Below are positions 1 through 64,000 of a stretch of 64,000 nucleotides of DNA, piece by piece. Below the pieces are notes generated by a model. The model was given only the letters and a program-made list of their open reading frames with translations, made no database searches and was not told where the DNA came from. Source of the DNA: Kineosporia mesophila (lineage in GTDB: Bacteria > Actinomycetota > Actinomycetes > Actinomycetales > Kineosporiaceae); contig NZ_JAJOMA010000003.1 in the NCBI RefSeq assembly GCF_021129235.1, forward strand, positions 186,001 to 250,000. The letters are read 5' to 3'. Each line of letters opens with the position of its first letter. Position 1 is the first letter of the stretch. Both the position numbers and the translations under genes were made by a program.

Positions 1-79
1 CACCCTCGAGCCCTTCGACGCGACCGCCGAGCAGCTCCTCACCCAGGTCAGATCCCTGCTCGCCGCCCCCCACGCCTGA
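1..79 (+). CDS. C-terminal end of an unidentified protein (partial)
   Basis: An open frame enters from the left edge and stops with TGA at 77-79, giving about 25 residues (ending SLLAAPHA). Codon use is strongly G/C in third position, as in the neighbouring genes, which is the main reason to call it coding. Too little is present to recognise a family. It converges on the tex gene, whose stop is at 169. Confidence 0.45.
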   Translation, partial: TLEPFDATAEQLLTQVRSLLAAPHA

Positions 80-101
80 TCCGGCGATCCCCGACCGGCC
101 A

Positions 102-118
102 CGGGTGGGCCTCACCCG
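102..118. terminator. Possible short hairpin between convergent genes
   Basis: CGGGTG at 102-107 pairs with CACCCG at 113-118 around a 5-nt loop. It lies between two convergent stop codons (79 and 169). There is no U-tract, so this is a weak call. Confidence 0.3.
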
Positions 119-168
119 GCTGTCCGCGCGAAACCCACCCGCCGGCGGTAATTCTCCGTTCCCGGAAC

Positions 169-2673
169 CTACTTGTTCAGCAGCCCGGCGCGACGCAGCG
201 CATCCGCCAGCGCGGTGTCCGGTACCGCAGCGCCACTGCGCCCACCGCCCTGACCACCACGTCCACTGTTCTGGCCACCCTGACCACCCTGGCCGCCCTG
301 GCCGCCACGGTTGCCCTGGCCCCCCTGACCACCGCGTCCACCTGCACCGCCCTGGCCACCACGACCCTGGCCACCCTGGCCGCCGCCCTGGCCCTGACCA
401 CCCCGCCCCTGACCGCCACCGGGCCGCTGTCCCCGGTCGCCGCCACCGTTACCGCCGCCCCGGGAACCCCGGCCACCACCGGCGGGCGCACCGATCTCGT
501 CGTCGAGCCGCAGGCTGAGGGAGATGCGCTTGCGGTCGACATCCACCTCCATGACCTTCACCTTGACCACGTCTCCGGGTTTGACGACCTCGCGCGGGTC
601 GGACACGAACTTGTTCGACATGGCGCTGACGTGGACGAGGCCGTCCTGGTGCACGCCGACATCGACAAAGGCGCCGAACGCGGCGACGTTCGTGACGACA
701 CCTTCGAGCACCATGGCCGGCCGCAGGTCGGTGACGGTGTTGACCCCGTCGGCGAAGACCGCGGCCTTGAACGCCGGTCGCGGGTCCCGGCCGGGCTTGT
801 CCAGCTCGGCCAGGATGTCCTCGACGGTGGGCAGACCGAACGTGTCGTCGGCGAACTCGTTCGGCTTCAGCGAGCGGATGAGCGCCGTGTTGCCGATCAG
901 CTTCGGCAGGTCGACCTCGGCCCTGGTCAGGATGCGCCGCACCAGCGGGTAGGCCTCGGGGTGCACACCGGAGGCGTCGAGCGGGTCGTCGCCGCCCTGG
1001 ATGCGCAGGAAGCCCGCCGACTGCTCGAAGGCCTTGGCCCCCAGCAGCGGCACGTTGCGTAGCGACTTGCGGCTCGTGAAGGGGCCGTTCGCGTCGCGGT
1101 GGGACACGATGTTCGCGGCCAGGGTCTCGCCGATGCCGGAGACCTGACGCAGCAGCGGGGCCGAGGCGGTGTTCACGTCGACGCCGACCGCGTTCACGCA
1201 GAACTCCACCACGCCGTCGAGCGAGCGGGCGAGCGACGACTCGGGCAGATCGTGCTGGTACTGGCCGACGCCGATGGACTTCGGGTCGATCTTCACCAGC
1301 TCGGCCAGCGGGTCCTGCAGGCGGCGGGCGATCGAGACCGCGCCGCGGATACTGACGTCGAGATCGGGCAGCTCGGCCGAGGCGTAGGCAGAGGCCGAGT
1401 AGACCGAGGCGCCGGCCTCGGAGACCACGACCTTGGTCATGTTCAGGTCGGCCGCCCGGGCGATGAGCTCGGCGGCCAGCTTGTCGGTCTCCCGGGAGGC
1501 CGTGCCGTTGCCGATCGCGATCAGGTCGACGTGGTGCGTGCGGGCGAGCTTCTCGAGCTCGTCGAGCGACTCGGCCCAGCGGCGGCGCGGCTCGTGCGGG
1601 TAGATCGTGCTGTGGGCGACGACCTTGCCGGTGCCGTCGACGATCGCGACCTTGACGCCGGTGCGGATGCCCGGGTCGAGGCCCATCGTGGCGCGGTTGC
1701 CGGCCGGGGCCGCGAGCAGCAGGTCGCGCAGGTTGGCGGCGAAGACGCGGATGGCCTCCTCCTCGGCGGCCGTGCGCAGCTGCGAGCGCACGTCGAGGCC
1801 GAGGTGCACGGAGATCCGGGTGCGCCAGGCCCAGCGCACGGCGTCGGTGAGGAACTTGTCGCCGGGGCGGCCCTGGTTGGACACGTCGAACCGGTGCGCG
1901 ATGAACCGCTCGGAGGCGCCGAACTCACCGGGGGCGGGCGGGGCCTCGTCGTCGGCCTCGAAGGTGAGGTCGAGGATCTCCTCCTTCTCACCGCGGAACA
2001 TCGCCAGCACCCGGTGGGAGGGCAGCTTGGTGTAGGCCTCGGTGAGGGCGAAGTAGTCGGAGTACTTGGCGCCCGCCGCCTCCTTGCCCTCGCGCACGCC
2101 GGCGGCCAGCCGGCCCTTGCTCCACATCCGCTCGCGCAGGGTGCCGATCAGGTCGGCGTCCTCGCTGAAGGTCTCGACCAGGATCGAGCGCGCGCCCTCG
2201 AGCGCGGCGACGGCGTCGGCCACGCCCTTCTCGGCGTCGACGTACTGCCCGGCCACGACCCGTGGGTCCTGCGTGGGGTCGGCGAGCAGCCCGGTGGCCA
2301 GCGGCTCCAGCCCGGCCTCGCGGGCGATCTGGGCCTTGGTGCGGCGCTTGGTCTTGTACGGCATGTAGATGTCTTCGAGGCGGGACTTGGTCTCCGCCTC
2401 GCGCACCTGGGCCTCGAGCTCGGGGGTCAGCTTCCCCTGGGACCCGATGGACTCCAGGATCGCCTCACGCCGCTTCTCCAGCTCGCGCAGGTACGCCAGG
2501 CGCTCCTGCAGCGTGCGCAACTGCGCGTCGTCGAGGGTGCCGGTGACCTCTTTCCGGTACCGGGCGACGAACGGCACGGTCGCGCCGTCGTCAAGGAGTC
2601 CGATCGCGGCGACCACCTGCCACAGCTGCACCTGCAGCTCGTCGGCGATGCGCTGTTCGACGGAAACTGTCAC
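169..2673 (-). CDS. tex: Tex family RNA-binding protein with Gly/Arg/Gln-rich tail
   Basis: This is a Tex-type transcription accessory protein of 834 residues (cytoplasmic, nucleic-acid binding). Seen in order: an N-terminal helical region with the Tex hallmark VPFVARYRKE, a YqgF/RNase H-like segment (near GLDPGIRTGVK), a helix-hairpin-helix region (VSGIGETLAANI), and an S1 domain near residues 650-720 (VVTNVAAFGAFVDVG). Residues 728-816 are a low-complexity Gly-rich stretch with repeated RGGQ and GGQ units, followed by an ordinary-looking end, ALRRAGLLNK. The GTG start at 2673 is preferred over an upstream in-frame start at 2850 because it has an AGAGGTGG ribosome site and begins where Tex homology begins. 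The tail makes the protein longer than the roughly 770 residues usual for bacterial Tex. Tex proteins are linked to transcription and RNA turnover, but their exact role is unsettled. Confidence 0.93.
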   Translation of the reverse strand: MTVSVEQRIADELQVQLWQVVAAIGLLDDGATVPFVARYRKEVTGTLDDAQLRTLQERLAYLRELEKRREAILESIGSQGKLTPELEAQVREAETKSRLEDIYMPYKTKRRTKAQIAREAGLEPLATGLLADPTQDPRVVAGQYVDAEKGVADAVAALEGARSILVETFSEDADLIGTLRERMWSKGRLAAGVREGKEAAGAKYSDYFALTEAYTKLPSHRVLAMFRGEKEEILDLTFEADDEAPPAPGEFGASERFIAHRFDVSNQGRPGDKFLTDAVRWAWRTRISVHLGLDVRSQLRTAAEEEAIRVFAANLRDLLLAAPAGNRATMGLDPGIRTGVKVAIVDGTGKVVAHSTIYPHEPRRRWAESLDELEKLARTHHVDLIAIGNGTASRETDKLAAELIARAADLNMTKVVVSEAGASVYSASAYASAELPDLDVSIRGAVSIARRLQDPLAELVKIDPKSIGVGQYQHDLPESSLARSLDGVVEFCVNAVGVDVNTASAPLLRQVSGIGETLAANIVSHRDANGPFTSRKSLRNVPLLGAKAFEQSAGFLRIQGGDDPLDASGVHPEAYPLVRRILTRAEVDLPKLIGNTALIRSLKPNEFADDTFGLPTVEDILAELDKPGRDPRPAFKAAVFADGVNTVTDLRPAMVLEGVVTNVAAFGAFVDVGVHQDGLVHVSAMSNKFVSDPREVVKPGDVVKVKVMEVDVDRKRISLSLRLDDEIGAPAGGGRGSRGGGNGGGDRGQRPGGGQGRGGQGQGGGQGGQGRGGQGGAGGRGGQGGQGNRGGQGGQGGQGGQNSGRGGQGGGRSGAAVPDTALADALRRAGLLNK
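226..492 (-). repeat. Low-complexity Gly-rich repeat inside tex
   Basis: On the coding (minus) strand this is a run of GGC/GGT, CAG and CGG codons encoding imperfect RGGQ, GGQGG and GQG units over about 89 residues. On the plus strand it appears as tandem CCACCCTGGCC-like units. It is in frame with tex and resembles an RGG-type RNA-binding tail. Copy number could vary by slippage. Confidence 0.8.
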
Positions 2674-2910
2674 GTTCTTCCACCTCTTGCCCGGTGCTCC
2701 TGAAGGACGATCACAGACTCTATGGGGTACCACCGACAGGTTGCGGTCCCGACAGCCGACGGGGAGCCCCCCGAGAGAGCACTCCCGGCCCATCCCCTCC
2801 CATATCCGCAGCAAGCGGGCCTGCGGACCGGTGCGGGTGGCGGGCGTCACCCGGTCGGCAGATATCCGGAGGGGAATACCGGCAGCCCTCCTCTACGCTG
2901 CACTCCCCGG

Positions 2911-2931
2911 TTAGTTGCCGTCCGCAACGAA
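2911..2931. promoter_or_regulatory. MarR-type operator upstream of the MFS gene
   Basis: GTTGC (2914-2918) and GCAAC (2924-2928) form an inverted repeat with a 5-nt spacer inside TTAGTTGC...GCAACGAACT, close to the TAGTTGC-N5-GCAACTA operators of many MarR-family regulators. A TACGCT box (2894-2899) just upstream could be a -10. The 344 bp between the tex and MFS starts (2674-3017) hold nothing else I recognise. No MarR gene is adjacent, so the repressor is unknown. Confidence 0.45.
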
Positions 2932-3017
2932 CTGCCATCGTCCCCGGGTACATCCCCACGTCAGCGACGACGTGTGCGCTTCACACCCTCAGCAAGAGAA
3001 GGCGGAGTACAAGCTTC

Positions 3018-4526
3018 ATGGTCGCGGTCGACTCGTCGAGTCCCACATCCAAGTCCGAGAACGGGCAGCCGCAGACGGGCCTCCTGGTCGTCGGCCTGGC
3101 CACGGCGGTGATGACGCTGTCGCTGCTGCAGACCCTCGTCGTCCCCGTTCTTTCCCGTATCGCCGAACAGCTCGACGCCGACCTCACCGCCGTCGCCTGG
3201 GTCCTCACCGCCAACCTGCTGGCCGCCGCCGTCGCCACCCCGGTCCTCGGGCGCATGGGCGACGTGTACGGCCGCCGCCCGGTGATGCTCGGCATCCTGG
3301 TCACCGTGCTGATCGGCATCCTGCTGGCGCTGTTCACCAGCTCGCTGCCCATCCTGATCCTGGCCCGCGTGCTCCAGGGCACCTCGTACGGCCTGTTCCC
3401 GCTCTCCATGGGCGTGCTGCGCGAAGAGGTCCCCCCGCACCAGCTCACCTCGTCGATGGCTCTGGTCAGCGCCACCCTCGGCGTCGGCGGCGTGGTCGGC
3501 CTGCTGGCCACCGGCCTGCTCACGCAGGGCGACGCCAGCTACCACCGCCCGTTCTGGTTCGGCCTCGCCGTCACCCTGATCGCCCTGGTCATCGGCTTCT
3601 TCACGCTCCCCCGACGCGCCCCCGACGGCCACCACACCTCGGTCGACTGGATCGGCGGCTTCATCCTCGGCGGCGGCCTGGTGCTGCTGCTCCTGCCGAT
3701 CTCGCAGGGTGAGCGCTGGGGCTGGGGCTCGCCCCTGACCATCGGCCTGTTCGTCGCCGCCGTCGTGGTGCTCGGCGGATGGCTCGTCGTCGAGGGCCGC
3801 ATCGCCCAGCCGCTCGCCAGCCCGAAGCTCCTGGCCAACCGGGGCGTCGCGATGACCAACCTGGCCGGCCTGCTCGTCGGTTTCGGCCTGTTCGGCGCGT
3901 TCCTCGGCATCACCGACTTCGTCGAGACGCCCAGCCAGGTCACCGGCTACGGCTTCGGTGCCAGCGTGCTGCGCGCCAGCGCCCTGTACCTGCTGCCCGG
4001 TGGTGTCGCCGGCGTCATCGCGGCCCCGTTCATCGGCAAGTACGTGCACAAGGTCGGCGGCGGCCGGGCCCTGGCCACCGGCGCGATCTTCGGCCTGATC
4101 GGCTTCGCCGGCATGGCCCTGTTCCACGACCGCTCGTGGCACATGATCGTGTTCGGCATCTTCACCCAGCTCGCCGTCACCTTCGGCTTCGCCACCCTGC
4201 CCGCCCTGCTCGTGCAGAGCGTCTCCCCCGCCGAGACCGGTGTCGCCAACAGCGTGAACTCGATCATGCGGTCGGTCGGCAGCGCCGTGGCCAGCGCCCT
4301 CATCGTCAGCCTGCTCACGGCCATGGCCGACGACAGGACCGGGCTCCCCTCCGAGGGCGCCTACGTGGTCATCTTCACCATGGGGGCCGTCGCCTTCGCG
4401 ATCGTCGCGCTGATCGGCCTGTTCGGCGTGCGCGGCCACCGCCCGGTGCCCGCGCAGGAAGAGCGCGAGGAGGCCGCCGTCAGTATGGCCGGCGAGTTCT
4501 CCCCGGTGTCGGGCCTGTCGTCCTGA
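3018..4526 (+). CDS. MFS drug/metabolite exporter, 14-helix (DHA2-like)
   Basis: A major facilitator superfamily membrane transporter of 502 residues, probably a proton-driven exporter. Fourteen hydrophobic segments can be counted, from about residue 21 to 480, which suggests the DHA2 (14-helix) drug:H+ antiporter group. The loop 2-3 motif GRMGDVYGRRP is the MFS motif A. ATG at 3018 is chosen because the preceding residues in the open frame are not conserved-looking and a GGCGGAG site lies 10 nt upstream. The substrate cannot be told from sequence. It stands alone, divergent from tex, with a MarR-type operator upstream and a strong terminator downstream. Confidence 0.85.
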   Translation: MVAVDSSSPTSKSENGQPQTGLLVVGLATAVMTLSLLQTLVVPVLSRIAEQLDADLTAVAWVLTANLLAAAVATPVLGRMGDVYGRRPVMLGILVTVLIGILLALFTSSLPILILARVLQGTSYGLFPLSMGVLREEVPPHQLTSSMALVSATLGVGGVVGLLATGLLTQGDASYHRPFWFGLAVTLIALVIGFFTLPRRAPDGHHTSVDWIGGFILGGGLVLLLLPISQGERWGWGSPLTIGLFVAAVVVLGGWLVVEGRIAQPLASPKLLANRGVAMTNLAGLLVGFGLFGAFLGITDFVETPSQVTGYGFGASVLRASALYLLPGGVAGVIAAPFIGKYVHKVGGGRALATGAIFGLIGFAGMALFHDRSWHMIVFGIFTQLAVTFGFATLPALLVQSVSPAETGVANSVNSIMRSVGSAVASALIVSLLTAMADDRTGLPSEGAYVVIFTMGAVAFAIVALIGLFGVRGHRPVPAQEEREEAAVSMAGEFSPVSGLSS

Positions 4527-4539
4527 TCCTCCACCAGCC

Positions 4540-4581
4540 AGGTGCGGTCCGGGTTCGTTCCCGGGCCGCACCTTTGTTTTT
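4540..4581 (+). terminator. Intrinsic terminator after the MFS gene
   Basis: The arms 4540-4553 and 4560-4573 (AGGTGCGG.. / ..CCGCACCT) pair with one mismatch around a 6-nt loop, followed by TTTGTTTTT (4573-4581). This is the only classical hairpin plus U-tract terminator noticed in the window. Confidence 0.85.
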
Positions 4582-4674
4582 GCCTGCTTGCGGACGCCGT
4601 CCCGCCCCCGGTTCCGGAGATCAGTTCGCGTCGCACTCGGCTTCCGCCCAGTGCGCAGACCCACCGTGCACCCT

Positions 4675-4707
4675 TTGACGGAAGTATAATTCCGTGAACT
4701 ATACTTC
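4675..4707 (+). promoter_or_regulatory. Promoter with overlapping inverted repeats before the ATPase operon
   Basis: TTGACG (4675-4680) and TATACT (4700-4705) look like -35 and -10 boxes with a 19-nt spacer (ACTATA at 4698 would give 17). Two inverted repeats overlap the spacer: ACGGAA (4678-4683)/TTCCGT (4690-4695), and GAAGTATA (4681-4688)/TATACTTC (4700-4707), so the -10 lies in a repeat arm. The patch is much more A/T-rich than its surroundings and looks like a repressible promoter. Confidence 0.6.
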
Positions 4708-4737
4708 TGTGACTTGGACCACCTGGGAGGTCGTGCC

Positions 4738-6207
4738 GTGGAAAAGGCCCCACACATCTTCGGCAGGTCCCGCGAATGGGACGGCCTGGCCGCCTTCGCC
4801 GGCACCCCCCTGGCAGCGACCCAGGGTGGCGCCTCCCTGGGAATCGTCAGCGGTCGGCGTCGGCAGGGAAAGAGCTTCCTGCTTCAGGCCATGGCCGAGG
4901 CGGTCGGGGGGCTGTACTTCGCGGCCACCGAGGCTACCGAGGCCGAGTCGCTCCGCCTCTTCGCCGAAGCCCTCGCCCGCCACACCGGGCAGTTCACCGG
5001 CGCGCTCTTCCGGGACTGGAACGACGCGATCGCGCACCTGTTCCGTAGCCCGTGGAACGGGCCGACCTTCGTCGCCATCGACGAATTCCCGTTCCTCTCC
5101 AAGGCGTCGCCGGCCCTGCCGTCCATCATCCAGCGCGAGCTCGGCCCGGGCGGCAGCGGCCGCACCAGCCCGGTCCGCCTGGTGCTGTGCGGGTCGGCGA
5201 TGTCGGTCATGGGAAGTCTCCTGGCCGGTCAGGCGCCGCTGCGCGGGCGGGCCGGTCTCGAGCTCGTGGTTCAGCCGTTCCGGTATCGGGAGGCAGCCCG
5301 GTTCTGGGGTATCACCGACCCCCGGCTCGCGGTGCTCGTACACGCGGTCGTCGGCGGCACCCCCGCCTACCGTTATGAATTCACCCGGGGAGACGCGCCT
5401 TCGAGCATCGAGGACTTCGACTCGTGGGTGGTACGTAACGCCCTGAACCCGCAGACGCCCCTGTTCCGGGAGGCGCGGTACCTCCTTGCCGAGGAGTCCG
5501 CCATTCGCGACCCCGCGCTGTACCACTCGGTGCTGGCGGCCCTTGCCGCCGGGAACACCACGAACGGGAGGATCGCGAATTTCATCGGGCGCCGGTCCGA
5601 CCAGATCTCCCACCCTCTCAACGTTCTCGAGAACTGCGCCCTGATCACCCGGGAACCGGACATGTTCCGGCCCGGCCGGTCGCACTACCGGATCGTGGAA
5701 CCCCTGATCACGTTCTACGAGGCGATCATGCGGCAGCGCTGGGCCGAACTGGAGATCCACCGGGCCCAGCCGGTCTGGGCCAGCACCCGGCAGACCTTTC
5801 TCACCCAGGTCGTGGGACCGCACCTGGAGTCCCTGTGCCGGTCGTTCGCACTCGACGAGGGCGCCGACCTCTTCGGCGAGCAACCCTCCGAGGTCGGCTC
5901 CGGTGTCATCAATGACCCGGCGAACCGGACCCAGATCGAGATCGATGTGGTTGCGTTCTCGGCCCAGCAGTCGAACGGCCCCCGGAACGTCGTCTCCCTG
6001 GGCGAGGTCAAGTGGGGCGAAGTCATCGGGGTCGACCATCTCAGACGCCTGAAAAAAGCACGGGACCTGCTGCAGGCCAAGAGCTACCACACCGAGAACA
6101 CCGTTCTCGCCCTGTACGGTGGCGCCGGGTTCACCGACGAACTCACCGCCCTCGCCACCAAGGACGACCAGGTTCTGCTCGTCGACCTCGAGCGCCTGTA
6201 CTCCTGA
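4738..6207 (+). CDS. AAA ATPase with C-terminal DUF234 nuclease-like domain
   Basis: A 489-residue P-loop ATPase of the archaeal-type ATPase/DUF234 family. Seen: Walker A GRRRQGKS (about residue 41), Walker B FVAIDEFPF (about 113), a winged-helix-like middle part (NGRIANFIGRRSDQIS), and a C-terminal segment with IEIDVVA followed by LGEVKWGE. The D...ExK pattern fits the PD-(D/E)xK nuclease fold proposed for DUF234. The GTG at 4738 has a GGGAGG ribosome site 7 nt upstream; the upstream TTG at 4714 does not. Family members are poorly characterised and often sit in mobile or defence contexts. It is the first gene of an apparent three-gene operon (20-nt gap to the next gene). Its biological role is unknown. 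Confidence 0.82.
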   Translation: MEKAPHIFGRSREWDGLAAFAGTPLAATQGGASLGIVSGRRRQGKSFLLQAMAEAVGGLYFAATEATEAESLRLFAEALARHTGQFTGALFRDWNDAIAHLFRSPWNGPTFVAIDEFPFLSKASPALPSIIQRELGPGGSGRTSPVRLVLCGSAMSVMGSLLAGQAPLRGRAGLELVVQPFRYREAARFWGITDPRLAVLVHAVVGGTPAYRYEFTRGDAPSSIEDFDSWVVRNALNPQTPLFREARYLLAEESAIRDPALYHSVLAALAAGNTTNGRIANFIGRRSDQISHPLNVLENCALITREPDMFRPGRSHYRIVEPLITFYEAIMRQRWAELEIHRAQPVWASTRQTFLTQVVGPHLESLCRSFALDEGADLFGEQPSEVGSGVINDPANRTQIEIDVVAFSAQQSNGPRNVVSLGEVKWGEVIGVDHLRRLKKARDLLQAKSYHTENTVLALYGGAGFTDELTALATKDDQVLLVDLERLYS

Positions 6208-6227
6208 GGAAAAGAACGGACGACGTC

Positions 6228-7583
6228 ATGAGCACTCCGGTGGACCCCCGGTTCCTCCAGTCCCTGCGCACCGCGCATCCCCTGTTGACGGTGGCCGAAC
6301 CGGTCTGCGCCATCGAGGATTCGCGGCTCGTCGTCCGGTTCCGGTTCACCGTGGGGCAACACACCTTCGAACCCTCGATCACGCTGAGCGGTCTGGAGGC
6401 GCACGAGCTGGCCCGGGCCAACGACGCTCCGGCCCGCGAACTCCTCCGGGCCCTCGCCGTGGTCGAGGCCTTCTCCTACTGGAAGGCGTTCTGCAGCCCG
6501 GAACTGGTCATCCCCGGCACCGACGACCAGCTCGGCTGGTGGAACGGCTTCTGGGCCCCGGCCATGGGGGAATTCTTCTACCGCAACGACATCGACTTCA
6601 CACAGCCCGGCTTCCTCGAACTGAGGGCCACCGGAGGTCCCGCCCCGGCCGGCGGAACCGCTCCCGAAGGGCCCGCCCTGGTCATGTTCTCCGGCGGCAA
6701 GGACTCGCTCGCCCTGACGCTCACCACCCGGAAAGCCCTGCCCATCGACGTCTTTCTCTACAACCCGACCCCGAACCAGATCGCGCTCACGCAGTCGCTG
6801 GAGCCCGGCCGGGTGATCACCCTCGAGCGGCAGATCCGGCCCGAGCTGCTGCGGCTGAACGACGAAGGGCGTCCCAACGGGCACACGCCGTACTCGGCCT
6901 ACCTGGCGTTCGCCGCGATGCTGGCCGGCTACCTGCGCGGCAACCGCCTGGTGCTGGCCGGCAACTCGCGCAGCGACGACGAGCCGAACATCAGCGCCTA
7001 CCGCGGCCGTCCCATCAATCATCAGTGGACGAAGACGTACGAGTTCGAGGCGAACCTCGCCGACTACCGGCACCGCTGGGTGCCGGCGGCTCCCCCGTAC
7101 GCCAGCCCGCTGCGTCCCTTGTTCGAACTCCAGATCATCTCCCTGCTGGCCGACGACGTCGACGCCTACCTGCGCACCGCGAGCTGCAACCAGACCAGGA
7201 GCACGGGCTGGTGCCGGGCCTGCGCCAAGTGTGCCTGGGTCTTCCTGGCCACCTCGGTGCTGTTCGGGCACGACCTGGCGGTCACCAAACTCGGCGGTGA
7301 CCTGCTCGAAGACCGTTCGCTGGCCGGGCTCTACGAGCGGATGGCCGGTCTGCACGGCACCAAACCGTTCGAGTGCACCGGCAGTGAGGACGAAGTGAGG
7401 GCCTCCCTGCGGTCGGTGCTGGAACGTGACGCCCCGGTTCCGGCGGCCCTGCTGCTCATGGCCGAGGACACCCGGCTCCAGCAGGCACCCACCCTGGGCG
7501 AGGTGCTGGCCGACTGGGGCGCCGACGACCTGGTGCCGGAGGCGATCCGGCCCCACGTCGAGAAGGCTCGCGGCCAGGGATAA
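6228..7583 (+). CDS. PP-loop ATPase, MurL-like (possible UDP-MurNAc-L-Ala-L-Glu epimerase)
   Basis: This 451-residue protein has a PP-loop nucleotide-binding motif SGGKDS (residues 155-160), a GNSRSDDEPN...INHQW block (about 245-267) and a cysteine cluster C320, C329, C332, C335 within GWCRACAKCAW. Together with its length this resembles the MurL family as I recall it. MurL activates the glutamate carboxylate with ATP (releasing AMP and PPi) and epimerises L-Glu to D-Glu in the peptidoglycan precursor. No murD2 partner is nearby, so another adenylating or thiolating PP-loop enzyme is possible. The PP-loop fold is firm; the MurL reading is moderate. It sits between the DUF234 ATPase (20-nt gap) and a BKACE gene (25-nt gap). 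Confidence 0.6.
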   Translation: MSTPVDPRFLQSLRTAHPLLTVAEPVCAIEDSRLVVRFRFTVGQHTFEPSITLSGLEAHELARANDAPARELLRALAVVEAFSYWKAFCSPELVIPGTDDQLGWWNGFWAPAMGEFFYRNDIDFTQPGFLELRATGGPAPAGGTAPEGPALVMFSGGKDSLALTLTTRKALPIDVFLYNPTPNQIALTQSLEPGRVITLERQIRPELLRLNDEGRPNGHTPYSAYLAFAAMLAGYLRGNRLVLAGNSRSDDEPNISAYRGRPINHQWTKTYEFEANLADYRHRWVPAAPPYASPLRPLFELQIISLLADDVDAYLRTASCNQTRSTGWCRACAKCAWVFLATSVLFGHDLAVTKLGGDLLEDRSLAGLYERMAGLHGTKPFECTGSEDEVRASLRSVLERDAPVPAALLLMAEDTRLQQAPTLGEVLADWGADDLVPEAIRPHVEKARGQG

Positions 7584-7608
7584 ATCCAGGAAACCGAGGG
7601 AGAGTCCG

Positions 7609-8334
7609 GTGCTGAAGGCGTGTCTCAACGGGTCCCGCACCCGGTCGGAACATCCTGGTCTGCCGGTCACGCCGGACCAGCTCGCCGCGGCCGCGCGCGA
7701 AGCGGTGGAGGCCGGGGCCGACGCCCTGCATCTGCACCCGCGAGGGAGAGATGCGGCCGAGTCACTGCGGGCGGCCGACGTGGCGGCGGCCGTCAGCGCC
7801 GTGCGTCAGGCGTGCCCGGGAATCCCGGTGGGTGTGTCCACCGGGCTGTGGATCACCGCTCGCGACGTGTCCGCACGGCGTGATCTGGTCGAGGGCTGGT
7901 CGGCGCTACGAGCTTTCGAGCGGCCTGACTTCGCCTCGGTGAACCTCTCCGAACCTGGCCGGCTCGAGCTCGCGGCGACCCTGCACACGATCGGCATCGG
8001 GGTCGAGGCCGGGGTCTGGAGCAACCGCGACGCCCAGCTCCTCGCGTCCGCCCGCCCCGCCGGCATCATCCGGGTACTCGTCGAGATCATCGATGTGCCA
8101 CCGGAGAACGCGGTGGCCGAGGCCGACGCCATTCTCCGCGAGTTCGGCGATCCGGGTGTGCCGGTCCTGTTGCACGGCGAGCAGGAGGCGTGCTGGCCGG
8201 TGCTGCGTCATGCCGTGGCCCTGGGCCTCGACACCCGGATCGGCCTGGAGGACACGCTGACCGGGCCGGACGGCGGGCCGGTCACCGGCAATGCGGACCT
8301 CACCCGCCGTGCCCGCGAGCTGATCAACACCTGA
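7609..8334 (+). CDS. BKACE (DUF849) family beta-keto acid cleavage enzyme, short form
   Basis: A 241-residue TIM-barrel protein of the BKACE/DUF849 family, whose members cleave beta-keto acids with acetyl-CoA using a bound divalent metal. Seen: HLHPR (41-45; the two histidines are the usual metal ligands), VNLSEPG in the middle and GLEDT near the C-terminus (the Glu is the usual third ligand). The family is normally about 270-310 residues, so this is a compact member, perhaps with a different substrate. GTG at 7609 is preceded by GAGGGAG at a 6-nt spacing. It closes the three-gene operon that starts at 4738. Confidence 0.75.
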   Translation: MLKACLNGSRTRSEHPGLPVTPDQLAAAAREAVEAGADALHLHPRGRDAAESLRAADVAAAVSAVRQACPGIPVGVSTGLWITARDVSARRDLVEGWSALRAFERPDFASVNLSEPGRLELAATLHTIGIGVEAGVWSNRDAQLLASARPAGIIRVLVEIIDVPPENAVAEADAILREFGDPGVPVLLHGEQEACWPVLRHAVALGLDTRIGLEDTLTGPDGGPVTGNADLTRRARELINT

Positions 8335-8427
8335 TCGGCGCCCCGACACCGGTGCCGAACCGCGTCAGGTCGTGCGGCCCACGGTGTTCCCACTGTGGCC
8401 GTTCTCCTCAGTTCGAGGGCGCCGGCC

Positions 8428-9144
8428 TCAACGGCCACTCTGCTGTGCCACCTGACGACGCGCCTCGTCGTGCAACTCAGGTGTGTACCGGACCTCCCCG
8501 CCCCGGCCCGCGTAAGGACAATTCTTCACACCGGCGGTGCGCCGCAGGATGGTGACGCTGTTCTGCATCAGCTTCTGTGACTCCAGCAGGTTCACGACCT
8601 CCAGCTCGCCCGGGTGTGCCTTCTGCACCTCCTGGATGTAGTGCAGCACCGCCTCGCCCTCGGGGTAGGTCATCAGGTAATGCATGACGACCAATCCGCC
8701 GTCCGGGTTGATCAGGTCCCAGAAGTGGTCGAAGAAGTAGAGACATTCCCAGGCATCGACCCAGGCGAAGTCGATCGGCCGGAAGTCCGCCGGCAGCTAA
8801 CCGATCGAGTCCCGTAGATCGGCGTTGACCACCGTGACCAGATCGTCGAGGCCGAGCTCGCGCAGTACCTCACCGGCCCGGTCCGCCGACGACTCCTCGA
8901 TCGAAAGATTGTCCACCGCGACCAGACTCGGCCGGTACGGCTGCAGGTACGAAGCCGGGGAAAGCAACGGCGGCTCATCCAGCAACCATGAATCACCGAG
9001 CTGATCGCCCTCGGCCAGATGACGGCTGGTCTTGGCCGCCAGGGCCACCTGCTCGGCCACGGACTGCTGCCGGATGCCGGAGAGCGCGGCGGCCAGGAAC
9101 GGGGTCGTGTATCCCATCCCGACCTCGAGCACCCGTCCGGTCGA
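8428..9144 (-). pseudogene. Class I SAM-dependent methyltransferase remnant with in-frame TAG
   Basis: One reading frame from 9132 to 8428 encodes a Rossmann methyltransferase. Motif I reads VLEVGMGY; an acidic post-motif LVAVDN and a later FAWVDAW / INPDGGLVV stretch follow in order. It is interrupted by a single TAG at 8797-8799 with homology-like sequence continuing on both sides. It also lacks an N-terminus: upstream in the same frame a TGA comes just before STGRVLEVG, where the sequence runs into the adenylation-domain remnant. I read it as a broken gene, unless the TAG is a sequencing error or is read through. Confidence 0.7.
8797..8799 (-). other. Premature in-frame amber codon
   Basis: CTA on the plus strand is TAG on the coding strand. 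It splits the methyltransferase between residues ending DLRDSIG and restarting LPADFRPID, with no frame change. Confidence 0.7.
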
Positions 9145-10342
9145 TCAGTTCTCCGGTGCCCGGACGGTGGACGAACTTCTCGGCCGTGAGTTCTGGACGG
9201 CCCAGATACCCCAGGGCCACTCCCGGACCCCCGACGCAGAGCTCACCGAAATCACCGGCGGGCACCGGGGAGAGCTGCTCGTCCAGGATGACCAGGCTGG
9301 TGTTCTGCAGGGGAAAACCAATCGGAATTCGTTCCAGATCAGCCAAATTCTGATTGGTGCAATCGAAATATGCTGCGAAGGTGGTTGTCTCGGTTGGTCC
9401 GTAGCCATTGACCAGCCGCCCGGGCGGATCGGCCGCCAGCACCCGGCGCACGGCCCCCAGCTCCAGTTGTTCACCGCCGATCACGAGCGTGTCCAGTCCG
9501 GAGAAGGCCGAGGGCCGCTCCCGGGCCACGGTGTGGAACAGCGAGGTGGTGAGGAACAGCGCGCTCAGCCGTTCCGTACGGGTCAGCGCGATCCAGTCGT
9601 CCAGCGGCAGGTCAGCGACGTCGGGCAACACGACCACCGACCCACCGGCGACGAGCGGGTTCCAGATCTCGAACGTGGTGGCGTCGAAGGCGGGGTTGGC
9701 GGCATTGCCCACCCTGTCGCCGGGCCCGACGGTGCAGAACAGCGCTTCGGTCGCCAGCCGGCGGACGGCGCGGTGCGGAACCACGACCCCTTTGGGCCGG
9801 CCGGTGGACCCCGAGGTGAAGGCGACGTAGGCCGGGTCGTCACCGCGCAGCCCGGGCGCCCAGTCCTGGTCGCCGCCCCGCTCCAGGCCCTGGTCCGGAT
9901 CCTGGTCCGGGCCCAGGTCCGGGACAGTGATCGACCGCAGGTCCGACGGCAGCTGGGGCCAGGCCAGGCCGGCCCCGGCGTCGAGCACCACGAGGTCGGT
10001 CCCGGCGTCCTGAAGGATGCCGGCGATCCGGTCGGCCGGCGCCATCGCATCCAGCGGAAGGTACGCGGCGCCGGCCCGGAGAACACCGAGAAAACTGACA
10101 ACCATGGAAACCGAACGCTTCTGGGCCACAGCGACCACATCCCCCCGGCCCACGCCCCGTTCGGCCAGGGCCCCGGCCAGCCGGCCGGCCCGCCACCAGA
10201 GTTCGGAGTAGCTGAGGTTCTCCCCGGTCAGCGGGTCACGCACGGCCAGTGCCTGCGGTCGCCGCTGGACCCAGTGCCCGACCAGTCCGGGGACGACCTG
10301 GTCAATGCCGGCCGGTTGCGGAAACGTGCTGTCGTGCTCCAC
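9131..10342 (-). pseudogene. NRPS adenylation domain, truncated and fused out of frame
   Basis: An amino-acid adenylation domain starting at GTG 10342 (site GGAGGAG). Core motifs from that start: A2 LRAGAAYLPLD (89-99), A3 FTSGSTGRPKG (175-185), A4 FDATTFEIW (219-227), A5 NGYGPTETT (312-320), A6 GELCVGGPG (366-374). A7 to A10, including the catalytic lysine region, are missing. Homology ends at PGTGELIDRTG, just where A7 should be, and the frame then runs over the methyltransferase remnant to a stop at 8993. Hand alignment gives the pocket code D-A-F-F-V-G-G-T-F, close to published valine/isoleucine codes. No carrier or condensation domain is seen, so it is presumably the relic of a small NRPS locus. 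Confidence 0.75.
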
Positions 10343-11042
10343 GTTGCTCCTCCATTCACTGATCAGCATCACGGCGCATCGTCACGGCTGGAAGAAACCA
10401 GGACCGGGACGCGGCGAAATCTTTACGAACATTCGCGACGGCTCAGCAATTGACCGGTCAGCGAATTCGCTATTTCACCGGGCCGATATCCTTCGGCCCC
10501 ACCCATGATCAGCCCCAACCATCTCTCCCACCGGCCCGAATGGATCGACGAATTGATCCGGAATAGACGTGAGGCATCGGCGCACAAGAATTCCGAAAGG
10601 CAATTTTCCCCCAGAAACATTCCAGTTTGCATCGGGCCGTGTACACGTTCCCCCGCCCATCGTGATCACGCAAAGCTCACTCTTCACATCTTTGCGCAAT
10701 GCACAATCGTGATCAAAGGTCCCTTAAGGTACATCCGGTGACTTGGCAAGCCGTCGGCAATGTCCACTCGGTTAACTACGCCCGGCCCCCGCCGCCGAAC
10801 GCCCGGCCGGACTCAGGAATGGCGAAACGCCGGCCAGCGCTTAACCGCCGCTCGACCCGGGACCGGTCATCAGCCTCTCCCGGCCACGGCGACGCCTTTG
10901 ACAGACACCCGCGATCCCATAACATTGCCCCGCGCGCCCGGGGGTCGATATCTCAGTCGGCTTCGTTTCCTGACCCAGCATCCGGTGGTACCCGCGAATC
11001 CGCCCCGGCACACCACCGAGCGAATGAAATTGAGGTGCATGA
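10343..11042. promoter_or_regulatory. 700-bp divergent regulatory gap, A/T-richer than its flanks
   Basis: No gene is convincing here. The stretch separates the adenylation-domain start (10342, leftward) from the MFS start (11043, rightward). It contains a perfect CGTGATCACG palindrome (10661-10670), a direct copy CGTGATCA at 10708-10715, and an inverted CGCAAAG (10669-10675)/CTTTGCG (10690-10696) between them. This looks like an operator cluster. No clear -35/-10 pair could be fixed. Confidence 0.4.
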
Positions 11043-12356
11043 ATGACAGGCGCAGATCGCATCGGCTCCGTGATGCGGACCTGGCTGACCGAGATCGTCC
11101 CGGGTCAGGGAGCTGCTCGTCGCCTCGCCGTGCTGACGATTGTGCAGTCCATCGGGTACGGCCTCTTCCTCACCTCGAGCGCGATCTTCTTCCGTGAGAC
11201 CGTCGGCCTCACCATCACCCAGGTGGGTCTCGGCCTGTCCGTCGCCGGCCTGGCCGGGCTGCTCTTCACGGTGCCGATCGGCCGCCTGGCCGACCGGTTC
11301 GGCGCCCGTTTGCCTCTTCTCACGCTGTACGCCGCGCTGGTCGTCCTGTTCGCCGCGTACTGCGGGGTGACAAATTTCGCGGGCTTCGTGGTGATCGCCA
11401 GCTTGATCTCGATCTGCGAGACATCGGTGACCCCGCTGCGCGCCACCCTCACCCACGCGCTGTTCCCGCCGGAAGACCGGGTCCGGGTCAGCGCCCAGAT
11501 GCGTAGTCTGCTCAATGTCGGCTTCATGATCGGCGCGGCCTGTGCCGGTGCGGCGCTGGCCGTCGGTACCCGGTCCGCCTTCTTCGCGGTGGTGCTGCTC
11601 TCCGCCTTCGGTCACGCGGTCTGCGCCGTGATCGTCGCGCGGCTCCCGCAGTCCACGCAGGCACCGGCGGTGGCCACCCCCGGCTCGAACCAGGCCCGAT
11701 CAGGGCTGCGCGATCTCCGTTTTCTCGGGCTGTCGCTGCTGGCCGGGGTTCTCGAGTTCTACCAGCCGATACTGACTGTGGCCCTGCCACTCTGGATCGT
11801 CGCCCGCACCGACGCACCGACCTCGGTCAACGCCGTGCTGCTGATGCTCGACACCATCCTGGTCATCCTGCTCCAGGTCGCCGCCAGCCGCGGCGCCGAG
11901 ACCGTACCCGGCGCCGCGCGCATGCTTCGCCGATCCGGGCTCGTGCTGGCGGTCTCGTGCGCGATCTTCGCGACGACGCAGGGAGCTTCGGCGGTCGTCG
12001 CGATACCGCTGCTCCTGATCGGCACCGCGGTCCTGGTGTGGGGCGAGCTGAGCCAGGCAGCCGGGTCCTGGGGGCTGGCCCTGCACCTTCCGCCGCCCGG
12101 CAAGCAGGGTGAGTATCAGGGAGTATTCGCCCTGGGCCGGGGACTTCAGCAGACCACGGGGCCGGCGGTGGTGACCTTCCTGGCCGTCACTCAGGGGTGG
12201 TGGGGCTGGCTCGTGCTGGGAGCGTTGCTCGCAGTGTGCGGGATCGCCTGCCCGCCGCTGGCTCGTTCCGCGGAACGAGCCCTGACCGGCGGGTCGCTCC
12301 CCGGGTCCGTAGATGCCGGGTCATCCCTCGCCCCGGGCCCCACTCCCGCCTCCTGA
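11043..12356 (+). CDS. MFS transporter, 12-helix
   Basis: A major facilitator protein of 437 residues with about twelve hydrophobic segments and a motif A (GRLADRFGAR) in loop 2-3. ATG at 11043 has GAGG 7 nt upstream. It diverges from the broken NRPS-type locus across a shared regulatory gap, so it may once have exported or protected against that locus's product; that is inference from position only. The gene itself looks intact. It converges on the oligopeptide ABC operon, 39 bp away, with no hairpin between them. Confidence 0.82.
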   Translation: MTGADRIGSVMRTWLTEIVPGQGAARRLAVLTIVQSIGYGLFLTSSAIFFRETVGLTITQVGLGLSVAGLAGLLFTVPIGRLADRFGARLPLLTLYAALVVLFAAYCGVTNFAGFVVIASLISICETSVTPLRATLTHALFPPEDRVRVSAQMRSLLNVGFMIGAACAGAALAVGTRSAFFAVVLLSAFGHAVCAVIVARLPQSTQAPAVATPGSNQARSGLRDLRFLGLSLLAGVLEFYQPILTVALPLWIVARTDAPTSVNAVLLMLDTILVILLQVAASRGAETVPGAARMLRRSGLVLAVSCAIFATTQGASAVVAIPLLLIGTAVLVWGELSQAAGSWGLALHLPPPGKQGEYQGVFALGRGLQQTTGPAVVTFLAVTQGWWGWLVLGALLAVCGIACPPLARSAERALTGGSLPGSVDAGSSLAPGPTPAS

Positions 12357-12395
12357 GACGGTCGGCCCGCCCGGTCAGGTACCACCGAGGCCGCG

Positions 12396-13433
12396 CTACT
12401 CAGCCGGCTGAATCGGATGGGCGGCCGGGCGCCGGCCCGGCGCATTCTCCGGGAAGTGGCAGGCCACCTCATGTCTCGGCGCAGCAGCGGCAAGCAGCGG
12501 CTCCTGCACCGAGCAGATCTCCTGCGCTTTCCAGCACCGGGTATGAAACCGGCACCCGGGCGGCGGGTTCAGCGGGCTGGGGGTCTCGCCGCGCAGCCGG
12601 ATCCGCTCGCGGTCGGTACGCACGTCCGGGTCGGGAACCGGCACGGCCGACAGCAGCGCATGCGTGTACGGATGCATCGGCTGCTCGTACAAGCTGTCCC
12701 GGTCGGCGATCTCGACAATCTTGCCCAGGTACATCACGGCGACCCGGTCGGAGATGTGCCGCACGACGGACAGGTCGTGGGCGATCACCACGTAGGTCAG
12801 GCCGAACTCGTTCTGCAGGTCTTCGAGCAGGTTGATGACCTGAGCCTGGATCGACACGTCCAGGGCGGAGACCGGCTCGTCGGCGATGATCAGCTTGGGC
12901 CGCAGCGCGATCGCCCGGGCCACACCGATGCGCTGACGCTGACCGCCGGAGAACTCGTGCGGGTACCGGTTGTAGTGCTCCGGGTTCAGGCCCACGAGCT
13001 GGAGCAGTTCCTGCACGGCGGGCTTGATCTTCGCGACCGGCAGGGTCTTGTGGAGACGGAACGGGGCCCCGACGATCGAGCCCACGGTGTGACGCGGGTT
13101 CAGCGACGAGTACGGGTCCTGGAAAATCATCTGCACGTCACGACGCAACGGGCGCATCGCCCCGCGCGACAGGTGCGCGATGTCCCGGCCCTCCAGCTCG
13201 ATCGAGCCCTCGGTCGGTTCGTCCAGACGGGTCAGCAGGCGGCCGGTGGTCGTCTTGCCGCAGCCGGACTCCCCCACCAAACCCAGGGTCTCGCCCTTGC
13301 GCACCTGGAAGTCGATGCCGTCCACGGCTTTCACCGCGCCGACCTGGCGGCGCAGGACAGCACCGCGGTTCACCGGGAAATGCCGCTTCAGGCCCTTGAC
13401 GTCGAGCAGGAGGTCTTCAGAGGAGTCGCTCAC
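12396..13433 (-). CDS. oppF: Oligopeptide/dipeptide ABC transporter ATPase (OppF/DppF type)
   Basis: Cytoplasmic ATP-binding subunit, 345 residues, powering peptide uptake. Seen: Walker [10 protein letters not shown] (about residue 55), signature [14 protein letters not shown], Walker B LIIADEP, and the C-terminal oligopeptide-transporter segment with PGCRFHTRC. The GTG start overlaps the stop of the upstream ATPase gene in a GTGA arrangement, so translation is probably coupled. It is the last gene of the five-gene leftward operon. The imported peptide is not predictable. Confidence 0.92.
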
Positions 13434-14467
13434 AGCCGCGGTGACACCTCTTCCGTCCAGAGCTGCCGTCGCGTGGCGTGCGGCAGGTGGCAGGCCACGC
13501 TGTGCGTGGTCCCACCCGGTACCGGGAGCAGTTCGGGCACGTCGGTCAGCGCCTTCCCGTCGGTCAGTTCGTCGTAGGGGCAGCGCGGGCTGAACGCACA
13601 GCCGGGCGGCAGGCTGATCAGGCTCGGCGGGCTACCGGGAACAGGCAGCAGCCGCTCGGCGCGGACCCGGTCCATCCGCGGCATCGAGCTGAGCAGCCCC
13701 CAGGTGTAAGGATGCTCGGGGGCCTTGAAGAGTTCCCGCACCGGCGCGTGCTCCACGGCCTTGCCGCCGTACATGACCAGCACGTCGTCGGCCAGCTCGG
13801 CGATCACGCCGAGGTCGTGGGTGATCATGATGACCGCCGAGCCGAACTCCTGCTGCAGATCGCGGATCAGGTCGAGGATCTCGGCCTGCACGGTGACGTC
13901 CAGCGCTGTGGTCGGCTCGTCGGCGATCAGCAGCTCGGGATCACAGGCGAGTGCCATCGCGATCATCGCGCGCTGGCGCATGCCACCGGAGAACTGGTGC
14001 GGGTAGTCGTCCACCCGTGAGGAGGGCTCCGGAATGCCGACCCGGCCGAGCAGATCGATCGCGTGCTGGCGGGCCTGCTTCTTGCTGACGTCGTTGTACA
14101 GCCGGTAGGCCTCGATGATCTGCGCGCCGACCTTGAAATACGGGTGCAGCGACGACAGCGGGTCCTGGAAGATCATGGCCATCTTGCGGCCCCGCAGCTT
14201 CCGGACGAAATCGGCACTGGCCGAGATCAGCTCGTCGCCGTCCAGCCAGATCTCGCCGGAGACGCGGGCGTTCGTAGTGCGGTGCAGGCCCATGATGCCC
14301 ATGCTGGACACACTCTTGCCCGAGCCGGACTCGCCCACGATTCCCAGCGTCTTTCCGCGTTCCAGTGAGAAGCTGAGCCCGTCGACCGATTTCACCAGAC
14401 CGTCGTCGGTCGGGAAGTGGATACGCAGGTCCCGGACCTCAAGGAAGGGACGCTTGTCCTCCGTCAC
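13430..14467 (-). CDS. oppD: Oligopeptide/dipeptide ABC transporter ATPase (OppD/DppD type)
   Basis: Second ATP-binding subunit of the peptide importer, 345 residues. Seen: Walker A GESGSGKS (about 43), signature [14 protein letters not shown], Walker [13 protein letters not shown], and the C-terminal [11 protein letters not shown] typical of OppD/DppD. The GTG start directly follows the TAA of the permease gene (TAAGTG), and its own stop overlaps the oppF start. It forms a heterodimer with OppF under the two permeases. Confidence 0.92.
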
Positions 14468-15481
14468 TTACAGCCTCACCCTCGGGTCGATCACGGCGTA
14501 GAGAATGTCGACGACCAGGTTGGCTATCACCACGAAGGTGGCGGCCAGCAGGGTCACGCCGAGCACCTTGGGCAGGTCGTTGTGGGAGATCGCCTGCACC
14601 GTGTACGAGCCGAGACCGGGCAGCGAGAACGTCGACTCGGTCAGGATGGCGCCACCCACCAGCAGACCCAGGTCGAGACCGAAGATCGTCAGCACCGGGG
14701 TGAGCGTGGAGCGCAGGGCGTGTTTCAGAACCACCGTGCGCTCGGGCAGGCCCTTGGCCCGGGCCGTGCGGATGTAGTCCTCGTTCATCGTCTCGAGCAT
14801 CCCGGCCCGGGTCAGCCGGGCGTACCCGGCCGCGTACAGGAAGGCCAGCGTGACCCAGGGCAGGATCAGGTCGTAGGCCCACTGGATCGGGTTCTCCAGC
14901 AACGGGGTGTAGCTACTGCCCGGCGGGAAGATGTTCAGGGTGTAGCTGAACACCGACAGGGCCAGCAGACCGGTGAAGAACACCGGCAGCGAGACACCCG
15001 CGAGCGCCACGGCCATGGCCGCCCGGTCGAACACCGTGCCCCGGCGCAGCGCGGAGAGCACTCCGACCCCGACGCCGCTGATCAGCCAGATCAGCGCCGC
15101 GCCGGCGGCCAGGGACAGTGTCACCGGCAGCCGGTCGAGCAGGTCGGGCAGCACCGGGTTCTGGTCGATGAACGAGAACCCGAGGCAGGGAGCCGGGCAG
15201 TGCTCCGGGGCCGGCCCGCCGAGGTCGTAGTCGCGGCCCGCGAAGATGCCCTTCACGAAGTCGCCGTACTGCACGTACACCGGGTCGGTGAAGCCGAGCT
15301 GTACGGCCCGCTCGTGCACCTGCTCGGCGCCGGCCGTCTTGCCCACGTAGCGCGAGGCCAGGTCGTCGGCACTCGCCCCGGCCAGCCTCGGCACCAGGAA
15401 GAAGATCGCGAAGGTGATGAAGCTGACCAGGGCCAGGATGACGACGGCGGCGACCGCGCGCCTGGCGATGAATGCCGTCAC
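14468..15481 (-). CDS. oppB: Oligopeptide ABC transporter permease (OppB type)
   Basis: Integral membrane permease of 337 residues with about six membrane segments, the first at residues 8-32. The EAA-type cytoplasmic loop that contacts the ATPases is visible (YIRTARAKGLPE). A periplasm-facing loop between helices 1 and 2 holds paired cysteines (EHCPAPCLG), an insert common in this group of actinobacterial permeases. GTG at 15481 has AAAGGA upstream. It lies between the binding-protein gene and oppD, with no gap to oppD. Confidence 0.9.
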   Translation of the reverse strand: MTAFIARRAVAAVVILALVSFITFAIFFLVPRLAGASADDLASRYVGKTAGAEQVHERAVQLGFTDPVYVQYGDFVKGIFAGRDYDLGGPAPEHCPAPCLGFSFIDQNPVLPDLLDRLPVTLSLAAGAALIWLISGVGVGVLSALRRGTVFDRAAMAVALAGVSLPVFFTGLLALSVFSYTLNIFPPGSSYTPLLENPIQWAYDLILPWVTLAFLYAAGYARLTRAGMLETMNEDYIRTARAKGLPERTVVLKHALRSTLTPVLTIFGLDLGLLVGGAILTESTFSLPGLGSYTVQAISHNDLPKVLGVTLLAATFVVIANLVVDILYAVIDPRVRL

Positions 15482-15535
15482 TGCTCAGTCCTTTCCGGTC
15501 GCCGTCGTCGTCGATTCACGGTGCTGTATTGCCTT

Positions 15536-17290
15536 TCAGCTCTTCGCCACGCCGAGCGCGGAGTAGTCGTACCCGTCGTAGGAGCTGCTGACGAACACGT
15601 TGGTCAGGGTCTTGGGCCGGTACAGCAGCACCTTGGCCCAGACACCGGGGTACACCCAGGCGCCTTCCATGACCTTCTTGTCGATGTCGGCCCACTCCTG
15701 CTCACGCTTGGCCGTGTCCTGCTCGTTGACGGCCAGGTCGATGAGCTTGTCGACCTCGGGGTCGCGCACGCTCAGGTTCGAGGCGCCACCGGTCTCCCGG
15801 ATGACCCGGCTGTCGACCAGCTGCGACAGGAAGCCGTAACCGTCGGCCCAGTCGGCGCCCCAGCCGTTGGCCATCAGGCCGAGGCCTTCCTTCTTGGCGA
15901 AGGACGGCTTGCCGGCGTAGAGCGAGAAGTAGTCGCTCTGCGGGTAGGGCTTCAGCGTCAGCTTGATGCCGACCTTGGCCAGCGACTGCTGCATCGACTC
16001 GGCGGCGGCCTTCTCGGCCGGGCGCTCGACGCGGTAGCTGTAGCTGGTCTCGAAACCGTCCGGCTTGCCGCAGGCGGTGAGCGCCTCCTTGGCCTTGGCC
16101 TCGTCACCGGTCGGCGAGCTGACCGGGTACAGGTCGATCTTCTGCTGGCCCGGGATGGTCGGGGGCAGCAGGCTGGTGGCCACGTCGCCGCCACCGATCG
16201 AGCCGCCGAAGGCTGTCTGGTAACCGGTCCGATCGGCCGCGTAGATGACGGCCTTGCGGCAGTCGATGTTGTCGAACGGCGCGACCTCGCTGTTGATCGA
16301 GGTGAACCAGGTGCGGTTCAGCGGAGCCGAGTCGGCGTTCTTCTTCTGCTCGGGGTCGGCCAGCACCTGCGCCTTGGCGGCCGCGCCGATACCCAGCTGG
16401 GTGACGGAGACGTCCAGGTCACCCGAGAGCAGACGCTGGTCGATGTCGTCCTTGTTGACGTTGAGCGTCACGTCGATGTTGTCCGGCAGGGCCGGGCGCA
16501 CCTCGTCGGTGGCCGCGTCCCACTGGTCGTTGCGGACCAGCTTGAAGCTCTTGCCCGACTGGTAGTCCGCGAACTTGTAGGGCCCGGACGAGACCACGGA
16601 GGACTTGTACTTCGAGCCGGTGTCCTTGTCCTTCGGCACCGGGACCGTGGAGGGCAGGGCGGCGAAGTAGTCGAACCCGCTGAACGCCTGGTTCAGGTGG
16701 AAGACGATGGTCTTGTCGTCGGGCGTCTCGATCGAGTCGAGGTCCTTCTTGTCCTTGTAGACCGAGTAGCCCTCGGGCACGTCGGCCAGGAAGTCGTTGA
16801 AGTACGTCGGGCCGTGCGGGAACGTGGTCTTGTCGAGCTGGCGCTCCACCGCGTACCGGATGTCGCCCGAGGTGATCGGCGAGCCGTCCTCGAACTTCAG
16901 GCCGTCCTTCAGCGTGTAGGTCCAGGTCTTGCCGCCGTCGGACGACTTGCCCAGGCTGGTCGCGAGGTCCGGCACCAGGGTGGCACCCTCGGCGCCGGGC
17001 GCGGACTTGTAGGTCACCAGCGTGCGCGTGTAGTACCGGGCGAAGTTCCAGGAGTACCCGTAGTAGGTGTCACCCGGGTCGGTGGAGTCCCACTCACCCT
17101 CGTTCGCGTAGCGGAGGGTGCCGCCCTTGGCGTCGGAGGAGTTGACGACACCGGTGACAGCCGCGTCGAACTTGGCCGCGCCACCGGAGGCCCCGCCGTC
17201 GCCGGACGAGGATCCCCCGCCGCACGCCGTCAGGCTCACCGTCAGCGCGGCAGCGCCGGCGACGGCGATGGTCGTGCGCCTTCTTCTCAT
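15536..17290 (-). CDS. oppA: Peptide-binding lipoprotein (OppA/DppA type, SBP family 5)
   Basis: Extracellular solute-binding protein of 584 residues, anchored as a lipoprotein. The N-terminus is MRRRRT, a hydrophobic stretch, then lipobox LTAC with the lipidated Cys at residue 23 and a Gly/Ser linker. The body shows SBP_bac_5 features (GLKFEDGSPITSGDIRYAVER). ATG at 17290 is preferred over an in-frame start 33 nt upstream because it sits right before the signal peptide and has GGTGG upstream. It delivers peptides to the OppB/OppC pore encoded on either side. Confidence 0.92.
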   Translation of the reverse strand: MRRRRTTIAVAGAAALTVSLTACGGGSSSGDGGASGGAAKFDAAVTGVVNSSDAKGGTLRYANEGEWDSTDPGDTYYGYSWNFARYYTRTLVTYKSAPGAEGATLVPDLATSLGKSSDGGKTWTYTLKDGLKFEDGSPITSGDIRYAVERQLDKTTFPHGPTYFNDFLADVPEGYSVYKDKKDLDSIETPDDKTIVFHLNQAFSGFDYFAALPSTVPVPKDKDTGSKYKSSVVSSGPYKFADYQSGKSFKLVRNDQWDAATDEVRPALPDNIDVTLNVNKDDIDQRLLSGDLDVSVTQLGIGAAAKAQVLADPEQKKNADSAPLNRTWFTSINSEVAPFDNIDCRKAVIYAADRTGYQTAFGGSIGGGDVATSLLPPTIPGQQKIDLYPVSSPTGDEAKAKEALTACGKPDGFETSYSYRVERPAEKAAAESMQQSLAKVGIKLTLKPYPQSDYFSLYAGKPSFAKKEGLGLMANGWGADWADGYGFLSQLVDSRVIRETGGASNLSVRDPEVDKLIDLAVNEQDTAKREQEWADIDKKVMEGAWVYPGVWAKVLLYRPKTLTNVFVSSSYDGYDYSALGVAKS

Positions 17291-17383
17291 GGTGTGTTCC
17301 ACCTTCACTGTCTTGGCCAGCACGGCACCTTCTTGGAAAATCGTTGCAGGGGAACAGCGCCGAACCCCCGTACGAGTGGGACG

Positions 17384-18379
17384 TCAGCGGGCGCGGGGGT
17401 CCAGGGCGTCCCTCAGGCCGTCACCGAGGATGTTGAAGGCCAGCACCGTCACGAAGATCGCGACACCGGGCACCATCATGAAGGTGGGGTCGACCCGGTA
17501 GTACGTGGTGGCCTCGGAGAGCATGCCGCCCCAGGTCGGGGTGGGCGGGCGCACACCCACGCCGAGGAAGGACAGGGCCGCCTCGAACAGGATGTTGGTC
17601 GGGATCAGCAGCGTGGCGTACACCAGGATCGGCGCGGCCAGGTTCGGCAGCAGCTCGCGGAACAGGATGTACGGCGTGCGGGCGCCGAGACTACGTGCGG
17701 CGTCGACGAACTCACGCTCACGCAGCGACAGGGTCTGCCCGCGCACGATGCGGCCGATGTAGGGCCAGTTGAAGAAGCCGATGATGAAGATCAGCAGCGC
17801 GATGCGCAGGGCGTCGCCGTTCAGCCCGAACGCCTTGTCGGGCACCACGCCGGCCAGGGCCAGGGCGAACACCAGCAGCGGGAACGCCAGGAAGAGGTCC
17901 ATGGTGCGGCTGATCAGGGTGTCGACCCAGCGGCCGTAGTAGCCGGCGACGACCCCGAGCACCGTGCCGATGAGCACCGACAGCAGCGTCGCGAGAAACG
18001 CGATGAGCAGAGAGATCCGGGCCCCGTAGACCACCCGGCTGAACAGGTCGCGACCGTTCAGCGGTTCCACGCCGAGCAGGAAGTCGCCGGTGATGCCACC
18101 CAGCGGGTGGATCGGCGTGGCCAGGTCCGGGTCGATCTGGTCGGGGTGGAACTCGTTGGGCGGGTGGCCCAGGAGACCCACGACCAGCGGCGCGAAGATC
18201 GCGATCAGGATGAGCAGGACGACGATGACGCCGCCGGCCAGCGCCCAGCGGTCACGCCGGAGCCGCAGCCAGGCGATCCGCGTGAGGGAGCGCCCCTGGA
18301 TCGCCACCCCGGCACCGGAGAGAACGGCCTCGGGCTGTGCTTCGGTCGCACCCCCGGGTACGTCGAGCGGAGCTGACAT
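17384..18379 (-). CDS. oppC: Oligopeptide ABC transporter permease (OppC type)
   Basis: Membrane permease of 331 residues with an N-terminal OppC-type segment (LTRIAWLRLRRDRWALAGG) and about six membrane helices. The EAA loop reads FVDAARSLGARTPYILFRELLP. It is the first gene of the leftward operon C-A-B-D-F, with about 90 bp to the binding-protein gene. OppA usually comes first in such operons, so the order is unusual. ATG at 18379 is used. Confidence 0.91.
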   Translation of the reverse strand: MSAPLDVPGGATEAQPEAVLSGAGVAIQGRSLTRIAWLRLRRDRWALAGGVIVVLLILIAIFAPLVVGLLGHPPNEFHPDQIDPDLATPIHPLGGITGDFLLGVEPLNGRDLFSRVVYGARISLLIAFLATLLSVLIGTVLGVVAGYYGRWVDTLISRTMDLFLAFPLLVFALALAGVVPDKAFGLNGDALRIALLIFIIGFFNWPYIGRIVRGQTLSLREREFVDAARSLGARTPYILFRELLPNLAAPILVYATLLIPTNILFEAALSFLGVGVRPPTPTWGGMLSEATTYYRVDPTFMMVPGVAIFVTVLAFNILGDGLRDALDPRAR

Positions 18380-18765
18380 ACGGGTCGGACTCTCCTTCTG
18401 GCGGACCTACGACCGGGCGGTGCGGGTTCGGGAACGGGACCTGGTGGAACGCGTTGACAGGAACAGGCAGTGCGACGGAGCTGGACTTCCGGCGGAGCAG
18501 AGGAGCAGACGCGACTGGATCACCCCGGAACGGGGCTGGGACACGGTATGACCAGAACGGGAACGAAGTGCAAAACTTCCTGTTACCCGCGAGTTTCGGT
18601 GCACGTTAGCCACTCGGGAACCGTCTGGCCAGTAAGGTTGCCCTTAGTTCGGCCGATATGTCACTGCTGTGGGCCCGCTGTCATCTGATTGTGATGAATC
18701 CACGCTCAGGACCGCCCGGGCGGCGAAACAAAGAATTAACGCCGATCCCTGAACCCCGGACGGGC
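18380..18765. promoter_or_regulatory. Intergenic region upstream of the peptide-transport operon
   Basis: A 386-bp stretch without a convincing gene. On the minus strand TTGCAC (18568-18573) and CATACC (18545-18550) are 17 nt apart and could be a weak -35/-10 pair for the oppC operon. The part near 18590-18660 is slightly more A/T-rich. Nothing else was recognised. Confidence 0.3.
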
Positions 18766-19869
18766 TCAGACCGGCTCGGCCAGGTCCCGGACGATCCGCT
18801 CGATCTCGGCCAGCGCGTAGCCCGCCAGACGCCGTTGCGCTTCCTCGCTCACCGCGTCGGTCTCCTCGAGATCACCGATGACGATGATGTTCTCGTCGTT
18901 CAGCGTGGTCGCCGGGCCGGTGTAGTTGAAACTGCCGATCACCAGGAGTCGTTCGTCGATCACCATGAGCTTGTGGTGCAGCTTGCGCACGCCGGTGCCC
19001 GGCCGGTTCTGGTGCAGTTCCACGCCGGCCGCCTTCAGGGGCTGCGTCGCCGACCACCGCTGCACACCCTGTCCCCGGTCGAGCACACCCCGCAGCCGGT
19101 CCAGGGCCGGCGCCAGGCGGATCATCGCGTCGTCAATACCGGACGACTGCGCGAAGGTGAACATCGCGAAGTCGATGCTGGTGGCGGCTTTGAGCATCTG
19201 CTTCATGATCTCCATCTCCGGCCCCTGACGGGGCGCGAAAACGGGCTTGACCCGCACTTTCCCGAGCCGGAACTCGACCGGACGGGCCTCCACCCGCTCG
19301 TGCGTGGCGCCGAAGAGACCCGAGCGCATCCGGTCGAACTCGGCCAGGTAGGTCTTCGCCGCAGTGCGGCCGTAGAGGATCGCGACGTGGTTGAGGTTGT
19401 TGCCGACCACCCCCGGCGACTGCGGCGGGTCGTTCGTGCCGGTGTCGGTACGGGTGAAGTTGGCCGAGCCGGTCAGCACCGCGGCGGTCGGCTCACCCGG
19501 GTCCCGCACGATGAACTTCTGGTGGAAGATGGCCGGATTCAGGTCGGTGACCACGTCGACCCCCGACCGCAGCAGCGCGGAATGGATGACGCGGTTGGTC
19601 TCGTTGTCACCGGCCGGCGCCCAGGGGTCGCCCGGCGGCCGGGTCTCGGTGAGGTAGTCGCCCTCGAGGATCAGCCGCACCCGGATCTTCGCGGCCTGCG
19701 CGGCCAGTACGGCCTCGGCCACCGATCGCGAGTCCAGTTCCTGCACCGCGACGGCCAGGCTGCGCTTGGCCCCGCCGATGAAGTCGCGCACGACCTCGTC
19801 CAGGTCGTCCGGGCCGCCGAGCGCGGGCGGGCCCATGAACAACTCGATACCGCCGACCTTGATACCCAT
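18766..19869 (-). CDS. Phospholipase D-like phosphodiesterase
   Basis: A 367-residue protein with two HxKxxxxD motifs, HQKFIVRD and HHKLMVID, each followed by the usual GS.N block (TGSANFT, IGSFNYTG). This is the two-lobed active site of the PLD superfamily, whose members cleave phosphodiesters in lipids or nucleic acids through a phosphohistidine. No signal peptide or membrane segment is seen, so it is probably cytoplasmic. ATG at 19869 is chosen for its GGGGAGG site 4 nt upstream. It lies downstream of, and in the same direction as, the GntP permease gene start (52-bp gap). The substrate is unknown. Confidence 0.82.
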   Translation of the reverse strand: MGIKVGGIELFMGPPALGGPDDLDEVVRDFIGGAKRSLAVAVQELDSRSVAEAVLAAQAAKIRVRLILEGDYLTETRPPGDPWAPAGDNETNRVIHSALLRSGVDVVTDLNPAIFHQKFIVRDPGEPTAAVLTGSANFTRTDTGTNDPPQSPGVVGNNLNHVAILYGRTAAKTYLAEFDRMRSGLFGATHERVEARPVEFRLGKVRVKPVFAPRQGPEMEIMKQMLKAATSIDFAMFTFAQSSGIDDAMIRLAPALDRLRGVLDRGQGVQRWSATQPLKAAGVELHQNRPGTGVRKLHHKLMVIDERLLVIGSFNYTGPATTLNDENIIVIGDLEETDAVSEEAQRRLAGYALAEIERIVRDLAEPV

Positions 19870-19921
19870 GCGGCCTCCCCTGCCTGCAGTAGTCATCAGA
19901 CACCGGCAGGACACCTCTTGA

Positions 19922-21418
19922 CTAGACCAGCAGCGAAAGCAGCAGCACCCCGGCCAGGCCGATCACCGAGATCAGCGTCTCCATCACCGACCAGGTGCGC
20001 AGCGTCTGCCCCACGGTGAGGCCGAGATACTCCTTCACCAGCCAGAATCCGGCGTCGTTGACGTGCGAGAAGAACAGCGAGCCGGTACCGATCGCCAGCA
20101 CCAGCAGCGACAGCTCGGGGTTGCTCAGGTCGGCGGCCAGCGGCACCACGATGCCGGCCGCCGTGATGGTGGCGACCGTGGCCGAGCCGGTGGCCACCCG
20201 GATCCCGACGGCCACCAGCCAGCCCAGCAGCAGGGGCGACAGGTCGGCGTCCCGGGCCGCGTCGGCGATCACCTGGCCGACCCCGGCATCGATCAGCACC
20301 TGCTTGAAACCGCCTCCGGCGGCGACAATCAGGAGGATGGCAGAGATCGACGGCAGCGCCCCGGCAATGCTGCCCGAGACCTGCGAGCGGTCCATCCCGG
20401 TGGCGAAGCCCAGGGTGAACATGGCCAGCAGCACACCGGCCAGCAGCGCGACCAGCGGCTCCCCCGCCACCTCGAGGGCCTCGCGCAGCCCGTCACCCTC
20501 GTCGAGAGTCAGCTCACCGACGGCCCGCACGAGCATCAGGACGACCGGGAGCAGGATGGTCAGCACGGCGGGCCAGAAGGCGGGGCGGCGGGTCGTCGAT
20601 CCGATGGTGGACGCCGGTCCGCCCCGGTCGGTGGGCACGCCCACCTCATCGGCCGTCCCCGACCCGGGACGAACGTCCCCGGTTCCTCCTCGACGCTCGA
20701 CCTCGTCCTCAGTGACCCCGCCGGAGGCCACCAGCGCCCCAGGCGCCTGGGCCACCACGTACCGCGACACCCACGACGCGAACACCGGCCCCGCCAGGAT
20801 CACCGTGGGGATCGCCAGGATCAGGCCGAACATCAGCGTCAGACCGAGATCGGCGTCCAGAGCGGTGACCGCGGCCAGAGGACCGGGATGTGGGGGCACC
20901 AGACCGTGCAACACCGAGAGCCCGGCAAGTGCGGGGATGGCGACTTTCAGCAGCGGGACCTGCGTCCGCGCGGAGACCAGGAGCACCACCGGAATCAGCA
21001 GGACGACACCGATCTCGAAGAACAGCGGCAGTCCGATCAGGGCCGCCACCCCGGCCATCGCCCAGGGCAGCCGGCCCCCGGGAACCCGGCTGACCACCCG
21101 GTCGACGATCCGGTCGGCCCCGCCCGAGTCGGCCAGCAGCGCCCCGATCATGTTGCCCAGCGCGATCAGCAGGCCGACCGTTCCGGCCGTGGTCCCGACC
21201 CCGGCGGTGAAACTGTCGATGGTTCCCGTGACCCCGAGGCCGCCGACGATCCCGAGCACGGCGGACCCCAGTACCAGGGCCAGGAACGGGTGCAGTCCCG
21301 CCAGCGCGATGAGCACGATGACGACGGCGATCCCCAGCACCGCCGCCGTGATCAGCCGGGCGTCCCCCGACGCCTTCACGGTTCCGGCCGCGAGCAGCGG
21401 CAGGGCGGACGACGTCAC
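19922..21418 (-). CDS. GntP-family gluconate/sugar-acid permease
   Basis: A 498-residue inner-membrane permease of the GntP family (proton symporters for gluconate and related acids). Seen: multiple hydrophobic helices, the conserved GLPLFFEIGVVLLIP and HGLVPPHPGPLAA blocks, and a C-terminal HVNDAGFWLVKEY block. A charged insert near residues 235-280 forms a longer central loop than usual. GTG at 21418 has a strong GGAGGG site. No gluconate kinase or dehydrogenase lies beside it, so the natural substrate is open. Confidence 0.88.
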   Translation of the reverse strand: MTSSALPLLAAGTVKASGDARLITAAVLGIAVVIVLIALAGLHPFLALVLGSAVLGIVGGLGVTGTIDSFTAGVGTTAGTVGLLIALGNMIGALLADSGGADRIVDRVVSRVPGGRLPWAMAGVAALIGLPLFFEIGVVLLIPVVLLVSARTQVPLLKVAIPALAGLSVLHGLVPPHPGPLAAVTALDADLGLTLMFGLILAIPTVILAGPVFASWVSRYVVAQAPGALVASGGVTEDEVERRGGTGDVRPGSGTADEVGVPTDRGGPASTIGSTTRRPAFWPAVLTILLPVVLMLVRAVGELTLDEGDGLREALEVAGEPLVALLAGVLLAMFTLGFATGMDRSQVSGSIAGALPSISAILLIVAAGGGFKQVLIDAGVGQVIADAARDADLSPLLLGWLVAVGIRVATGSATVATITAAGIVVPLAADLSNPELSLLVLAIGTGSLFFSHVNDAGFWLVKEYLGLTVGQTLRTWSVMETLISVIGLAGVLLLSLLV

Positions 21419-21543
21419 GAGACCCTCCTTGGTCCGTACAGCCCGTAGTGGTGCAACCCCGGGACGGTAGGCAGAATATCCGTTTTGCGCATTTCCAGGG
21501 CGCCTCGCTCAGCCGCGACACAGCCTCTGCCCAGGGGGAAACT

Positions 21544-21566
21544 AAGTGGAATCCGCCTTTCCACTT
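21544..21566. promoter_or_regulatory. Perfect inverted repeat between gntP-type and exporter genes
   Basis: AAGTGGAA (21544-21551) and TTCCACTT (21559-21566) are perfect 8-bp arms with a 7-nt spacer, about 50 bp before the exporter start and 125 bp from the permease start. It fits an operator for a dimeric regulator; the TetR protein encoded downstream of the exporter is the obvious candidate. Confidence 0.5.
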
Positions 21567-21618
21567 CCACTAGGGTGTTCCGGAAACTTCTCTCCACTTC
21601 TTTCTCCCGGGGATCTCC

Positions 21619-23217
21619 ATGTCAACCACAGAACCTCACCAGGCCGACGGGGCCGGTGCGCCGGCTCCGGCACCGGCCCCGACGGCGCCCGACGCACCGC
21701 AGGGCCTCGACCGCGGGCTGCTGCTCGTGGCGGCCTGCGTCGTGCTCGGCGCCATCATGTCCATCCTCGACGTCACCGTCGTCAACGTGGCACTGCCGTC
21801 GCTGGTCGACGACTTCAACACCAACCTCGCCACGATTCAGTGGGTGGCCACCGGCTACACCCTGGCGCTGGCCACGGTCATCCCGCTGACCGGCTGGGGC
21901 GCAGAGCGTTTCGGCACCAAGCGGCTCTACATGACCTCGATCTTCCTGTTCGTGATCGGCTCGGTGCTGTCCGGCATTGCCTGGAACGACACGTCTCTCA
22001 TCGCCTTCCGGGTGCTGCAGGGTCTCGGCGGCGGCATGGTGATGCCGGCCGGTATGACGATCCTGACCCGCGCCGCCGGCCCGCAGCGCCTGGGCCGCGT
22101 GATGGCCGTGATGGGTGTGCCGATGCTGCTCGGCCCGATCCTCGGCCCGATCCTCGGCGGCTGGCTGGTGGAAGATTTCAGCTGGCGCTGGATCTTCATC
22201 ATCAACGCCCCGATCGGCGCGCTGGCTCTGTTCATGTCCTTCCGCATCCTGCCGAAAGACGTTCCCACGCCCGGCCACAAGCTGGACTGGACCGGTCTGT
22301 TCCTGCTCTCCCCCGGCCTCGCCCTGCTGATCTTCGGCCTGGCCCAGTCGTCCGAGAAGAGCGGCTTCGGCCACTCCATCGTGATCGGCCCGATGGTCGT
22401 CGGCGCCGTACTGCTGGCCGTCTTCGTCTGGCACGCCCTGCGCAAGGGCGACGACGCGCTGATCGACCTGCGCCTGTTCACCAACAAGGTCTTCGCGGCC
22501 TCCTCGGTCACCATGGGCCTGATGATCATCTCGGTGTTCGGCGGCATGCTGCTGCTGCCGCTGTACCTCCAGCAGGTGCGCGGCGAGGGCGCTTTCGACA
22601 CCGGTCTGCTGCTGGCCCCGCAGGGCCTCGGCGCGATGATCGCCATGCCGATCGCCGGCATCCTCGTCGACCGCACCGGCGTCGGCCGGGTCGCCCCGTT
22701 CGGCCTGCTGGCCGTGGCGCTGTCGTTCATCGGCCTGACCCAGATCGCCGCCGACACGTCCTACTGGGAGCTGTCGGCCTACCTGTTCCTCCAGGGTGTC
22801 GGCATGGGCTTCTCGATGATGCCGCTGATGACCGGCGCCATGCAGACGCTGCGCCACGCCGCCGTGGCCAAGGCCAGCACCACGCTGAACATCATTCAGC
22901 AGGCCGGCTCGTCCATCGGTACCGCGGTGATGGTCGTGATCCTCACGGCCGCCATCAAGGACAAGGTGCCCGCCGAGGCGCTCGCCGCCCAGGGGGCCGT
23001 CGCGGCCGACCCGTCCAAGGCCCAGGACCCCACCGTCCTGGCCGGTCTCCAGGAGGCTCTGGCCCGCACGGCCGAGGCCTTCGGCCACACCTTCTGGTGG
23101 GCCACGGCCATGGTCGCCGTCGCCTTCGTGGTGGCCGCCGTGCTGCTGCCGAAGCGCAAGCCGCAGATCAGCGACGAAGAGGCCGCGCAGATGCAGGCCC
23201 ACATGATGATGGGCTGA
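21619..23217 (+). CDS. MFS multidrug exporter, DHA2/EmrB-QacA type
   Basis: A 532-residue, 14-helix drug:H+ antiporter. Seen: LDVTVVNVALPSL in helix 1 (a hallmark of the DHA2 group), IQWVATGYTLALA in helix 2, motif A-like GAERFGTKR, and motif C-like MLLGPILGPILGG. An Ala/Pro-rich N-terminal tail precedes helix 1. ATG at 21619 has GGGGA upstream. A TetR-family regulator gene follows 74 bp downstream in the same direction, the usual pairing for inducible efflux. Confidence 0.92.
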   Translation: MSTTEPHQADGAGAPAPAPAPTAPDAPQGLDRGLLLVAACVVLGAIMSILDVTVVNVALPSLVDDFNTNLATIQWVATGYTLALATVIPLTGWGAERFGTKRLYMTSIFLFVIGSVLSGIAWNDTSLIAFRVLQGLGGGMVMPAGMTILTRAAGPQRLGRVMAVMGVPMLLGPILGPILGGWLVEDFSWRWIFIINAPIGALALFMSFRILPKDVPTPGHKLDWTGLFLLSPGLALLIFGLAQSSEKSGFGHSIVIGPMVVGAVLLAVFVWHALRKGDDALIDLRLFTNKVFAASSVTMGLMIISVFGGMLLLPLYLQQVRGEGAFDTGLLLAPQGLGAMIAMPIAGILVDRTGVGRVAPFGLLAVALSFIGLTQIAADTSYWELSAYLFLQGVGMGFSMMPLMTGAMQTLRHAAVAKASTTLNIIQQAGSSIGTAVMVVILTAAIKDKVPAEALAAQGAVAADPSKAQDPTVLAGLQEALARTAEAFGHTFWWATAMVAVAFVVAAVLLPKRKPQISDEEAAQMQAHMMMG

Positions 23218-23291
23218 CCGACCGGCGAAACCCGGCGGGAACCCGGCATCATGGTCGAGACACAGTGGTTTTCCCTCTGGGAGGTCCGGCA

Positions 23292-23993
23292 ATGACGCTG
23301 GAACAGACAGTAGGGCGGGAAGAACGACGGCCGCTGCGGGCCGACGCCGAGCGCAACCGGCGCCGGATCCTCGCGGCGGCGGCCGAGGTGTTCGCCGAAC
23401 GCGGCCTCGACGCCGGCCTGGACGAGATCGCTCGTCGTGCCGGCGTCGGCACCGGCACGGTCTACCGCCGGTTCCCGGACAAGTCCTCGCTCATCGAGGC
23501 CCTGTTCGTGAGCCGGGTGGAGGCCCTGGTCGAGCTGACCGAGCAGGCCCGCGACGCGCCCGACGCGTGGACCGGGCTGGTCACTCTCATCACCCGGTCG
23601 GTCGAGATGCAGATCGCCGACCGGGGGCTGAAAGAGCTGCTCTTCGGCGATGTCTCGGTAGCGGCGTCAATGCAGGCGCAGGTGGTGGAGAAGGTGGCCC
23701 GGATCCGGCCCACCGTCGCCGCGATCCTGGCCCAGGCCAAGGCCGAAGGCGCTGTGCGTCAAGACGTCTCGGTCACCGACCTGGCCGTCACGCAGTTCAT
23801 GCTGCACGGGGTGGGAAAGTTCTCCACCCCCGACGCCTGGCGGCGGCAGCTGGCGCTCGTGCTGGCCGGGCTGCGACCCGACAACAGCACGCTCCCATTG
23901 CCCGGTGTGCCGCTGAGCGACCAGCAACTGCTCCAGATCTGCGCCCCGGACTGCGTGGGGCCCCCGGGACACCTCTCGGTGGTCCCGGACTGA
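23292..23993 (+). CDS. TetR-family transcriptional regulator
   Basis: A 233-residue DNA-binding repressor type protein. Residues 17-65 hold the TetR helix-turn-helix (RILAAAAEVFAERG...DEIARRAGVGTGTVYRRFPDK). The rest is an all-helical ligand-binding domain. ATG at 23292 has GGGAGG 7 nt upstream. By position it likely controls the EmrB-type exporter, with the inverted repeat at 21544-21566 as a possible operator. The ligand is unknown. Confidence 0.9.
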   Translation: MTLEQTVGREERRPLRADAERNRRRILAAAAEVFAERGLDAGLDEIARRAGVGTGTVYRRFPDKSSLIEALFVSRVEALVELTEQARDAPDAWTGLVTLITRSVEMQIADRGLKELLFGDVSVAASMQAQVVEKVARIRPTVAAILAQAKAEGAVRQDVSVTDLAVTQFMLHGVGKFSTPDAWRRQLALVLAGLRPDNSTLPLPGVPLSDQQLLQICAPDCVGPPGHLSVVPD

Positions 23994-23999
23994 TCGCCG

Positions 24000-24039
24000 G
24001 TCACGGGGCCCGGGCCGATATCGGCCCGGGCCCCGTGAC
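24000..24039. terminator. Perfect 40-bp palindrome, bidirectional terminator
   Basis: Twenty bases on each side of the centre at 24019/24020 are exact reverse complements, giving a hairpin with no unpaired loop bases, between the convergent tetR stop (23993) and chemoreceptor stop (24042). There is no U-tract. Confidence 0.7.
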
Positions 24040-24041
24040 GT

Positions 24042-25613
24042 TCAGGCCGGCAGGCGGAAGCTCGAGATCAGGCTGTTCAGCTGCTGCCGCAGGGAGGCGA
24101 TCTGCTGGGCGTTGTCGGTGCCCTGCTGCATCGACGCCGCATTGGTCGCGGCGTCCTGGGCGGCCGAGGCGATCGAGCCGGCGATCTGCGTGGAGCCGTT
24201 CGCCGCCTCGTTCACCCCCGAGTTGATGGCCTGCGTGGTGGCACTCTGCTCCTCCACCGCCGAGGCGATCGTGGCCTGGTACTCGTTGATCCGGTTGATG
24301 ACGGCGGCGACCCCCTGGATCGCCTCACCGGCCTGCACGGCGTCGGCCTGGATGGTCTCGACCCGGCTGGAGATGTCCTCGGTGGCCCGGGCCGTCTCCT
24401 GCGCCAGCTGCTTCACCTCGTCCGCGACCACCGCGAACCCCTTACCGGCATCCCCGGCCCGCGCCGCCTCGATCGTGGCGTTCAGCGCGAGCAGATTGGT
24501 CTGCTCGGCGATCGAGGTGATCAGCTTGATCACGTCACCGATCTCCCGCGAGCTGTCCCCCAGCTTGTTCATGGTTCCGGTGGTCGACTCCACGGCGTTC
24601 ACCGCGGCGGTCGCCTCCCGGGCGGCATCACCGGCGCTGCGGGCGATCTCACCGATCGAGGCGCCCATCTCCTCGGAGCCGGCCGCGACCGCCTGGATGT
24701 TGGCCGACACCTCGTTGGCCGTGGCCGAGACCGCGCCCATCTGGGTGGAGGTGCGCTCGGACGAGGCCCCCACCTCGGAGAAAATGCCGCTCAGGCTCAC
24801 CGCCGAGTCGCCCAGCCGGTTGCTGGAGTCCGCCAGCTGCCGGAACATCTGCACCAACTTCAGGCGCATGGTCTCCAGGGACCCGGCCATCAGCGCCAGC
24901 TCGTCCCGGCCGTGCACCGGCACGACATGGGTCAGGTCGCCCTTCGACACCTCGTCCACGGCCGTGCGCAGCTCGTCGACGCTGCTGCTGATCCGCCGGC
25001 CGTAGGCCAGCAGCGAACCACCGATCAGCAGGGCGGTGAAGGCGCACAGGGCCAGGGTGACGATGTTGGTGGTCTTGCCGACGCTGTGAATCTCGTTGTT
25101 CAGCGCCACGATCCGGGTATAGGCCGTCTTCTGGGCCGTCGCGGTGGCGGCGCTGGTGGCCGCTGACAGCGCTGTGAGCTGCTTGGTCTGCTCGGCCTGA
25201 TCGGCCTGGTCCTTGACCGCGCCGGCCGCGGAGAGGTAGTCCCCGAGCGCGGAGTAGGCCGACCCGATCGCGGTGATCTCCCGCTGGAGACGATCCGAGA
25301 TGTCGAGTGCCGTGTTCGTCTCGACCAGGGTCTGCATGGTCGCCAGATCTGTCGTCAGCCTCTTCCTGTAGGCCTCGGCGGCGGACGGTACGTAGTTCAC
25401 GACCGTGTTGTCGAGAACGATGCTCGAACCGGTGTTCTGTATGTCCTTGGTACCGATGTACGCCAGGACGAGCTGGTCGTACTCGGTCCGCTTGGACGTC
25501 TGGCTGCGGTACGAGAGGTTCACCACGATCGCGATCGCCACCAGCGTGATGACGGTGAGGGCCACCAGCACGTTGAACACCCGGCGGATCGGCCAGGCCG
25601 AGAGACGAGACAT
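24042..25613 (-). CDS. Methyl-accepting chemotaxis protein
   Basis: A 523-residue transmembrane chemoreceptor. Order: first membrane helix (about 10-32), an extracellular helical sensor domain of about 150 residues, second membrane helix (about 192-214), HAMP, then a long coiled-coil signalling domain. The conserved hairpin tip reads [23 protein letters not shown], which docks CheA/CheW. ATG at 25613 (MSRLSAW) is used because it sits just before the first membrane helix. No che genes are nearby, so it must signal to a pathway encoded elsewhere. The sensed compound is unknown. Confidence 0.92.
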
Positions 25614-25699
25614 GTACCAGCTACCCCTAACAGCGAAACCCGAGTTGTCGAGGTTCGTATCGGGACCGCCGGAGTCTCGCTGAAGGCCCCGGCACCCGT

Positions 25700-26533
25700 T
25701 CAGGGGGCAGCGACGATCTCGACCAGATCGGCCCGTTTCGGCAGCAGCGCGTCGCCGCTGGAGACCCCGCGCAGACGGCGGCCGATCCACGGCGCCAGGA
25801 ACGTGCGGGCCCAGCGCAGGTCGGAGGCGATGTCCGCGACCCGGCCGGTGACGACCTTCTCCGGCAGCGACGCCCGCCACCAGCCGGTCTCCCCCGCCAG
25901 CAGCGCCGGATCACCCAGGCCGAGCGACTCCATCGCCGCCGCGGCCACCCGGGCGTGCCCCTCCGGGGCCAGGTGCAGCCGGTCCTCGTGCCAGAAGCGG
26001 CGGTCGAGCAGGGCGGGGGCGGTGCCGATGTCGGCCAGGGCGCACTCGTAACGGTCGGCCACGCGGCGCACGCAGGTGTTGAACGCGGTGAATTTACTGA
26101 TCAGGCCGGACGTGCCGCGAGCCACCCGGTCGCCGGGGGCGCGGGGCGGGCCGAGTGAGGTGAACAGCAGCACCTGCGAACCGTTCTCCCGCAGCCGGGC
26201 CACGTTCTCCTCGAAGGTCGCGAACACCCGGCCCAGGTCGGCGCGCGGGCGCAGCGTGTCGTTGCCCCCGGCGTTGAACGCGACCAGCGCCGGCTTCAGG
26301 GCCAGCGCCACCGGCACCTGTTCGGCCACCACCTGATCGAGCAGACGGCCGCGGATGGCCAGGTTGGCGTAGCGCACCCGGCCGTTGGCGGTGGCCAGGC
26401 CGTCGGCGACGCGGTCGGCCCAGCCCCGGTGCCGCCCGTCCGGCCCGATCTCGTCGTGCAGACCCTCGGTGAACGAGTCCCCGAGGGCGACGAAGCTGTC
26501 GAGGGACGCGGGGTCGATGGTGCGCAGGGCCAT
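25700..26533 (-). CDS. SGNH/GDSL hydrolase
   Basis: A 277-residue esterase/lipase-like hydrolase. The catalytic Ser lies in ALGDSFTEG (block I), block III is NAGGND, and the Asp-His pair is in [11 protein letters not shown]. No signal peptide is seen, suggesting a cytoplasmic enzyme. ATG at 26533 has AGGAAGG 6 nt upstream and begins just before the conserved block. A palindromic repeat element lies immediately upstream (26576-26662). The substrate is unknown. Confidence 0.87.
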
Positions 26534-26575
26534 GGGTGCCTTCCTGAGGCCGGAGGTCGGTGAGAACCTTCTTTG

Positions 26576-26662
26576 TTCGTGATCATGCAAGGTGTCCCCA
26601 GCGTTCTAGAACTGTCACCGCCGGGGTTCTAGAACTCCGGGGACACCTTGCATGATCACGAA
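26576..26662. repeat. 87-bp palindromic element, copy A
   Basis: Perfect 24-bp arms (26576-26599 and 26639-26662) begin TTCGTGATCATGC and end GCATGATCACGAA. The core has two copies of the self-complementary GTTCTAGAAC. Same length and plan as copy B at 38306-38392. It lies between the SGNH hydrolase start and the fhuF-like stop and reaches 7 bp into the latter gene. Confidence 0.9.
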
Positions 26663-27357
26663 GGTGATGGGGAGGGGCTCGGTGCCCTGGCTGCCGCGTG
26701 GGCCTCCAGCCTCTCCCGGCGCTCGGCCGGGAGCTGGCGGGGGCAGCTGAGGCACTTACCCATCGGCACCCGGTAGATCAGGCAGCACGAGACCCGGTGC
26801 ACGTAGGTGCTCGGTGCAGCGCCGGGGCGACCTGGCACTTCGACGAAGCGGGGCGTGGGGCTCAGCGGCGAACAGGCGGCGGCGACCTGCGCGGCCAGGG
26901 CGGCCGGGTCGGGAGCCCGGGAGGCGAGCAGCCGGGTGGCCAGGGAATCGGCGGCGACCGCCCACAACGACTGGGACGTGACCTGGCCGACGTCACCGAG
27001 CGCCGCGATCACCGGGGCGAGGGCGGCATCGAGATGGCGGCCGAAGGCGGCGGGACCGGGGGCCAGGGGGTGTCCGGGTACGACCCGCTCCAGACCGGAC
27101 GGCCGCGCGGTCATCCGCAGCACCGCCGGGTCGAGCGAGAGGCCGGCCCCGAGCAGGACGAGTTCGTGGACGGACTGCCCGATCAGCACCGCACTCGTGG
27201 AGTACCACCAGAGGGTGGCGCTCAGGCGGGGCTCCTGGCAGCCGTAGAAGGTGCCTGTGTCACGCACCTGACCGGACAGCCAGTCACGATCCAGGAGCAG
27301 GCTGCCGGGCAGGAGACCGATGGGTTCGGGCAGACCGCCGGTGATGCCGACGGTCAT
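26656..27357 (-). CDS. FhuF-like (2Fe-2S) siderophore-iron reductase
   Basis: A 233-residue protein whose C-terminus has the FhuF-type 2Fe-2S cysteine pattern: CC at 191-192, C202 and C205 (RVSCCLIYR...KCLSCPR). E. coli FhuF reduces ferric siderophore iron in the cytoplasm. The final ten residues are a Pro/Ser repeat. ATG at 27357 is preferred over 27372 because GAGGGAG precedes it at a 6-nt spacing. It is followed upstream by rpsD and sits near a DUF2470 gene and a ferritin gene, forming an iron-handling neighbourhood. Confidence 0.8.
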   Translation of the reverse strand: MTVGITGGLPEPIGLLPGSLLLDRDWLSGQVRDTGTFYGCQEPRLSATLWWYSTSAVLIGQSVHELVLLGAGLSLDPAVLRMTARPSGLERVVPGHPLAPGPAAFGRHLDAALAPVIAALGDVGQVTSQSLWAVAADSLATRLLASRAPDPAALAAQVAAACSPLSPTPRFVEVPGRPGAAPSTYVHRVSCCLIYRVPMGKCLSCPRQLPAERRERLEAHAAARAPSPSPSPS

Positions 27358-27428
27358 GCCCGACTCCCTCATCGAGAAGAACTGAACACCCGGGTGACCA
27401 AGGTCACAGCTTTGGGGCAACGACCGTA

Positions 27429-27465
27429 GCGGTGCAGGAACCCAAAATTCCGGGCCCTGCACCGC
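27429..27465 (-). terminator. Hairpin downstream of rpsD
   Basis: GCGGTGCAGG (27429-27438) pairs perfectly with CCTGCACCGC (27456-27465) around a 17-nt loop, 73 nt past the rpsD stop. It may end rpsD transcription before the fhuF-like gene. Confidence 0.55.
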
Positions 27466-27537
27466 GTACGTCACCCGTGGAGGTGAACAGCCAGAGTGGT
27501 GCGAGGTGTTGCTGGGTGGTGCCGAGCTAGGAGCTGA

Positions 27538-28146
27538 TCAGCGCGAGTAGTACTCGACGACGAGCTGCTCGTTGCAGGTCACCGGAACCTCTTCGCGGAC
27601 CGGCAGGCGAACCAGCCGGGCGTGGAGCTGCGGGAGCAGCACCTCGAGGTAGGGCGGGGTGGTGGCCAGCTGGTGCGCACCGGCGGCCGCGACCTGGAAC
27701 GGTGCCTTGTTGCGGCTGCGCGGCGCGACCGCGATCACGTCTTCCGGCTTGACCTGGTACGACGGCTTGTCGACCAGGATGCCGTTGACGGTGATGTGAC
27801 GGTGAACCACGTTCTGGCGGGCCTGGTAGATGGTGCGGGCGAAGCCGCTGCGCAGCACCAGGGCGTCGAGACGGGTCTCGAGCGAGACGACCAGCGCCTC
27901 GCCGGTCTTCGAGGCGCCGCGGTGAGCCTTCTCGAAGGCCCGGGCCATCTGCGTCTCGCTGATGTTGTACTGGAAGCGCAGACGCTGCTTCTCGAGCAGA
28001 CGCACCTTGTAGTCCGAGGTGGACTTGCGCGCACGACCGTGGTCGCCCGGCGGGTAGGGGCGCTGCTCGAAGTACTTCACGCACTTCGGGGTGAGCGGGA
28101 TGCCGAGGGCGCGAGACAACTTCGCCTTGGGACGGGGGTTATTCAC
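27538..28146 (-). CDS. rpsD: 30S ribosomal protein S4
   Basis: A 202-residue primary rRNA-binding protein of the small subunit that nucleates 30S assembly. Seen: RPYPPGDHGR in the N-terminal domain, SDYKVRLLEKQRLRFQYN, and the S4 RNA-binding domain (RLDALVLRSGFARTIYQARQ...HRHITVNG). The N-terminal zinc-type cysteine set is absent (a single Cys in LTPKCVKY), so this is the zinc-free form. It stands outside the alpha operon, as in several actinobacteria. GTG at 28146 has GGAG 8 nt upstream. An iron box lies 20 bp upstream of its start. Confidence 0.96.
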   Translation of the reverse strand: MNNPRPKAKLSRALGIPLTPKCVKYFEQRPYPPGDHGRARKSTSDYKVRLLEKQRLRFQYNISETQMARAFEKAHRGASKTGEALVVSLETRLDALVLRSGFARTIYQARQNVVHRHITVNGILVDKPSYQVKPEDVIAVAPRSRNKAPFQVAAAGAHQLATTPPYLEVLLPQLHARLVRLPVREEVPVTCNEQLVVEYYSR

Positions 28147-28166
28147 TGACTGATCTCCACGGTAGT

Positions 28167-28185
28167 TTAGGTAAGGCTTACCTAT
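28167..28185. promoter_or_regulatory. IdeR/DtxR iron box between rpsD and the DUF2470 gene
   Basis: TTAGGTAAGGCTTACCTAT matches the 19-bp DtxR/IdeR consensus TTAGGTTAGGCTAACCTAA at 16 positions and is nearly a perfect palindrome. It sits in the 55-bp gap between the divergent starts of rpsD (28146) and the DUF2470 gene (28202), 16 nt before the latter. Iron-loaded IdeR binding here would be expected to repress the DUF2470 gene and might also affect rpsD. Confidence 0.85.
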
Positions 28186-28201
28186 GTTGCTGGAGGCGCA
28201 A

Positions 28202-28942
28202 GTGGACACCCGCACGCACACCCCCACCCGCCCGTCACAGGCGGAAAGAGCTCGAACTGTTCTGGCCGCGGCCGCCTCGGTGTCGGTCCGGTGGGACGGC
28301 GGTCGCGTTGACCTTCTCGGATGTCATCACGACGACCCGATGGGCGACGTGATCCTAACGCTAGAGACAAGCAGCACGTTAGCTCGGGCTGCTCAGGCAG
28401 CCCGAGGAACTTCCGAGGAAGATATTCCAGTCACCGTAGAGCTTACCGAACTCTGCGCGGTCAGTGTGCGCGACCGGGTCCGGTCACGCGTCTGCCTGGG
28501 TGGCTGGATGTCGCTCGCCCACCCCGCCCCACCGGGCCGGGCCGCCTCGACCGGGTCCGTCGGCCTGCGGATCGACGTGGCCGAAGTCATGCTCGAGGAG
28601 GACGGCCGCCACGACTGGGTCACCGTGGAGGACTACCGGCGCAGCGAGCCGGACCCCCTCCACCTCGGCGCCGCCGACCAGCTCCAGCACCTCGTCGCCC
28701 ATCATCCGGACGCGATCGTCACGCTGTCCCGGCTCTGCGAGCCCGAGGCGATGCTCGGGGTGATCAGGGTGATGCCGATCGCCCTCGACCGCTACGGCAT
28801 CGTGCTGCGGGTCGAGAAGCTCCGCGACCACACGGACGTCCGCCTGGCGTTTCGCCGCCGGGTCGACTCCGGCACGGAGGCGGCCGCCGAGCTACGACAT
28901 CTCCTGGCCGAGGGGAGCCGCCGCCGGCCGTGCGCCCGATGA
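28202..28942 (+). CDS. DUF2470 domain protein, iron-regulated
   Basis: A 246-residue protein matching the actinobacterial DUF2470 family: an N-terminal flavin-reductase-like split-barrel part (SQAERARTVLAAAASVSVRWDG) and a C-terminal DUF2470 part (EADQLQHLVAHHPD-like: AADQLQHLVAHHPDAI). DUF2470 is found at the C-terminus of HugZ-type haem oxygenases, so a haem or iron link is plausible but unproven. GTG at 28202 is chosen over ATG 28184 because GGAGG lies 5 nt upstream and the earlier ATG falls inside the iron box. Ferritin follows 54 bp downstream in the same direction. Confidence 0.82.
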   Translation: MDTRTHTPTRPSQAERARTVLAAAASVSVRWDGGRVDLLGCHHDDPMGDVILTLETSSTLARAAQAARGTSEEDIPVTVELTELCAVSVRDRVRSRVCLGGWMSLAHPAPPGRAASTGSVGLRIDVAEVMLEEDGRHDWVTVEDYRRSEPDPLHLGAADQLQHLVAHHPDAIVTLSRLCEPEAMLGVIRVMPIALDRYGIVLRVEKLRDHTDVRLAFRRRVDSGTEAAAELRHLLAEGSRRRPCAR

Positions 28943-28996
28943 CCGGTCTAGGGTGAAAAACTTCCCGATCGTCCCCGGACCGAAGGCGGAAGAGCC

Positions 28997-29533
28997 ATGT
29001 CGGACAAGGAATCGCCGTTCGTCACCCTGCTCCAGGAGCAGATCAACCACGAGTTCACCGCCCAGCAGCAGTACGTCGCCCTGGCGGTGTGGTTCGACGC
29101 ACGCGATCTTCCGCAGCTGGCCGGGTTCTACTACCGGCAGGCCGTCGAGGAGCGCAACCACGCGATGATGATGGTCAAGTACCTCCTGGACCGGGACATC
29201 CCGCCGCGGATCCCCGGCTTCGGCAACATCCGCAACGACTTCGGCGAGCCGACCGAACTGGTGGCCCTGGCCCTCGCCCAGGAAGAGACCGTCACCCGCC
29301 AGATCGAGGCGCTGTTCAAGGCGGCCCGGGACGGCGGTGACTTCCTGGGCGAGCAGTTCATGCTCTGGTTCCTCAAGGAGCAGGTCGAGGAGGTCGCCTC
29401 GATGCAGACGCTGCTGACCATCTGCGAGCGGGCCGGCACCGACTACTTCAAGATCGAGGACTTCGTGGCCCGGGAGACCGGGTCCGAGCCGGCCGACCCG
29501 TCCGCCCCGGCCGTGGCCGGGGGAGCTCTGTAA
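28997..29533 (+). CDS. Bacterial ferritin
   Basis: A 178-residue four-helix iron-storage protein that forms a 24-subunit shell. Ferroxidase-site features are present: Glu in NHEFTAQQQY (helix A), the E-x-x-H pair in EERNHAM (helix B), and Glu/Gln residues in ALAQEETVTRQ and FLKEQVEEV. No haem-binding Met as in bacterioferritin is evident. A short acidic/Ala tail follows helix E. ATG at 28997 has GGAAG close upstream. No separate iron box was found in the 54 bp before it; it may be read from the DUF2470 promoter as well as its own. Confidence 0.93.
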   Translation: MSDKESPFVTLLQEQINHEFTAQQQYVALAVWFDARDLPQLAGFYYRQAVEERNHAMMMVKYLLDRDIPPRIPGFGNIRNDFGEPTELVALALAQEETVTRQIEALFKAARDGGDFLGEQFMLWFLKEQVEEVASMQTLLTICERAGTDYFKIEDFVARETGSEPADPSAPAVAGGAL

Positions 29534-29587
29534 CCACAAGTGCATCAAACAATCCCAAAGTATTACAGGTAGGCTGTAGACGGACAG

Positions 29588-29619
29588 AGCGGGGCGTCTG
29601 TAATGCTGGGCGCCCCGCT
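29588..29619. terminator. Hairpin after ferritin
   Basis: AGCGGGGCG (29588-29596) pairs with CGCCCCGCT (29611-29619), 55 nt past the ferritin stop. No U-tract. Confidence 0.55.
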
Positions 29620-29705
29620 CCTCGCGTTCCCCCACTCCCGTTCGCCCTTGCTCGTACTGCCCTGCCGTCCGGCCTGCCGTCGAACCGTCGAAGGATTCCC
29701 CCCAG

Positions 29706-30116
29706 ATGACCCAGCGCTCCGCCCTGACCCCGCCGGACTCCCCGGCACCCACCCTGCCCTTCTCCGCCGGCGTGCGGGCGGGTAACACCGTGCAGGTCTC
29801 GGGTCAGGGCCCGACCGACCCCGCGACCGGTGAGTTCGTGCACCAGGGCGATGTGAAGGCCCAGACCCTGCGGGTGCTGGAGAACGTCGAGGCCGTGCTC
29901 AGCGCCGGTGGCGCCACGTTCGACGACGTGATCATGCTGCGCGTCTACCTCACCACCCGCGACCACTTCAGCGCGATGAACGAGGCCTACGCCGAATACC
30001 TCACCGCCCGCTGCGAGAGCGGCGTGCTGCCCTCGCGCACCACGGTGATGGTCGGCCTGCCCCACCCCGACATGCTGGTGGAGATCGACGCCCTGGCCGT
30101 CGTCGTCCGGAGCTGA
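29706..30116 (+). CDS. RidA family (YjgF/UK114) enamine/imine deaminase
   Basis: A 136-residue trimeric RidA-fold protein. RidA hydrolyses reactive 2-aminoacrylate-type enamines to protect PLP enzymes. The catalytic arginine context LPSRTTVMVGL is present, as are the VSGQGPTDP and QTLRVLENVEAVL blocks. ATG at 29706 has AAGGA 9 nt upstream. The next gene, a CoA ligase, starts 12 nt after its stop, so the two are probably cotranscribed. Confidence 0.9.
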   Translation: MTQRSALTPPDSPAPTLPFSAGVRAGNTVQVSGQGPTDPATGEFVHQGDVKAQTLRVLENVEAVLSAGGATFDDVIMLRVYLTTRDHFSAMNEAYAEYLTARCESGVLPSRTTVMVGLPHPDMLVEIDALAVVVRS

Positions 30117-30128
30117 TGAACTGACCGG

Positions 30129-31502
30129 ATGCCGCTGCTCACCTCGCTGACCGAGACCGTCACCGACCCGGGCGACGCCGTGCGGATCGGCGCGGTGGGC
30201 CTGGGCCGTGAGCAACTGCTGGCGGCCGCCACCGCGGTCGCCGACCGGGTGGCGGGGGCGAAGGCAGTGGCGATCGAGGCCACCGCGGACGCCCGCACGG
30301 TCACCGGCATCGTCGGCTGCCTGCTGGCGGGCGTGCCGGTGGTGCCCGTGCCCCCGGACAGCGGCGACACCGAGCGCGCGCACATCCTGCGTGACGGCGG
30401 CGCCGACCTCGTCCTCGATCCACAGACGATCGATCTGGGGGCGAAGGGCACGGGCAGCCACCCCGACCCCGCGCCCGACCGCATCGCGCTGATTCTCTAC
30501 ACCAGCGGCACCACCGGAGCCCCCAAGGGCGTACCGGTCACCCACGCCGCGATCGCCGCCGGTCTGGACTCCCTGGCCCAGGCCTGGGACTGGACCCCGG
30601 ACGACACCCTCGTCCACGGACTGCCGATCTTCCACGTGCACGGCCTGGTACTGGGTGTCCTGGGCCCTCTGCGTCACGGGTCCCGGCTGGTGCACACGGT
30701 GCGCCCGAAACCCACCGAGTACGCCCGGGCCGCCGTGGAACAGCAGGGTTCGCTGTTCTTCGGCGTGCCCACGGTGTGGTCGCGGGTCGCCGCCGACCTG
30801 GCATCGGCCACCGCCCTGCGCCGGGCCCGGCTCCTGGTCTCGGGCAGCGCTCCCCTGCCGGCCCCGGTGTTCGGCCGGGTCGAGGAGCTCACCGGGCACC
30901 GTCCGGTGGAGCGCTACGGCATGACCGAGACCCTGATCACGGTGAGCAGCCGGGCCGACGGCGAGCGCCGTCCGGGTCTGGTCGGCGTCCCGCTGTCCGG
31001 CGTGCGTACCCGATTGGTGGACGACGAGGGCTGCCCCCTGCCCCACGACGGCGAGGCCGTCGGTGAGCTCCAGGTCCATGGCCCCACCGTGTTCGGCGGT
31101 TACCTCGGCCGTCCGGACGCGAACGCGTCCGCCTTCACGCCCGACGGCTGGTTCCGCACGGGCGACGTCGCCACGATCCACCCCGACGGCTGGCACCGCA
31201 TCGTCGGGCGGGCGTCCACCGATCTGATCAAGAGTGGCGGTTACCGTATCGGTGCCGGTGAGATCGAGGACGTTCTGCTCGCCCTGGCGGGCGTGCGCGA
31301 GGCCGCGGTGGTCGGGGTTCCCGATGACGATCTGGGCGAGCGCATCGTGGCTTTCGTGGTCGGCGAGGGTCTGACCGCGCAGCCGGTCATCGATCACGTG
31401 GCGCGGCAGCTGTCGGTGCACAAGCGGCCGCGTGAGGTCGTGTTCCTGCCCGAGCTGCCGCGTAATGCCATGGGCAAGGTGGTGAAGCAGCTGCTCGGTT
31501 AG
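30129..31502 (+). CDS. matB: Acyl-CoA synthetase, malonyl-CoA synthetase (MatB)-like
   Basis: A 457-residue ANL-superfamily ligase that joins a carboxylate to CoA via an acyl-adenylate. Seen: P-loop YTSGTTGAPKG (about 128), the MatB-like block LPIFHVHGLVLG, the YGMTET motif, hinge region IVGRASTDLIKSGGYRIGAGEIED and the catalytic Lys near the end (NAMGKVVKQ). These blocks are strikingly like Streptomyces MatB, which makes malonyl- or methylmalonyl-CoA. A different short dicarboxylate is possible. ATG at 30129 follows the RidA stop. Confidence 0.8.
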   Translation: MPLLTSLTETVTDPGDAVRIGAVGLGREQLLAAATAVADRVAGAKAVAIEATADARTVTGIVGCLLAGVPVVPVPPDSGDTERAHILRDGGADLVLDPQTIDLGAKGTGSHPDPAPDRIALILYTSGTTGAPKGVPVTHAAIAAGLDSLAQAWDWTPDDTLVHGLPIFHVHGLVLGVLGPLRHGSRLVHTVRPKPTEYARAAVEQQGSLFFGVPTVWSRVAADLASATALRRARLLVSGSAPLPAPVFGRVEELTGHRPVERYGMTETLITVSSRADGERRPGLVGVPLSGVRTRLVDDEGCPLPHDGEAVGELQVHGPTVFGGYLGRPDANASAFTPDGWFRTGDVATIHPDGWHRIVGRASTDLIKSGGYRIGAGEIEDVLLALAGVREAAVVGVPDDDLGERIVAFVVGEGLTAQPVIDHVARQLSVHKRPREVVFLPELPRNAMGKVVKQLLG

Positions 31503-31513
31503 GATCACTGCAT

Positions 31514-32452
31514 GTGAGAGACATCGCCATCTTCTCCGGCAGCGCCCACGTCGAGCTGGCGGAGGAAATCTGCCAGTACCTCTCCGTGCCGCTCCTTCCC
31601 TCGCGCACCTCACGCTTCGCGAACGACTGCCTCGAGGTCCAGTTGCAGGCCAACTGCCGCGAGCGTGACGTGTACCTGATCCAGCCGCTGGTTCCGCCGG
31701 TGCAGGACAATCTGGTCGAGCTGCTCCTGCTGCTCGACGCCGCCCGGGGGGCATCGGCCGCGCGCACCACCGTGGTGATGCCGCACTACGCCTACGCGCG
31801 CTCGGACAAGAAGGACGCCCCGCGCATCTCGATCGGTGGCCGTCTGGTCGCCGATCTGCTCAGCACCGCGGGGGCGGGGCGGGTCCTGACGATGACGCTG
31901 CACTCCCCCCAGGTGCACGGATTCTTCAGCGTCCCGGTCGATCACCTGCACGCTCTGCGGGAACTCGCGGCGCACTTCCAGCCGAACGACCTGTCCAACA
32001 CCGTCGTCGTCTCCCCCGACCTCGGTAACGCCAAGGCCGCCACGGCTTTCGCGCGCATCCTCGGGGTGCCGGTCGCGGCGGGCGCCAAGCAGCGCTTCTC
32101 CGACGACAAGGTCGTCATCACCGACATCATCGGCGACGTCCGGGGCCGCGACGTCATCGTCCTGGACGACGAGATCGCCAAGGGCAGCACCATTCTCGAG
32201 CTGCTCGACCGTCTGCGCGAGCGGGACGTGGGGCAGATCCGGGTGGCCTGCACGCACGGCCTGTTCTCCTCCGGCGCGCTCGACAAGCTCCAGGCCCAGG
32301 ACGACGTGCTCGAGGTGGTCTGCACCAACACCGTGCCGATCGGCAAGGACAAACACGTACCCAAGCTCACGGTGCTGTCGATCGCCCCCGCTCTCGCCGA
32401 GGCGATCCGCCGCATCCACAACGGCGAGTCGGTGTCGTCGCTGTTCCACTGA
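31514..32452 (+). CDS. Ribose-phosphate pyrophosphokinase paralogue
   Basis: A 312-residue member of the PRPP synthetase family, which transfers pyrophosphate from ATP to ribose 5-phosphate. The N-terminal half is canonical (IFSGSAHVELAEEI, VMPHYAYARSDKKDAPR). The C-terminal half departs from the housekeeping enzyme: the PRPP loop is VIVLDDEIAKGSTI instead of DDMIDTGGT, and the flexible-loop region reads GAKQRFSDDK rather than a KRR-type motif. It is probably a paralogue of altered activity, with the main prs gene elsewhere. GTG at 31514 lies 11 nt past matB; TAGGAT (31500-31505) could be an internal promoter giving a nearly leaderless mRNA. Confidence 0.8.
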   Translation: MRDIAIFSGSAHVELAEEICQYLSVPLLPSRTSRFANDCLEVQLQANCRERDVYLIQPLVPPVQDNLVELLLLLDAARGASAARTTVVMPHYAYARSDKKDAPRISIGGRLVADLLSTAGAGRVLTMTLHSPQVHGFFSVPVDHLHALRELAAHFQPNDLSNTVVVSPDLGNAKAATAFARILGVPVAAGAKQRFSDDKVVITDIIGDVRGRDVIVLDDEIAKGSTILELLDRLRERDVGQIRVACTHGLFSSGALDKLQAQDDVLEVVCTNTVPIGKDKHVPKLTVLSIAPALAEAIRRIHNGESVSSLFH

Positions 32453-32488
32453 CCTTCATGAATTGAGGACGATGCCGGGCGCGGGTTT

Positions 32489-32509
32489 CCGGGGTGGGGT
32501 CAACCCCGG
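32489..32509. terminator. Hairpin between convergent genes
   Basis: CCGGGGT (32489-32495) pairs with ACCCCGG (32503-32509) around a 7-nt loop, between the convergent stops at 32452 and 32518. Confidence 0.55.
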
Positions 32510-32517
32510 CGGCCCGT

Positions 32518-33987
32518 TCAGTACCCCCGGTAGACCTGGTCGGCGGCGTCCGGGTCGGGGAGGTAGTCCTCCCAGTCGGCGTTGGCGAGGCTGAGGTTCG
32601 CGAAGATCGAGTAGAGCTCGTCGGCGGTCGCCCGCAGGGTGCGGCTGACCCCCTCGACCGGCTCGTAGTCCTCGCTCGCCTCCGGCAGATCGGGGTTCAC
32701 CACCAGCACCGGGTAGTCCTCGCCGGTCAGGGCCTCGTGGTCGGCGATGAAGACGATCGCGATCTCGTCCCGGTTCGGCACGGCGGCCAGCACCTCGTCC
32801 GGTGTGGCACCGGCCCACCCCGGGTCGTCCACGGGCACCGTCTCGCTGTCCTCGAACAGGTCGCCCTGGCTGCTCGCCGCGTGGAACAGGGCGGCCCAGG
32901 CCTCGTCGTCGGAGTAGTCGGTGCGGACCAGCACGAACTCCTGGGCGGGAAGCGGGGGCCGCCCGGGCGGGGCGACGACGACCTCCGGCTCGGGCGATTC
33001 CGCGAGGGAGGCCGGCACCAGACCGCCGAGCACCGGGCCGTTCACGTCGTCGGCCGTGGGCGTGACGCCGGCGACCAGGCCGACGAACTCCAGGCCGGCG
33101 CACGAGGCGATCCAGTCGACGTTGCCCTTCAGATGGGGCTCCACGTCGGCCTCACCGGCGGCGCGCAGCAGCTCGGGCCGGTTCATCCCGATGCGGCGCC
33201 TGGGTCGCTCCTCGCGCAGGTGGCTCACGGTCGCGCCGTCGACGTGCATCGACCATTCCTCGCTCCCGCCGCAGCCGGGCCGGCGGGACTCCCGGACGGC
33301 GGTGGTCCCGGTGGAGAGCGGGTCGCCCGGCAGCCCCGGCGCCCCGGCCATCAGCAGGGTGTGCGGGCCCAGCGCGACGGCCGCGACCGGGATCCGGTCG
33401 CCGCGCCGGGCCTGGAGTTCCTGCCAGGTGGTCGTGACCTGTTCCTCCCCCGCCAGACCCCAGCGGCCCAGCGCCCGGTCCGGGCTCACATCCCGCACCA
33501 CCGCGACGGTGTAGCCGTGCTCCGGTGCCAGGGAATCGAAAAGGGCCGCGAGCCGGTGCTGCCGATCGGGAGCCGGGCCCTCCTCACGGGGAGCCGGGGG
33601 CTCGTAGGGCGGGAACGGGTCGTAGGACGGCGCGGTGCCGCTGCTCCAGACCGTGGCCCCGTCGGAGTCGAGCAGCACCACGTCACCGGCGTCGGTCAGC
33701 CGCAGCAGCACGGCGCCACGCCCGGCCGTACCGGCGCTCCAGCCCCGGTCGCGGTGGTGGTTGCGCACCATCAGGTCGCCGTCCAGACCGAACACCAGGG
33801 TGCTCTGGCCGTAGACGTTGTCGCCCGGAACCGTCCACAGCGTGGTGCCGGTGGCCTCGTCGGTCAGCTCGGTACCACCGCCGTACCGGGCGTTGCGCAG
33901 CACGAACCGCCCGGAGGGCGATGTCAGGGCGGACCGGTTCAGGAACTGCCCCGGCCGGAGCTCGGATCTACGGGTCATACCTGTCAT
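32518..33987 (-). CDS. B-lectin / DUF6461 / DUF6924 fusion protein
   Basis: A 489-residue three-part protein. Residues about 8-120 resemble a bulb-type mannose-binding lectin (LRPGQFLNRSALTSPSGRFVL, LWTVPGDN, VLLDSDGATVWSSG). The middle (about 160-290) has DUF6461 features (YTVAVVRDVSPDRAL, VAALGPHTLLM-type block, FVGLVAGV). The C-terminal 140 residues match DUF6924 (FVLVRTDYSDDEAW, WAGATPDEVL, LTGEDYPVLVV, YSIFANLSLANADWEDY). Both DUFs are mainly actinobacterial and of unknown function. No signal peptide is seen. The start is uncertain: ATG 33987 and 33978 are both possible and neither has a good ribosome site. It diverges from a MarR regulator gene. Confidence 0.7.
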   Translation of the reverse strand: MTGMTRRSELRPGQFLNRSALTSPSGRFVLRNARYGGGTELTDEATGTTLWTVPGDNVYGQSTLVFGLDGDLMVRNHHRDRGWSAGTAGRGAVLLRLTDAGDVVLLDSDGATVWSSGTAPSYDPFPPYEPPAPREEGPAPDRQHRLAALFDSLAPEHGYTVAVVRDVSPDRALGRWGLAGEEQVTTTWQELQARRGDRIPVAAVALGPHTLLMAGAPGLPGDPLSTGTTAVRESRRPGCGGSEEWSMHVDGATVSHLREERPRRRIGMNRPELLRAAGEADVEPHLKGNVDWIASCAGLEFVGLVAGVTPTADDVNGPVLGGLVPASLAESPEPEVVVAPPGRPPLPAQEFVLVRTDYSDDEAWAALFHAASSQGDLFEDSETVPVDDPGWAGATPDEVLAAVPNRDEIAIVFIADHEALTGEDYPVLVVNPDLPEASEDYEPVEGVSRTLRATADELYSIFANLSLANADWEDYLPDPDAADQVYRGY

Positions 33988-34037
33988 AGCTGGTCCACGG
34001 ACCGGTGGGCGCCGACCGTTCAGGCCGCCCATTTGGG

Positions 34038-34047
34038 TGAGCGCTCA
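34038..34047. promoter_or_regulatory. Palindrome between the lectin fusion and MarR genes
   Basis: TGAGCGCTCA is a perfect 10-bp palindrome midway between the divergent starts (33987 and 34091). It could be the operator of the adjacent MarR regulator. Confidence 0.35.
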
Positions 34048-34078
34048 ACCTTCTCGCGCGCAGCGGGACACCGAAAGG

Positions 34079-34090
34079 TACGATGCACGC
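34079..34090 (+). promoter_or_regulatory. -10 box for a leaderless marR mRNA
   Basis: TACGAT (34079-34084) is followed by exactly 6 nt and then the ATG at 34091. There is no usable ribosome site, which supports a leaderless transcript. Confidence 0.5.
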
Positions 34091-34633
34091 ATGACGGAAC
34101 CCCGGTGGCTGGATCAGGACGAGCACCACACCTGGCGCTCGTACCTGGCTGCGACCAGGCTTCTCAGCGCCCAGCTCGATCGCGAACTGCAGCGCGACAG
34201 CGGCATCCCGCAGTCGTACTACGAAATCTTGGTGCGGCTGTCCGAGTCGCCCGACCGCCGCCTGCGCATGAGCGACCTGGCCGAGGTCAGCGATTCCTCC
34301 CGCAGCCGCCTCTCGCACGCGGTGGCGCGGCTCGTGGCCAACGGCTGGGTGGAGCGCGAGAGCTGCCCGACCGACCGCCGGGGCGCGTTCGCCGTGCTCA
34401 CCGACGCCGGCTTCGAGGCCCTCACCAACGCCGCCCCCGCCCACGTCAGCAGTGTGCGCAGCCACCTGTTCGACCGGCTCAGCCGCGAGCAGATGCTCCA
34501 GCTCGGTGAGATCACCGACGCGATCGTGGCCGGGCTGCGCGAGAGCTCCGTCGAGATCGAGCAGGAGTGCACCTCGCGTCAGCACGAGCGGGGTGTCCTG
34601 CACGAAGAGCAGCCACCCTCCCGGGTGGCCTGA
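34091..34633 (+). CDS. MarR-family transcriptional regulator
   Basis: A 180-residue winged-helix regulator. The DNA-binding core spans about residues 35-105 (ILVRLSESPDRRLRMSDLAEVSDSSRSRLSHAVARLVANGWVERE, read in pieces) followed by the wing CPTDRRGAFAVLTDAG. Helices at both ends form the dimer interface. The C-terminal 25 residues are polar and probably disordered. It is divergent from the lectin/DUF6461/DUF6924 gene, which it may regulate through the palindrome at 34038-34047. Confidence 0.88.
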   Translation: MTEPRWLDQDEHHTWRSYLAATRLLSAQLDRELQRDSGIPQSYYEILVRLSESPDRRLRMSDLAEVSDSSRSRLSHAVARLVANGWVERESCPTDRRGAFAVLTDAGFEALTNAAPAHVSSVRSHLFDRLSREQMLQLGEITDAIVAGLRESSVEIEQECTSRQHERGVLHEEQPPSRVA

Positions 34634-34821
34634 GCGCGCAGGCGCACCGTCGTCCGTTGTTGGACCGTTTTGGATGCCGCCGCGCTGGCTGGTACCGATC
34701 TGAGCCGACTGGACCCGATCGTCCACCGGCCCAGAACCGGCGAGGTGGACACATCCCGGCGTATTGACAGAGTGTTAACGATGATTGACACGCAGTGATG
34801 GACTGTGGTGCGCCCGGGTCC

Positions 34822-34834
34822 TAGCGTGTCGGAC
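34822..34834 (+). promoter_or_regulatory. -10 box for a leaderless EAL-protein mRNA
   Basis: TAGCGT (34822-34827) is followed by 7 nt and the GTG at 34835. Two TTGACA hexamers lie upstream (34764-34769 and 34785-34790), but not at ideal spacing. The 200 bp before this gene hold nothing else recognised. Confidence 0.45.
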
Positions 34835-35827
34835 GTGACGACTGTCGTTCCGGGGCGCCCCCACGAGGAACCGCCCATCCGCCGGGGATCGTCGGACCTT
34901 GCCGTCATCGCGCCGCGCGTGCCCGAGATCGCCGAGCCGATAGCGCAGACGCTGTCGCGCCCGGCCACGATCCGCAGCATCCACCGGCCGGTCGTGGCGC
35001 TGGCCGACGGCACCTGTCTGGGCTATCAGGCCACCGTGCGGGTCGGCGACTGGGCCGCCCGCTCGGCCGCGCCGTACTTCGAGGCCGCCGCGCAGGCCGG
35101 TCTCTCCGGTCAGCTCGGGGCCCTGGCCCTGCAGGCCGCTGTGCGGGAACGCACCGCCCTGCCCGTGGAGAAGTTCCTCGCCGTGGAGATGGACGCCGAC
35201 GCCCTGACCCACCGCGACGTGCTCGACGTGCTCGACCTCGCGGGCCAGATCAGCGACCTGGTGCTGAGTCTCATCACGCCACACGTCACCCCGGGACATC
35301 CCGCGATCGACGTGCTCTCCGGCCTGCGGGCCCGGGGCCTGCTGCTGGCGGCCGGGGTCGGGGCGGCGGGGCTGGGTGACCTGCTGGCGCTGGAGCACCT
35401 GGTGCCCGACCTGATCCAGATACCCGCCGAGCTGGTGCGCGACGTGCACGAGCACGCGGTGCGCCGGCGCCTGGTGGAGAACGTGGTCGACCTGGCCGAG
35501 GACCTCGGCGCGGCCGTCCTGGCCGAGGACGTCGAGAGTCTGGACGAGGCCAGCGTGCTGCGCGGCTGTGGCGTGCGCCTGGCCTCGGGCTGGCTGTTCG
35601 GGCGCGCCCGGCCGGGTTTCACCCCGCCGTCGCCGGAGGTCTGCGAGTGGCTGCGGGTCTGGAACACCCAGCCCGGGCTGATCCCGCGGCAGGGTGGGGC
35701 GACCCCGGCGTCGCACGAGAGCTGGGACGCGGCCCAGCCTCTCGCGGGTGAACCGGTGGGCGGCCGCTACATCGACCTGGACAGCTACCGCAAGAACGAC
35801 GACACGCAGTGGCCCCGTCCGCTCTGA
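34835..35827 (+). CDS. Catalytically degenerate EAL-domain protein
   Basis: A 330-residue protein with the fold of a cyclic-di-GMP phosphodiesterase (EAL) domain over about residues 40-260. Active-site motifs are eroded: the ExLxR signature is GYQATVR (Glu to Gln), the usual NVS position reads EMD, the DDFG loop is GVGAAG, and DLIKID reads DLIQIP. It therefore probably binds or senses rather than cleaves c-di-GMP, or has lost that role. GTG 34835 is chosen from the -10 spacing; in-frame GTGs at 34826 and 34805 are alternatives. It stands alone before a terminator palindrome. Confidence 0.75.
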   Translation: MTTVVPGRPHEEPPIRRGSSDLAVIAPRVPEIAEPIAQTLSRPATIRSIHRPVVALADGTCLGYQATVRVGDWAARSAAPYFEAAAQAGLSGQLGALALQAAVRERTALPVEKFLAVEMDADALTHRDVLDVLDLAGQISDLVLSLITPHVTPGHPAIDVLSGLRARGLLLAAGVGAAGLGDLLALEHLVPDLIQIPAELVRDVHEHAVRRRLVENVVDLAEDLGAAVLAEDVESLDEASVLRGCGVRLASGWLFGRARPGFTPPSPEVCEWLRVWNTQPGLIPRQGGATPASHESWDAAQPLAGEPVGGRYIDLDSYRKNDDTQWPRPL

Positions 35828-35854
35828 CCCGGCAACCCCCGCCGAGAGCCGGGA

Positions 35855-35898
35855 CGTGCATGGTCACGGGCAGACCCTCCCTACCGTGACCATGCACG
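35855..35898. terminator. Large hairpin between convergent genes
   Basis: CGTGCATGGTCACGG (35855-35869) and CCGTGACCATGCACG (35884-35898) are perfect 15-bp arms with a 14-nt loop, between the EAL-protein stop (35827) and the TrmH-type stop (35910). Confidence 0.7.
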
Positions 35899-35909
35899 AT
35901 CCCGTCGGG

Positions 35910-36722
35910 CTACGGCACCCGCAGCGACCACATCGCGACGGCGGCCGCAGCCGCGACGTTCAGGGAGTCCACTCCCCCGGCCATCGGGATGGTGACGGTG
36001 CGGTCGGCGTGCTCGATCGTGACCGGGCTCAGCCCGTCACCCTCGGCGCCCAGCACCAGCGCCGCCTTCTCCGGGGCGCTCGCGACGAAGTCGTCCAGAC
36101 TCACCGCGCTGGGGCTGAGAGCCAGCGCGGCCACCGTGAACCCGGCCTTCTGCAGCAGGTCGATGCCGCCGGGCCAGGGGTCGATCCGGGTCCAGGGCAC
36201 CTGGAACACCGTGCCCATCGAGACCCGCACCGAGCGGCGGTAGAACGGGTCGGCGCAGCGCGGGGTGACCAGCACGGCGTCGGCGCCCAGCCCGGCCACC
36301 GACCGGAAGATCGCGCCGACGTTGGTGTGGTCGGTGATGTTCTCCAGAACGACGATGCGGCGGGCGTTCTCGATGACCTGCGCGACCGGCGGCAGTTGCG
36401 GGCGGTGCATCGCCGCGATCGCGCCCCGGTGCACGTGGAAGCCGGTGATCTTCTCGATCAGGTCGATCGGGCCGGTGAACACCGGCACGTCGGCCGCCAG
36501 CATGTCCGCGACCAGATCGTCGAGCGAGGAACGCCAGTTCTCGGCCAGCACCATCGAGCGCGGCCGGTGACCGGCCCGTAGCGCCCGGCGGATCACCTTC
36601 TCGCTCTCGGCCATGTACAGGCCGCCGGCCGGTTCGAGGCGGGTGCGCAGGACGACGTCGGTGAGGCTCACGTAGTCGGTGAGGCGTTCGTCGTTCGGGT
36701 CGTCGAGGTGGATCAGTGTCAC
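35910..36722 (-). CDS. TrmH/SpoU-family RNA 2'-O-methyltransferase
   Basis: A 270-residue SPOUT methyltransferase. Motif 1 is NITDHTNVGAIFRSVAGLGADAVL; motifs 2 and 3 are VLGAEGDGLSP and IPMAGGVDSLNVAAAAAV, which build the knotted SAM site. An N-terminal substrate-binding region (YMAESEKVIRRALRAG) precedes it. Family members methylate ribose in tRNA or 23S rRNA; the target here is not known. The GTG start at 36722 is 7 nt after a TAAGCT box, so it may have its own leaderless transcript despite following the photolyase gene by only 13 nt. Confidence 0.88.
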   Translation of the reverse strand: MTLIHLDDPNDERLTDYVSLTDVVLRTRLEPAGGLYMAESEKVIRRALRAGHRPRSMVLAENWRSSLDDLVADMLAADVPVFTGPIDLIEKITGFHVHRGAIAAMHRPQLPPVAQVIENARRIVVLENITDHTNVGAIFRSVAGLGADAVLVTPRCADPFYRRSVRVSMGTVFQVPWTRIDPWPGGIDLLQKAGFTVAALALSPSAVSLDDFVASAPEKAALVLGAEGDGLSPVTIEHADRTVTIPMAGGVDSLNVAAAAAVAMWSLRVP

Positions 36723-36735
36723 GGTGCGCAGCTTA

Positions 36736-38235
36736 TTAGGGCGCCTGGGCTCCCCGGTGACGCTCCTGCTCCAGCAGCGCCTCGAGATCCTTCAGCCGGC
36801 CCATCCCGGCGTAGGAGCGGCTCATCCGGTGGTTGTTCGCGAACTCGTCGCGGTTGCGCTCCAGGAACGCCCAGTACCCGGCGGTGAACGGGCAGGCGTT
36901 CTCACCCACCCGTTTCTTCGGGTCGTACCGGCACCCGCCGCAGTGGTTGCTCATCCGGTGGATGTAGGCGCCACCGGCCGCGTAGGGCTTGGTCATCATG
37001 GCGCCGCCGTCGGCGTGCAGGGCCATCCCGACCACGTTCGGCACCATCACCCAGTCGTAGCCGTCGACGAAGTTCCGGTGGAACCAGTCGGTCACCGCCA
37101 CCGGGTCGTAACCCTGCTGCAGCGCCCAGTTCCCGAGAACCATCAGGCGCGGGATGTGGTGCGCCCACCCGTCCTGGCGCACCGAGGCCAGCGCGCTGGA
37201 CAGGCACTTGGCCTCCACCTCGCCGTCCGGGTCGAGGTCGGCGAACCACCGGGGCAGCGTCGTGCGGGCCCTGAGCTGGTTGCGCCGCCGGTAGTCGTCG
37301 CCGAAATGCCAGTAGACGTGCCAGACGTAGTCCCGCCAGCCCACCACCTGCCGCACGAAACCCTCGGTACTCGCGAGCCCCGCGTCCCCGTCCTTCCAGG
37401 CCTGTTCGGCCCTTCTGGCCACCTCGACCGGATGCAGCAGGCCGAGATTCAGGGGCACGGAGAGCAGGGAGTGGGCCATCCAGCGGTCGTCCTGCAGGAT
37501 GGCGTCCTCGTACGGGCCGAAGTCCTCCAGGCGCGTGGTCACGAACGACTCCAGCGCCTGCAGCGCCTCGTCCCGGGTGACGGCGAACCGGCGCGGCCCG
37601 TCGTCGCCGATGAACTCCACCCCCTCGGCGGCCCAGCGGTCGAGGTCGGCCCGCACCTCCTCGTCGATCGCGTCCTCCTGTGGCCACCACGGCTCGGGGA
37701 CGCCGGTGGCCTCCCCGAGCGTGGCGGTGCGGGGAGGGGGTTCGCGGTTGTCCTGGTCGTAGTTCCACCGTCCGCCGACCGGTTCCCCATCGCCCTCCAG
37801 GAGCAGGCGGTGATGCTTGCGGACGTCCCGGTAGAAGTCTTCCATCACCAGCTTGCGCCCCTGCCGGCGCTCGGCCCACTGCCCGAACTGCTCCTCCCCG
37901 ATCGCGAAACCGCGGGAGGGCAGCACCTCGATCGGCAGCTTCCCGACCAGGCGCCGGGCCGCGAACGTGGTGGGCGCGCAGACGCTGAGATTCTTCAGCG
38001 ACCTCGGCAGCCCTTCCTGGTAGGTGTCGACCCGCCGCACCTGGGCCCGGTCCCCCAGCTCGGCCGCCCGGTGCCGCAGGGCCGACAGCACCAGATGAGC
38101 CTTGCGCCGATGAAAGCGCCGCCGCTCGAACACCCGCCGCGACTCGATCAGCAGCACCGGCTGCTCGTCGTCGTCCAGAAAATGCGGCCCCAGCTGATCC
38201 GCGAACAACCAGCGCCGTCCCGTCGTATTCCCCAC
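36736..38235 (-). CDS. FeS-type bacterial cryptochrome/(6-4) photolyase-like protein
   Basis: A 499-residue flavoprotein of the deoxyribodipyrimidine photolyase-related (FeS-BCP/PhrB) family, which uses light to repair (6-4) photoproducts in DNA. Seen: N-terminal alpha/beta part RRWLFADQLGPHFL, a helical FAD domain with GWRDYVWHVYWHFGDDY, and a C-terminal cysteine set with CGGC and NACPF (plus an earlier Cys) matching the 4Fe-4S ligands. GTG 38235 (VGNTTGRRW) starts nearest the homology, but ATG 38316, inside the palindromic element and with a better GGGGAGG site, is in frame and would add 27 residues. The trmH-type gene follows 13 nt downstream. Confidence 0.85.
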   Translation of the reverse strand: MGNTTGRRWLFADQLGPHFLDDDEQPVLLIESRRVFERRRFHRRKAHLVLSALRHRAAELGDRAQVRRVDTYQEGLPRSLKNLSVCAPTTFAARRLVGKLPIEVLPSRGFAIGEEQFGQWAERRQGRKLVMEDFYRDVRKHHRLLLEGDGEPVGGRWNYDQDNREPPPRTATLGEATGVPEPWWPQEDAIDEEVRADLDRWAAEGVEFIGDDGPRRFAVTRDEALQALESFVTTRLEDFGPYEDAILQDDRWMAHSLLSVPLNLGLLHPVEVARRAEQAWKDGDAGLASTEGFVRQVVGWRDYVWHVYWHFGDDYRRRNQLRARTTLPRWFADLDPDGEVEAKCLSSALASVRQDGWAHHIPRLMVLGNWALQQGYDPVAVTDWFHRNFVDGYDWVMVPNVVGMALHADGGAMMTKPYAAGGAYIHRMSNHCGGCRYDPKKRVGENACPFTAGYWAFLERNRDEFANNHRMSRSYAGMGRLKDLEALLEQERHRGAQAP

Positions 38236-38305
38236 ACCGGCCACCCTGCCGCTACAGAGAGCAACCGCATCCCGAGACCGCCGGGACCCAGGTGGCCCCC
38301 AACCT

Positions 38306-38392
38306 TCCGTGATCATGCAAAACCTCCCCGGAGTTCTAGAACTCTCGCACCCACAGTTCTAGAACGCCGGGGAGGTTTTGCATGATCACGGA
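38306..38392. repeat. 87-bp palindromic element, copy B
   Basis: Perfect 26-bp arms (38306-38331 and 38367-38392), outer end TCCGTGATCATGCA, with two GTTCTAGAAC copies in the core. Each arm, read outward, contains GGGGAGG, 6 nt, ATG, then ATCACG. The leftward ATG (38316) is in frame with the photolyase gene. Confidence 0.9.
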
Positions 38393-38445
38393 GAAAGGGG
38401 GGCGGCTCGTCAAGGCTCGCCCGGCCCGCGCCGATCCCTGGAGGT

Positions 38446-39576
38446 GTGTCTCGATCCCCGCTGCCCGTGACCGGCCGGTTGCTGCTGACCTTCGTCATCG
38501 CCGTCGGGGTGCTCGTCCCGGCGGCCGGGACGGCCCGGGCCGCCTCCGTGAACGCGACCGACGCCGAGCGCCGGGCGGCGCGGGCGCGGGTTCGGGTCGA
38601 TCGGCTGGTGGATCAGTACGAGGAGGCGGAGAAGGCCGCGGCACGGCAGCTTTCGCGGGTTTCGCGGGCGTTCTCGGTGGCCGACGCGGCGAGCGCGGAC
38701 GCGCAGCGGCTGGGGCGGCTGGAACGCCGGGCCACGGTGCGGCGGGCTCAGGACGTGCGGGCCGTCTACGCCGCCGGTGGGGCGGCGGGGCTGATGGCGA
38801 CACTGTTGTCCGCGGACTCGCCCAGCGACGTGCTCTGGCGGCGCAGCACCAACGACCGGCTGCTGAAGAGCGTGCTCGACTCCGACCAGCAGGTCCTGCA
38901 CGACAGCCGGGCGGTGGCGCGGCGGGCCACGCAGAAGGTGGCGCAGGCCGCTGCGGCGGCGGACGAACAGTCGGCGGCGATGGGCGAACTACGGCAGGAC
39001 GCCGATCGGGCCCGGATCGCGCTCGCGAGGGCGCAGATGACGCTGGCCCGCCTGGATCGCCGGGCCCAGGAGGCCCGGGCGGCGCAGGAGGCCCGCGAGC
39101 GCATCGCACAGGCGCAGCGGGAGGCCCGGACCCGACGGCGCCGGGCCACGGGTGCTGTCACCGCGCTGGGGATCCCGGCCGAGTACCAGAGCGCGTACCA
39201 GGAGGCGGCGGGTACCTGTGCCGGGCTGCGCTGGACGCTGCTGGCGGCGGTGGGTCAGGTGGAGAGCGGGCACGGGCGCAACGTGGGGCCCTCGTCGGCG
39301 GGGGCGCAGGGGCCCATGCAGTTCATGCCGGCGACGTTCGCGGCCTACGGCGTGGACGGTGACCTGGACGGGGTGACGGACATCCAGGACCCCCAGGACG
39401 CGATCTTCTCGGCGGCGAAGTATCTGTGTGCCGGCGGGATCGGGCGGGGAACGGGAGACAGCGCGGCCCGGGACCGGGCCGCGCTGCTCACGTACAACCG
39501 GGCCGACTGGTACGTCGACCTGGTGCTCTCGGCCGAGCAGGCGATCATCGCCCGCGCGGCCGCGGTGGGCCAGTGA
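38446..39576 (+). CDS. Secreted coiled-coil lytic transglycosylase
   Basis: A 376-residue exported cell-wall enzyme. An N-terminal signal peptide (hydrophobic LLLTFVIAVGVLVP, cleavage probably after GTARA) is followed by a long Ala/Arg/Glu/Gln-rich coiled coil (about 40-235), then an SLT-type domain (about 245-360) with the catalytic Glu in VGQVESGHG and the QGPMQFMPATFAAY block. It should cleave peptidoglycan glycan strands. The arrangement resembles actinobacterial peptidoglycan hydrolases that pair a coiled coil with a catalytic domain. The start is uncertain: GTG 38446 lies almost on top of GGAGG; GTG 38467 would shorten the signal peptide. Confidence 0.85.
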   Translation: MSRSPLPVTGRLLLTFVIAVGVLVPAAGTARAASVNATDAERRAARARVRVDRLVDQYEEAEKAAARQLSRVSRAFSVADAASADAQRLGRLERRATVRRAQDVRAVYAAGGAAGLMATLLSADSPSDVLWRRSTNDRLLKSVLDSDQQVLHDSRAVARRATQKVAQAAAAADEQSAAMGELRQDADRARIALARAQMTLARLDRRAQEARAAQEARERIAQAQREARTRRRRATGAVTALGIPAEYQSAYQEAAGTCAGLRWTLLAAVGQVESGHGRNVGPSSAGAQGPMQFMPATFAAYGVDGDLDGVTDIQDPQDAIFSAAKYLCAGGIGRGTGDSAARDRAALLTYNRADWYVDLVLSAEQAIIARAAAVGQ

Positions 39577-39579
39577 CGA

Positions 39580-40710
39580 CTACTGCGCCGGCGGGGTGCC
39601 GTAGTCGTCGTCGTTGCCCGGAATGGGCTGCGTGTACCCGGCCGGGCCGGTGGTGCCCGATGCCTTGCGGGCGTCGGCAGCGGCTTCGGCGGACGCCGAG
39701 GCGGCCTCCTGCCGGGCCCGCTCCAGGGCCTCGTTCGGGTCTTCCAGCGTGGTTTCGCTGAACGGGTTGTCGCCGACCTCGTTGTCCGGCGAGGAGTACC
39801 GGGCGGCCGAGGGGGCCGAGATCGTCGCGTCGTTGCCGCCGAGGGCACCGCTGATGCTGCTGAGCGCCTGGGTGAGCTCGGTCGGCACGATCCACATCTT
39901 GCTGGCCGTGCCGTTCGCGATCTGCGGCAGCATCTGCAGGTACTGGTAGGCCAGCAGCTTGGGGTCGGCGTCGCCGCGGTGGATGGCGTCGAACACCTGG
40001 AGGATGGCCCGGGACTCACCCTGGGCCTTCAGCACCGCGGCCTGGGCCTGGCCCTCGGCCCGCAGGATGGCGGACTGCTTGTCACCCTCGGCGGTGAGGA
40101 TCTGCGACTGCTTCACGCCCTCCGCGTTCAGGATCGTCGCGCGCCGGTCCCGCTCGGCCCGCATCTGCTTCTCCATCGAGTCCTGCACCGAGGCCGGCGG
40201 GTCGATGGCCTTGAGCTCGACCCGGTTGACCCGGATGCCCCAGCGGCCCGTGGCGTCGTCGAGCACCCCGCGCAGCTGACCGTTGATCTGGTCGCGGCTG
40301 GTCAGGGTCTGCTCCAGGTCGAGCGAGCCGATCACGTTCCGCAGGGTGGTGACGGTGAGCTGCTCGATGCCCTGGATGTAGTTGTAGATCTCGTAGACGG
40401 CGGCCTTGGGGTCGGTCGGCTGGAAGTAGATGACCGTGTCGATGTTGACCACCAGGTTGTCCGAGGTGATCACCGGCTGCGGCGGGAACGAGACGACCTG
40501 CTCGCGCATGTCGACCACGGCCCGCGGCCGGTCGACGAACGGGACCAGGAAGTGCAGGCCCGGCTCCAGGGTGCGCGAGTAGCGGCCCAGCCGTTCGACG
40601 AGCACGGAGGTGGCCTGCGGGACGATCCGGACCGCTTTCGCGATCGTCGTCAGTACCAGCAGCACCACCAGTGCGAGGACGACGAGGAGCACGACATCAC
40701 CTGGTTCCAT
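39580..40710 (-). CDS. SPFH/Band 7 family membrane protein (stomatin/QmcA-like)
   Basis: A 376-residue membrane-anchored scaffold protein. One N-terminal membrane helix (residues 6-26), an SPFH domain (about 27-200: VERLGRYSRTLEPGLHFLVPF, ISVQ-type block VSFPPQPVITSDN), a charged coiled coil (AERDRRATILNAEGVKQSQIL) and a polar C-terminal tail. Such proteins form oligomeric rings in membrane microdomains and pair with NfeD partners. The NfeD gene lies immediately upstream with a 2-nt gap, so they form an operon. Confidence 0.92.
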   Translation of the reverse strand: MEPGDVVLLVVLALVVLLVLTTIAKAVRIVPQATSVLVERLGRYSRTLEPGLHFLVPFVDRPRAVVDMREQVVSFPPQPVITSDNLVVNIDTVIYFQPTDPKAAVYEIYNYIQGIEQLTVTTLRNVIGSLDLEQTLTSRDQINGQLRGVLDDATGRWGIRVNRVELKAIDPPASVQDSMEKQMRAERDRRATILNAEGVKQSQILTAEGDKQSAILRAEGQAQAAVLKAQGESRAILQVFDAIHRGDADPKLLAYQYLQMLPQIANGTASKMWIVPTELTQALSSISGALGGNDATISAPSAARYSSPDNEVGDNPFSETTLEDPNEALERARQEAASASAEAAADARKASGTTGPAGYTQPIPGNDDDYGTPPAQ

Positions 40711-40712
40711 GA

Positions 40713-41180
40713 CTACAGCCTTCCTTCGGGAAGTTCGTGCGAGGGCGCCACCACGGCGGTGGCACCCTCGATCCTGATCACATACACGGGACTGTCGATC
40801 TCCAGGGACGGCCGGCCCGGGTCGACCCGGGCGGTCCAGGTCTCGCCGGAGAGCTTGACCAGACCGCTGGTCTCCGTCACCGGCTCGAGCACCCGCGCCT
40901 CGTTACCCACCAGCGCGGCCGTACCCGTGATCGTGCTCTCGCCCCGCGCGGCCCACGCCTTGAGCGGTGGACGCACGGCGAACAGCAAGGCGCCCGAGGC
41001 GATCGCGAAGACGATCACCTGGAGGGGGACCCCGGCGCCGAGGGCGTCGGACAGCGAGGCGGCGAGCGCCCCACCGGCCAGCATCAGGAAGAAGAAGTCG
41101 AGTGACGTGATCTCGATCAGGCCGAACACCACGGCCACACCGATCCAGATCAGCCAGGCGTGGTCTCCCCAGTTGTCCAC
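40713..41180 (-). CDS. NfeD-like membrane protein
   Basis: A 155-residue short NfeD. Three or so hydrophobic helices (about 8-75) precede a C-terminal OB-fold domain (GTAALVGNEARVLEPV...SGETWTARVD). It lacks the ClpP-like protease domain of long NfeD proteins. It is first in a two-gene operon with the SPFH protein, the classic partner. GTG at 41180 is used. Confidence 0.9.
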   Translation of the reverse strand: MDNWGDHAWLIWIGVAVVFGLIEITSLDFFFLMLAGGALAASLSDALGAGVPLQVIVFAIASGALLFAVRPPLKAWAARGESTITGTAALVGNEARVLEPVTETSGLVKLSGETWTARVDPGRPSLEIDSPVYVIRIEGATAVVAPSHELPEGRL

Positions 41181-41225
41181 TGTGCGTCCTCCCGTCTCGT
41201 GGAGGGCGGCATCAGCGCCCCTCCA

Positions 41226-42014
41226 CTACTCCTGACGCAGCACTGCCGACCAGCGTTGCGCGTTGCGCCTGACATTCAGGGGAACGTCGAAGGTGGTGCT
41301 CAGGTTCTCGCCGGTGAGGGTCTCGTCGATCGGCCCGGCGACGACGGTCTTGCCGGCCTGCAGCATGAGGACGTGGGTGAACCCCGGCGGGATCTCCTCC
41401 ACATGGTGGGTGACCAGCACCAGCACCGGCGACTTCTTGTCGCCGGCCAGCTCGGCCAGGTCGCGCACCAGGGTCTCGCGGCTGCCCAGGTCCAGGCCCG
41501 CGGCCGGCTCGTCGAGCAGCACCAGCTCCGGGTCGGTCATCAGGGAGCGGGCCAGCTGGACCCGCTTGCGCTCGCCCTCGCTCAGGGTGCCGAAGGTACG
41601 GTCGGCCAGGTGCCCCACACCGAACGCCGCGAGCAGGTCTTTCGCCCGGCCGTGGTCGAGGGTGTCGTACTCCTCGCGCCAGCGCCCGGAGATCGCGTAG
41701 GCGGCGGTCAGCACCACGTCGCGCACCAGCTCTTCGGCCGGAATACGTTCCGCCAGAGCGGCACTCGCCAGGCCGATGCGCGGGCGCAGCTCGAACACGT
41801 CGGTGCCGCCGAGGGTCTCGCCGAGGATCGTCGCGCTGCCCTTGGTGGGATGCATGCGCGCCGCGGCGACCTGGAGGAGCGTGGTCTTACCGGCGCCGTT
41901 GGGGCCCAGTACCACCCACCGCTCGCCTTCGCTGACCTCCCAGCTCACGTCGTCCAGGAGAGCGTTGCCGCCACGCATGATCGTGACGCCGTCCAGGTCC
42001 AGCACGTCGGCCAT
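41226..42014 (-). CDS. ABC transporter ATP-binding protein
   Basis: A 262-residue ATPase with Walker A GPNGAGKTT (about 40), signature LSEGERKRVQLAR, Walker B LVLLDEP and the switch His in VTHHVEEI. No membrane partner is adjacent, so its function is open; lone ATPases of this kind are common next to the following hypothetical gene in actinobacteria, in my recollection. ATG 42014 lies 7 nt after TAGGGT (42022-42027), predicting a leaderless mRNA, and matches where homology begins. Confidence 0.88.
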   Translation of the reverse strand: MADVLDLDGVTIMRGGNALLDDVSWEVSEGERWVVLGPNGAGKTTLLQVAAARMHPTKGSATILGETLGGTDVFELRPRIGLASAALAERIPAEELVRDVVLTAAYAISGRWREEYDTLDHGRAKDLLAAFGVGHLADRTFGTLSEGERKRVQLARSLMTDPELVLLDEPAAGLDLGSRETLVRDLAELAGDKKSPVLVLVTHHVEEIPPGFTHVLMLQAGKTVVAGPIDETLTGENLSTTFDVPLNVRRNAQRWSAVLRQE

Positions 42015-42107
42015 GAGCACGACCCTATGGCACTCGCGACCCGGCGCGCCGCCGGGTCCGGCCATCAGGACGATGATCACTTTTCCGTTGCCCGCCAGAT
42101 GAAGCTT

Positions 42108-42119
42108 TAGGCTTGGTGG
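42108..42119 (+). promoter_or_regulatory. -10 box for a leaderless mRNA
   Basis: TAGGCT (42108-42113) plus 6 nt precedes ATG 42120. The divergent ABC gene has its own TAGGGT box on the other strand (42022-42027). Confidence 0.5.
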
Positions 42120-42932
42120 ATGCTCCTGCTGCCACGGTCCGCCCGTCTCGCCGCCTGGGGCACGGCCGTGCTCGCGGACGGCGCGGACCCGGCCCAGGCC
42201 GTCCGCGCCGTCACCCGTGACGACGAACCGCACCAGGTCACGGCCGACTTCGAGGTCGCGGCCACGCTGGGCCTGCCGCCCGCGGGCAGCCTGCTCGACC
42301 TGCTCCTCAGCCTGCAACGGCACGGCACCCCCTCGCTGCACGTGGCCCTCCCCGCGCCCGGCGACCTGCTCGGGCTGCCGGGCCCGCCGGCGTTCAACGA
42401 GGCGGCCGTGGACACCGGTGAGGCGGTTCTCGCCGGCGACGGCGTCAACGACCCGGCCGGCCCGGCCATCGGGCTCACGGCCGAGATCACCGAATTCGGT
42501 TCGGTCTACGAGCCCGGCGCGATGGTGACGTGGAAGGCGCAGTCGGTGGGGCGCCGCCGGGTCACCGACATCGGCAGCGTCGCGGACGCCGACCGCGAGC
42601 TGCGCTCGGCCCTGACCGAGGCGGTCGAGGAACTGGCCCGGCTCGACGTGGCCCGCTGGCGCGACGACGCCGCCGACCGGGTCGCGGCCATCCGCGACGG
42701 CGGCCTGGAGACCGGCATGATCCCCCCGACCACGCCGAAACGCGTGGTGCAGGTGCTGTCCCGGGCCGCCCGGGTGCGCGCGATCGTCGAGCTGGCGAGC
42801 GAGGACGACGGCGCGGCGGTCACCCAGGCCGAGGCCCAGCGGCGCAGTCAGGCGCTACGCCGTCTCGACGCGGTCTCCCGCCGGGCGATGGTCGCGGCCG
42901 TCAACGGCATCAAGGAACCCGAGGACGACTAG
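42120..42932 (+). CDS. Conserved actinobacterial protein of unknown function
   Basis: A 270-residue soluble protein that I recognise only as an actinobacterial conserved hypothetical. The N-terminal two thirds look globular (ARLAAWGTAVLADGADPAQAV, VRAVTRDDEPH). Residues 165-265 are a helical, charged region rich in Ala, Arg and Glu with possible coiled coil. No signal peptide or membrane helix. It is transcribed divergently from the ABC ATPase gene. No function is claimed. Confidence 0.8.
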   Translation: MLLLPRSARLAAWGTAVLADGADPAQAVRAVTRDDEPHQVTADFEVAATLGLPPAGSLLDLLLSLQRHGTPSLHVALPAPGDLLGLPGPPAFNEAAVDTGEAVLAGDGVNDPAGPAIGLTAEITEFGSVYEPGAMVTWKAQSVGRRRVTDIGSVADADRELRSALTEAVEELARLDVARWRDDAADRVAAIRDGGLETGMIPPTTPKRVVQVLSRAARVRAIVELASEDDGAAVTQAEAQRRSQALRRLDAVSRRAMVAAVNGIKEPEDD

Positions 42933-42953
42933 GCGAGCACGGCCCCTGTCCTC

Positions 42954-43003
42954 GTTCGTGATCATGCCGACGTTCCCCGGGGAAGGTCGGCACGATCACG
43001 AAC
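42954..43003. repeat. Shorter palindrome of the CGTGATCATGC family
   Basis: GTTCGTGATC (42954-42963) pairs with GATCACGAAC (42994-43003); inside, TGCCGAC pairs with GTCGGCA and TTCCCC with GGGGAA. The outer end GTTCGTGATCATGC is shared with the 87-bp elements, but the GTTCTAGAAC core is absent. It lies between convergent stops (42932, 43079) and probably acts as a terminator. Confidence 0.7.
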
Positions 43004-43078
43004 AGCGGGACCTCGAGCGCAGGATGGCCCGACAGTGCCGGCCGCCCACCCGCCGGGGGCACCTCCCGGGCTGGGATC

Positions 43079-44269
43079 TCAATTCACCGACAGCACCGAG
43101 CGGTAGACCTCGATCGTCGTCTCCGAGATGGCGTCCCAGGAGAAGTGGCTCTCGGCGCGCTGCCGGCCGGCGCGGCCCCAGGCCCGGGCCCGCTCCGGGT
43201 CGGCGCAGACCTCGGTCAGCGCCGCGGCCAGGTCGGCCACGAACTTCTCCGGATCCAGCGGGGTTCCGGTGCCGTCGTCGACCTGCTCGATCGGCACCAG
43301 CCGGCCGGTGACGCCGTCCTGCACGACCTCCGGGATACCGCCCGTGGCCGTGCCGACCACGGCCGCCTCACAGGCCATGGCCTCCAGGTTCACGATGCCC
43401 AGCGGCTCGTAGACCGACGGGCAGACGAACGCGGTGGCGGCGGAGAGCACGGTGCACAGCTCGTCGCGAGGCAGCATGCGCTGGATCCAGACCACGCCGT
43501 CGCGGGTCCGGCCCAGCTCCTCCACCAGCGAGGAGACCTCGGCCCTGATCTCCGGGGTGTCGGGGGCCCCGGCGCAGAGCACCAGCTGGATCTCCGGCGG
43601 CAGCAGGGCCGCGGCGCGCAGCAGGTAGGGCAGGCCCTTCTGCCGGGTGATGCGGCCGACGAAGACCACACTCGGCCGGGTGGGGTCGATACCCAGCGAC
43701 CGCACGGTCGCCTCGTCCTCAATTCTCTTCCAGCCCGACAGGTCGATGCCGTTGTGCACGACCTTGACCTTGTCCGGGTCGACCGAGGGGTAGGACCGCA
43801 GGATGTCGTCACGCATGCCCGCGCTGACCGCGATCACCGCGGCCGCCGCCTCGTAGGCGGTCTTCTCGGCCCACGAGCTCAGCGCGTACCCGCCGCCGAG
43901 CTGCTCGGCCTTCCACGGCCGCAGCGGCTCCAGGCTGTGCGCGGTGAGCACGTGGGGCACGCCGTGCAGCAGGGAGGCCAGGTGCCCGGCGAGGTTGGCG
44001 TACCAGGTGTGGGAGTGCACCAGGTCGGCCCCGGCGCAGTCGGCGGCGATGGCCAGATCGACCCCGAAGGTGCGCAGGGCGGGGTTGGCCGCGGCCAGCG
44101 TGGCCGGCTCCGGATAGGCCGTCACCGACCGTTCGTCGCGTGGTTCGCCGAAGGTGCGGACCTCCACCTCGATCTGGCGGCGGAGCACCTCCACGAGATT
44201 CTGCACGTGAACACCCGCCCCTCCATAGACATCCGGCGGGTATTCACGGGAGAGAACGTCGACGCGCAT
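43079..44269 (-). CDS. glgM: GT4 glycogen/maltose-1-phosphate synthase (GlgA/GlgM type)
   Basis: A 396-residue GT-B glycosyltransferase of family GT4. Seen: N-terminal SREYPPDVYGGAGVH, the HSHTWYANLAGH block, and the C-terminal nucleotide-sugar site VCPSVYEPLGIVNLEAMA. In mycobacteria the equivalent gene (Rv1212c) beside glgC makes alpha-maltose 1-phosphate from ADP-glucose and glucose 1-phosphate, hence the GlgM label; older annotation calls it glycogen synthase GlgA. ATG 44269 is 7 nt after TACGGT (44277-44282), so the mRNA is probably leaderless. It is divergent from glgC with 47 bp between starts. Confidence 0.88.
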   Translation of the reverse strand: MRVDVLSREYPPDVYGGAGVHVQNLVEVLRRQIEVEVRTFGEPRDERSVTAYPEPATLAAANPALRTFGVDLAIAADCAGADLVHSHTWYANLAGHLASLLHGVPHVLTAHSLEPLRPWKAEQLGGGYALSSWAEKTAYEAAAAVIAVSAGMRDDILRSYPSVDPDKVKVVHNGIDLSGWKRIEDEATVRSLGIDPTRPSVVFVGRITRQKGLPYLLRAAALLPPEIQLVLCAGAPDTPEIRAEVSSLVEELGRTRDGVVWIQRMLPRDELCTVLSAATAFVCPSVYEPLGIVNLEAMACEAAVVGTATGGIPEVVQDGVTGRLVPIEQVDDGTGTPLDPEKFVADLAAALTEVCADPERARAWGRAGRQRAESHFSWDAISETTIEVYRSVLSVN

Positions 44270-44304
44270 GCTGCCCACCGTAGTGCGACAACGAGCCGAC
44301 GCCA

Positions 44305-44316
44305 TACAGTCAGCAC
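44305..44316 (+). promoter_or_regulatory. -10 box for leaderless glgC mRNA
   Basis: TACAGT (44305-44310) plus 6 nt precedes ATG 44317. On the other strand TACGGT (44277-44282) serves glgM, so both promoters fit in a 47-bp gap. Confidence 0.6.
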
Positions 44317-45558
44317 ATGGCGAATCCGAAGGTTCTGGCGATCGTTCTGGCCGGCGGGGAGGGCAAGCGGTTGATGCCACTGACGTTAGACCGCGCCAAA
44401 CCCGCTGTTCCCTTCGGAGGCGTCTACCGTCTCGTCGATTTCGCGCTGAGCAATCTGGTCAATTCCGGGTACCTGCGAATCGTGGTGCTCACCCAGTACA
44501 AGAGCCACAGCCTCGACCGGCACATCGCGCAGGCCTGGCGGATGTCGACGCAGCTGGGCAACTACATCGCGCCGGTCCCGGCGCAGCAGCGGGTGGGCAA
44601 GCGCTGGTACCTGGGCAGCGCGGACGCGATCTTCCAGAGCCTCAACCTGGTGAACGACGAGAAGCCCGACATCGTCGTGGTGGTCGGCGCCGACCACGTG
44701 TACCGCATGGACTTCGCCGCGATGGTGCAGCAGCACATCGAGTCGGGCGCGGGCTGCACGGTCGCGGGGATCCGCACCCCCATCGAGGAGGCCAACCAGT
44801 TCGGTGTGATCAAGACCCACGACGAGGACCCGCGGCGCATCGAGGCGTTCCTGGAGAAGCCGGAGAATCCGGTCGGCCTGCCCGACTCCCCGAACGAGGT
44901 GCTCGCCTCGATGGGCAACTACGTGTTCGATGCCAAGGCCCTGATCGAGGCCGTGACCAGCGACTCCGACGACCCGGGCTCGCGGCACGACATGGGCGGC
45001 GACATCGTGCCCTACTTCGTCGGCCGGGGTGAGGCCGCGGTGTACGACTTCAAGGACAACGATGTGCGCGGCTCCACCGACCGCGACCGCCACTACTGGC
45101 GGGACGTCGGCACCATCGAGGCCTACTTCGAGGCCCAGATGGACCTGGTCTCCGTGCACCCGGTGTTCAACCTCTACAACTACGACTGGCCGCTGTACAC
45201 CCACCAGGGCCCGTGGCCCCCGGCCAAGTTCGTGCACGGCTGGCAGGGCCGTATCGGGCACGCGGTGAACTCGATCGTCTCCCCCGGCACCGTGGTCTCG
45301 GGGGCGTTCGTGGAGAGCTCGGTGCTCTCGCCCAACGTGAACGTGCGCTCGTGGTCCACGGTCAGCGAGAGCGTGCTGATGGACGGCGTCGACATCGGCC
45401 GTCACGCCGTGGTGCGCCGCGCGATCCTCGACAAGAACGTGGTGGTGCCCGAGGGCGCCCGCATCGGCATGGACCCGGTGGCCGACCGCGAACGCGGTTT
45501 CGTGGTCACCGAGTCCGGCATCACGGTGGTCGGCAAGGGTCAGCGCGTCACCGTGTAA
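44317..45558 (+). CDS. glgC: Glucose-1-phosphate adenylyltransferase
   Basis: A 413-residue ADP-glucose pyrophosphorylase, the committed step that supplies ADP-glucose to glycogen and maltose-1-phosphate synthesis. Seen: [11 protein letters not shown] (residues 11-21) at the nucleotide loop, [19 protein letters not shown], the [14 protein letters not shown] block, EKPENP with the substrate Lys, and a C-terminal left-handed beta-helix of hexapeptide-like repeats. Full length. Divergent from glgM, consistent with a shared pathway. Confidence 0.96.
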
Positions 45559-45572
45559 TTACCCGTGCGAAC

Positions 45573-45612
45573 GCGAATGGTCACGCCTAGAGTGCGATGC
45601 GTGACCATTCGC
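45573..45612. promoter_or_regulatory. 14-bp perfect inverted repeat bracketing a -10 box and start codon
   Basis: GCGAATGGTCACGC (45573-45586) and GCGTGACCATTCGC (45599-45612) are perfect arms with a 12-nt spacer. The spacer contains TAGAGT (45588-45593), 7 nt before the GTG start at 45601, which lies in the right arm. If transcription starts at 45601 the left arm is not in the mRNA, so this is better read as a DNA operator over the promoter. Confidence 0.6.
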
Positions 45613-46371
45613 ATCGGGGTACAGATTCAGCCGCAGCACGCGGACTACGCCGACATCCGCCGGGCGGTGGCGGAGGCCGAGGAGATCGGCGTCGACATCG
45701 CCTTCAACTGGGACCACTTCTTCCCGCTCTACGGTGAGGCCGACGGCAAGCACTTCGAGTGCTGGACCATGCTCGGCGCCTGGGCGGAGGCGACGTCGCG
45801 CATCGAGATCGGTGCGCTCGTCACCTGCAACAGCTACCGCAACGCCGACCTGCTGGCCGACATGGCCCGCACCGTGGACCACATCTCGAACGGCCGCCTG
45901 ATCCTCGGGATCGGCGCGGGCTGGTTCGAGCGCGACTACGACGAGTACGGCTACGACTTCGGCACCGCGGGCACCCGTCTCGCCGACCTGGAGCAGGCCC
46001 TGGCGCGCATCGAGGCCCGCTGGCAGAAGGTGAACCCGGCGCCCACGCGCGACATCCCGATCCTGATCGGCGGGGGCGGCGAGAAGAAGACGCTGCGCTA
46101 CACCGCGCGCCATGCCGACATCTGGCACACCTTCGGCGATGTCGAGGTGCTGAAGCGCAAGAGCGCGATCCTCGACGAGTGGTGCGACACCGAGGGCCGG
46201 CCCAGCTCCGCCGTCGAGCGCTCGATCGGCGTGGACAAGGCCCCCGACGAGGTCGGCGAGGAACTCGTCGCCGCGGGCGCCAACCTCTTCACCGTCGGGC
46301 TGAACGGGCCCGGCTACGACATGGGGCTGGTGCGCGAGTGGGTGGCCTTCCGCGATTCCCAGAAAGCTTGA
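45601..46371 (+). CDS. LLM-class F420-dependent oxidoreductase
   Basis: A 256-residue luciferase-like TIM-barrel flavin/F420 enzyme. Seen: IRIGVQIQPQ at strand 1, FNWDHFFPLYG, EIGALVTCNSYRN, NGRLILGIGAGWFERDY and ILIGGGGEKKTLR, all typical of actinobacterial F420-dependent family members. F420 rather than FMN use is inferred from family resemblance. GTG 45601 is preferred over the in-frame start at 45565 because of the -10 spacing and because homology begins at VTIRIG. The substrate is unknown. The 14-bp inverted repeat over its promoter suggests specific repression. Confidence 0.85.
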   Translation: MTIRIGVQIQPQHADYADIRRAVAEAEEIGVDIAFNWDHFFPLYGEADGKHFECWTMLGAWAEATSRIEIGALVTCNSYRNADLLADMARTVDHISNGRLILGIGAGWFERDYDEYGYDFGTAGTRLADLEQALARIEARWQKVNPAPTRDIPILIGGGGEKKTLRYTARHADIWHTFGDVEVLKRKSAILDEWCDTEGRPSSAVERSIGVDKAPDEVGEELVAAGANLFTVGLNGPGYDMGLVREWVAFRDSQKA

Positions 46372-46402
46372 GAACGCGGACGGGCCCCCTGGGCGGGTAG
46401 GT

Positions 46403-46440
46403 GTGGGGAGGGCCCTGGTGCGGGCCAGGGCCTTCCCCAC
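46403..46440. terminator. Hairpin after the F420-type oxidoreductase gene
   Basis: GTGGGGAGGGCCCTGG (46403-46418) pairs with CCAGGGCCTTCCCCAC (46425-46440) with one mismatch and a 6-nt loop. Confidence 0.7.
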
Positions 46441-47045
46441 GGCTGAGGTGAGTTCCCTCGTCCTCTCTTTCCGAACGGTCAGCACCGCCGTCCGGACCGG
46501 CCCGGCGTTGTCGACCTGACCGGTGAAGGTCACCGCGGTGTCCCGGGAGGGCCGGCTGGTGGCGGCGTTCATCGTCAGCGGGGTGGCACCGGCCGGGACG
46601 ATGTACGGCCCCTGTGGATCGGCCGTGAACGCCGAGCTGGTCTGCACACTGACGTATACATGCCGCCCGAGGGGGCCGGGGCGCTGAAGGTGTATCCGAG
46701 GGTGGTCGGCCTACCACCCTTCACCGTGGACGCCCCCAGGGTGAACCCGGTGACCACGGGTGCGGGGGCCGACGGCGTGAGCTTGATGCTGTAGTGCCCG
46801 GCGTCACCCTGGATGGTGCGGGTACACCTCCTGGTCGAGGGTGATGACGAGGATCCGGCAGCGGCCCACGGTGAGCGGGGTGGTGATGCTGCGCCCGCTC
46901 GTGGAGGGACGCAGGAGTGCACGTCCACGGCCTCGGCCGTATCGGCCCGCCCCCCGGTGGCGGTGAACTCGAACCCGTCCTGGTCCCGCACGAAGGCCTT
47001 GCCGGGCAGGATGTCCCGGCTCCGGCAGATGGCCCTAGGACCTTC
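46441..47045 (-). pseudogene. Frameshifted secreted protein remnant with Ig-like repeats
   Basis: Protein-like sequence on the minus strand hops between frames. From right to left: AFVRDQDGFEFTATGG... (about 47010-46920), then SGRSITTPLTVGRCRILVITLDQEVY in another frame (about 46900-46825), then GDAGHYSIKLTPSAPAPVVTGFTLG...GYTFSAPAPSGGMY (about 46805-46655), then VQTSSAFTADPQGPYIVPAGATPL...DTAVTFTGQVDNAGPV (46647-46480). The last two segments look like extracellular Ig/Fn3-type beta-sandwich repeats. At least three frame changes are needed and no N-terminus remains. No single open frame covers it, so I call it a decayed gene. Confidence 0.55.
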
Positions 47046-47056
47046 TGTCCGGCTTC

Positions 47057-47686
47057 CTAGGAGCGGCGCGCGCGGAACACCGTGTCGTGGATCGTGATGT
47101 CGCGGCCCTCGGGATCCTTCGCCGGACGCGGCCGGGCCTGGGACGTGATCACCTCCCAGCCGGTGAGGTCCAGGGCGGCGGCGATCTGCTCGGCCGTCCA
47201 GAAGGCGTCGGGCAGGTCGGGGCGGCCCATCGTCGTGGCCAGGTCGAGCGGGCTGTGCAGTACGACCAGCAACTGGCCGCCGGGGGCCACGGCCGAGGCC
47301 AGGCGGCGGAACGGGCCCGCCTCGGTGGGGTGCACGAAATGGCTCGTCACCAGGTCGTACTGGCCTCGCGGCGGCTGCCACGAGCGCAGGTCGGCGTGCA
47401 CCCACTCGGTGCGGGTGGCGATGTCCTGCCCCAGCTCCGCGGCCCGGGCCTCGTTCTTCTCCAGCACCACCCGGGAGAAGTCGGCCCCCGTGACCCGCCA
47501 GCCCCGCGCCGCCAGCCAGAACACGTCGCCGCCCTCGCCGCAGCCGGCGTCCAGCGCCGAGCCCGGTTCCAGACCCTCGACCTCGGTCACCAGCTGCGGG
47601 TTGACGTTGCCGCTGAAGACCCGGTCGCTGCCGCGGTAGCGTTCCTCCCAGGCCGGGGCCTCGAACCAGACGTGGTGGTCGGTCAT
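47057..47686 (-). CDS. Class I SAM-dependent methyltransferase
   Basis: A 209-residue methyltransferase resembling the TehB/thiopurine methyltransferase group. Motif I is ALDAGCGEGGD (about 44), the acidic residue is in VTGADFS, motif II/III region is YDLVTSHFVHP and LLVVLHSPLD. ATG 47686 has GGAGG 7 nt upstream and overlaps the stop of the flavoprotein gene (ATGA), so the two are translationally coupled. Detoxification of small thiols or metalloids is a plausible guess from the family. Confidence 0.85.
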   Translation of the reverse strand: MTDHHVWFEAPAWEERYRGSDRVFSGNVNPQLVTEVEGLEPGSALDAGCGEGGDVFWLAARGWRVTGADFSRVVLEKNEARAAELGQDIATRTEWVHADLRSWQPPRGQYDLVTSHFVHPTEAGPFRRLASAVAPGGQLLVVLHSPLDLATTMGRPDLPDAFWTAEQIAAALDLTGWEVITSQARPRPAKDPEGRDITIHDTVFRARRS

Positions 47687-48633
47687 TTCGCTGCCTCCAC
47701 GGCCCGGCCCGCGTCCTCGAGGATCAGGTCGTAGTTGATCTGCGAACCGGCCATCAGCCCGGCCCCGGCGGAGATGACGACCTGCGCGGCCATCGAGGCG
47801 ACGTTGCCGGCCGCCCACACGCCGGGCACATTCGTCTTCCCGGTGGCGGGATCGGCCTGCACCGAGGTCCCCAGCACGGCGCCCTCCACCACCATCTCGG
47901 TGATCTCCAGGCCGAGGCCCTCAAGCCCGGCGACCCGGGCGCCGAAGCGCGGCGCGACGACCACGACCTCCCGCTCCACCACCTCGCCCGACGCCAGCCG
48001 CACCCCGGTGACCCCCTCGTCCTTCATCTCCACCGCGGCGACCTCTCCCTCGACCACCCGCACGCCGAGCGCGGCCAGCCGGCCGAGAGCATCGGCCCCG
48101 AGGTCGGGCACCGTGTGGGTGAACACCACCACGTCGTCCGAGAGCTGCCGGAACATCAGCGCCTGGTGCATCACCAGGGGAGTCGAGGCGAGCACCCCGA
48201 TCGCCCGCCCCCGGTGCTCGTAACCGTGGCAGTAGGGACAGTGGATGACGTCCTTGCCCCAGCGCGCGGCCAGGCCCTCGACGGCGGGCAGCTCGTCGCG
48301 CAGACCGGTGGCCAGCAGGAGGCGGCGGGCCTGCACGCTCTCACCGCTCTCCAGGGTGACGACGAACCCGTCGCCGGCGGGCCGGGCATCGGTCACGACC
48401 CCGGGCACCACCTCTCCCCCATAGCCCTCGAGCTCCTGGCGCCCGTCGGCCACCAGGTCGAGCGGCGAGGTGCCCTCGCGGCCCAGGTAGTTGTGCATCG
48501 CCTCGGCCGGGGCGTTGCGCGGGTCGCCCGCGTCCACCACCAGCACCGATCGCAGCGACCGGGCCAGGGTGACGGCGCCGCTGAGACCCGCCGCCCCTCC
48601 ACCGATGACCACGACGTCGTAGCTGTTCCTCAT
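47683..48633 (-). CDS. Thioredoxin-reductase-like FAD/NAD(P) oxidoreductase
   Basis: A 316-residue two-dinucleotide-fold flavoprotein. GGGAAG (11-16) binds FAD, the redox motif CPYC lies at 132-135 (within HCPYCHGYEH), and the C-terminal block GVWAAGNVA completes the FAD site. The CPYCHGYE version of the motif is typical of a branch distinct from housekeeping TrxB, often next to XRE-cupin regulators. ATG 48633 has GAGGAGG upstream. It is divergent from such a regulator (48757) and overlaps the downstream methyltransferase gene. The electron partner is unknown. Confidence 0.88.
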   Translation of the reverse strand: MRNSYDVVVIGGGAAGLSGAVTLARSLRSVLVVDAGDPRNAPAEAMHNYLGREGTSPLDLVADGRQELEGYGGEVVPGVVTDARPAGDGFVVTLESGESVQARRLLLATGLRDELPAVEGLAARWGKDVIHCPYCHGYEHRGRAIGVLASTPLVMHQALMFRQLSDDVVVFTHTVPDLGADALGRLAALGVRVVEGEVAAVEMKDEGVTGVRLASGEVVEREVVVVAPRFGARVAGLEGLGLEITEMVVEGAVLGTSVQADPATGKTNVPGVWAAGNVASMAAQVVISAGAGLMAGSQINYDLILEDAGRAVEAAK

Positions 48634-48685
48634 CGTTCCTCCTCGTCGGCCTGCTTCCTCCGAGAGTGCCTCCGGGATTCCGGTC

Positions 48686-48715
48686 TTGACAAACCTTGTT
48701 GCTGGAACGGCAAAT
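48686..48715. promoter_or_regulatory. Promoter/operator between flavoprotein and XRE-cupin genes
   Basis: TTGACA (48686-48691) could be a -35 for the rightward gene (18 nt to GCAAAT at 48710). TTGC (48699-48702) and GCAA (48710-48713) form a short inverted repeat over the spacer that could be the regulator's site. Confidence 0.4.
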
Positions 48716-48730
48716 GGACGCATGAAGAGA

Positions 48731-48767
48731 GTTCTAGAACGCCGGGGAGATTTTGCATGATCACGGA
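48731..48767 (+). repeat. Half copy (C) of the palindromic element, supplying RBS and start codon
   Basis: These 37 bp equal the right half of copy B (GTTCTAGAAC core, CCGGGGAG, TTTTGCATG, ATCACGGA) with one substitution at 48750. The left half is absent. GGGGAG (48744-48749) and ATG (48757-48759), 7 nt apart, are used by the XRE-cupin gene. Confidence 0.88.
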
Positions 48768-49368
48768 CGAAGGGGAGGACGCGGGGTTCGAGGGGGTTCT
48801 TCATGCTGTCGGCCCGCGGTTGCGGCAGTTGAGGCAGGAGCGCGGGTCCACACTGGCCGAGCTCGCCGAGGAGACCGGGATCTCGGTGAGCACGCTGTCG
48901 CGGCTCGAGGCGGGTCAGCGGCGTCCCACCCTGGAACTTCTGCTGCCCCTGGCCCGGGCCCACCAGGTGGCGCTGGACGAGCTGGTCGACGCCCCGGCGA
49001 CCGGCGACCCGCGCATCCGGCCGCGGCGTATCGAACGGCACGGCGCGGTCTACCTGCCGCTGAGCCGCCGGCCCGGCGGGCTCCAGGCCTACAAGATCAT
49101 CTACCCGCCGCACTTCCCGGGCACCGCGCCCGGGCCCGACGACCAGCGCACTCACGAGGGCTACGACTGGATCTACGTGCTCAGCGGCCGGCTGCGGCTG
49201 GTGCTCGGCGAGCACGACTTCGTGCTGGAGGCCGGTGAGGTGGCCGAGTTCGACACCCGCACCCCGCACTGGATGGGAAATCCGGATCCCACGCCGACCG
49301 AGGTGCTGGGGCTGTTCGGCCCACAGGGTGAGCGTCTGCACGTGCGGGCCCGGCCCCGGCCGGCGTGA
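48757..49368 (+). CDS. XRE-family regulator with C-terminal cupin
   Basis: A 203-residue regulator. Residues 22-78 are an XRE helix-turn-helix (LRQLRQERGSTLAELAEETGISVSTLSRLEAGQ, read in pieces). Residues 110-195 form a cupin barrel (THEGYDWIYVLSGRLRLVLGEHD, DTRTPHWMGNP) that could bind a small ligand. The only credible start, ATG 48757, lies in the half copy of the palindromic element, so the first residues MITDEG come from the repeat. Divergent from the thioredoxin-reductase-like gene, a common pairing, which it probably regulates. Confidence 0.87.
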   Translation: MITDEGEDAGFEGVLHAVGPRLRQLRQERGSTLAELAEETGISVSTLSRLEAGQRRPTLELLLPLARAHQVALDELVDAPATGDPRIRPRRIERHGAVYLPLSRRPGGLQAYKIIYPPHFPGTAPGPDDQRTHEGYDWIYVLSGRLRLVLGEHDFVLEAGEVAEFDTRTPHWMGNPDPTPTEVLGLFGPQGERLHVRARPRPA

Positions 49369-49451
49369 ACAGGCGTGAGCACGGCGCCGTCCGAGGGCTA
49401 TTGGGATGAATCCCTCAGCCCGGGAATGGTCTCGTTCCGGCAACGCTCGAC

Positions 49452-49464
49452 TAGCCTCAGGGCC
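49452..49464 (+). promoter_or_regulatory. -10 box for leaderless serB mRNA
   Basis: TAGCCT (49452-49457) plus 7 nt precedes GTG 49465. No ribosome site is present. Confidence 0.5.
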
Positions 49465-50748
49465 GTGACCACGCAGCCGGATGCTCCGGCCCCGACGACC
49501 TCCCTGCCCTCCGACGGCTCCCCCACCGTGCTGTTCACCCTCACCGGCCCCGACCGGCCGGGCGTGACGACCGCCGTATTCCAGGCCCTGACCCGTTCCG
49601 GGGTCGAGGTTCTCGACGTGGAGCAGGTGGTGGTGCGCGGCCATCTGTCCCTCGCCGTCCTGGTGACGGCCGGCGACGACGAGGCCGGCACGATCTCCGC
49701 CGTGCGGGTGGTCGGTGGTGAGCTCGGGCTGACGGTGACGGGTCTGCCGGGCACCGGTGACAACTCCAAGCGGCGCCGCAACCGGCTGGCCGTGACCATG
49801 CTCGGCGCGCCGCTGCTGCCCTCGGCCGTGGCCGGGGTCGCGGGCCGGATCGCCGAGCACGGGGCGAACATCGACCGCATCCGGCGCATCTCCCGCTTCC
49901 CGGTCACCTCGATCGAGATGGACGTGTCCGGTGGTGACGGTGAGGTGCTGCGCCGCGAGCTGACCGCCGAGGCGATGGCCCACGGGGCCGACCTCGCCGT
50001 CTGCCCGGCCGGCCTGGCCCGGCGCGGCCGTCGCCTGGTGGTGATGGACGTCGACTCCACGCTGATCCAGGACGAGGTGATCGAGCTGCTCGCGGGCCAC
50101 GCCGGCCCGGAGGTGGAGAAGCAGGTCGCCCACGTCACCGAGCGGGCCATGCGCGGTGAGCTGGACTTCGCGCAGAGCCTGCACGAGCGCGTCGCCTGCC
50201 TGGCCGGACTGCCCGAGAGCGTGCTGGACGACGTCTACCGGTCGGTGCGCCTGACCCGCGGCGCCCGCACGCTCACCCGCACCCTGCACCGTCTGGGCTT
50301 CACGCTCGGCGTGGTCTCGGGCGGGTTCATCGAGGTGGTGGCGCCCCTGGCCCGCGACCTCGGCATCCATCACGTGGCCGCCAACCGGCTGGAGGTCGTC
50401 GACGGGCACCTCACCGGCCGGGTCGTGGGAGCGGTGGTCGACCGTGCCGCCAAGGCCGCCTCGCTGCGCCGGTTCGCCGAGCTGGAGGGCCTGGAGCTGT
50501 CGCGCACGGTCGCGATCGGCGACGGCGCGAACGACCTGGACATGCTGGCCACCGCCGGTCTGGGGATCGCGTTCTGCGCCAAGCCGGTGGTCCGCGAGCA
50601 GGCCGACACCTCGGTGAGCGTGCCCTACCTCGACGCCGTGCTGTACCTGCTCGGGATTCCTCGATCCGAGATCGAGGACGCCGACGAAGATCTTGCCCCG
50701 GCGCTCCCGGGCGAGGCCGAAGCACCGACCGGAGGGAACCGATCATGA
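49465..50748 (+). CDS. serB: Phosphoserine phosphatase with two ACT domains
   Basis: A 427-residue enzyme that makes L-serine from phosphoserine. Two N-terminal ACT domains (about 20-95 and 106-178) are followed by a HAD phosphatase domain with the nucleophile motif DVDST (195-199), VVSGGFIE and the metal-binding GDGANDLDM. This is the mycobacterial SerB2 plan, where ACT domains sense serine. An in-frame start at 49375 would add a tail; GTG 49465 is chosen from the -10 spacing. The sixA-type gene overlaps its stop by ATGA. Confidence 0.94.
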   Translation: MTTQPDAPAPTTSLPSDGSPTVLFTLTGPDRPGVTTAVFQALTRSGVEVLDVEQVVVRGHLSLAVLVTAGDDEAGTISAVRVVGGELGLTVTGLPGTGDNSKRRRNRLAVTMLGAPLLPSAVAGVAGRIAEHGANIDRIRRISRFPVTSIEMDVSGGDGEVLRRELTAEAMAHGADLAVCPAGLARRGRRLVVMDVDSTLIQDEVIELLAGHAGPEVEKQVAHVTERAMRGELDFAQSLHERVACLAGLPESVLDDVYRSVRLTRGARTLTRTLHRLGFTLGVVSGGFIEVVAPLARDLGIHHVAANRLEVVDGHLTGRVVGAVVDRAAKAASLRRFAELEGLELSRTVAIGDGANDLDMLATAGLGIAFCAKPVVREQADTSVSVPYLDAVLYLLGIPRSEIEDADEDLAPALPGEAEAPTGGNRS

Positions 50749-51305
50749 GCACCGGACCGACCCGCAGGCTGATCCTGATCCGGCACGCGAAGGCGGAGCA
50801 GGCGACGCCCGGCCAGGAGGACGTGGACCGTCCGCTGGCCCCGCGCGGCCTGCTCGACGCCGTGGTGGGTGGTCAGGAGCTGGCGGTCGTCGCGGTACCC
50901 GACCTGGTGCTCTGCTCCCCCGCCCGGCGCACCCGGCAGACCTGGCGCACCGTGCTCGAGGGCCTCTCGGGAGAACTCGCGGAACCGGCGCACCCCGAGG
51001 TGAAGTACCCGCACGGCCTGTACGAGGCCGGGGTGTTCGACCTGGTCGAGACCGTGCGCAAGGCCGGGGGCCAGGCATCGGTCGTGGTGGTGGTCGGGCA
51101 CGAGCCGACCATGTCCGAGGCCACGCTGTCCCTGGCCGGCGCCGGGTCCGACCCCGACGCCGTGCAGCACGTCAAGGCCGGCTTCCCGACCGCGGGCATC
51201 GCGGTGCTGGCGGTCGAGCGGGAGTGGGCCGACCTGGCGCCCGGTGACGGGCGGCTGGAGAAGTTCGTGGTGCCCCGGGCCGAGGGTGGCGGCTCGATCG
51301 GCTGA
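50745..51305 (+). CDS. sixA: SixA-like histidine phosphatase
   Basis: A 186-residue member of the histidine phosphatase superfamily. The catalytic RHA motif is LIRHAKAE (about 12-19) with Arg in CSPARRTRQT and the second His in VVGHEPTMSE, the compact SixA arrangement. E. coli SixA removes phosphate from phosphohistidine proteins; the substrate here is unknown. Its ATG overlaps the serB stop (ATGA), indicating translational coupling. Confidence 0.88.
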   Translation: MSTGPTRRLILIRHAKAEQATPGQEDVDRPLAPRGLLDAVVGGQELAVVAVPDLVLCSPARRTRQTWRTVLEGLSGELAEPAHPEVKYPHGLYEAGVFDLVETVRKAGGQASVVVVVGHEPTMSEATLSLAGAGSDPDAVQHVKAGFPTAGIAVLAVEREWADLAPGDGRLEKFVVPRAEGGGSIG

Positions 51306-51327
51306 GAAGCCTTCAGAGACAAAAATT

Positions 51328-51360
51328 GAGGACGATGTGGGCGCCGCCCACATCGTCCTC
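51328..51360. terminator. Hairpin between sixA and fabI
   Basis: GAGGACGATGTGGGC (51328-51342) pairs perfectly with GCCCACATCGTCCTC (51346-51360) around a 3-nt loop. Convergent stops are at 51305 and 51374. An A-run at 51321-51325 would give a short U-tract for the leftward transcript. Confidence 0.85.
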
Positions 51361-51373
51361 CCTTCGGATGCGA

Positions 51374-52147
51374 TCAGACGTTGCCGGCCATCGCCTGGAA
51401 ACCGCCGTCCACGTAAACGATCGTGCCCGTGGTCGCCGGGAACCAGTCGGACAGCAGCGCCACGCACGCCTTGGCGGTGGGCTCCGCGTTACGCACGTCC
51501 CAGCCCAGCGGGGCGCGGGTCTGGAACAGCTCGTCGAAGGCCTCGAAGCTCGGGATCGCCTTCGCGGCCGTGGTGCGCAGCGGGCCGGCCGCCACGATGT
51601 TGCTACGGATGCCCTGGGGGCCCAGGTCCCGGGCCACGTAGCGCGACGTCGACTCCAGCGCGGCCTTGGCCACACCCATCCAGTCGTAGGTCGGCCAGGC
51701 GATGCGCGCGTCGAGGGTCAGGCCGACGACCGCACCACCCTTCTTCAGCAGCGGCAGCGCGGCCACGGCCAGCGACTTGTAGCTGAAGGCCGAGATCTGC
51801 AGCGCCGTGGCGACGTCTTCCCACTCGGTGTTGAGGAAATTGCCCCCCATCGCGCTCTGCGGCGCGAAACCGATGGAGTGCAGCACGCCGTCCAGGCTGT
51901 CGACGTGCTCACGCACCCGGTCGGGCAGCGCGGCCAGGTCTTCGGTGCTGGTGACGTCGAGCTCGATCACCGGCGGGGTCTCCGGCAGGCGCTTGGCGAT
52001 GGCCTGCGTGAGCTTCATCTGCCGGCCGAAGGAGCTCAGCACGACCTGCGCGCCCTCCTCCTGGGCAACCCTCGCCGCGTGGAAAGCGATGGACGTGTCC
52101 ATCAGCACACCCGTCACGAGCAGCTTCTTGCCCTCGAGCAGTCCCAT
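51374..52147 (-). CDS. fabI: Enoyl-ACP reductase (InhA-like)
   Basis: A 257-residue SDR-type enoyl-[acyl-carrier-protein] reductase, the last step of each fatty-acid elongation cycle. Seen: cofactor region KKLLVTGVLMDTSIAFHAA, HSIGFAPQSAMGG, the catalytic YDWMGVAK (Tyr and Lys six apart) and IRSNIVAAGPLRT. This closely follows mycobacterial InhA. ATG 52147 (MGLLEGKK) is preferred over the in-frame start at 52165. It follows fabG in the same direction, the mabA-inhA arrangement, with a GC-rich hairpin between them. Confidence 0.95.
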   Translation of the reverse strand: MGLLEGKKLLVTGVLMDTSIAFHAARVAQEEGAQVVLSSFGRQMKLTQAIAKRLPETPPVIELDVTSTEDLAALPDRVREHVDSLDGVLHSIGFAPQSAMGGNFLNTEWEDVATALQISAFSYKSLAVAALPLLKKGGAVVGLTLDARIAWPTYDWMGVAKAALESTSRYVARDLGPQGIRSNIVAAGPLRTTAAKAIPSFEAFDELFQTRAPLGWDVRNAEPTAKACVALLSDWFPATTGTIVYVDGGFQAMAGNV

Positions 52148-52177
52148 TCGTGCAGTCCCTTTCACTTCGCGGAAAAC

Positions 52178-52202
52178 GCCCGCGGCCCTCGCGGCCGCGG
52201 GC
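52178..52202 (-). terminator. GC-rich hairpin between fabG and fabI
   Basis: GCCCGCGGCC (52178-52187) pairs with GGCCGCGGGC (52193-52202) across a 5-nt loop, in the 72-bp gap between the two genes. It may attenuate readthrough into fabI or protect the fabG mRNA end. Confidence 0.5.
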
Positions 52203-52219
52203 GAGAAATCATCTGAGGG

Positions 52220-52924
52220 TCAGTGACCCATGCCGATGCCACCGTCGACGGGGATGACCGCGCCGGTGATGTAGGCGGCCGAGTCGGAGGCGAGGAAGCG
52301 CACGGTGGCGGCGATCTCGTCGACGTTGCCGAACCGGCCGGCCGGGATCCGGCTCAGGTACTCGTTCCGCACCTTCTCCGGCAGCGACGCGGTCATGTCG
52401 GTGTCGATGAACCCCGGCGCCACCACGTTGGTGGTGATGCCCCGCCCACCGATCTCCCGGGTGATCGCGCGGGCCATGCCGACCAGGCCGGACTTGGTGG
52501 CCGCGTAGTTCACCTGACCCGGTGACCCCATCAGGCCGACGACGCTGCCGACCAGGATGATCCGGCCCCGGCGGGCCTTGATCATCGACTTGCTGACGGC
52601 CCGCACGCACCGGAACGTCCCACCCAGATTGGTGTCGACGACCGAGTCCCAGTCGTCGTCGCTCATCCGCATGAGCAGGGTGTCGCGGGTGACACCCGCG
52701 TTCGCCACGAGCACCTCGATCGGGCCCTGGTCGGCCTCGACCTGGGCCACCGCGTTCTTCACCGACTCGGCGTCGGTGATCTCGCAGATCACGCCCTTCA
52801 GGCCGGCCGGCGGCTCGCCGCTGCGGTGGGTCACGGTGACGGCGTCGCCGTCCTCCGCCATCGCCCGGGCGATCGCCAGTCCGATCCCTCGGTTACCACC
52901 AGTCACCAGCACACTGCGAGCCAC
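52220..52924 (-). CDS. fabG: 3-oxoacyl-ACP reductase (FabG/MabA-like)
   Basis: A 234-residue NADPH-dependent SDR that reduces 3-oxoacyl-ACP. Seen: cofactor loop VTGGNRGIG (near the N-terminus), NAGVTRD, catalytic Ser in VGSVVG, YAATKSG (Tyr-x3-Lys), and VAPGFIDTDM. GTG 52924 has GGAAGG 6 nt upstream; another GTG lies two codons earlier. It is followed by fabI, matching the mycobacterial fabG1-inhA pair. Confidence 0.93.
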   Translation of the reverse strand: MARSVLVTGGNRGIGLAIARAMAEDGDAVTVTHRSGEPPAGLKGVICEITDAESVKNAVAQVEADQGPIEVLVANAGVTRDTLLMRMSDDDWDSVVDTNLGGTFRCVRAVSKSMIKARRGRIILVGSVVGLMGSPGQVNYAATKSGLVGMARAITREIGGRGITTNVVAPGFIDTDMTASLPEKVRNEYLSRIPAGRFGNVDEIAATVRFLASDSAAYITGAVIPVDGGIGMGH

Positions 52925-53171
52925 GATCACCCTTCCGTTGTTGACAAAAGCTGTCGTTCCGTTTCGGTTCGTACCGATCCACAGTGATCCGGTCACGGTC
53001 CGCGCTTGCGGCGCGCCGACCGGCCGGCGACGAACGGAATCCGGTGAGTGACGTTATCCGACTCCGGAACAGCCCCGCACCAGCGCACCCAGGGCAAAGA
53101 TCGACCCGGAAATCTGTCGGAACCGTACAAGTGCCCGGTGCCAGGGGTCTGTCCCGGCCGGGGAAAAGGAG

Positions 53172-53183
53172 TAGGTTCACGCC
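53172..53183 (+). promoter_or_regulatory. -10 box for a leaderless quinone-reductase mRNA
   Basis: TAGGTT (53172-53177) plus 6 nt precedes GTG 53184. The 259 bp between this start and fabG hold nothing else recognised. Confidence 0.5.
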
Positions 53184-54194
53184 GTGCGAGCTGTGCAGAT
53201 TACCGAGTTCGGCGGTCCCGAGGTACTCAGGGTGACCGACCTCGACGAACCCACGCCCGGTACGGGCGAACTGCTGGTCGAGGTCGACTCGGCCGGGGTG
53301 AACTACGCCGACACCCACCAGGCCGAAGACTCCTACCTGGTCCGGCAGACCCTGCCGTTCGTGCCGGGCAGCGAGGTGGTGGGCCGCGTCGTCGCCGGTG
53401 AGGGCCTCCCGATCGGCAGCCGCGTGCTGGGGCTGACCTCCGGCGGAGGCGGCTACGCCGAGCGCGTCGTGGTGGCCTCGTCGCTGGCCTTCCCGCTGAA
53501 AGACGATCTGACCGACGCCCAGGCCCTGGCCCTGCTGGTGCACGGCACCACGGCCTGGCACCTGCTGCGGCGCAGCGCCGAGCTGCGCGGGGGCGAGACC
53601 GTCGTGATCCACGCCGCGGCCGGCGGCGTCGGCACCATGGCCGTGCAGCTGGCCCGGGCCTGGGGGGCGGGGCGCATCGTCGCCACCGCCTCGGGCCCGG
53701 CCAAGTGCGAGCTGGCGCGCTCGCTCGGCGCCCACGTGGCCCTGGACATCTCGACCACGACCACGCCCGACGAGGTGCGCGACGCGCTGCTGGCCGCGAA
53801 CGACGGCCAGGGCGCCGACGTGGTGCTGGAGATGACCGGTGGGCACGTCTTCGACGGTTCCCTGGCCGCCCTGCGCCCGCTGGGGCGGATCGCGGTGTTC
53901 GGGCTCGCCTCCAAGGTCGACCCGGCGCCGGTGCGCGTGCAGAAGCTGATGCGCAGGTCGCTCACGCTGACCGGTTTCTGGCTGCCCCACGCCGTGGCCC
54001 AGCCCGGCCTGCTGGCCGGGGCGCTGGAGGAGATGCGCTCGATGGTGCGGGCCGGCGTGCTCAGCCCGGTGCTGGGTGGCAGTTATCCCCTTGCCGAGGC
54101 CGCCCGAGCGCACGAGGATCTTCGCAGCCGCCGCAGCACCGGAAAGCTGGTGCTCGACGTGTCCGGAAAAGGGATCACTGACAAGGAGTCCTGA
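53184..54194 (+). CDS. NADPH:quinone oxidoreductase-like MDR protein
   Basis: A 336-residue zinc-free medium-chain dehydrogenase/reductase. Seen: N-terminal MRAVQITEFGGPEVL, the NYADTHQ block, and the cofactor motif AAAGGVGTMAVQLA. The structural and catalytic zinc cysteines are absent, as in quinone oxidoreductases. The substrate is not predictable. Its TGA is immediately before the tldD ATG, so it heads a three-gene operon with tldD and tldE. Confidence 0.9.
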   Translation: MRAVQITEFGGPEVLRVTDLDEPTPGTGELLVEVDSAGVNYADTHQAEDSYLVRQTLPFVPGSEVVGRVVAGEGLPIGSRVLGLTSGGGGYAERVVVASSLAFPLKDDLTDAQALALLVHGTTAWHLLRRSAELRGGETVVIHAAAGGVGTMAVQLARAWGAGRIVATASGPAKCELARSLGAHVALDISTTTTPDEVRDALLAANDGQGADVVLEMTGGHVFDGSLAALRPLGRIAVFGLASKVDPAPVRVQKLMRRSLTLTGFWLPHAVAQPGLLAGALEEMRSMVRAGVLSPVLGGSYPLAEAARAHEDLRSRRSTGKLVLDVSGKGITDKES

Positions 54195-55706
54195 ATGACG
54201 GCGCAGATCGACGCCGACTTCCTCGCCCTCCCCCTGGACTCCCTGGCCGACGCGGCGCTGCAGCACGCCCGCAGCGCCGGGGCCGGCCTGCTGCAGCATG
54301 CCGACCTGCGGGTCCAGCGCATGCGCAGCGGGTCGATGCAGGTGCGCGACGCCCGGCTGTCGTCCAGCTCCGACGCGGTGGTCGCCGGCCTGGCCGTGCG
54401 GGTGCTGCTCGACGGGGTCTGGGGTTTCGCCGCCACCGACGAGCTCACCCCGGCCGCCGCCGTGGCGACCGCGGAGCGGGCGCTGGAGGTGGCCCGGATC
54501 TCGCGACCCCTGGTCGCCGAGCGGGTCGAGCTGGCCCCCGAGCCGGTGCACGCCGGCGCCACCTGGGTCTCCCCCTACACGACCGACCCGTTCGCGGTGC
54601 CCGTGGCCGAACGGGCCCGGCACCTGGCCGGCTGGTCGGGCACGCTGCTGGGCGCCGACGGCGTCGACCACTGCGACGTCACGCTGAACCTGGCCAAGGA
54701 ACAGAAGTTCTACGCCGACCTGGCCGGGACGGTCACCCGGCAGCAGCGGGTGCTGATCGAGCCGGAGATCACCGTGGTGGCGATCTCCGGGTCCGGTCCG
54801 GAGTCGATGCGGTCGCTCGCCCCGCCGGTGGCCCGCGGCTGGGAGTACCTGCTCGGTGAGGGCTGGGACTTCGCGGCCGAGATCGACCGGCTGCCGGAGT
54901 ATCTCGCCGAGCGGACGAAGGCGCCCACGGTGACGGCGGGCGACTACGACCTGGTGATCGACCCCACCAACCTGTGGCTCACCATCCACGAGTCGGTCGG
55001 TCACGCGACCGAGCTCGACCGTTCCCTCGGCTACGAGGCGGCCTACGCCGGAACCAGTTTCGCCCGCCTGGAGGGAGTCGGCTCGTTCCGCTACGGCAGC
55101 GACCTGATGAACGTCACGGCCGACCGCACCACGCCGCACGGCGGGGCCACCATCGGTTTCGACGACGAGGGCGTGGCCACCCGCTCGTGGGACCTGGTCT
55201 CCGGCGGCGTGCTGGCCGGTTTCCAGCTCGACCGGGCGATGGCCGCCCGCTGTGGTTTCGAGGTGTCCAACGGCTGTGCCTACGCCGACTCGGCGCTCAG
55301 CGTGCCGGTGCAGCGGATGGCGAACGTCAGCCTGGCGAGCGGTGCCCCGGACACCTCGACCGCCGACCTGATCTCCGGTGTCGACGACGGCCTCTACGTG
55401 GTCGGCGACAAGTCCTGGTCGATCGACATGCAGCGCTACAACTTCCAGTTCACCGCCCAGCGGTTCTACCGGATCCGGGGCGGGAAGCTGGCCGGGCAGG
55501 TGAAAGACGCGGCCTACCAGGGCTCCACCCCGAGCTTCTGGGGTTCCCTGAAGGGCCTGGGCGGACCGTCCACCCACTACCTGGGTGGGGCCTCGAACTG
55601 CGGCAAGGCCCAGCCCGGGCAGTCCGCCTGGGTCAGTCACGGCGCCCCGGCCACACTTTTCGAGCAGGTCAAGGTACTCAACACGCGCAGCGAGGGGGGC
55701 CGATGA
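54195..55706 (+). CDS. tldD: TldD metalloprotease subunit
   Basis: A 503-residue subunit of the TldD/TldE protease, which degrades unfolded peptides and matures some modified peptides in the cytoplasm. The zinc motif HExxxH is HESVGH at 265-270, and the downstream Cys-containing GGASNCGKAQPGQ block is present. ATG 54195 has AAGGAG upstream and directly follows the quinone-reductase stop. It overlaps tldE by ATGA, fitting stoichiometric production of the heterodimer. Confidence 0.94.
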   Translation: MTAQIDADFLALPLDSLADAALQHARSAGAGLLQHADLRVQRMRSGSMQVRDARLSSSSDAVVAGLAVRVLLDGVWGFAATDELTPAAAVATAERALEVARISRPLVAERVELAPEPVHAGATWVSPYTTDPFAVPVAERARHLAGWSGTLLGADGVDHCDVTLNLAKEQKFYADLAGTVTRQQRVLIEPEITVVAISGSGPESMRSLAPPVARGWEYLLGEGWDFAAEIDRLPEYLAERTKAPTVTAGDYDLVIDPTNLWLTIHESVGHATELDRSLGYEAAYAGTSFARLEGVGSFRYGSDLMNVTADRTTPHGGATIGFDDEGVATRSWDLVSGGVLAGFQLDRAMAARCGFEVSNGCAYADSALSVPVQRMANVSLASGAPDTSTADLISGVDDGLYVVGDKSWSIDMQRYNFQFTAQRFYRIRGGKLAGQVKDAAYQGSTPSFWGSLKGLGGPSTHYLGGASNCGKAQPGQSAWVSHGAPATLFEQVKVLNTRSEGGR

Positions 55707-57097
55707 GCACGTCGTCGGAGTTCGTCGAGATCGCCCTCGGTGAAATTACCCGGGCCGGTGCCGATCTGGGTGCCGCCGTGCTGGTGTCGCAGGCCAGTAC
55801 GGCCAACCTGCGCTGGGCGCTGAGCGGTCTGACCACCAACGGCCTGACCTCCGCCCGCACCGTCACCGTCATCGTCGGCGCACCCGTCGCCGGGGGCACC
55901 GGCGCGGGCGTGCTGAGCCGTCAGGGCCTGGACGCCGACGGCGTGCGGGCGCTCGTCGCCGACACCGTGGCCCTGGCCCGCGACGCCGAACCGGCCGAAG
56001 ACGCCGCACCTTTCGTGACCGGCGCGGAACTGCCCGGGTTCGCCGACCCGGGGGCCGAGACCGGCGCGTCCACCCTGGCCGGGGTCGCCGAGGCGCTCGG
56101 TGAGGTGTTCGGCCGCTCTCGCGCGCAGGAGCGCGAGTCGTTCGGCTTCGCCCTGCACGAGGTGGTCACCACCTGGCTGGGCACGACCGGGGGCCTGCGC
56201 TACCGGCACGAGCAGCCGCGCGGCACCATCGAGCTGACCGGGAAGGCCGGGGCCAGAAGCCGTTCCGCCTACATGGCGGGCGCCACCCGCGATTTCAGCG
56301 ACGTCGACGTACTGGCGATGGACGACGAGATCGCCACCCGTCTGCGCTGGCAGGAACGCCCGATCACGCTGAAGCCGGGCCGGTACACCACGGTGCTGCC
56401 GCCGACCTCGGTCGCCGACCTGATGATCTACTTCTTGTGGTCGGCCGACGCCCGTACCGCGCACGAGGGCCGCAGCGTTTTCTCGCGCACCGGCGGCGGC
56501 ACGCGGGTCGGCGAGAAGATCACCAGCAGCCCGGTGAGCCTGCTCAGCGACCCGTTCCACGCCGGACTGGGCTGCGCCGACCGGGTTCTGACCACCTCGT
56601 CGTCCCCGATGGCCTCGGTGTTCGACAACGGCCTGGCCTCCCCCTCCGCCACCTGGCTGGACTCCGGCACGATCAGCAACCTGCCCACCACCCGGCACAC
56701 CGCCGGCCTGACCGGGCTGCCCCTGGCCCCCGCGGCCGACAACCTGGTGCTGACGGGCGCGGACGGTACCGGCAGCACGATGGACCTGCTGGCCGGGGTG
56801 GACCACGGCCTGCTGCTGAGCTCGATGTGGTACATCCGCGAGGTCGACCCGCAGACCCTGCTGCTGACCGGCCTCACCCGGGACGGGGTCTACGTGGTGG
56901 AGAACGGCGAGGTGGTCGGCGCCACCAGCAATTTCCGCTACAACGAGAGCCCGGTGGACCTGCTGTCGCGGATCGACGCCTACGGCGCGACCGAGGTGTG
57001 CCTGAGTCGGGAGTGGGGCGAGTGGTTCACCCGCACCGCCATGCCGGCGCTGCGGATCCAGGACTTCAACATGAGCACGGTGGCCGAGGGCGCCTGA
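55703..57097 (+). CDS. tldE: TldE/PmbA partner protein
   Basis: A 464-residue partner of TldD. It has the shared U62/PmbA fold with the C-terminal block IREVDPQTLLLTGLTRDGVYVVENGEV and NFRYNESP but, as usual for TldE, lacks the HExxxH motif. ATG 55703 overlaps the tldD stop. No RiPP precursor or biosynthetic gene was noticed nearby, so a general peptide-degrading role is the default. Confidence 0.92.
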   Translation: MSTSSEFVEIALGEITRAGADLGAAVLVSQASTANLRWALSGLTTNGLTSARTVTVIVGAPVAGGTGAGVLSRQGLDADGVRALVADTVALARDAEPAEDAAPFVTGAELPGFADPGAETGASTLAGVAEALGEVFGRSRAQERESFGFALHEVVTTWLGTTGGLRYRHEQPRGTIELTGKAGARSRSAYMAGATRDFSDVDVLAMDDEIATRLRWQERPITLKPGRYTTVLPPTSVADLMIYFLWSADARTAHEGRSVFSRTGGGTRVGEKITSSPVSLLSDPFHAGLGCADRVLTTSSSPMASVFDNGLASPSATWLDSGTISNLPTTRHTAGLTGLPLAPAADNLVLTGADGTGSTMDLLAGVDHGLLLSSMWYIREVDPQTLLLTGLTRDGVYVVENGEVVGATSNFRYNESPVDLLSRIDAYGATEVCLSREWGEWFTRTAMPALRIQDFNMSTVAEGA

Positions 57098-57099
57098 CC

Positions 57100-57864
57100 T
57101 CAGAGCGCGTGGGAGAGGCCGCCGTCCACCGCCAGCATCGTTCCCGTCACGAAACTCGCTGCGGGGGAAAGCAGGAAAACCGCCGGGCGGGCGAATTCCA
57201 GCGACTCACCGTACCTCCCGAGCGGGACCCGCGACTCCTGCTGCCGGCGCGTCTCCTCCGGGCGGCCGCCGGCGGCGTCGGGCGTGCGCGAGCGGTCGGC
57301 GTCGACCCGCCCGGGCATGATGCCGTTGACCCGCACGTTTCGCTCCCCCAGCTCGTTCGCCAGGGTCTTGGCCGCCATCGCCAGGCCGGGTCGCATGCCG
57401 TCGGAGAGCGCTTGCCCGGCAACGGTTTCCCTCACCGTCGTGGACAGCACGAGCACCACCGATCCGCCCTCGCGCGACGAGAGCTTGCCGACCGTGCGGG
57501 CCAGGCGCAGCGGCCCCAGGAAGGTCTCCTCGAACGCCATCCGCCAGGCGCCGTCGTCGAGGTCCATCACCGTGCCCGACTGCGACTCACCGACGCTGAT
57601 CAGCCCGCCGTCGAGCCGCCCGTACCGGGCCACCGCCGCCGCGACCAGGCAGGTCTCGATGCCCGGCTCCCCGATGTCGCCGGGCACAGCGATCGCCCGC
57701 TCGGAACCGCCGAGCGACGCCGCGGTCGCCTTCAGCTCCTCCTCGTCGCGGTCGCACAGCACCAGACGCGCGCCCTCCGCCGCGAGCAGTTCCGCGCAGG
57801 CCCGGCCGAGGCCCCTCGACGCTCCCGTCACGACGTACACCCGGTCTGACAGACCCAGATCCAT
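57100..57864 (-). CDS. SDR-family oxidoreductase lacking the canonical Tyr
   Basis: A 254-residue Rossmann-fold SDR. Cofactor loop TGASRGLG (about 13-20), LVLCDRD and the C-terminal FLLSPAASFVTGTMLAVDGG are typical. At the active site, where YxxxK is expected, the sequence is LSDGMRPGLAMAAKTLANEL: Lys is present, but Tyr is replaced in an lSN-lRpg-like context seen in a known SDR subgroup. Activity may therefore be altered. ATG 57864 is used. It converges on tldE with only 2 bp between stop codons. Confidence 0.85.
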   Translation of the reverse strand: MDLGLSDRVYVVTGASRGLGRACAELLAAEGARLVLCDRDEEELKATAASLGGSERAIAVPGDIGEPGIETCLVAAAVARYGRLDGGLISVGESQSGTVMDLDDGAWRMAFEETFLGPLRLARTVGKLSSREGGSVVLVLSTTVRETVAGQALSDGMRPGLAMAAKTLANELGERNVRVNGIMPGRVDADRSRTPDAAGGRPEETRRQQESRVPLGRYGESLEFARPAVFLLSPAASFVTGTMLAVDGGLSHAL

Positions 57865-58020
57865 CGAGTTATCCCGTTCCTCGCACCCCGCTGCCCACCA
57901 ATGACTCATGGTGACTAGTCACACACTCTAGAGAGATATGCCGGGTGAAACCCGCACCGGGGCTCCTCCGATCGGACCGAACGTGGAAGCCGGGCCCGGA
58001 TGCGGCATGATCTGTGCATC

Positions 58021-58878
58021 ATGAATACCCGTACCCGCCGGATCGCGTTCCAGGGTGAACTGGGCGCCAATTCGCACATCGCCTGCCGTGACGTCTACCC
58101 CGACTACGACCCGGTGCCGTTCCGCACCTTCGAGGAGTGCTTCACCGCGCTCGGGAACGGCACGGCCGACCTGGCGATGATCCCGGTCGAGAACTCCACG
58201 GCCGGGCGGGTGGCCGACATCCACTACCTGCTGCCCGACTCCACGGTGCACATCGTCGGCGAGTACTTCCTGCCGGTCCGGCACCAGCTGCTCGGCCTGC
58301 CGGGCACCACCCTGGAGCAGATCAAGAGCGCCCGCAGTCACCCGCAGGCGCTCGACCAGTGCCGAAACGCCCTGCGCGACCTCGGTATCACCCCGGTGAC
58401 CGCCACCGACACGGCCGGCAGCGCCCGGGAGATCATCGAGGCGGGCGACCCGTCGGTGGCCTCGATCGCCTCCACCCTGGCCGCCGAGGTCTACGGCCTG
58501 GACGTGCTGCGCGCCGATATCGAGGACGAGGCGCACAACACCACGCGTTTCATCATTCTCTCCCCCGAGAACCTGCGCGCCGCGGCCGGAGTCGGGCCGA
58601 TCGTGACCACCTTCGTGTTCGGCGTGCGCAACATCCCGGCCGCCCTCTACAAGGGGCTGGGCGGTTTCGCCACGAACGGGGTGAACATGACCAAGCTGGA
58701 GAGCTACATGGTGGGCGGGAACTTCACCGCCACCCGGTTCCTGGCCGACATCGACGGCCACCCCGACGAGCCGCACGTGGCGCGGGCGTTCGAGGAGCTG
58801 AGCTTCTTCGCCGACGTCCGCATGCTCGGCGTGTACCGGGCCAGCCCGTTCCGCGCCCAGCAGCGGCCGGGGATCTAG
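58021..58878 (+). CDS. pheA: Prephenate dehydratase
   Basis: A 285-residue enzyme converting prephenate to phenylpyruvate in phenylalanine synthesis. Seen: IAFQGELGANSHIA, the DLAMIPVENSTAG block, the catalytic Thr in NTTRF, and a C-terminal ACT domain (about 195-275) for phenylalanine feedback with LESYMVGGNF in place of the common ESRP. ATG 58021 is chosen; an in-frame ATG at 58000 is less likely. It stands alone between an SDR and SURF1. Confidence 0.93.
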   Translation: MNTRTRRIAFQGELGANSHIACRDVYPDYDPVPFRTFEECFTALGNGTADLAMIPVENSTAGRVADIHYLLPDSTVHIVGEYFLPVRHQLLGLPGTTLEQIKSARSHPQALDQCRNALRDLGITPVTATDTAGSAREIIEAGDPSVASIASTLAAEVYGLDVLRADIEDEAHNTTRFIILSPENLRAAAGVGPIVTTFVFGVRNIPAALYKGLGGFATNGVNMTKLESYMVGGNFTATRFLADIDGHPDEPHVARAFEELSFFADVRMLGVYRASPFRAQQRPGI

Positions 58879-58888
58879 TCAGCTCTCA

Positions 58889-59821
58889 TCAGCGGTAGGT
58901 GGCACCGGTGAGGGCGGGAGGACCGTCCTCCTCCTCGTCCTCCGTCTCCTCCTCGTCGCGCCGGCGCACCTCACGCACGGCGGCCACGCCGAAGAGGATG
59001 TACGCCACCAGCGCGAAGCCGTCCCACTGCACCGAGTAGGACAGGTTGATGCCGATGCTCTCCTGTGGCCGCTCGGCGGCCTCGGGGGTGTCGGCGGCGG
59101 ACGGGTCCTCGCTGACCAGGGCGCCGAAGGCCCCGGCGACCCGGGTCGTGTCGACGCCGGTCTGCCGCACCAGGGCCGGGATGTTGATCCTGGCGGCCTG
59201 CCCCTGGGGGGCCGAGCGGTTCGAGGCCTCCTCACTGGGCCGCAGCCGCGCCACCACGGTGACCTCGCCGGTCGGTGCGGCCGGCACGCTGTCCGGCCGC
59301 GAGGCGTTGGCCGCGCCCGCCGGGATCCAGCCGCGGTCGACGAACAGCACGGCGCCGTCGGTGGTGCGCAGGGGCACCACCACCTCGTACCCGTTCTGGG
59401 AGTTGCTGCCCCCGGCGCTGAGCGAGCCGGCCTGGCCGATCTGGTCGTGCGGGCGGTTGCGGATGAGCACCGTGCGGTCGGCCTGGTACTCACCCGTCAC
59501 CGTGACCGGCCGGTACTGCAGGTCGTGGGGCAGCGCGGCGGAGGCCTTCAGGGCCGCGGCGGGGATCAGCTGCTCCAGCGGCACCGGGGTGGCGTCGTAG
59601 TTCGCCTTGATCAGGTGGTTGCGGGCCGAGCGGACCTCGTGACGGTGGAACTGCCAGCGCCCGAGGAACACGAACACGATCGACAGCACGACGATGCCGA
59701 CGAGCGAGAGGATCCAGCCGCGCTCGCGCAACAGGCCCAGGGCGGCCTTGGTGGTGTCCCAGGCGCCCCGCCGCCGGGCCGGGGCGGAGTCTTCTGTCTC
59801 CTGCGGCGCCTCGACGCTCAC
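58889..59821 (-). CDS. SURF1 family cytochrome oxidase assembly protein
   Basis: A 310-residue membrane protein with two membrane helices (about 36-54 and 268-286) flanking an extracytoplasmic domain, the SURF1 plan. Seen: LGRWQFHRHEVR after helix 1, QYRPVTVTGEYQ, VLFVDRGWIP. SURF1 helps insert haem into aa3-type oxidase. The C-terminus is very acidic (EEETEDEEEDG). GTG 59821 overlaps the stop of the upstream small gene, so they are coupled. Confidence 0.92.
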   Translation of the reverse strand: MSVEAPQETEDSAPARRRGAWDTTKAALGLLRERGWILSLVGIVVLSIVFVFLGRWQFHRHEVRSARNHLIKANYDATPVPLEQLIPAAALKASAALPHDLQYRPVTVTGEYQADRTVLIRNRPHDQIGQAGSLSAGGSNSQNGYEVVVPLRTTDGAVLFVDRGWIPAGAANASRPDSVPAAPTGEVTVVARLRPSEEASNRSAPQGQAARINIPALVRQTGVDTTRVAGAFGALVSEDPSAADTPEAAERPQESIGINLSYSVQWDGFALVAYILFGVAAVREVRRRDEEETEDEEEDGPPALTGATYR

Positions 59822-60024
59822 GCCGGCTCCCCGGTTCTCACCGTGTCCCTGAGAAAGCCCCGCAGACTCAGGAACTCCTCGAGGTGCTCACGGTGGTCGT
59901 CGCAGGCCACCCAGATCTTGCGCCGCTCGGGGGTGTGGAGCTTCGGGTTGTTCCACCGCAACGCCCACACCGCGGCCTGCCGGCAGCCGCGAGCGCTGCA
60001 CATCGGATCCTGCCGTTCTGTCAC
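59818..60024 (-). CDS. Small conserved Cys-containing protein
   Basis: A 68-residue protein with MCSARGCRQAAVWALRWNN and IWVACDDHREHL; the three Cys and two His could bind a metal. I recognise the pattern as a small conserved actinobacterial protein but know no function. GTG 60024 is chosen; CAGACT 7 nt upstream could be a -10 for a leaderless mRNA. Its end overlaps the SURF1 start by GTGA, suggesting a linked role. Confidence 0.7.
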   Translation of the reverse strand: MTERQDPMCSARGCRQAAVWALRWNNPKLHTPERRKIWVACDDHREHLEEFLSLRGFLRDTVRTGEPA

Positions 60025-60185
60025 GCGGGACAGTCTGCCAAAAGGCGGACGCCGGGCGGCCACGGGGGATGCCGCCCGGCGTCCATTCGCGCACCCCGAC
60101 GGGGGATGCAGGGCGCGCCCGCCAAGTATGACACGGATCGGTGTCAGTCTGACCCATGAATCAGGACGGCCATTCGGGTGACTCT

Positions 60186-60686
60186 TCACGTCGGCCTATC
60201 GGACGGCACGGTCGAATCCCTCACGAATTCCCGCTCGTTGGCTCGCGAATCGTCGAAACTATCCTCAAAAGGCTTCGAATCGGACGATTCTTCGCGATAT
60301 GGGCGCTGCGGCGGATGAATCGTCACCTCGATGTCCTCGTCCACCGCCGCGGCGGGAGCCGCCGAGGACAGCGCGGTGCGCGCCGCCGGGGTGACGGGCG
60401 CCGGGCCGGGCCCGCCGCGCCGGTCGGTGGCGTTGGCCATCACGACGGCGACGTAGGGCAGGAAGACCGCACCGATCGCGAAGATCCACCACGACCAGTG
60501 GCCCCAGCGGGTATGGACGACGATGGCGAGGATGACGCAGGCCACGCGGATGCTCATCGAGATCAGGTAGCGGCGGATCCGGGCGTCCAGGTCGTCGGAA
60601 TGGGGTGACACCGCGCCGGTGATGCTGTGCACGGGCTGCACGGGCCGGGTGTGCCCCCGTGTTCCGGGCTCTTCGCCTCTGTCCAC
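60186..60686 (-). CDS. DUF3099 membrane protein
   Basis: A 166-residue protein with two membrane helices (about 43-61 and 66-85) and the DUF3099 signature pieces VHSITGA, RRYLISMSIRV, FLPYVAVVMANA. The C-terminal 75 residues are Ala/Pro-rich, then acidic, and probably disordered. GTG 60686 lies 6 nt after TACGGT (60693-60698), predicting a leaderless mRNA. Function unknown; widespread in actinobacteria. Confidence 0.88.
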   Translation of the reverse strand: MDRGEEPGTRGHTRPVQPVHSITGAVSPHSDDLDARIRRYLISMSIRVACVILAIVVHTRWGHWSWWIFAIGAVFLPYVAVVMANATDRRGGPGPAPVTPAARTALSSAAPAAAVDEDIEVTIHPPQRPYREESSDSKPFEDSFDDSRANEREFVRDSTVPSDRPT

Positions 60687-60745
60687 CCTGTCACCGTACG
60701 CCTAGGCAGGGGGATGACCAGTTCGGGGGGACGGCACAAAACAGC

Positions 60746-60794
60746 GCTGACGGCCCGGGAGCGCAGATGCTGCATTGCGCCCCCGGCCGTCAGC
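60746..60794. terminator. Long hairpin downstream of the small HTH gene
   Basis: GCTGACGGCC (60746-60755) pairs with GGCCGTCAGC (60785-60794), extended inward by CGGGAGCGCA against TGCGCCCCCG-like bases with a mismatch and bulge. It lies 45 nt past the HTH-gene stop. Confidence 0.65.
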
Positions 60795-60838
60795 AGTGCT
60801 GGACGAACTCACTGTCGAAGTCAGTACGACCGCGAGAT

Positions 60839-61057
60839 CTAGTGCTGCTTGGCCTTACCTCGGGTGGCTCCACCCCGGCCGCGTAGCTGGACCTCGTTCT
60901 CGGTGAGGATGCGGTGGACGAAACCGTAGGAACGCCCCGTCTCCTCCGCCAGAGCGCGAATACTCGCGCCCGACGTGTATTTCTTCTTCAGCTCACCGGC
61001 CAGCTTCGAACGATCGGTGCCCGTGATCCGGGCTCCCTTCTTAACACTCTCGGCCAC
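60839..61057 (-). CDS. Small helix-turn-helix protein
   Basis: A 72-residue basic protein: VKKGARITG, then a helix-turn-helix ASIRALAEETGRSYGFVHRIL, then a basic GRGGATRGK tail. The HTH resembles resolvase/sigma-type DNA-binding helices. Proteins of this length and pattern are widely conserved in actinobacteria; the role is unknown to me. GTG 61057 has GAGGAGG close upstream and begins the conserved part, so the longer in-frame start at 61162 is rejected. Confidence 0.8.
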   Translation of the reverse strand: MAESVKKGARITGTDRSKLAGELKKKYTSGASIRALAEETGRSYGFVHRILTENEVQLRGRGGATRGKAKQH

Positions 61058-61244
61058 GAATCCTCCTCGAACGTGTGTCGTTCTCGGTCCATGGTGATCT
61101 CGAGTCGAAGATCCGGCCAGTCGACGCGCCACGCAAAGTGACTCGACGGACATTCCTTTCACACCGGCCTACTCCGTACGGGCCCGCCGCAGGTACGCGA
61201 ATCCGCTCTCATCAGCCCGGTATTCACAGGTGAGAAAGGTGTTC

Positions 61245-61280
61245 GCGGGCGTTACGGCGGGATTCATCCGTAACGCCCGC
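61245..61280 (-). terminator. Hairpin after the ABC-F gene
   Basis: GCGGGCGTTACGG (61245-61257) and CCGTAACGCCCGC (61268-61280) are perfect 13-bp arms with a 10-nt loop, 8 nt past the ABC-F stop at 61288. Confidence 0.75.
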
Positions 61281-61287
61281 CGAGCAC

Positions 61288-62886
<1,599 letters not shown>

Positions 62887-63030
62887 GGGTGGGTACGGCT
62901 CCTGCGAAAGGTCTGGGACTGAGGTGCCCGGTGTGCAGCAGCAGTCGAACCGGACCAAAGGTGGTGGCAGCATTCTACGCGGGCGCAGGGACCGGCCCGC
63001 TCATTGCTTGTCAGGACAGGAGTAACGCGG

Positions 63031-63948
63031 GTGGGTATCGAGTTCGACGACGATCGGGTGGACGTCGGTGGCGTGGACGACCGCCGCGGCATGGGAGTGG
63101 CCGGCGGTGGCCTCGCCATCGGTGGTGGTGCCGGTGTGGTGGGTCTGGTGATCTACCTGCTGGTGGCCGTGCTGGGCGGTGGGTCCGGCGGCGGCGGTGG
63201 CAGCGGCCTGCCGCAGCTGGGCGCGGGCAGCGCCAACAGCACCGGCAAGCAGGAGTCGAGCCAGGAGCTGTCCGACCGCTGCAACACCAAGGGCGCCCTG
63301 GACGAGTACACCGACTGCCGGCTGATCAAGGTCTACGACATCGCGGACAACACCTGGGAGGAGGAGTTCGCCCGGCGGGGTCTCGACTACCACGCGCCCC
63401 AGCTGGCGTTCTTCGACGACGCCGTGAGCACCGGCTGCGGCCAGGCGTCCTCGCAGGTCGGGCCGTTCTACTGCCCGTCCGGCGAGGAGATCTTCCTGGA
63501 CCTGAACTTCCTCGACCAGCTGCAGAAGGAGTACGGCGCCGAGGGCGAGTTCGCGCAGGCCTACATCCTGGCCCACGAGTACGGCCACCACCTGCAGACG
63601 CTGCTGGGCACGGAGGGGCAGGTGCGCCAGGCCCAGCAGAAGAACCCGAAGCAGGAGAACGAGTACTCGGTGGCGATGGAGCTCCAGGCCGACTGCTACG
63701 CCGGGGTCTGGTCGACGCTGGCCGACCAGCAGAAGAGCGGTATCGACCTGACCCAGGCCAACATCGCCGAGGCGCAGAAGGCCGCGCAGGCCGTCGGCGA
63801 CGACCGCATCCAGAAGAAGGCGACCGGCCAGGTCGACCAGGACTCCTGGACCCACGGCTCGGCGGCCCAGCGCAAGCAGTGGTTCACCACCGGCTACTCC
63901 AGCGGTGACATCGACCAGTGCGACACGTTCAAGGCGATGGGTCTGTAG
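63031..63948 (+). CDS. YpfJ-type neutral zinc metallopeptidase
   Basis: A 305-residue membrane-anchored peptidase of the YpfJ/KPN_02809 family. An N-terminal cytoplasmic segment is followed by one membrane helix (about 24-48), a Gly-rich linker, and a catalytic domain with HEYGHH (182-187) and the downstream Glu in ELQADCYAGVW. Several cysteines suit an exported domain. GTG 63031 has AGGAG 8 nt upstream and is preferred over the in-frame start at 63004. Substrate unknown. Confidence 0.9.
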   Translation: MGIEFDDDRVDVGGVDDRRGMGVAGGGLAIGGGAGVVGLVIYLLVAVLGGGSGGGGGSGLPQLGAGSANSTGKQESSQELSDRCNTKGALDEYTDCRLIKVYDIADNTWEEEFARRGLDYHAPQLAFFDDAVSTGCGQASSQVGPFYCPSGEEIFLDLNFLDQLQKEYGAEGEFAQAYILAHEYGHHLQTLLGTEGQVRQAQQKNPKQENEYSVAMELQADCYAGVWSTLADQQKSGIDLTQANIAEAQKAAQAVGDDRIQKKATGQVDQDSWTHGSAAQRKQWFTTGYSSGDIDQCDTFKAMGL

Positions 63949-64000
63949 CGCCGGCGACATCGATGGGATCGAGCATGGCGGGCCGGAACTGGGCGACCTG

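Follow-up and report, generated by a model that had tools for sequence, protein, structure and literature searches.

What are the long palindromes that recur in the 64,000-nucleotide stretch analysed here (the window), and why do two of them hold a pair of GTTCTAGAAC boxes between their arms? The first-pass annotation had reported four copies, two full, one half and one coreless, and all four were confirmed in the window; a diverged pair was recovered in addition. The features are as follows, with the strand where one applies.

26578..26660 (L157:12578-12660): 83-bp twin-box hairpin element, from the alignment; fold -79.7 kcal/mol, z -9.8
26603..26612: left GTTCTAGAAC box of the first element; an identical box lies at the trpBA promoter
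26626..26635: right GTTCTAGAAC box of the first element, from the sequence
35858..35895: diverged outward-facing pair (GCATGGTCACG ... CGTGACCATGC), from the CGTGATCATGC mismatch search
38292..38307, plus strand: C-rich tract outside the left arm of the second element, from family composition
38308..38390: 83-bp twin-box hairpin element; fold -90.8, z -12.6
38333..38342: left GTTCTAGAAC box of the second element, from the sequence
38356..38365: right GTTCTAGAAC box of the second element, from the sequence
42957..43000: 44-bp coreless hairpin; fold -45.6, z -4.65
48731..48765, minus strand: single unit (half copy) with one box, from the sequence

The hairpins at 26576, 38306 and 42954 fold better than shuffled sequences, which the half copy at 48731 does not (z +1.2). 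The first element is flanked by two minus-strand genes, and its right arm contains the called stop of the gene at 26656-27357. The second lies between divergent neighbours, a photolyase-related gene (36736-38244, minus) and an SLT transglycosylase gene (38467-39576, plus), and is missing from the corresponding site of the sister species (G005). The coreless hairpin, also missing in G005, sits between convergent genes, with one stop at 42932 and the end of a glycosyltransferase gene at 43079. The half copy lies at the start of a gene for an XRE-cupin regulator (HTH_3, Cupin_2), the ATG within the half copy (48757) being in frame with that gene, and a diverged half copy is retained at the G005 orthologue of this locus. 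The outward-facing pair has convergent genes on both sides and is partly conserved in G005.

These copies belong to a large family. In the window, CGTGATCATGC with up to two mismatches occurs 56 times against 21.5 expected, and GTTCTAGAAC with up to one mismatch 5 times against 0.38; none of 100 shuffles reached either count. Across the 7.8 Mb genome analysed here (G000), a pattern count finds 333 strict units of the form CGTGATCATGC-N7-CCCC (164+169 on the two strands) and 0+0 for the reversed-pattern control, so that the proposed dispersed, multi-copy palindrome extends well beyond the copies first seen. The sister species has 327 strict units, and four further genus members have 0-2. Twin GTTCTAGAAC boxes are present at 75 sites in G000, including the hairpin-free site at the trpBA promoter, and at 70 in the sister species. 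Each unit runs from a C-rich, G-poor tract through CGTGATCATGC to a lineage-specific half consisting of a variable inner arm and CCCC. Between the constant ends of paired units lie no box, one box, two boxes or a GGCCTTCGGCC hairpin; the 83-bp twin-box layout is arms, RGH, box, TST, N7 and mirror, and boxless hairpins occur as the 44-bp copies of G000 and in G007.

The first-pass annotation did not note that the CGTGATCATGC unit also occurs, with different inner halves, in other families of the class. We found such units in five family groups within the same class and in Planotetraspora, arranged singly, in direct arrays or as inward pairs, and at least 93 stretches among the named genomes contain unit matches. 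At the 22 loci inspected among the matches listed, arrays were present at nine Planotetraspora loci only, phased with a 52-53 bp period, and one Actinomadura locus was an outward pair; G194 and G435 have match counts above the general level, yet no unit array in the stretches inspected. Carriage by phages was considered and set aside, as 32 viral-contig stretches gave single matches only, mostly resembling coding DNA when judged by sequence. Searches of 5.39 million papers with sequence strings found no report of the element among the papers listed, judged by title and abstract start, and searches by words found none either, which does not prove its absence from print. An ARG box was rejected: a Streptomyces ArgR paper contains the string CGTGATCATGC once, and the 20-bp box given there is a different one.

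The units are concentrated at the ends of genes. In the G000 sample, 160 units are intergenic and 13 lie in genes, and among mixed gaps, 60 have inward-facing and 5 outward-facing units. Unit-bearing gaps comprise 33 convergent and 15 divergent ones, while among all sampled gaps of at least 60 bp the convergent ones number 80 and the divergent ones 148. Paired copies in convergent gaps (n=25) have median distances of 18 and 17 bp to the flanking stop codons, and 23 of the 30 in tandem gaps are closer to the upstream stop than to the next start. A strict sense-orientation rule for the units was abandoned, as antisense arrays exist in tandem gaps; inward pointing mostly holds instead. Twin-box copies depart from this pattern: outside genes, 11 of 46 lie between divergent genes, against 0 of 18 coreless hairpins (Fisher p 0.026), a placement at odds with a pure terminator.

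No U-tract lies 3' of the hairpins, whose flanks are rich in G and show no more than a short T-enriched spot, and they are therefore not canonical intrinsic terminators. The tract upstream of the arm is C-rich and G-poor in all eight genome sets (C 0.44-0.71, G 0.10-0.22; the G186 set is one intergenic unit). Rfam gave no match at the gathering score in the window, and three weak matches (E up to 1, five loci) fell below it.

The twin boxes themselves have a counterpart elsewhere in the genome. At the promoter region of an auxiliary trpB-trpA operon (promoter assigned by eye), GTTCTAGAAC twin boxes occur without hairpin arms. Exact twin boxes with a 12-nt spacer lie upstream of trpB in G000, G005 and G003, and GTTCTATAAC plus GTTCTAGAAC in G001 and G004; the spacer in the hairpin elements is 13 nt. 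By eye, a -35-like TTGAC (TTGCG in G000) lies between the promoter boxes, and TACGGT or TTAGGGT beyond the second. The third gene of the operon in G000, G005 and G003 encodes a GntR/HutC-type regulator; the G000 product has GntR and UTRA domains, and the G005 and G003 proteins start alike. G001 and G004 keep the twin operator-like site with a different gene after trpA, and G002 has a single imperfect box and no called GntR gene within the 3.9 kb inspected. G003 has 1 twin-box site only, though the operator-like site and the regulator are present. The likeness of the hairpin core to the trpBA-promoter boxes is absent from the first-pass annotation and looks like a new point.

The closest relatives of the G000 regulator with solved structures are NagR/YvoA and DasR. 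According to the NagR report, Arg38 reads G-5 and Arg48 reads G-4, with half-sites 6 nt apart (PMC4333415). The G000 protein retains Arg38 and has Leu in place of Arg48 (VTLMT, as in G005 and G003), and the box GT-TCTAGA-AC retains G-5, has T at -4, and keeps half-sites 6 nt apart. The predicted recognition residues fit the change in the box.

Together, these observations lead us to propose, with a probability of roughly 0.6, that the palindromes are transcript-end hairpins, a subset of which carries the putative twin operator of the GntR/HutC-type repressor. Two inward-facing directional units form a stable hairpin, mostly just past stop codons, which would end or protect transcripts from both sides. 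In the large 83-bp subset of G000 and one sister species, the two boxes between the arms may have been copied from, or have converged on, the twin operator of the repressor encoded third in trpB-trpA-gntR; the match to the trpBA promoter boxes is seen directly in the sequence, and an operator role is what we infer from it. In each element, repressor dimers would most likely occupy the two boxes, whose centres are 23 bp apart. Bound at a gene end, the repressor would add an effector-released roadblock to the hairpin; bound between divergent genes, it would influence the neighbouring promoters. A bolder extension, which we regard as less likely than not, is that a GntR repressor of metabolism has taken on the role of a boundary factor across the whole genome. 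Some 70 hairpins would then bring its twin operator to the ends of transcripts and into the space between divergent promoters, a single effector would switch termination or insulation at dozens of loci that are otherwise unrelated, and the hairpin would be one of the dialects of a transcript-end signal built on CGTGATCATGC, patchy across several families of the class.

Could the elements be plain 3'-end hairpins, acting as Rho-assisted terminators or exonuclease barriers, in which GTTCTAGAAC is a mere stem segment and the trpBA match is without function? Their location after stops, and an upstream tract resembling Rho loading sites in each sampled lineage, would suit this, as would the finding, in PMC12350095, that exonuclease trimming of Rho-ended transcripts halts at stable structure. 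Since the boxes lie within the stem, stem constraint alone could preserve them. The first-pass annotation had read arm differences between copies as compensatory change, and we examined pairing in 47 aligned 83-bp copies. Such change is real but partial: it is seen at pairs 12-17 (15 of 282 cells changed on both sides, 11 unpaired) and between orthologous copies at several loci, whereas overall pairing, at 94.0%, does not exceed that of shuffled partners, which averaged 94.5% and equalled or surpassed it in 479 of 500 shuffles. Left boxes have a mismatch in 4 of the 47, although 39 came from stretches retrieved with the exact twin pattern, a selection that inflates box identity. In roughly two thirds of the copies, the positions next to the boxes do not pair (columns 25/59 in 34, columns 37/47 in 32), which would fit two protein sites better than a continuous stem. 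Furthermore, a plain stem needs no repeated 10-mer with a 13-nt spacer and promoter-site-like flanks, and boxless hairpins exist. We consider this explanation improbable.

Somewhat less improbable, though still unlikely, is that the elements are selfish or neutral hairpins whose ends are recognised by a mobilising enzyme and whose interior is free cargo, the operator being a chance pickup and the copies at most repressor decoys. Constant ends with swappable interiors and a lineage-specific expansion agree with this, as does presence or absence between the sister species: G005 is longer by 128 bp with an element at L310:8782, at C10r 273265 its gap is 85 versus 5 bp with a single-unit insert flanked on both sides by CCAGCCCC, and C1 is a clean insertion of an outward pair. 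However, a flanking 7-mer direct repeat was found at 0 of 47 paired copies (1.4 expected), with no excess at k = 3, 4, 5, 6 or 8, so target-site duplications of paired copies do not support the earlier suggestion of a MITE, for all the polymorphism between the sister species. A REP in the strict sense is not supported: G000 (97% complete) contains no Y1 (PF01797)/RAYT transposase, for which the control was positive in 5 of 14 named genomes, and the REP-like trait that persists is the many intergenic palindromic copies. Three unit pairs span genes in 1.27 Mb, and the two examined enclose an AbiEi-like/REase-like gene and an MscS channel gene, neither a transposase. The pattern of change is also against free cargo. 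Among eight orthologous twin copies, the outer motif changed at 0 of 176 positions and the boxes at 2 of 160, while the loop N7 drifted at 16 of 56 (boxes versus loop, p 7e-9); inner arms changed at 9 of 112, RGH at 4 of 48 and TST at 7 of 48. Loop hypermutation was dropped, as orthologous loops agree at 40 of 56 letters, and the dyad does not extend into the outer flanks (6.5/16 complementary in own flanks, 7.0/16 in swapped ones).

The unchanged outer motif, the identical 11-mer in several families and the phased Planotetraspora arrays would also be expected if CGTGATCATGC itself were recognised as DNA, whether for uptake or by a nucleoid protein, and the hairpins were a by-product. The units are nevertheless mostly intergenic and inward-facing, unlike uptake sequences, and we hold this to be very improbable.

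We thus favour transcript-end hairpins with a repressor's putative twin operator, which upholds the earlier suggestion of a regulatory element. If the repressor binds the elements, a local operon regulator governs transcript boundaries genome-wide by way of repeats, which would show directly how repeats can extend a regulon, and for this the sister species supply occupied and empty sites. The common 11-bp word at gene ends in several families of one class, with its lineage-specific second halves, offers a handle on how such high-GC bacteria may end transcripts without U-tracts.

Several known systems share parts of this arrangement. REP/BIME elements are dispersed intergenic palindromes in hundreds of copies, mostly at gene 3' ends, and their RIP/RIB forms bind IHF; the present family resembles them in number, position and in that some copies carry a protein site, but its genome is without Y1/RAYT, and in place of a nucleoid-protein site it carries an operator-like pair for a repressor of metabolism. 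MITEs are likewise short, non-coding and polymorphic, with terminal inverted repeats, whereas the 47 paired copies are without target-site duplication and no parental transposase lies in the part examined. Inverted DNA uptake sequences of Neisseria act as terminators and, like the present unit, consist of a repeated word of ~11 bp, head-to-head at gene ends, with lineage dialects in the outer part; the present unit is rare in genes, and the likeness is one of arrangement and position, with no competence implied. Intrinsic and Rho-dependent terminators also place a stable hairpin after stop codons behind a C-rich tract, while the present hairpins have a common family sequence and no U-tract, and would act in termination by analogy. 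The operators of GntR/HutC regulators (dre sites, NagR/DasR) are the closest match to the box, being TCTAGA-centred palindromes with half-sites 6 nt apart read by a related regulator; here, T replaces G-4 alongside Arg48 to Leu, and dozens of hairpins carry the site.

The four palindromic copies that the first-pass annotation had described in the window (26576-26662, 38306-38392, 42954-43003 and a half copy at 48731-48767) were all found in place, and they belong to a large family. The strict unit, a single directional arm matched by CGTGATCATGC-N7-CCCC, occurs 164+169 times on the two strands of the 7.78-Mb source genome (G000), against 0 matches for the reversed-pattern control. The sister species (G005), whose syntenic blocks are mostly ~90-96% identical to those of G000 (same genus, separate species), has 156+171 strict units, and the four remaining genus members have 0-2 copies each; the looser pattern CGTGATCAKGC gives 573 matches in G005 vs 23-71 in those four. 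Two inward units form a paired element, or hairpin, which may enclose one or two 10-bp palindromic boxes. G000 has 75 twin-box sites (GTTCTAGAAC-N10-16-GTTCTAGAAC), G005 has 70 and G003 one, and the other 55 members of a set of 58 related genomes have none; one twin-box site apiece in G000, G005 and G003 is a trpBA promoter without a hairpin.

Paired elements number 69 in a 1.17-Mb sample of G000, which is made up of contig C23 and a further 800 kb picked mostly around twin copies and is thus enriched. Their length is exactly 83 bp in 47 cases and 44 bp in 10, the remainder having other lengths. The arm runs in the order C-rich tract, CGTGATCATGC, AAAACCT, CCCC, RGH, GTTCTAGAAC, TST, followed by seven positions of variable sequence, after which the order is mirrored. 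The 16 bases external to the arm have C at 0.48 and G at 0.12 in the G000 sample, and the outer flanks show no mutual pairing beyond this composition effect. Between the same ends, the interiors are interchangeable.

Interiors found between the shared ends
Boxless: 40-44 bp in most cases
Single box: 60-62 bp
Twin boxes: 83 bp
GGCCTTCGGCC-type hairpin: 73-74, 104 or 112 bp

Among the stretches taken for reading (L numbers), L210:4776, L213:5791, L214:17274, L303, L309 and L312 hold composites with a CCCCCAGCCTTCGGCCGGGAGGTGCCCCC-type hairpin within the interior or one arm, and at L149:12015 and L180:5563 another core, CGAATGGTCTGTC-like or ACAGACCATTCTGTGG, lies between the same ends, perhaps a second captured site. 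A separate palindrome, GCGAATGGTCACG ... CGTGACCATTCGC, occupies 45573-45612 of the window, between two plus-strand genes.

Paired differences just inside the ends had initially been read as compensatory change under selection on the fold. Compensation is indeed seen at arm positions 12-17, where both sides have changed in 15 of 282 cells and 11 are unpaired, and is not seen beside the boxes, where 34/47 and 32/47 are unpaired. Pairing over the whole stem does not exceed that in shuffled controls, whereas the number of pairs changed on both sides does (8 vs 5.2; 11/500 shuffles). G005 orthologues carry compensated changes at the same site, for example from C-G to G-C at C23:18588 and from A-T to G-C at C23:80038, with several at C23:106865 and likewise in two L308 copies. 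Template-switch repair of palindromes could yield compensated changes without selection, and because it could have produced these, they are not decisive. The elements are under constraint. Sixteen G005 twin elements had enough flank, of which 8 have an orthologous G000 twin, 2 have flanks without a twin and 6 have flanks outside the G000 sequence compared. In the 8 orthologous pairs, changes number 0/176 in the outer motif, 1/64 in CCCC, 2/160 in the boxes, 9/112 in the inner arms, 4/48 in RGH, 7/48 in TST and 16/56 in the loop (boxes vs loop, p 7e-9; boxes vs their own flanks, p 5e-4). Among the 47 paralogues of fixed length the loop differs, yet it is similar in most orthologues, so that either the paralogues are ancient or each of them arose with a distinct loop.

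Two syntenic blocks contain 37 unit-bearing G000 gaps, 15 of them without an orthologous gap in the G005 sequence compared. For the other 22, a few of whose single units are one-mismatch, coding-edge matches, G005 has a unit at 15 (≤2 mismatches there) and none at 7. Clean empty sites include that of L310:8782, where an element present in G005 (128 bp longer) is missing from G000, that of an outward pair on contig C1, which lies within an otherwise intact site, and that of a single-unit insertion in G005 (gap 85 vs 5 bp, CCAGCCCC flanking). At further sites the entire gap differs between the two genomes. A check for target-site duplications, proposed along with the original REP/MITE-like label, brought none to light over 47 paired copies. 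Copies appear to recombine, since the segment between two inward half elements with boxes, which flank an AbiEi_4/REase-like gene on C1 of G000 (L211:14962-16086), is inverted in G005 (L302).

In a set of 394 genomes from the class, to which G005 and G007 do not belong, more than one strict unit is present only in G000 (343), G016 (29) and G034 (15); with the shorter pattern KTGATCATGM, G013 (444 copies in 3.1 Mb) and G186 (360 copies in 4.3 Mb) also stand far over the general level. The stretches read from other lineages share the C-rich tract and (C/G)GTGATCATGC(A), with differing second halves.

Related units in other lineages
G013: ATCCCGCCACC, direct arrays
G016: CGTTCGCCCC, arrays of 31-44 bp
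G034: CGCCAGCCCAC
G186: GATCCTGGG
G152 and G168: longer palindromes
G007 (family of G000): 42-bp hairpins, CGTGATCATGCACTTTCGA
Planotetraspora sp. A-T 1434: arrays with a 52-53 bp period

Many G013 units have a conserved GCAGAATGCTGGGTTGGTGGCGCGACACGCC-like stretch after them (L222-L225). The 52-53 bp of the Planotetraspora arrays (L051, L078, L106, L113, L128, L135, L136, L138) is about five helical turns, and several of these arrays converge on the middle of the gap. Where a gap has units on both strands, they face inward in 60/65 cases in the G000 sample, 10/12 in G005 and 23/23 in other lineages (small samples); the gene context of G186 was left out because of poor gene calls (7/8 units within called genes).

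Positions relative to genes were taken from a simple in-house gene caller (1,056 genes, 89% coding). Unit-bearing gaps of any length comprise 33 convergent, 25 and 18 tandem and 15 divergent, and the sample background, restricted to gaps of at least 60 bp, comprises 80, 163 and 149, and 148, respectively. In the 25 convergent pairs, the median distance from stop codon to hairpin is 18 bp on one side and 17 bp on the other, and 23/30 hairpins in tandem gaps lie closer to the upstream stop. Twin copies are found in 16 convergent, 19 tandem and 11 divergent gaps, and coreless copies, which lack the box, in 8, 10 and 0, with 2 within a called gene (twin vs coreless, divergent or not, p 0.026).

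Copies in the window
26578-26660: copy between tandem genes
38308-38390: copy between divergent genes
42957-43000: copy between convergent genes
48731-48765: half copy where an XRE-cupin gene begins

The element end GGGGAGGTTTTGC-ATG-ATC-ACG supplies an SD-like GGAGG and an ATG (window 48757-48759; L147:16078-16160, L185, L196, L205). Several adjoining genes are called from that ATG, their proteins beginning MIT..., and such starts may be an artefact because the caller rewards them. At G016, G013 and Planotetraspora loci, the TGA within CGTGATCATGC is in several cases the called stop of the adjoining gene (distance -4).

The core boxes are identical to a promoter site. The sole twin-box site of G003 has no hairpin arms and lies immediately before trpB, and in G000 and G005 armless twin boxes precede a trpB-trpA-gntR operon. 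The promoter region, read by eye, has the order box, TTGAC (TTGCG in G000), box, TACGGT or TTAGGGT, ATG, with the second box between -35 and -10. G001 and G004 have GTTCTATAAC + GTTCTAGAAC at trpBA, and G002 has a single imperfect box. The trpBA pair is an extra copy, another full-length trpB lying on contig C12 of G000. The third gene in G000 encodes a GntR protein with a UTRA domain (PF00392, E 2.8e-18; PF07702, E 3.1e-24), whose nearest PDB relatives are NagR/YvoA (2.5e-21) and DasR. In NagR, G-5 is read by Arg38 and G-4 by Arg48, with half-sites six nucleotides apart (PMC4333415). The G000 protein, like those of G005 and G003, keeps Arg38 and has Leu for Arg48, and the box retains G-5 and carries T at -4. 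The match was seen only after the link had been made and is thus agreement, not a blind prediction. Judged from sequence, the boxes look like the operator of the GntR regulator of the trpBA operon. Against this link, G001 and G004 carry the site but their third gene is not GntR, and G003 has the regulator but no dispersed twin boxes.

If the boxes are operators of this regulator, the repressor would bind those within the elements and could then act as a roadblock, a behavior known for LacI (PMC4132739). The hairpins, which are predicted to be stable, could in addition support termination with Rho and 3′-end protection (PMC12350095). We found no report, in the open-licence literature searched, of a metabolic repressor's twin operator in dozens of hairpins. 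A repeated palindrome holding an inner protein site is already precedented by the IHF-site forms of REP; what would be new here is the dispersal, in hairpins, of the twin operator of a metabolic repressor.
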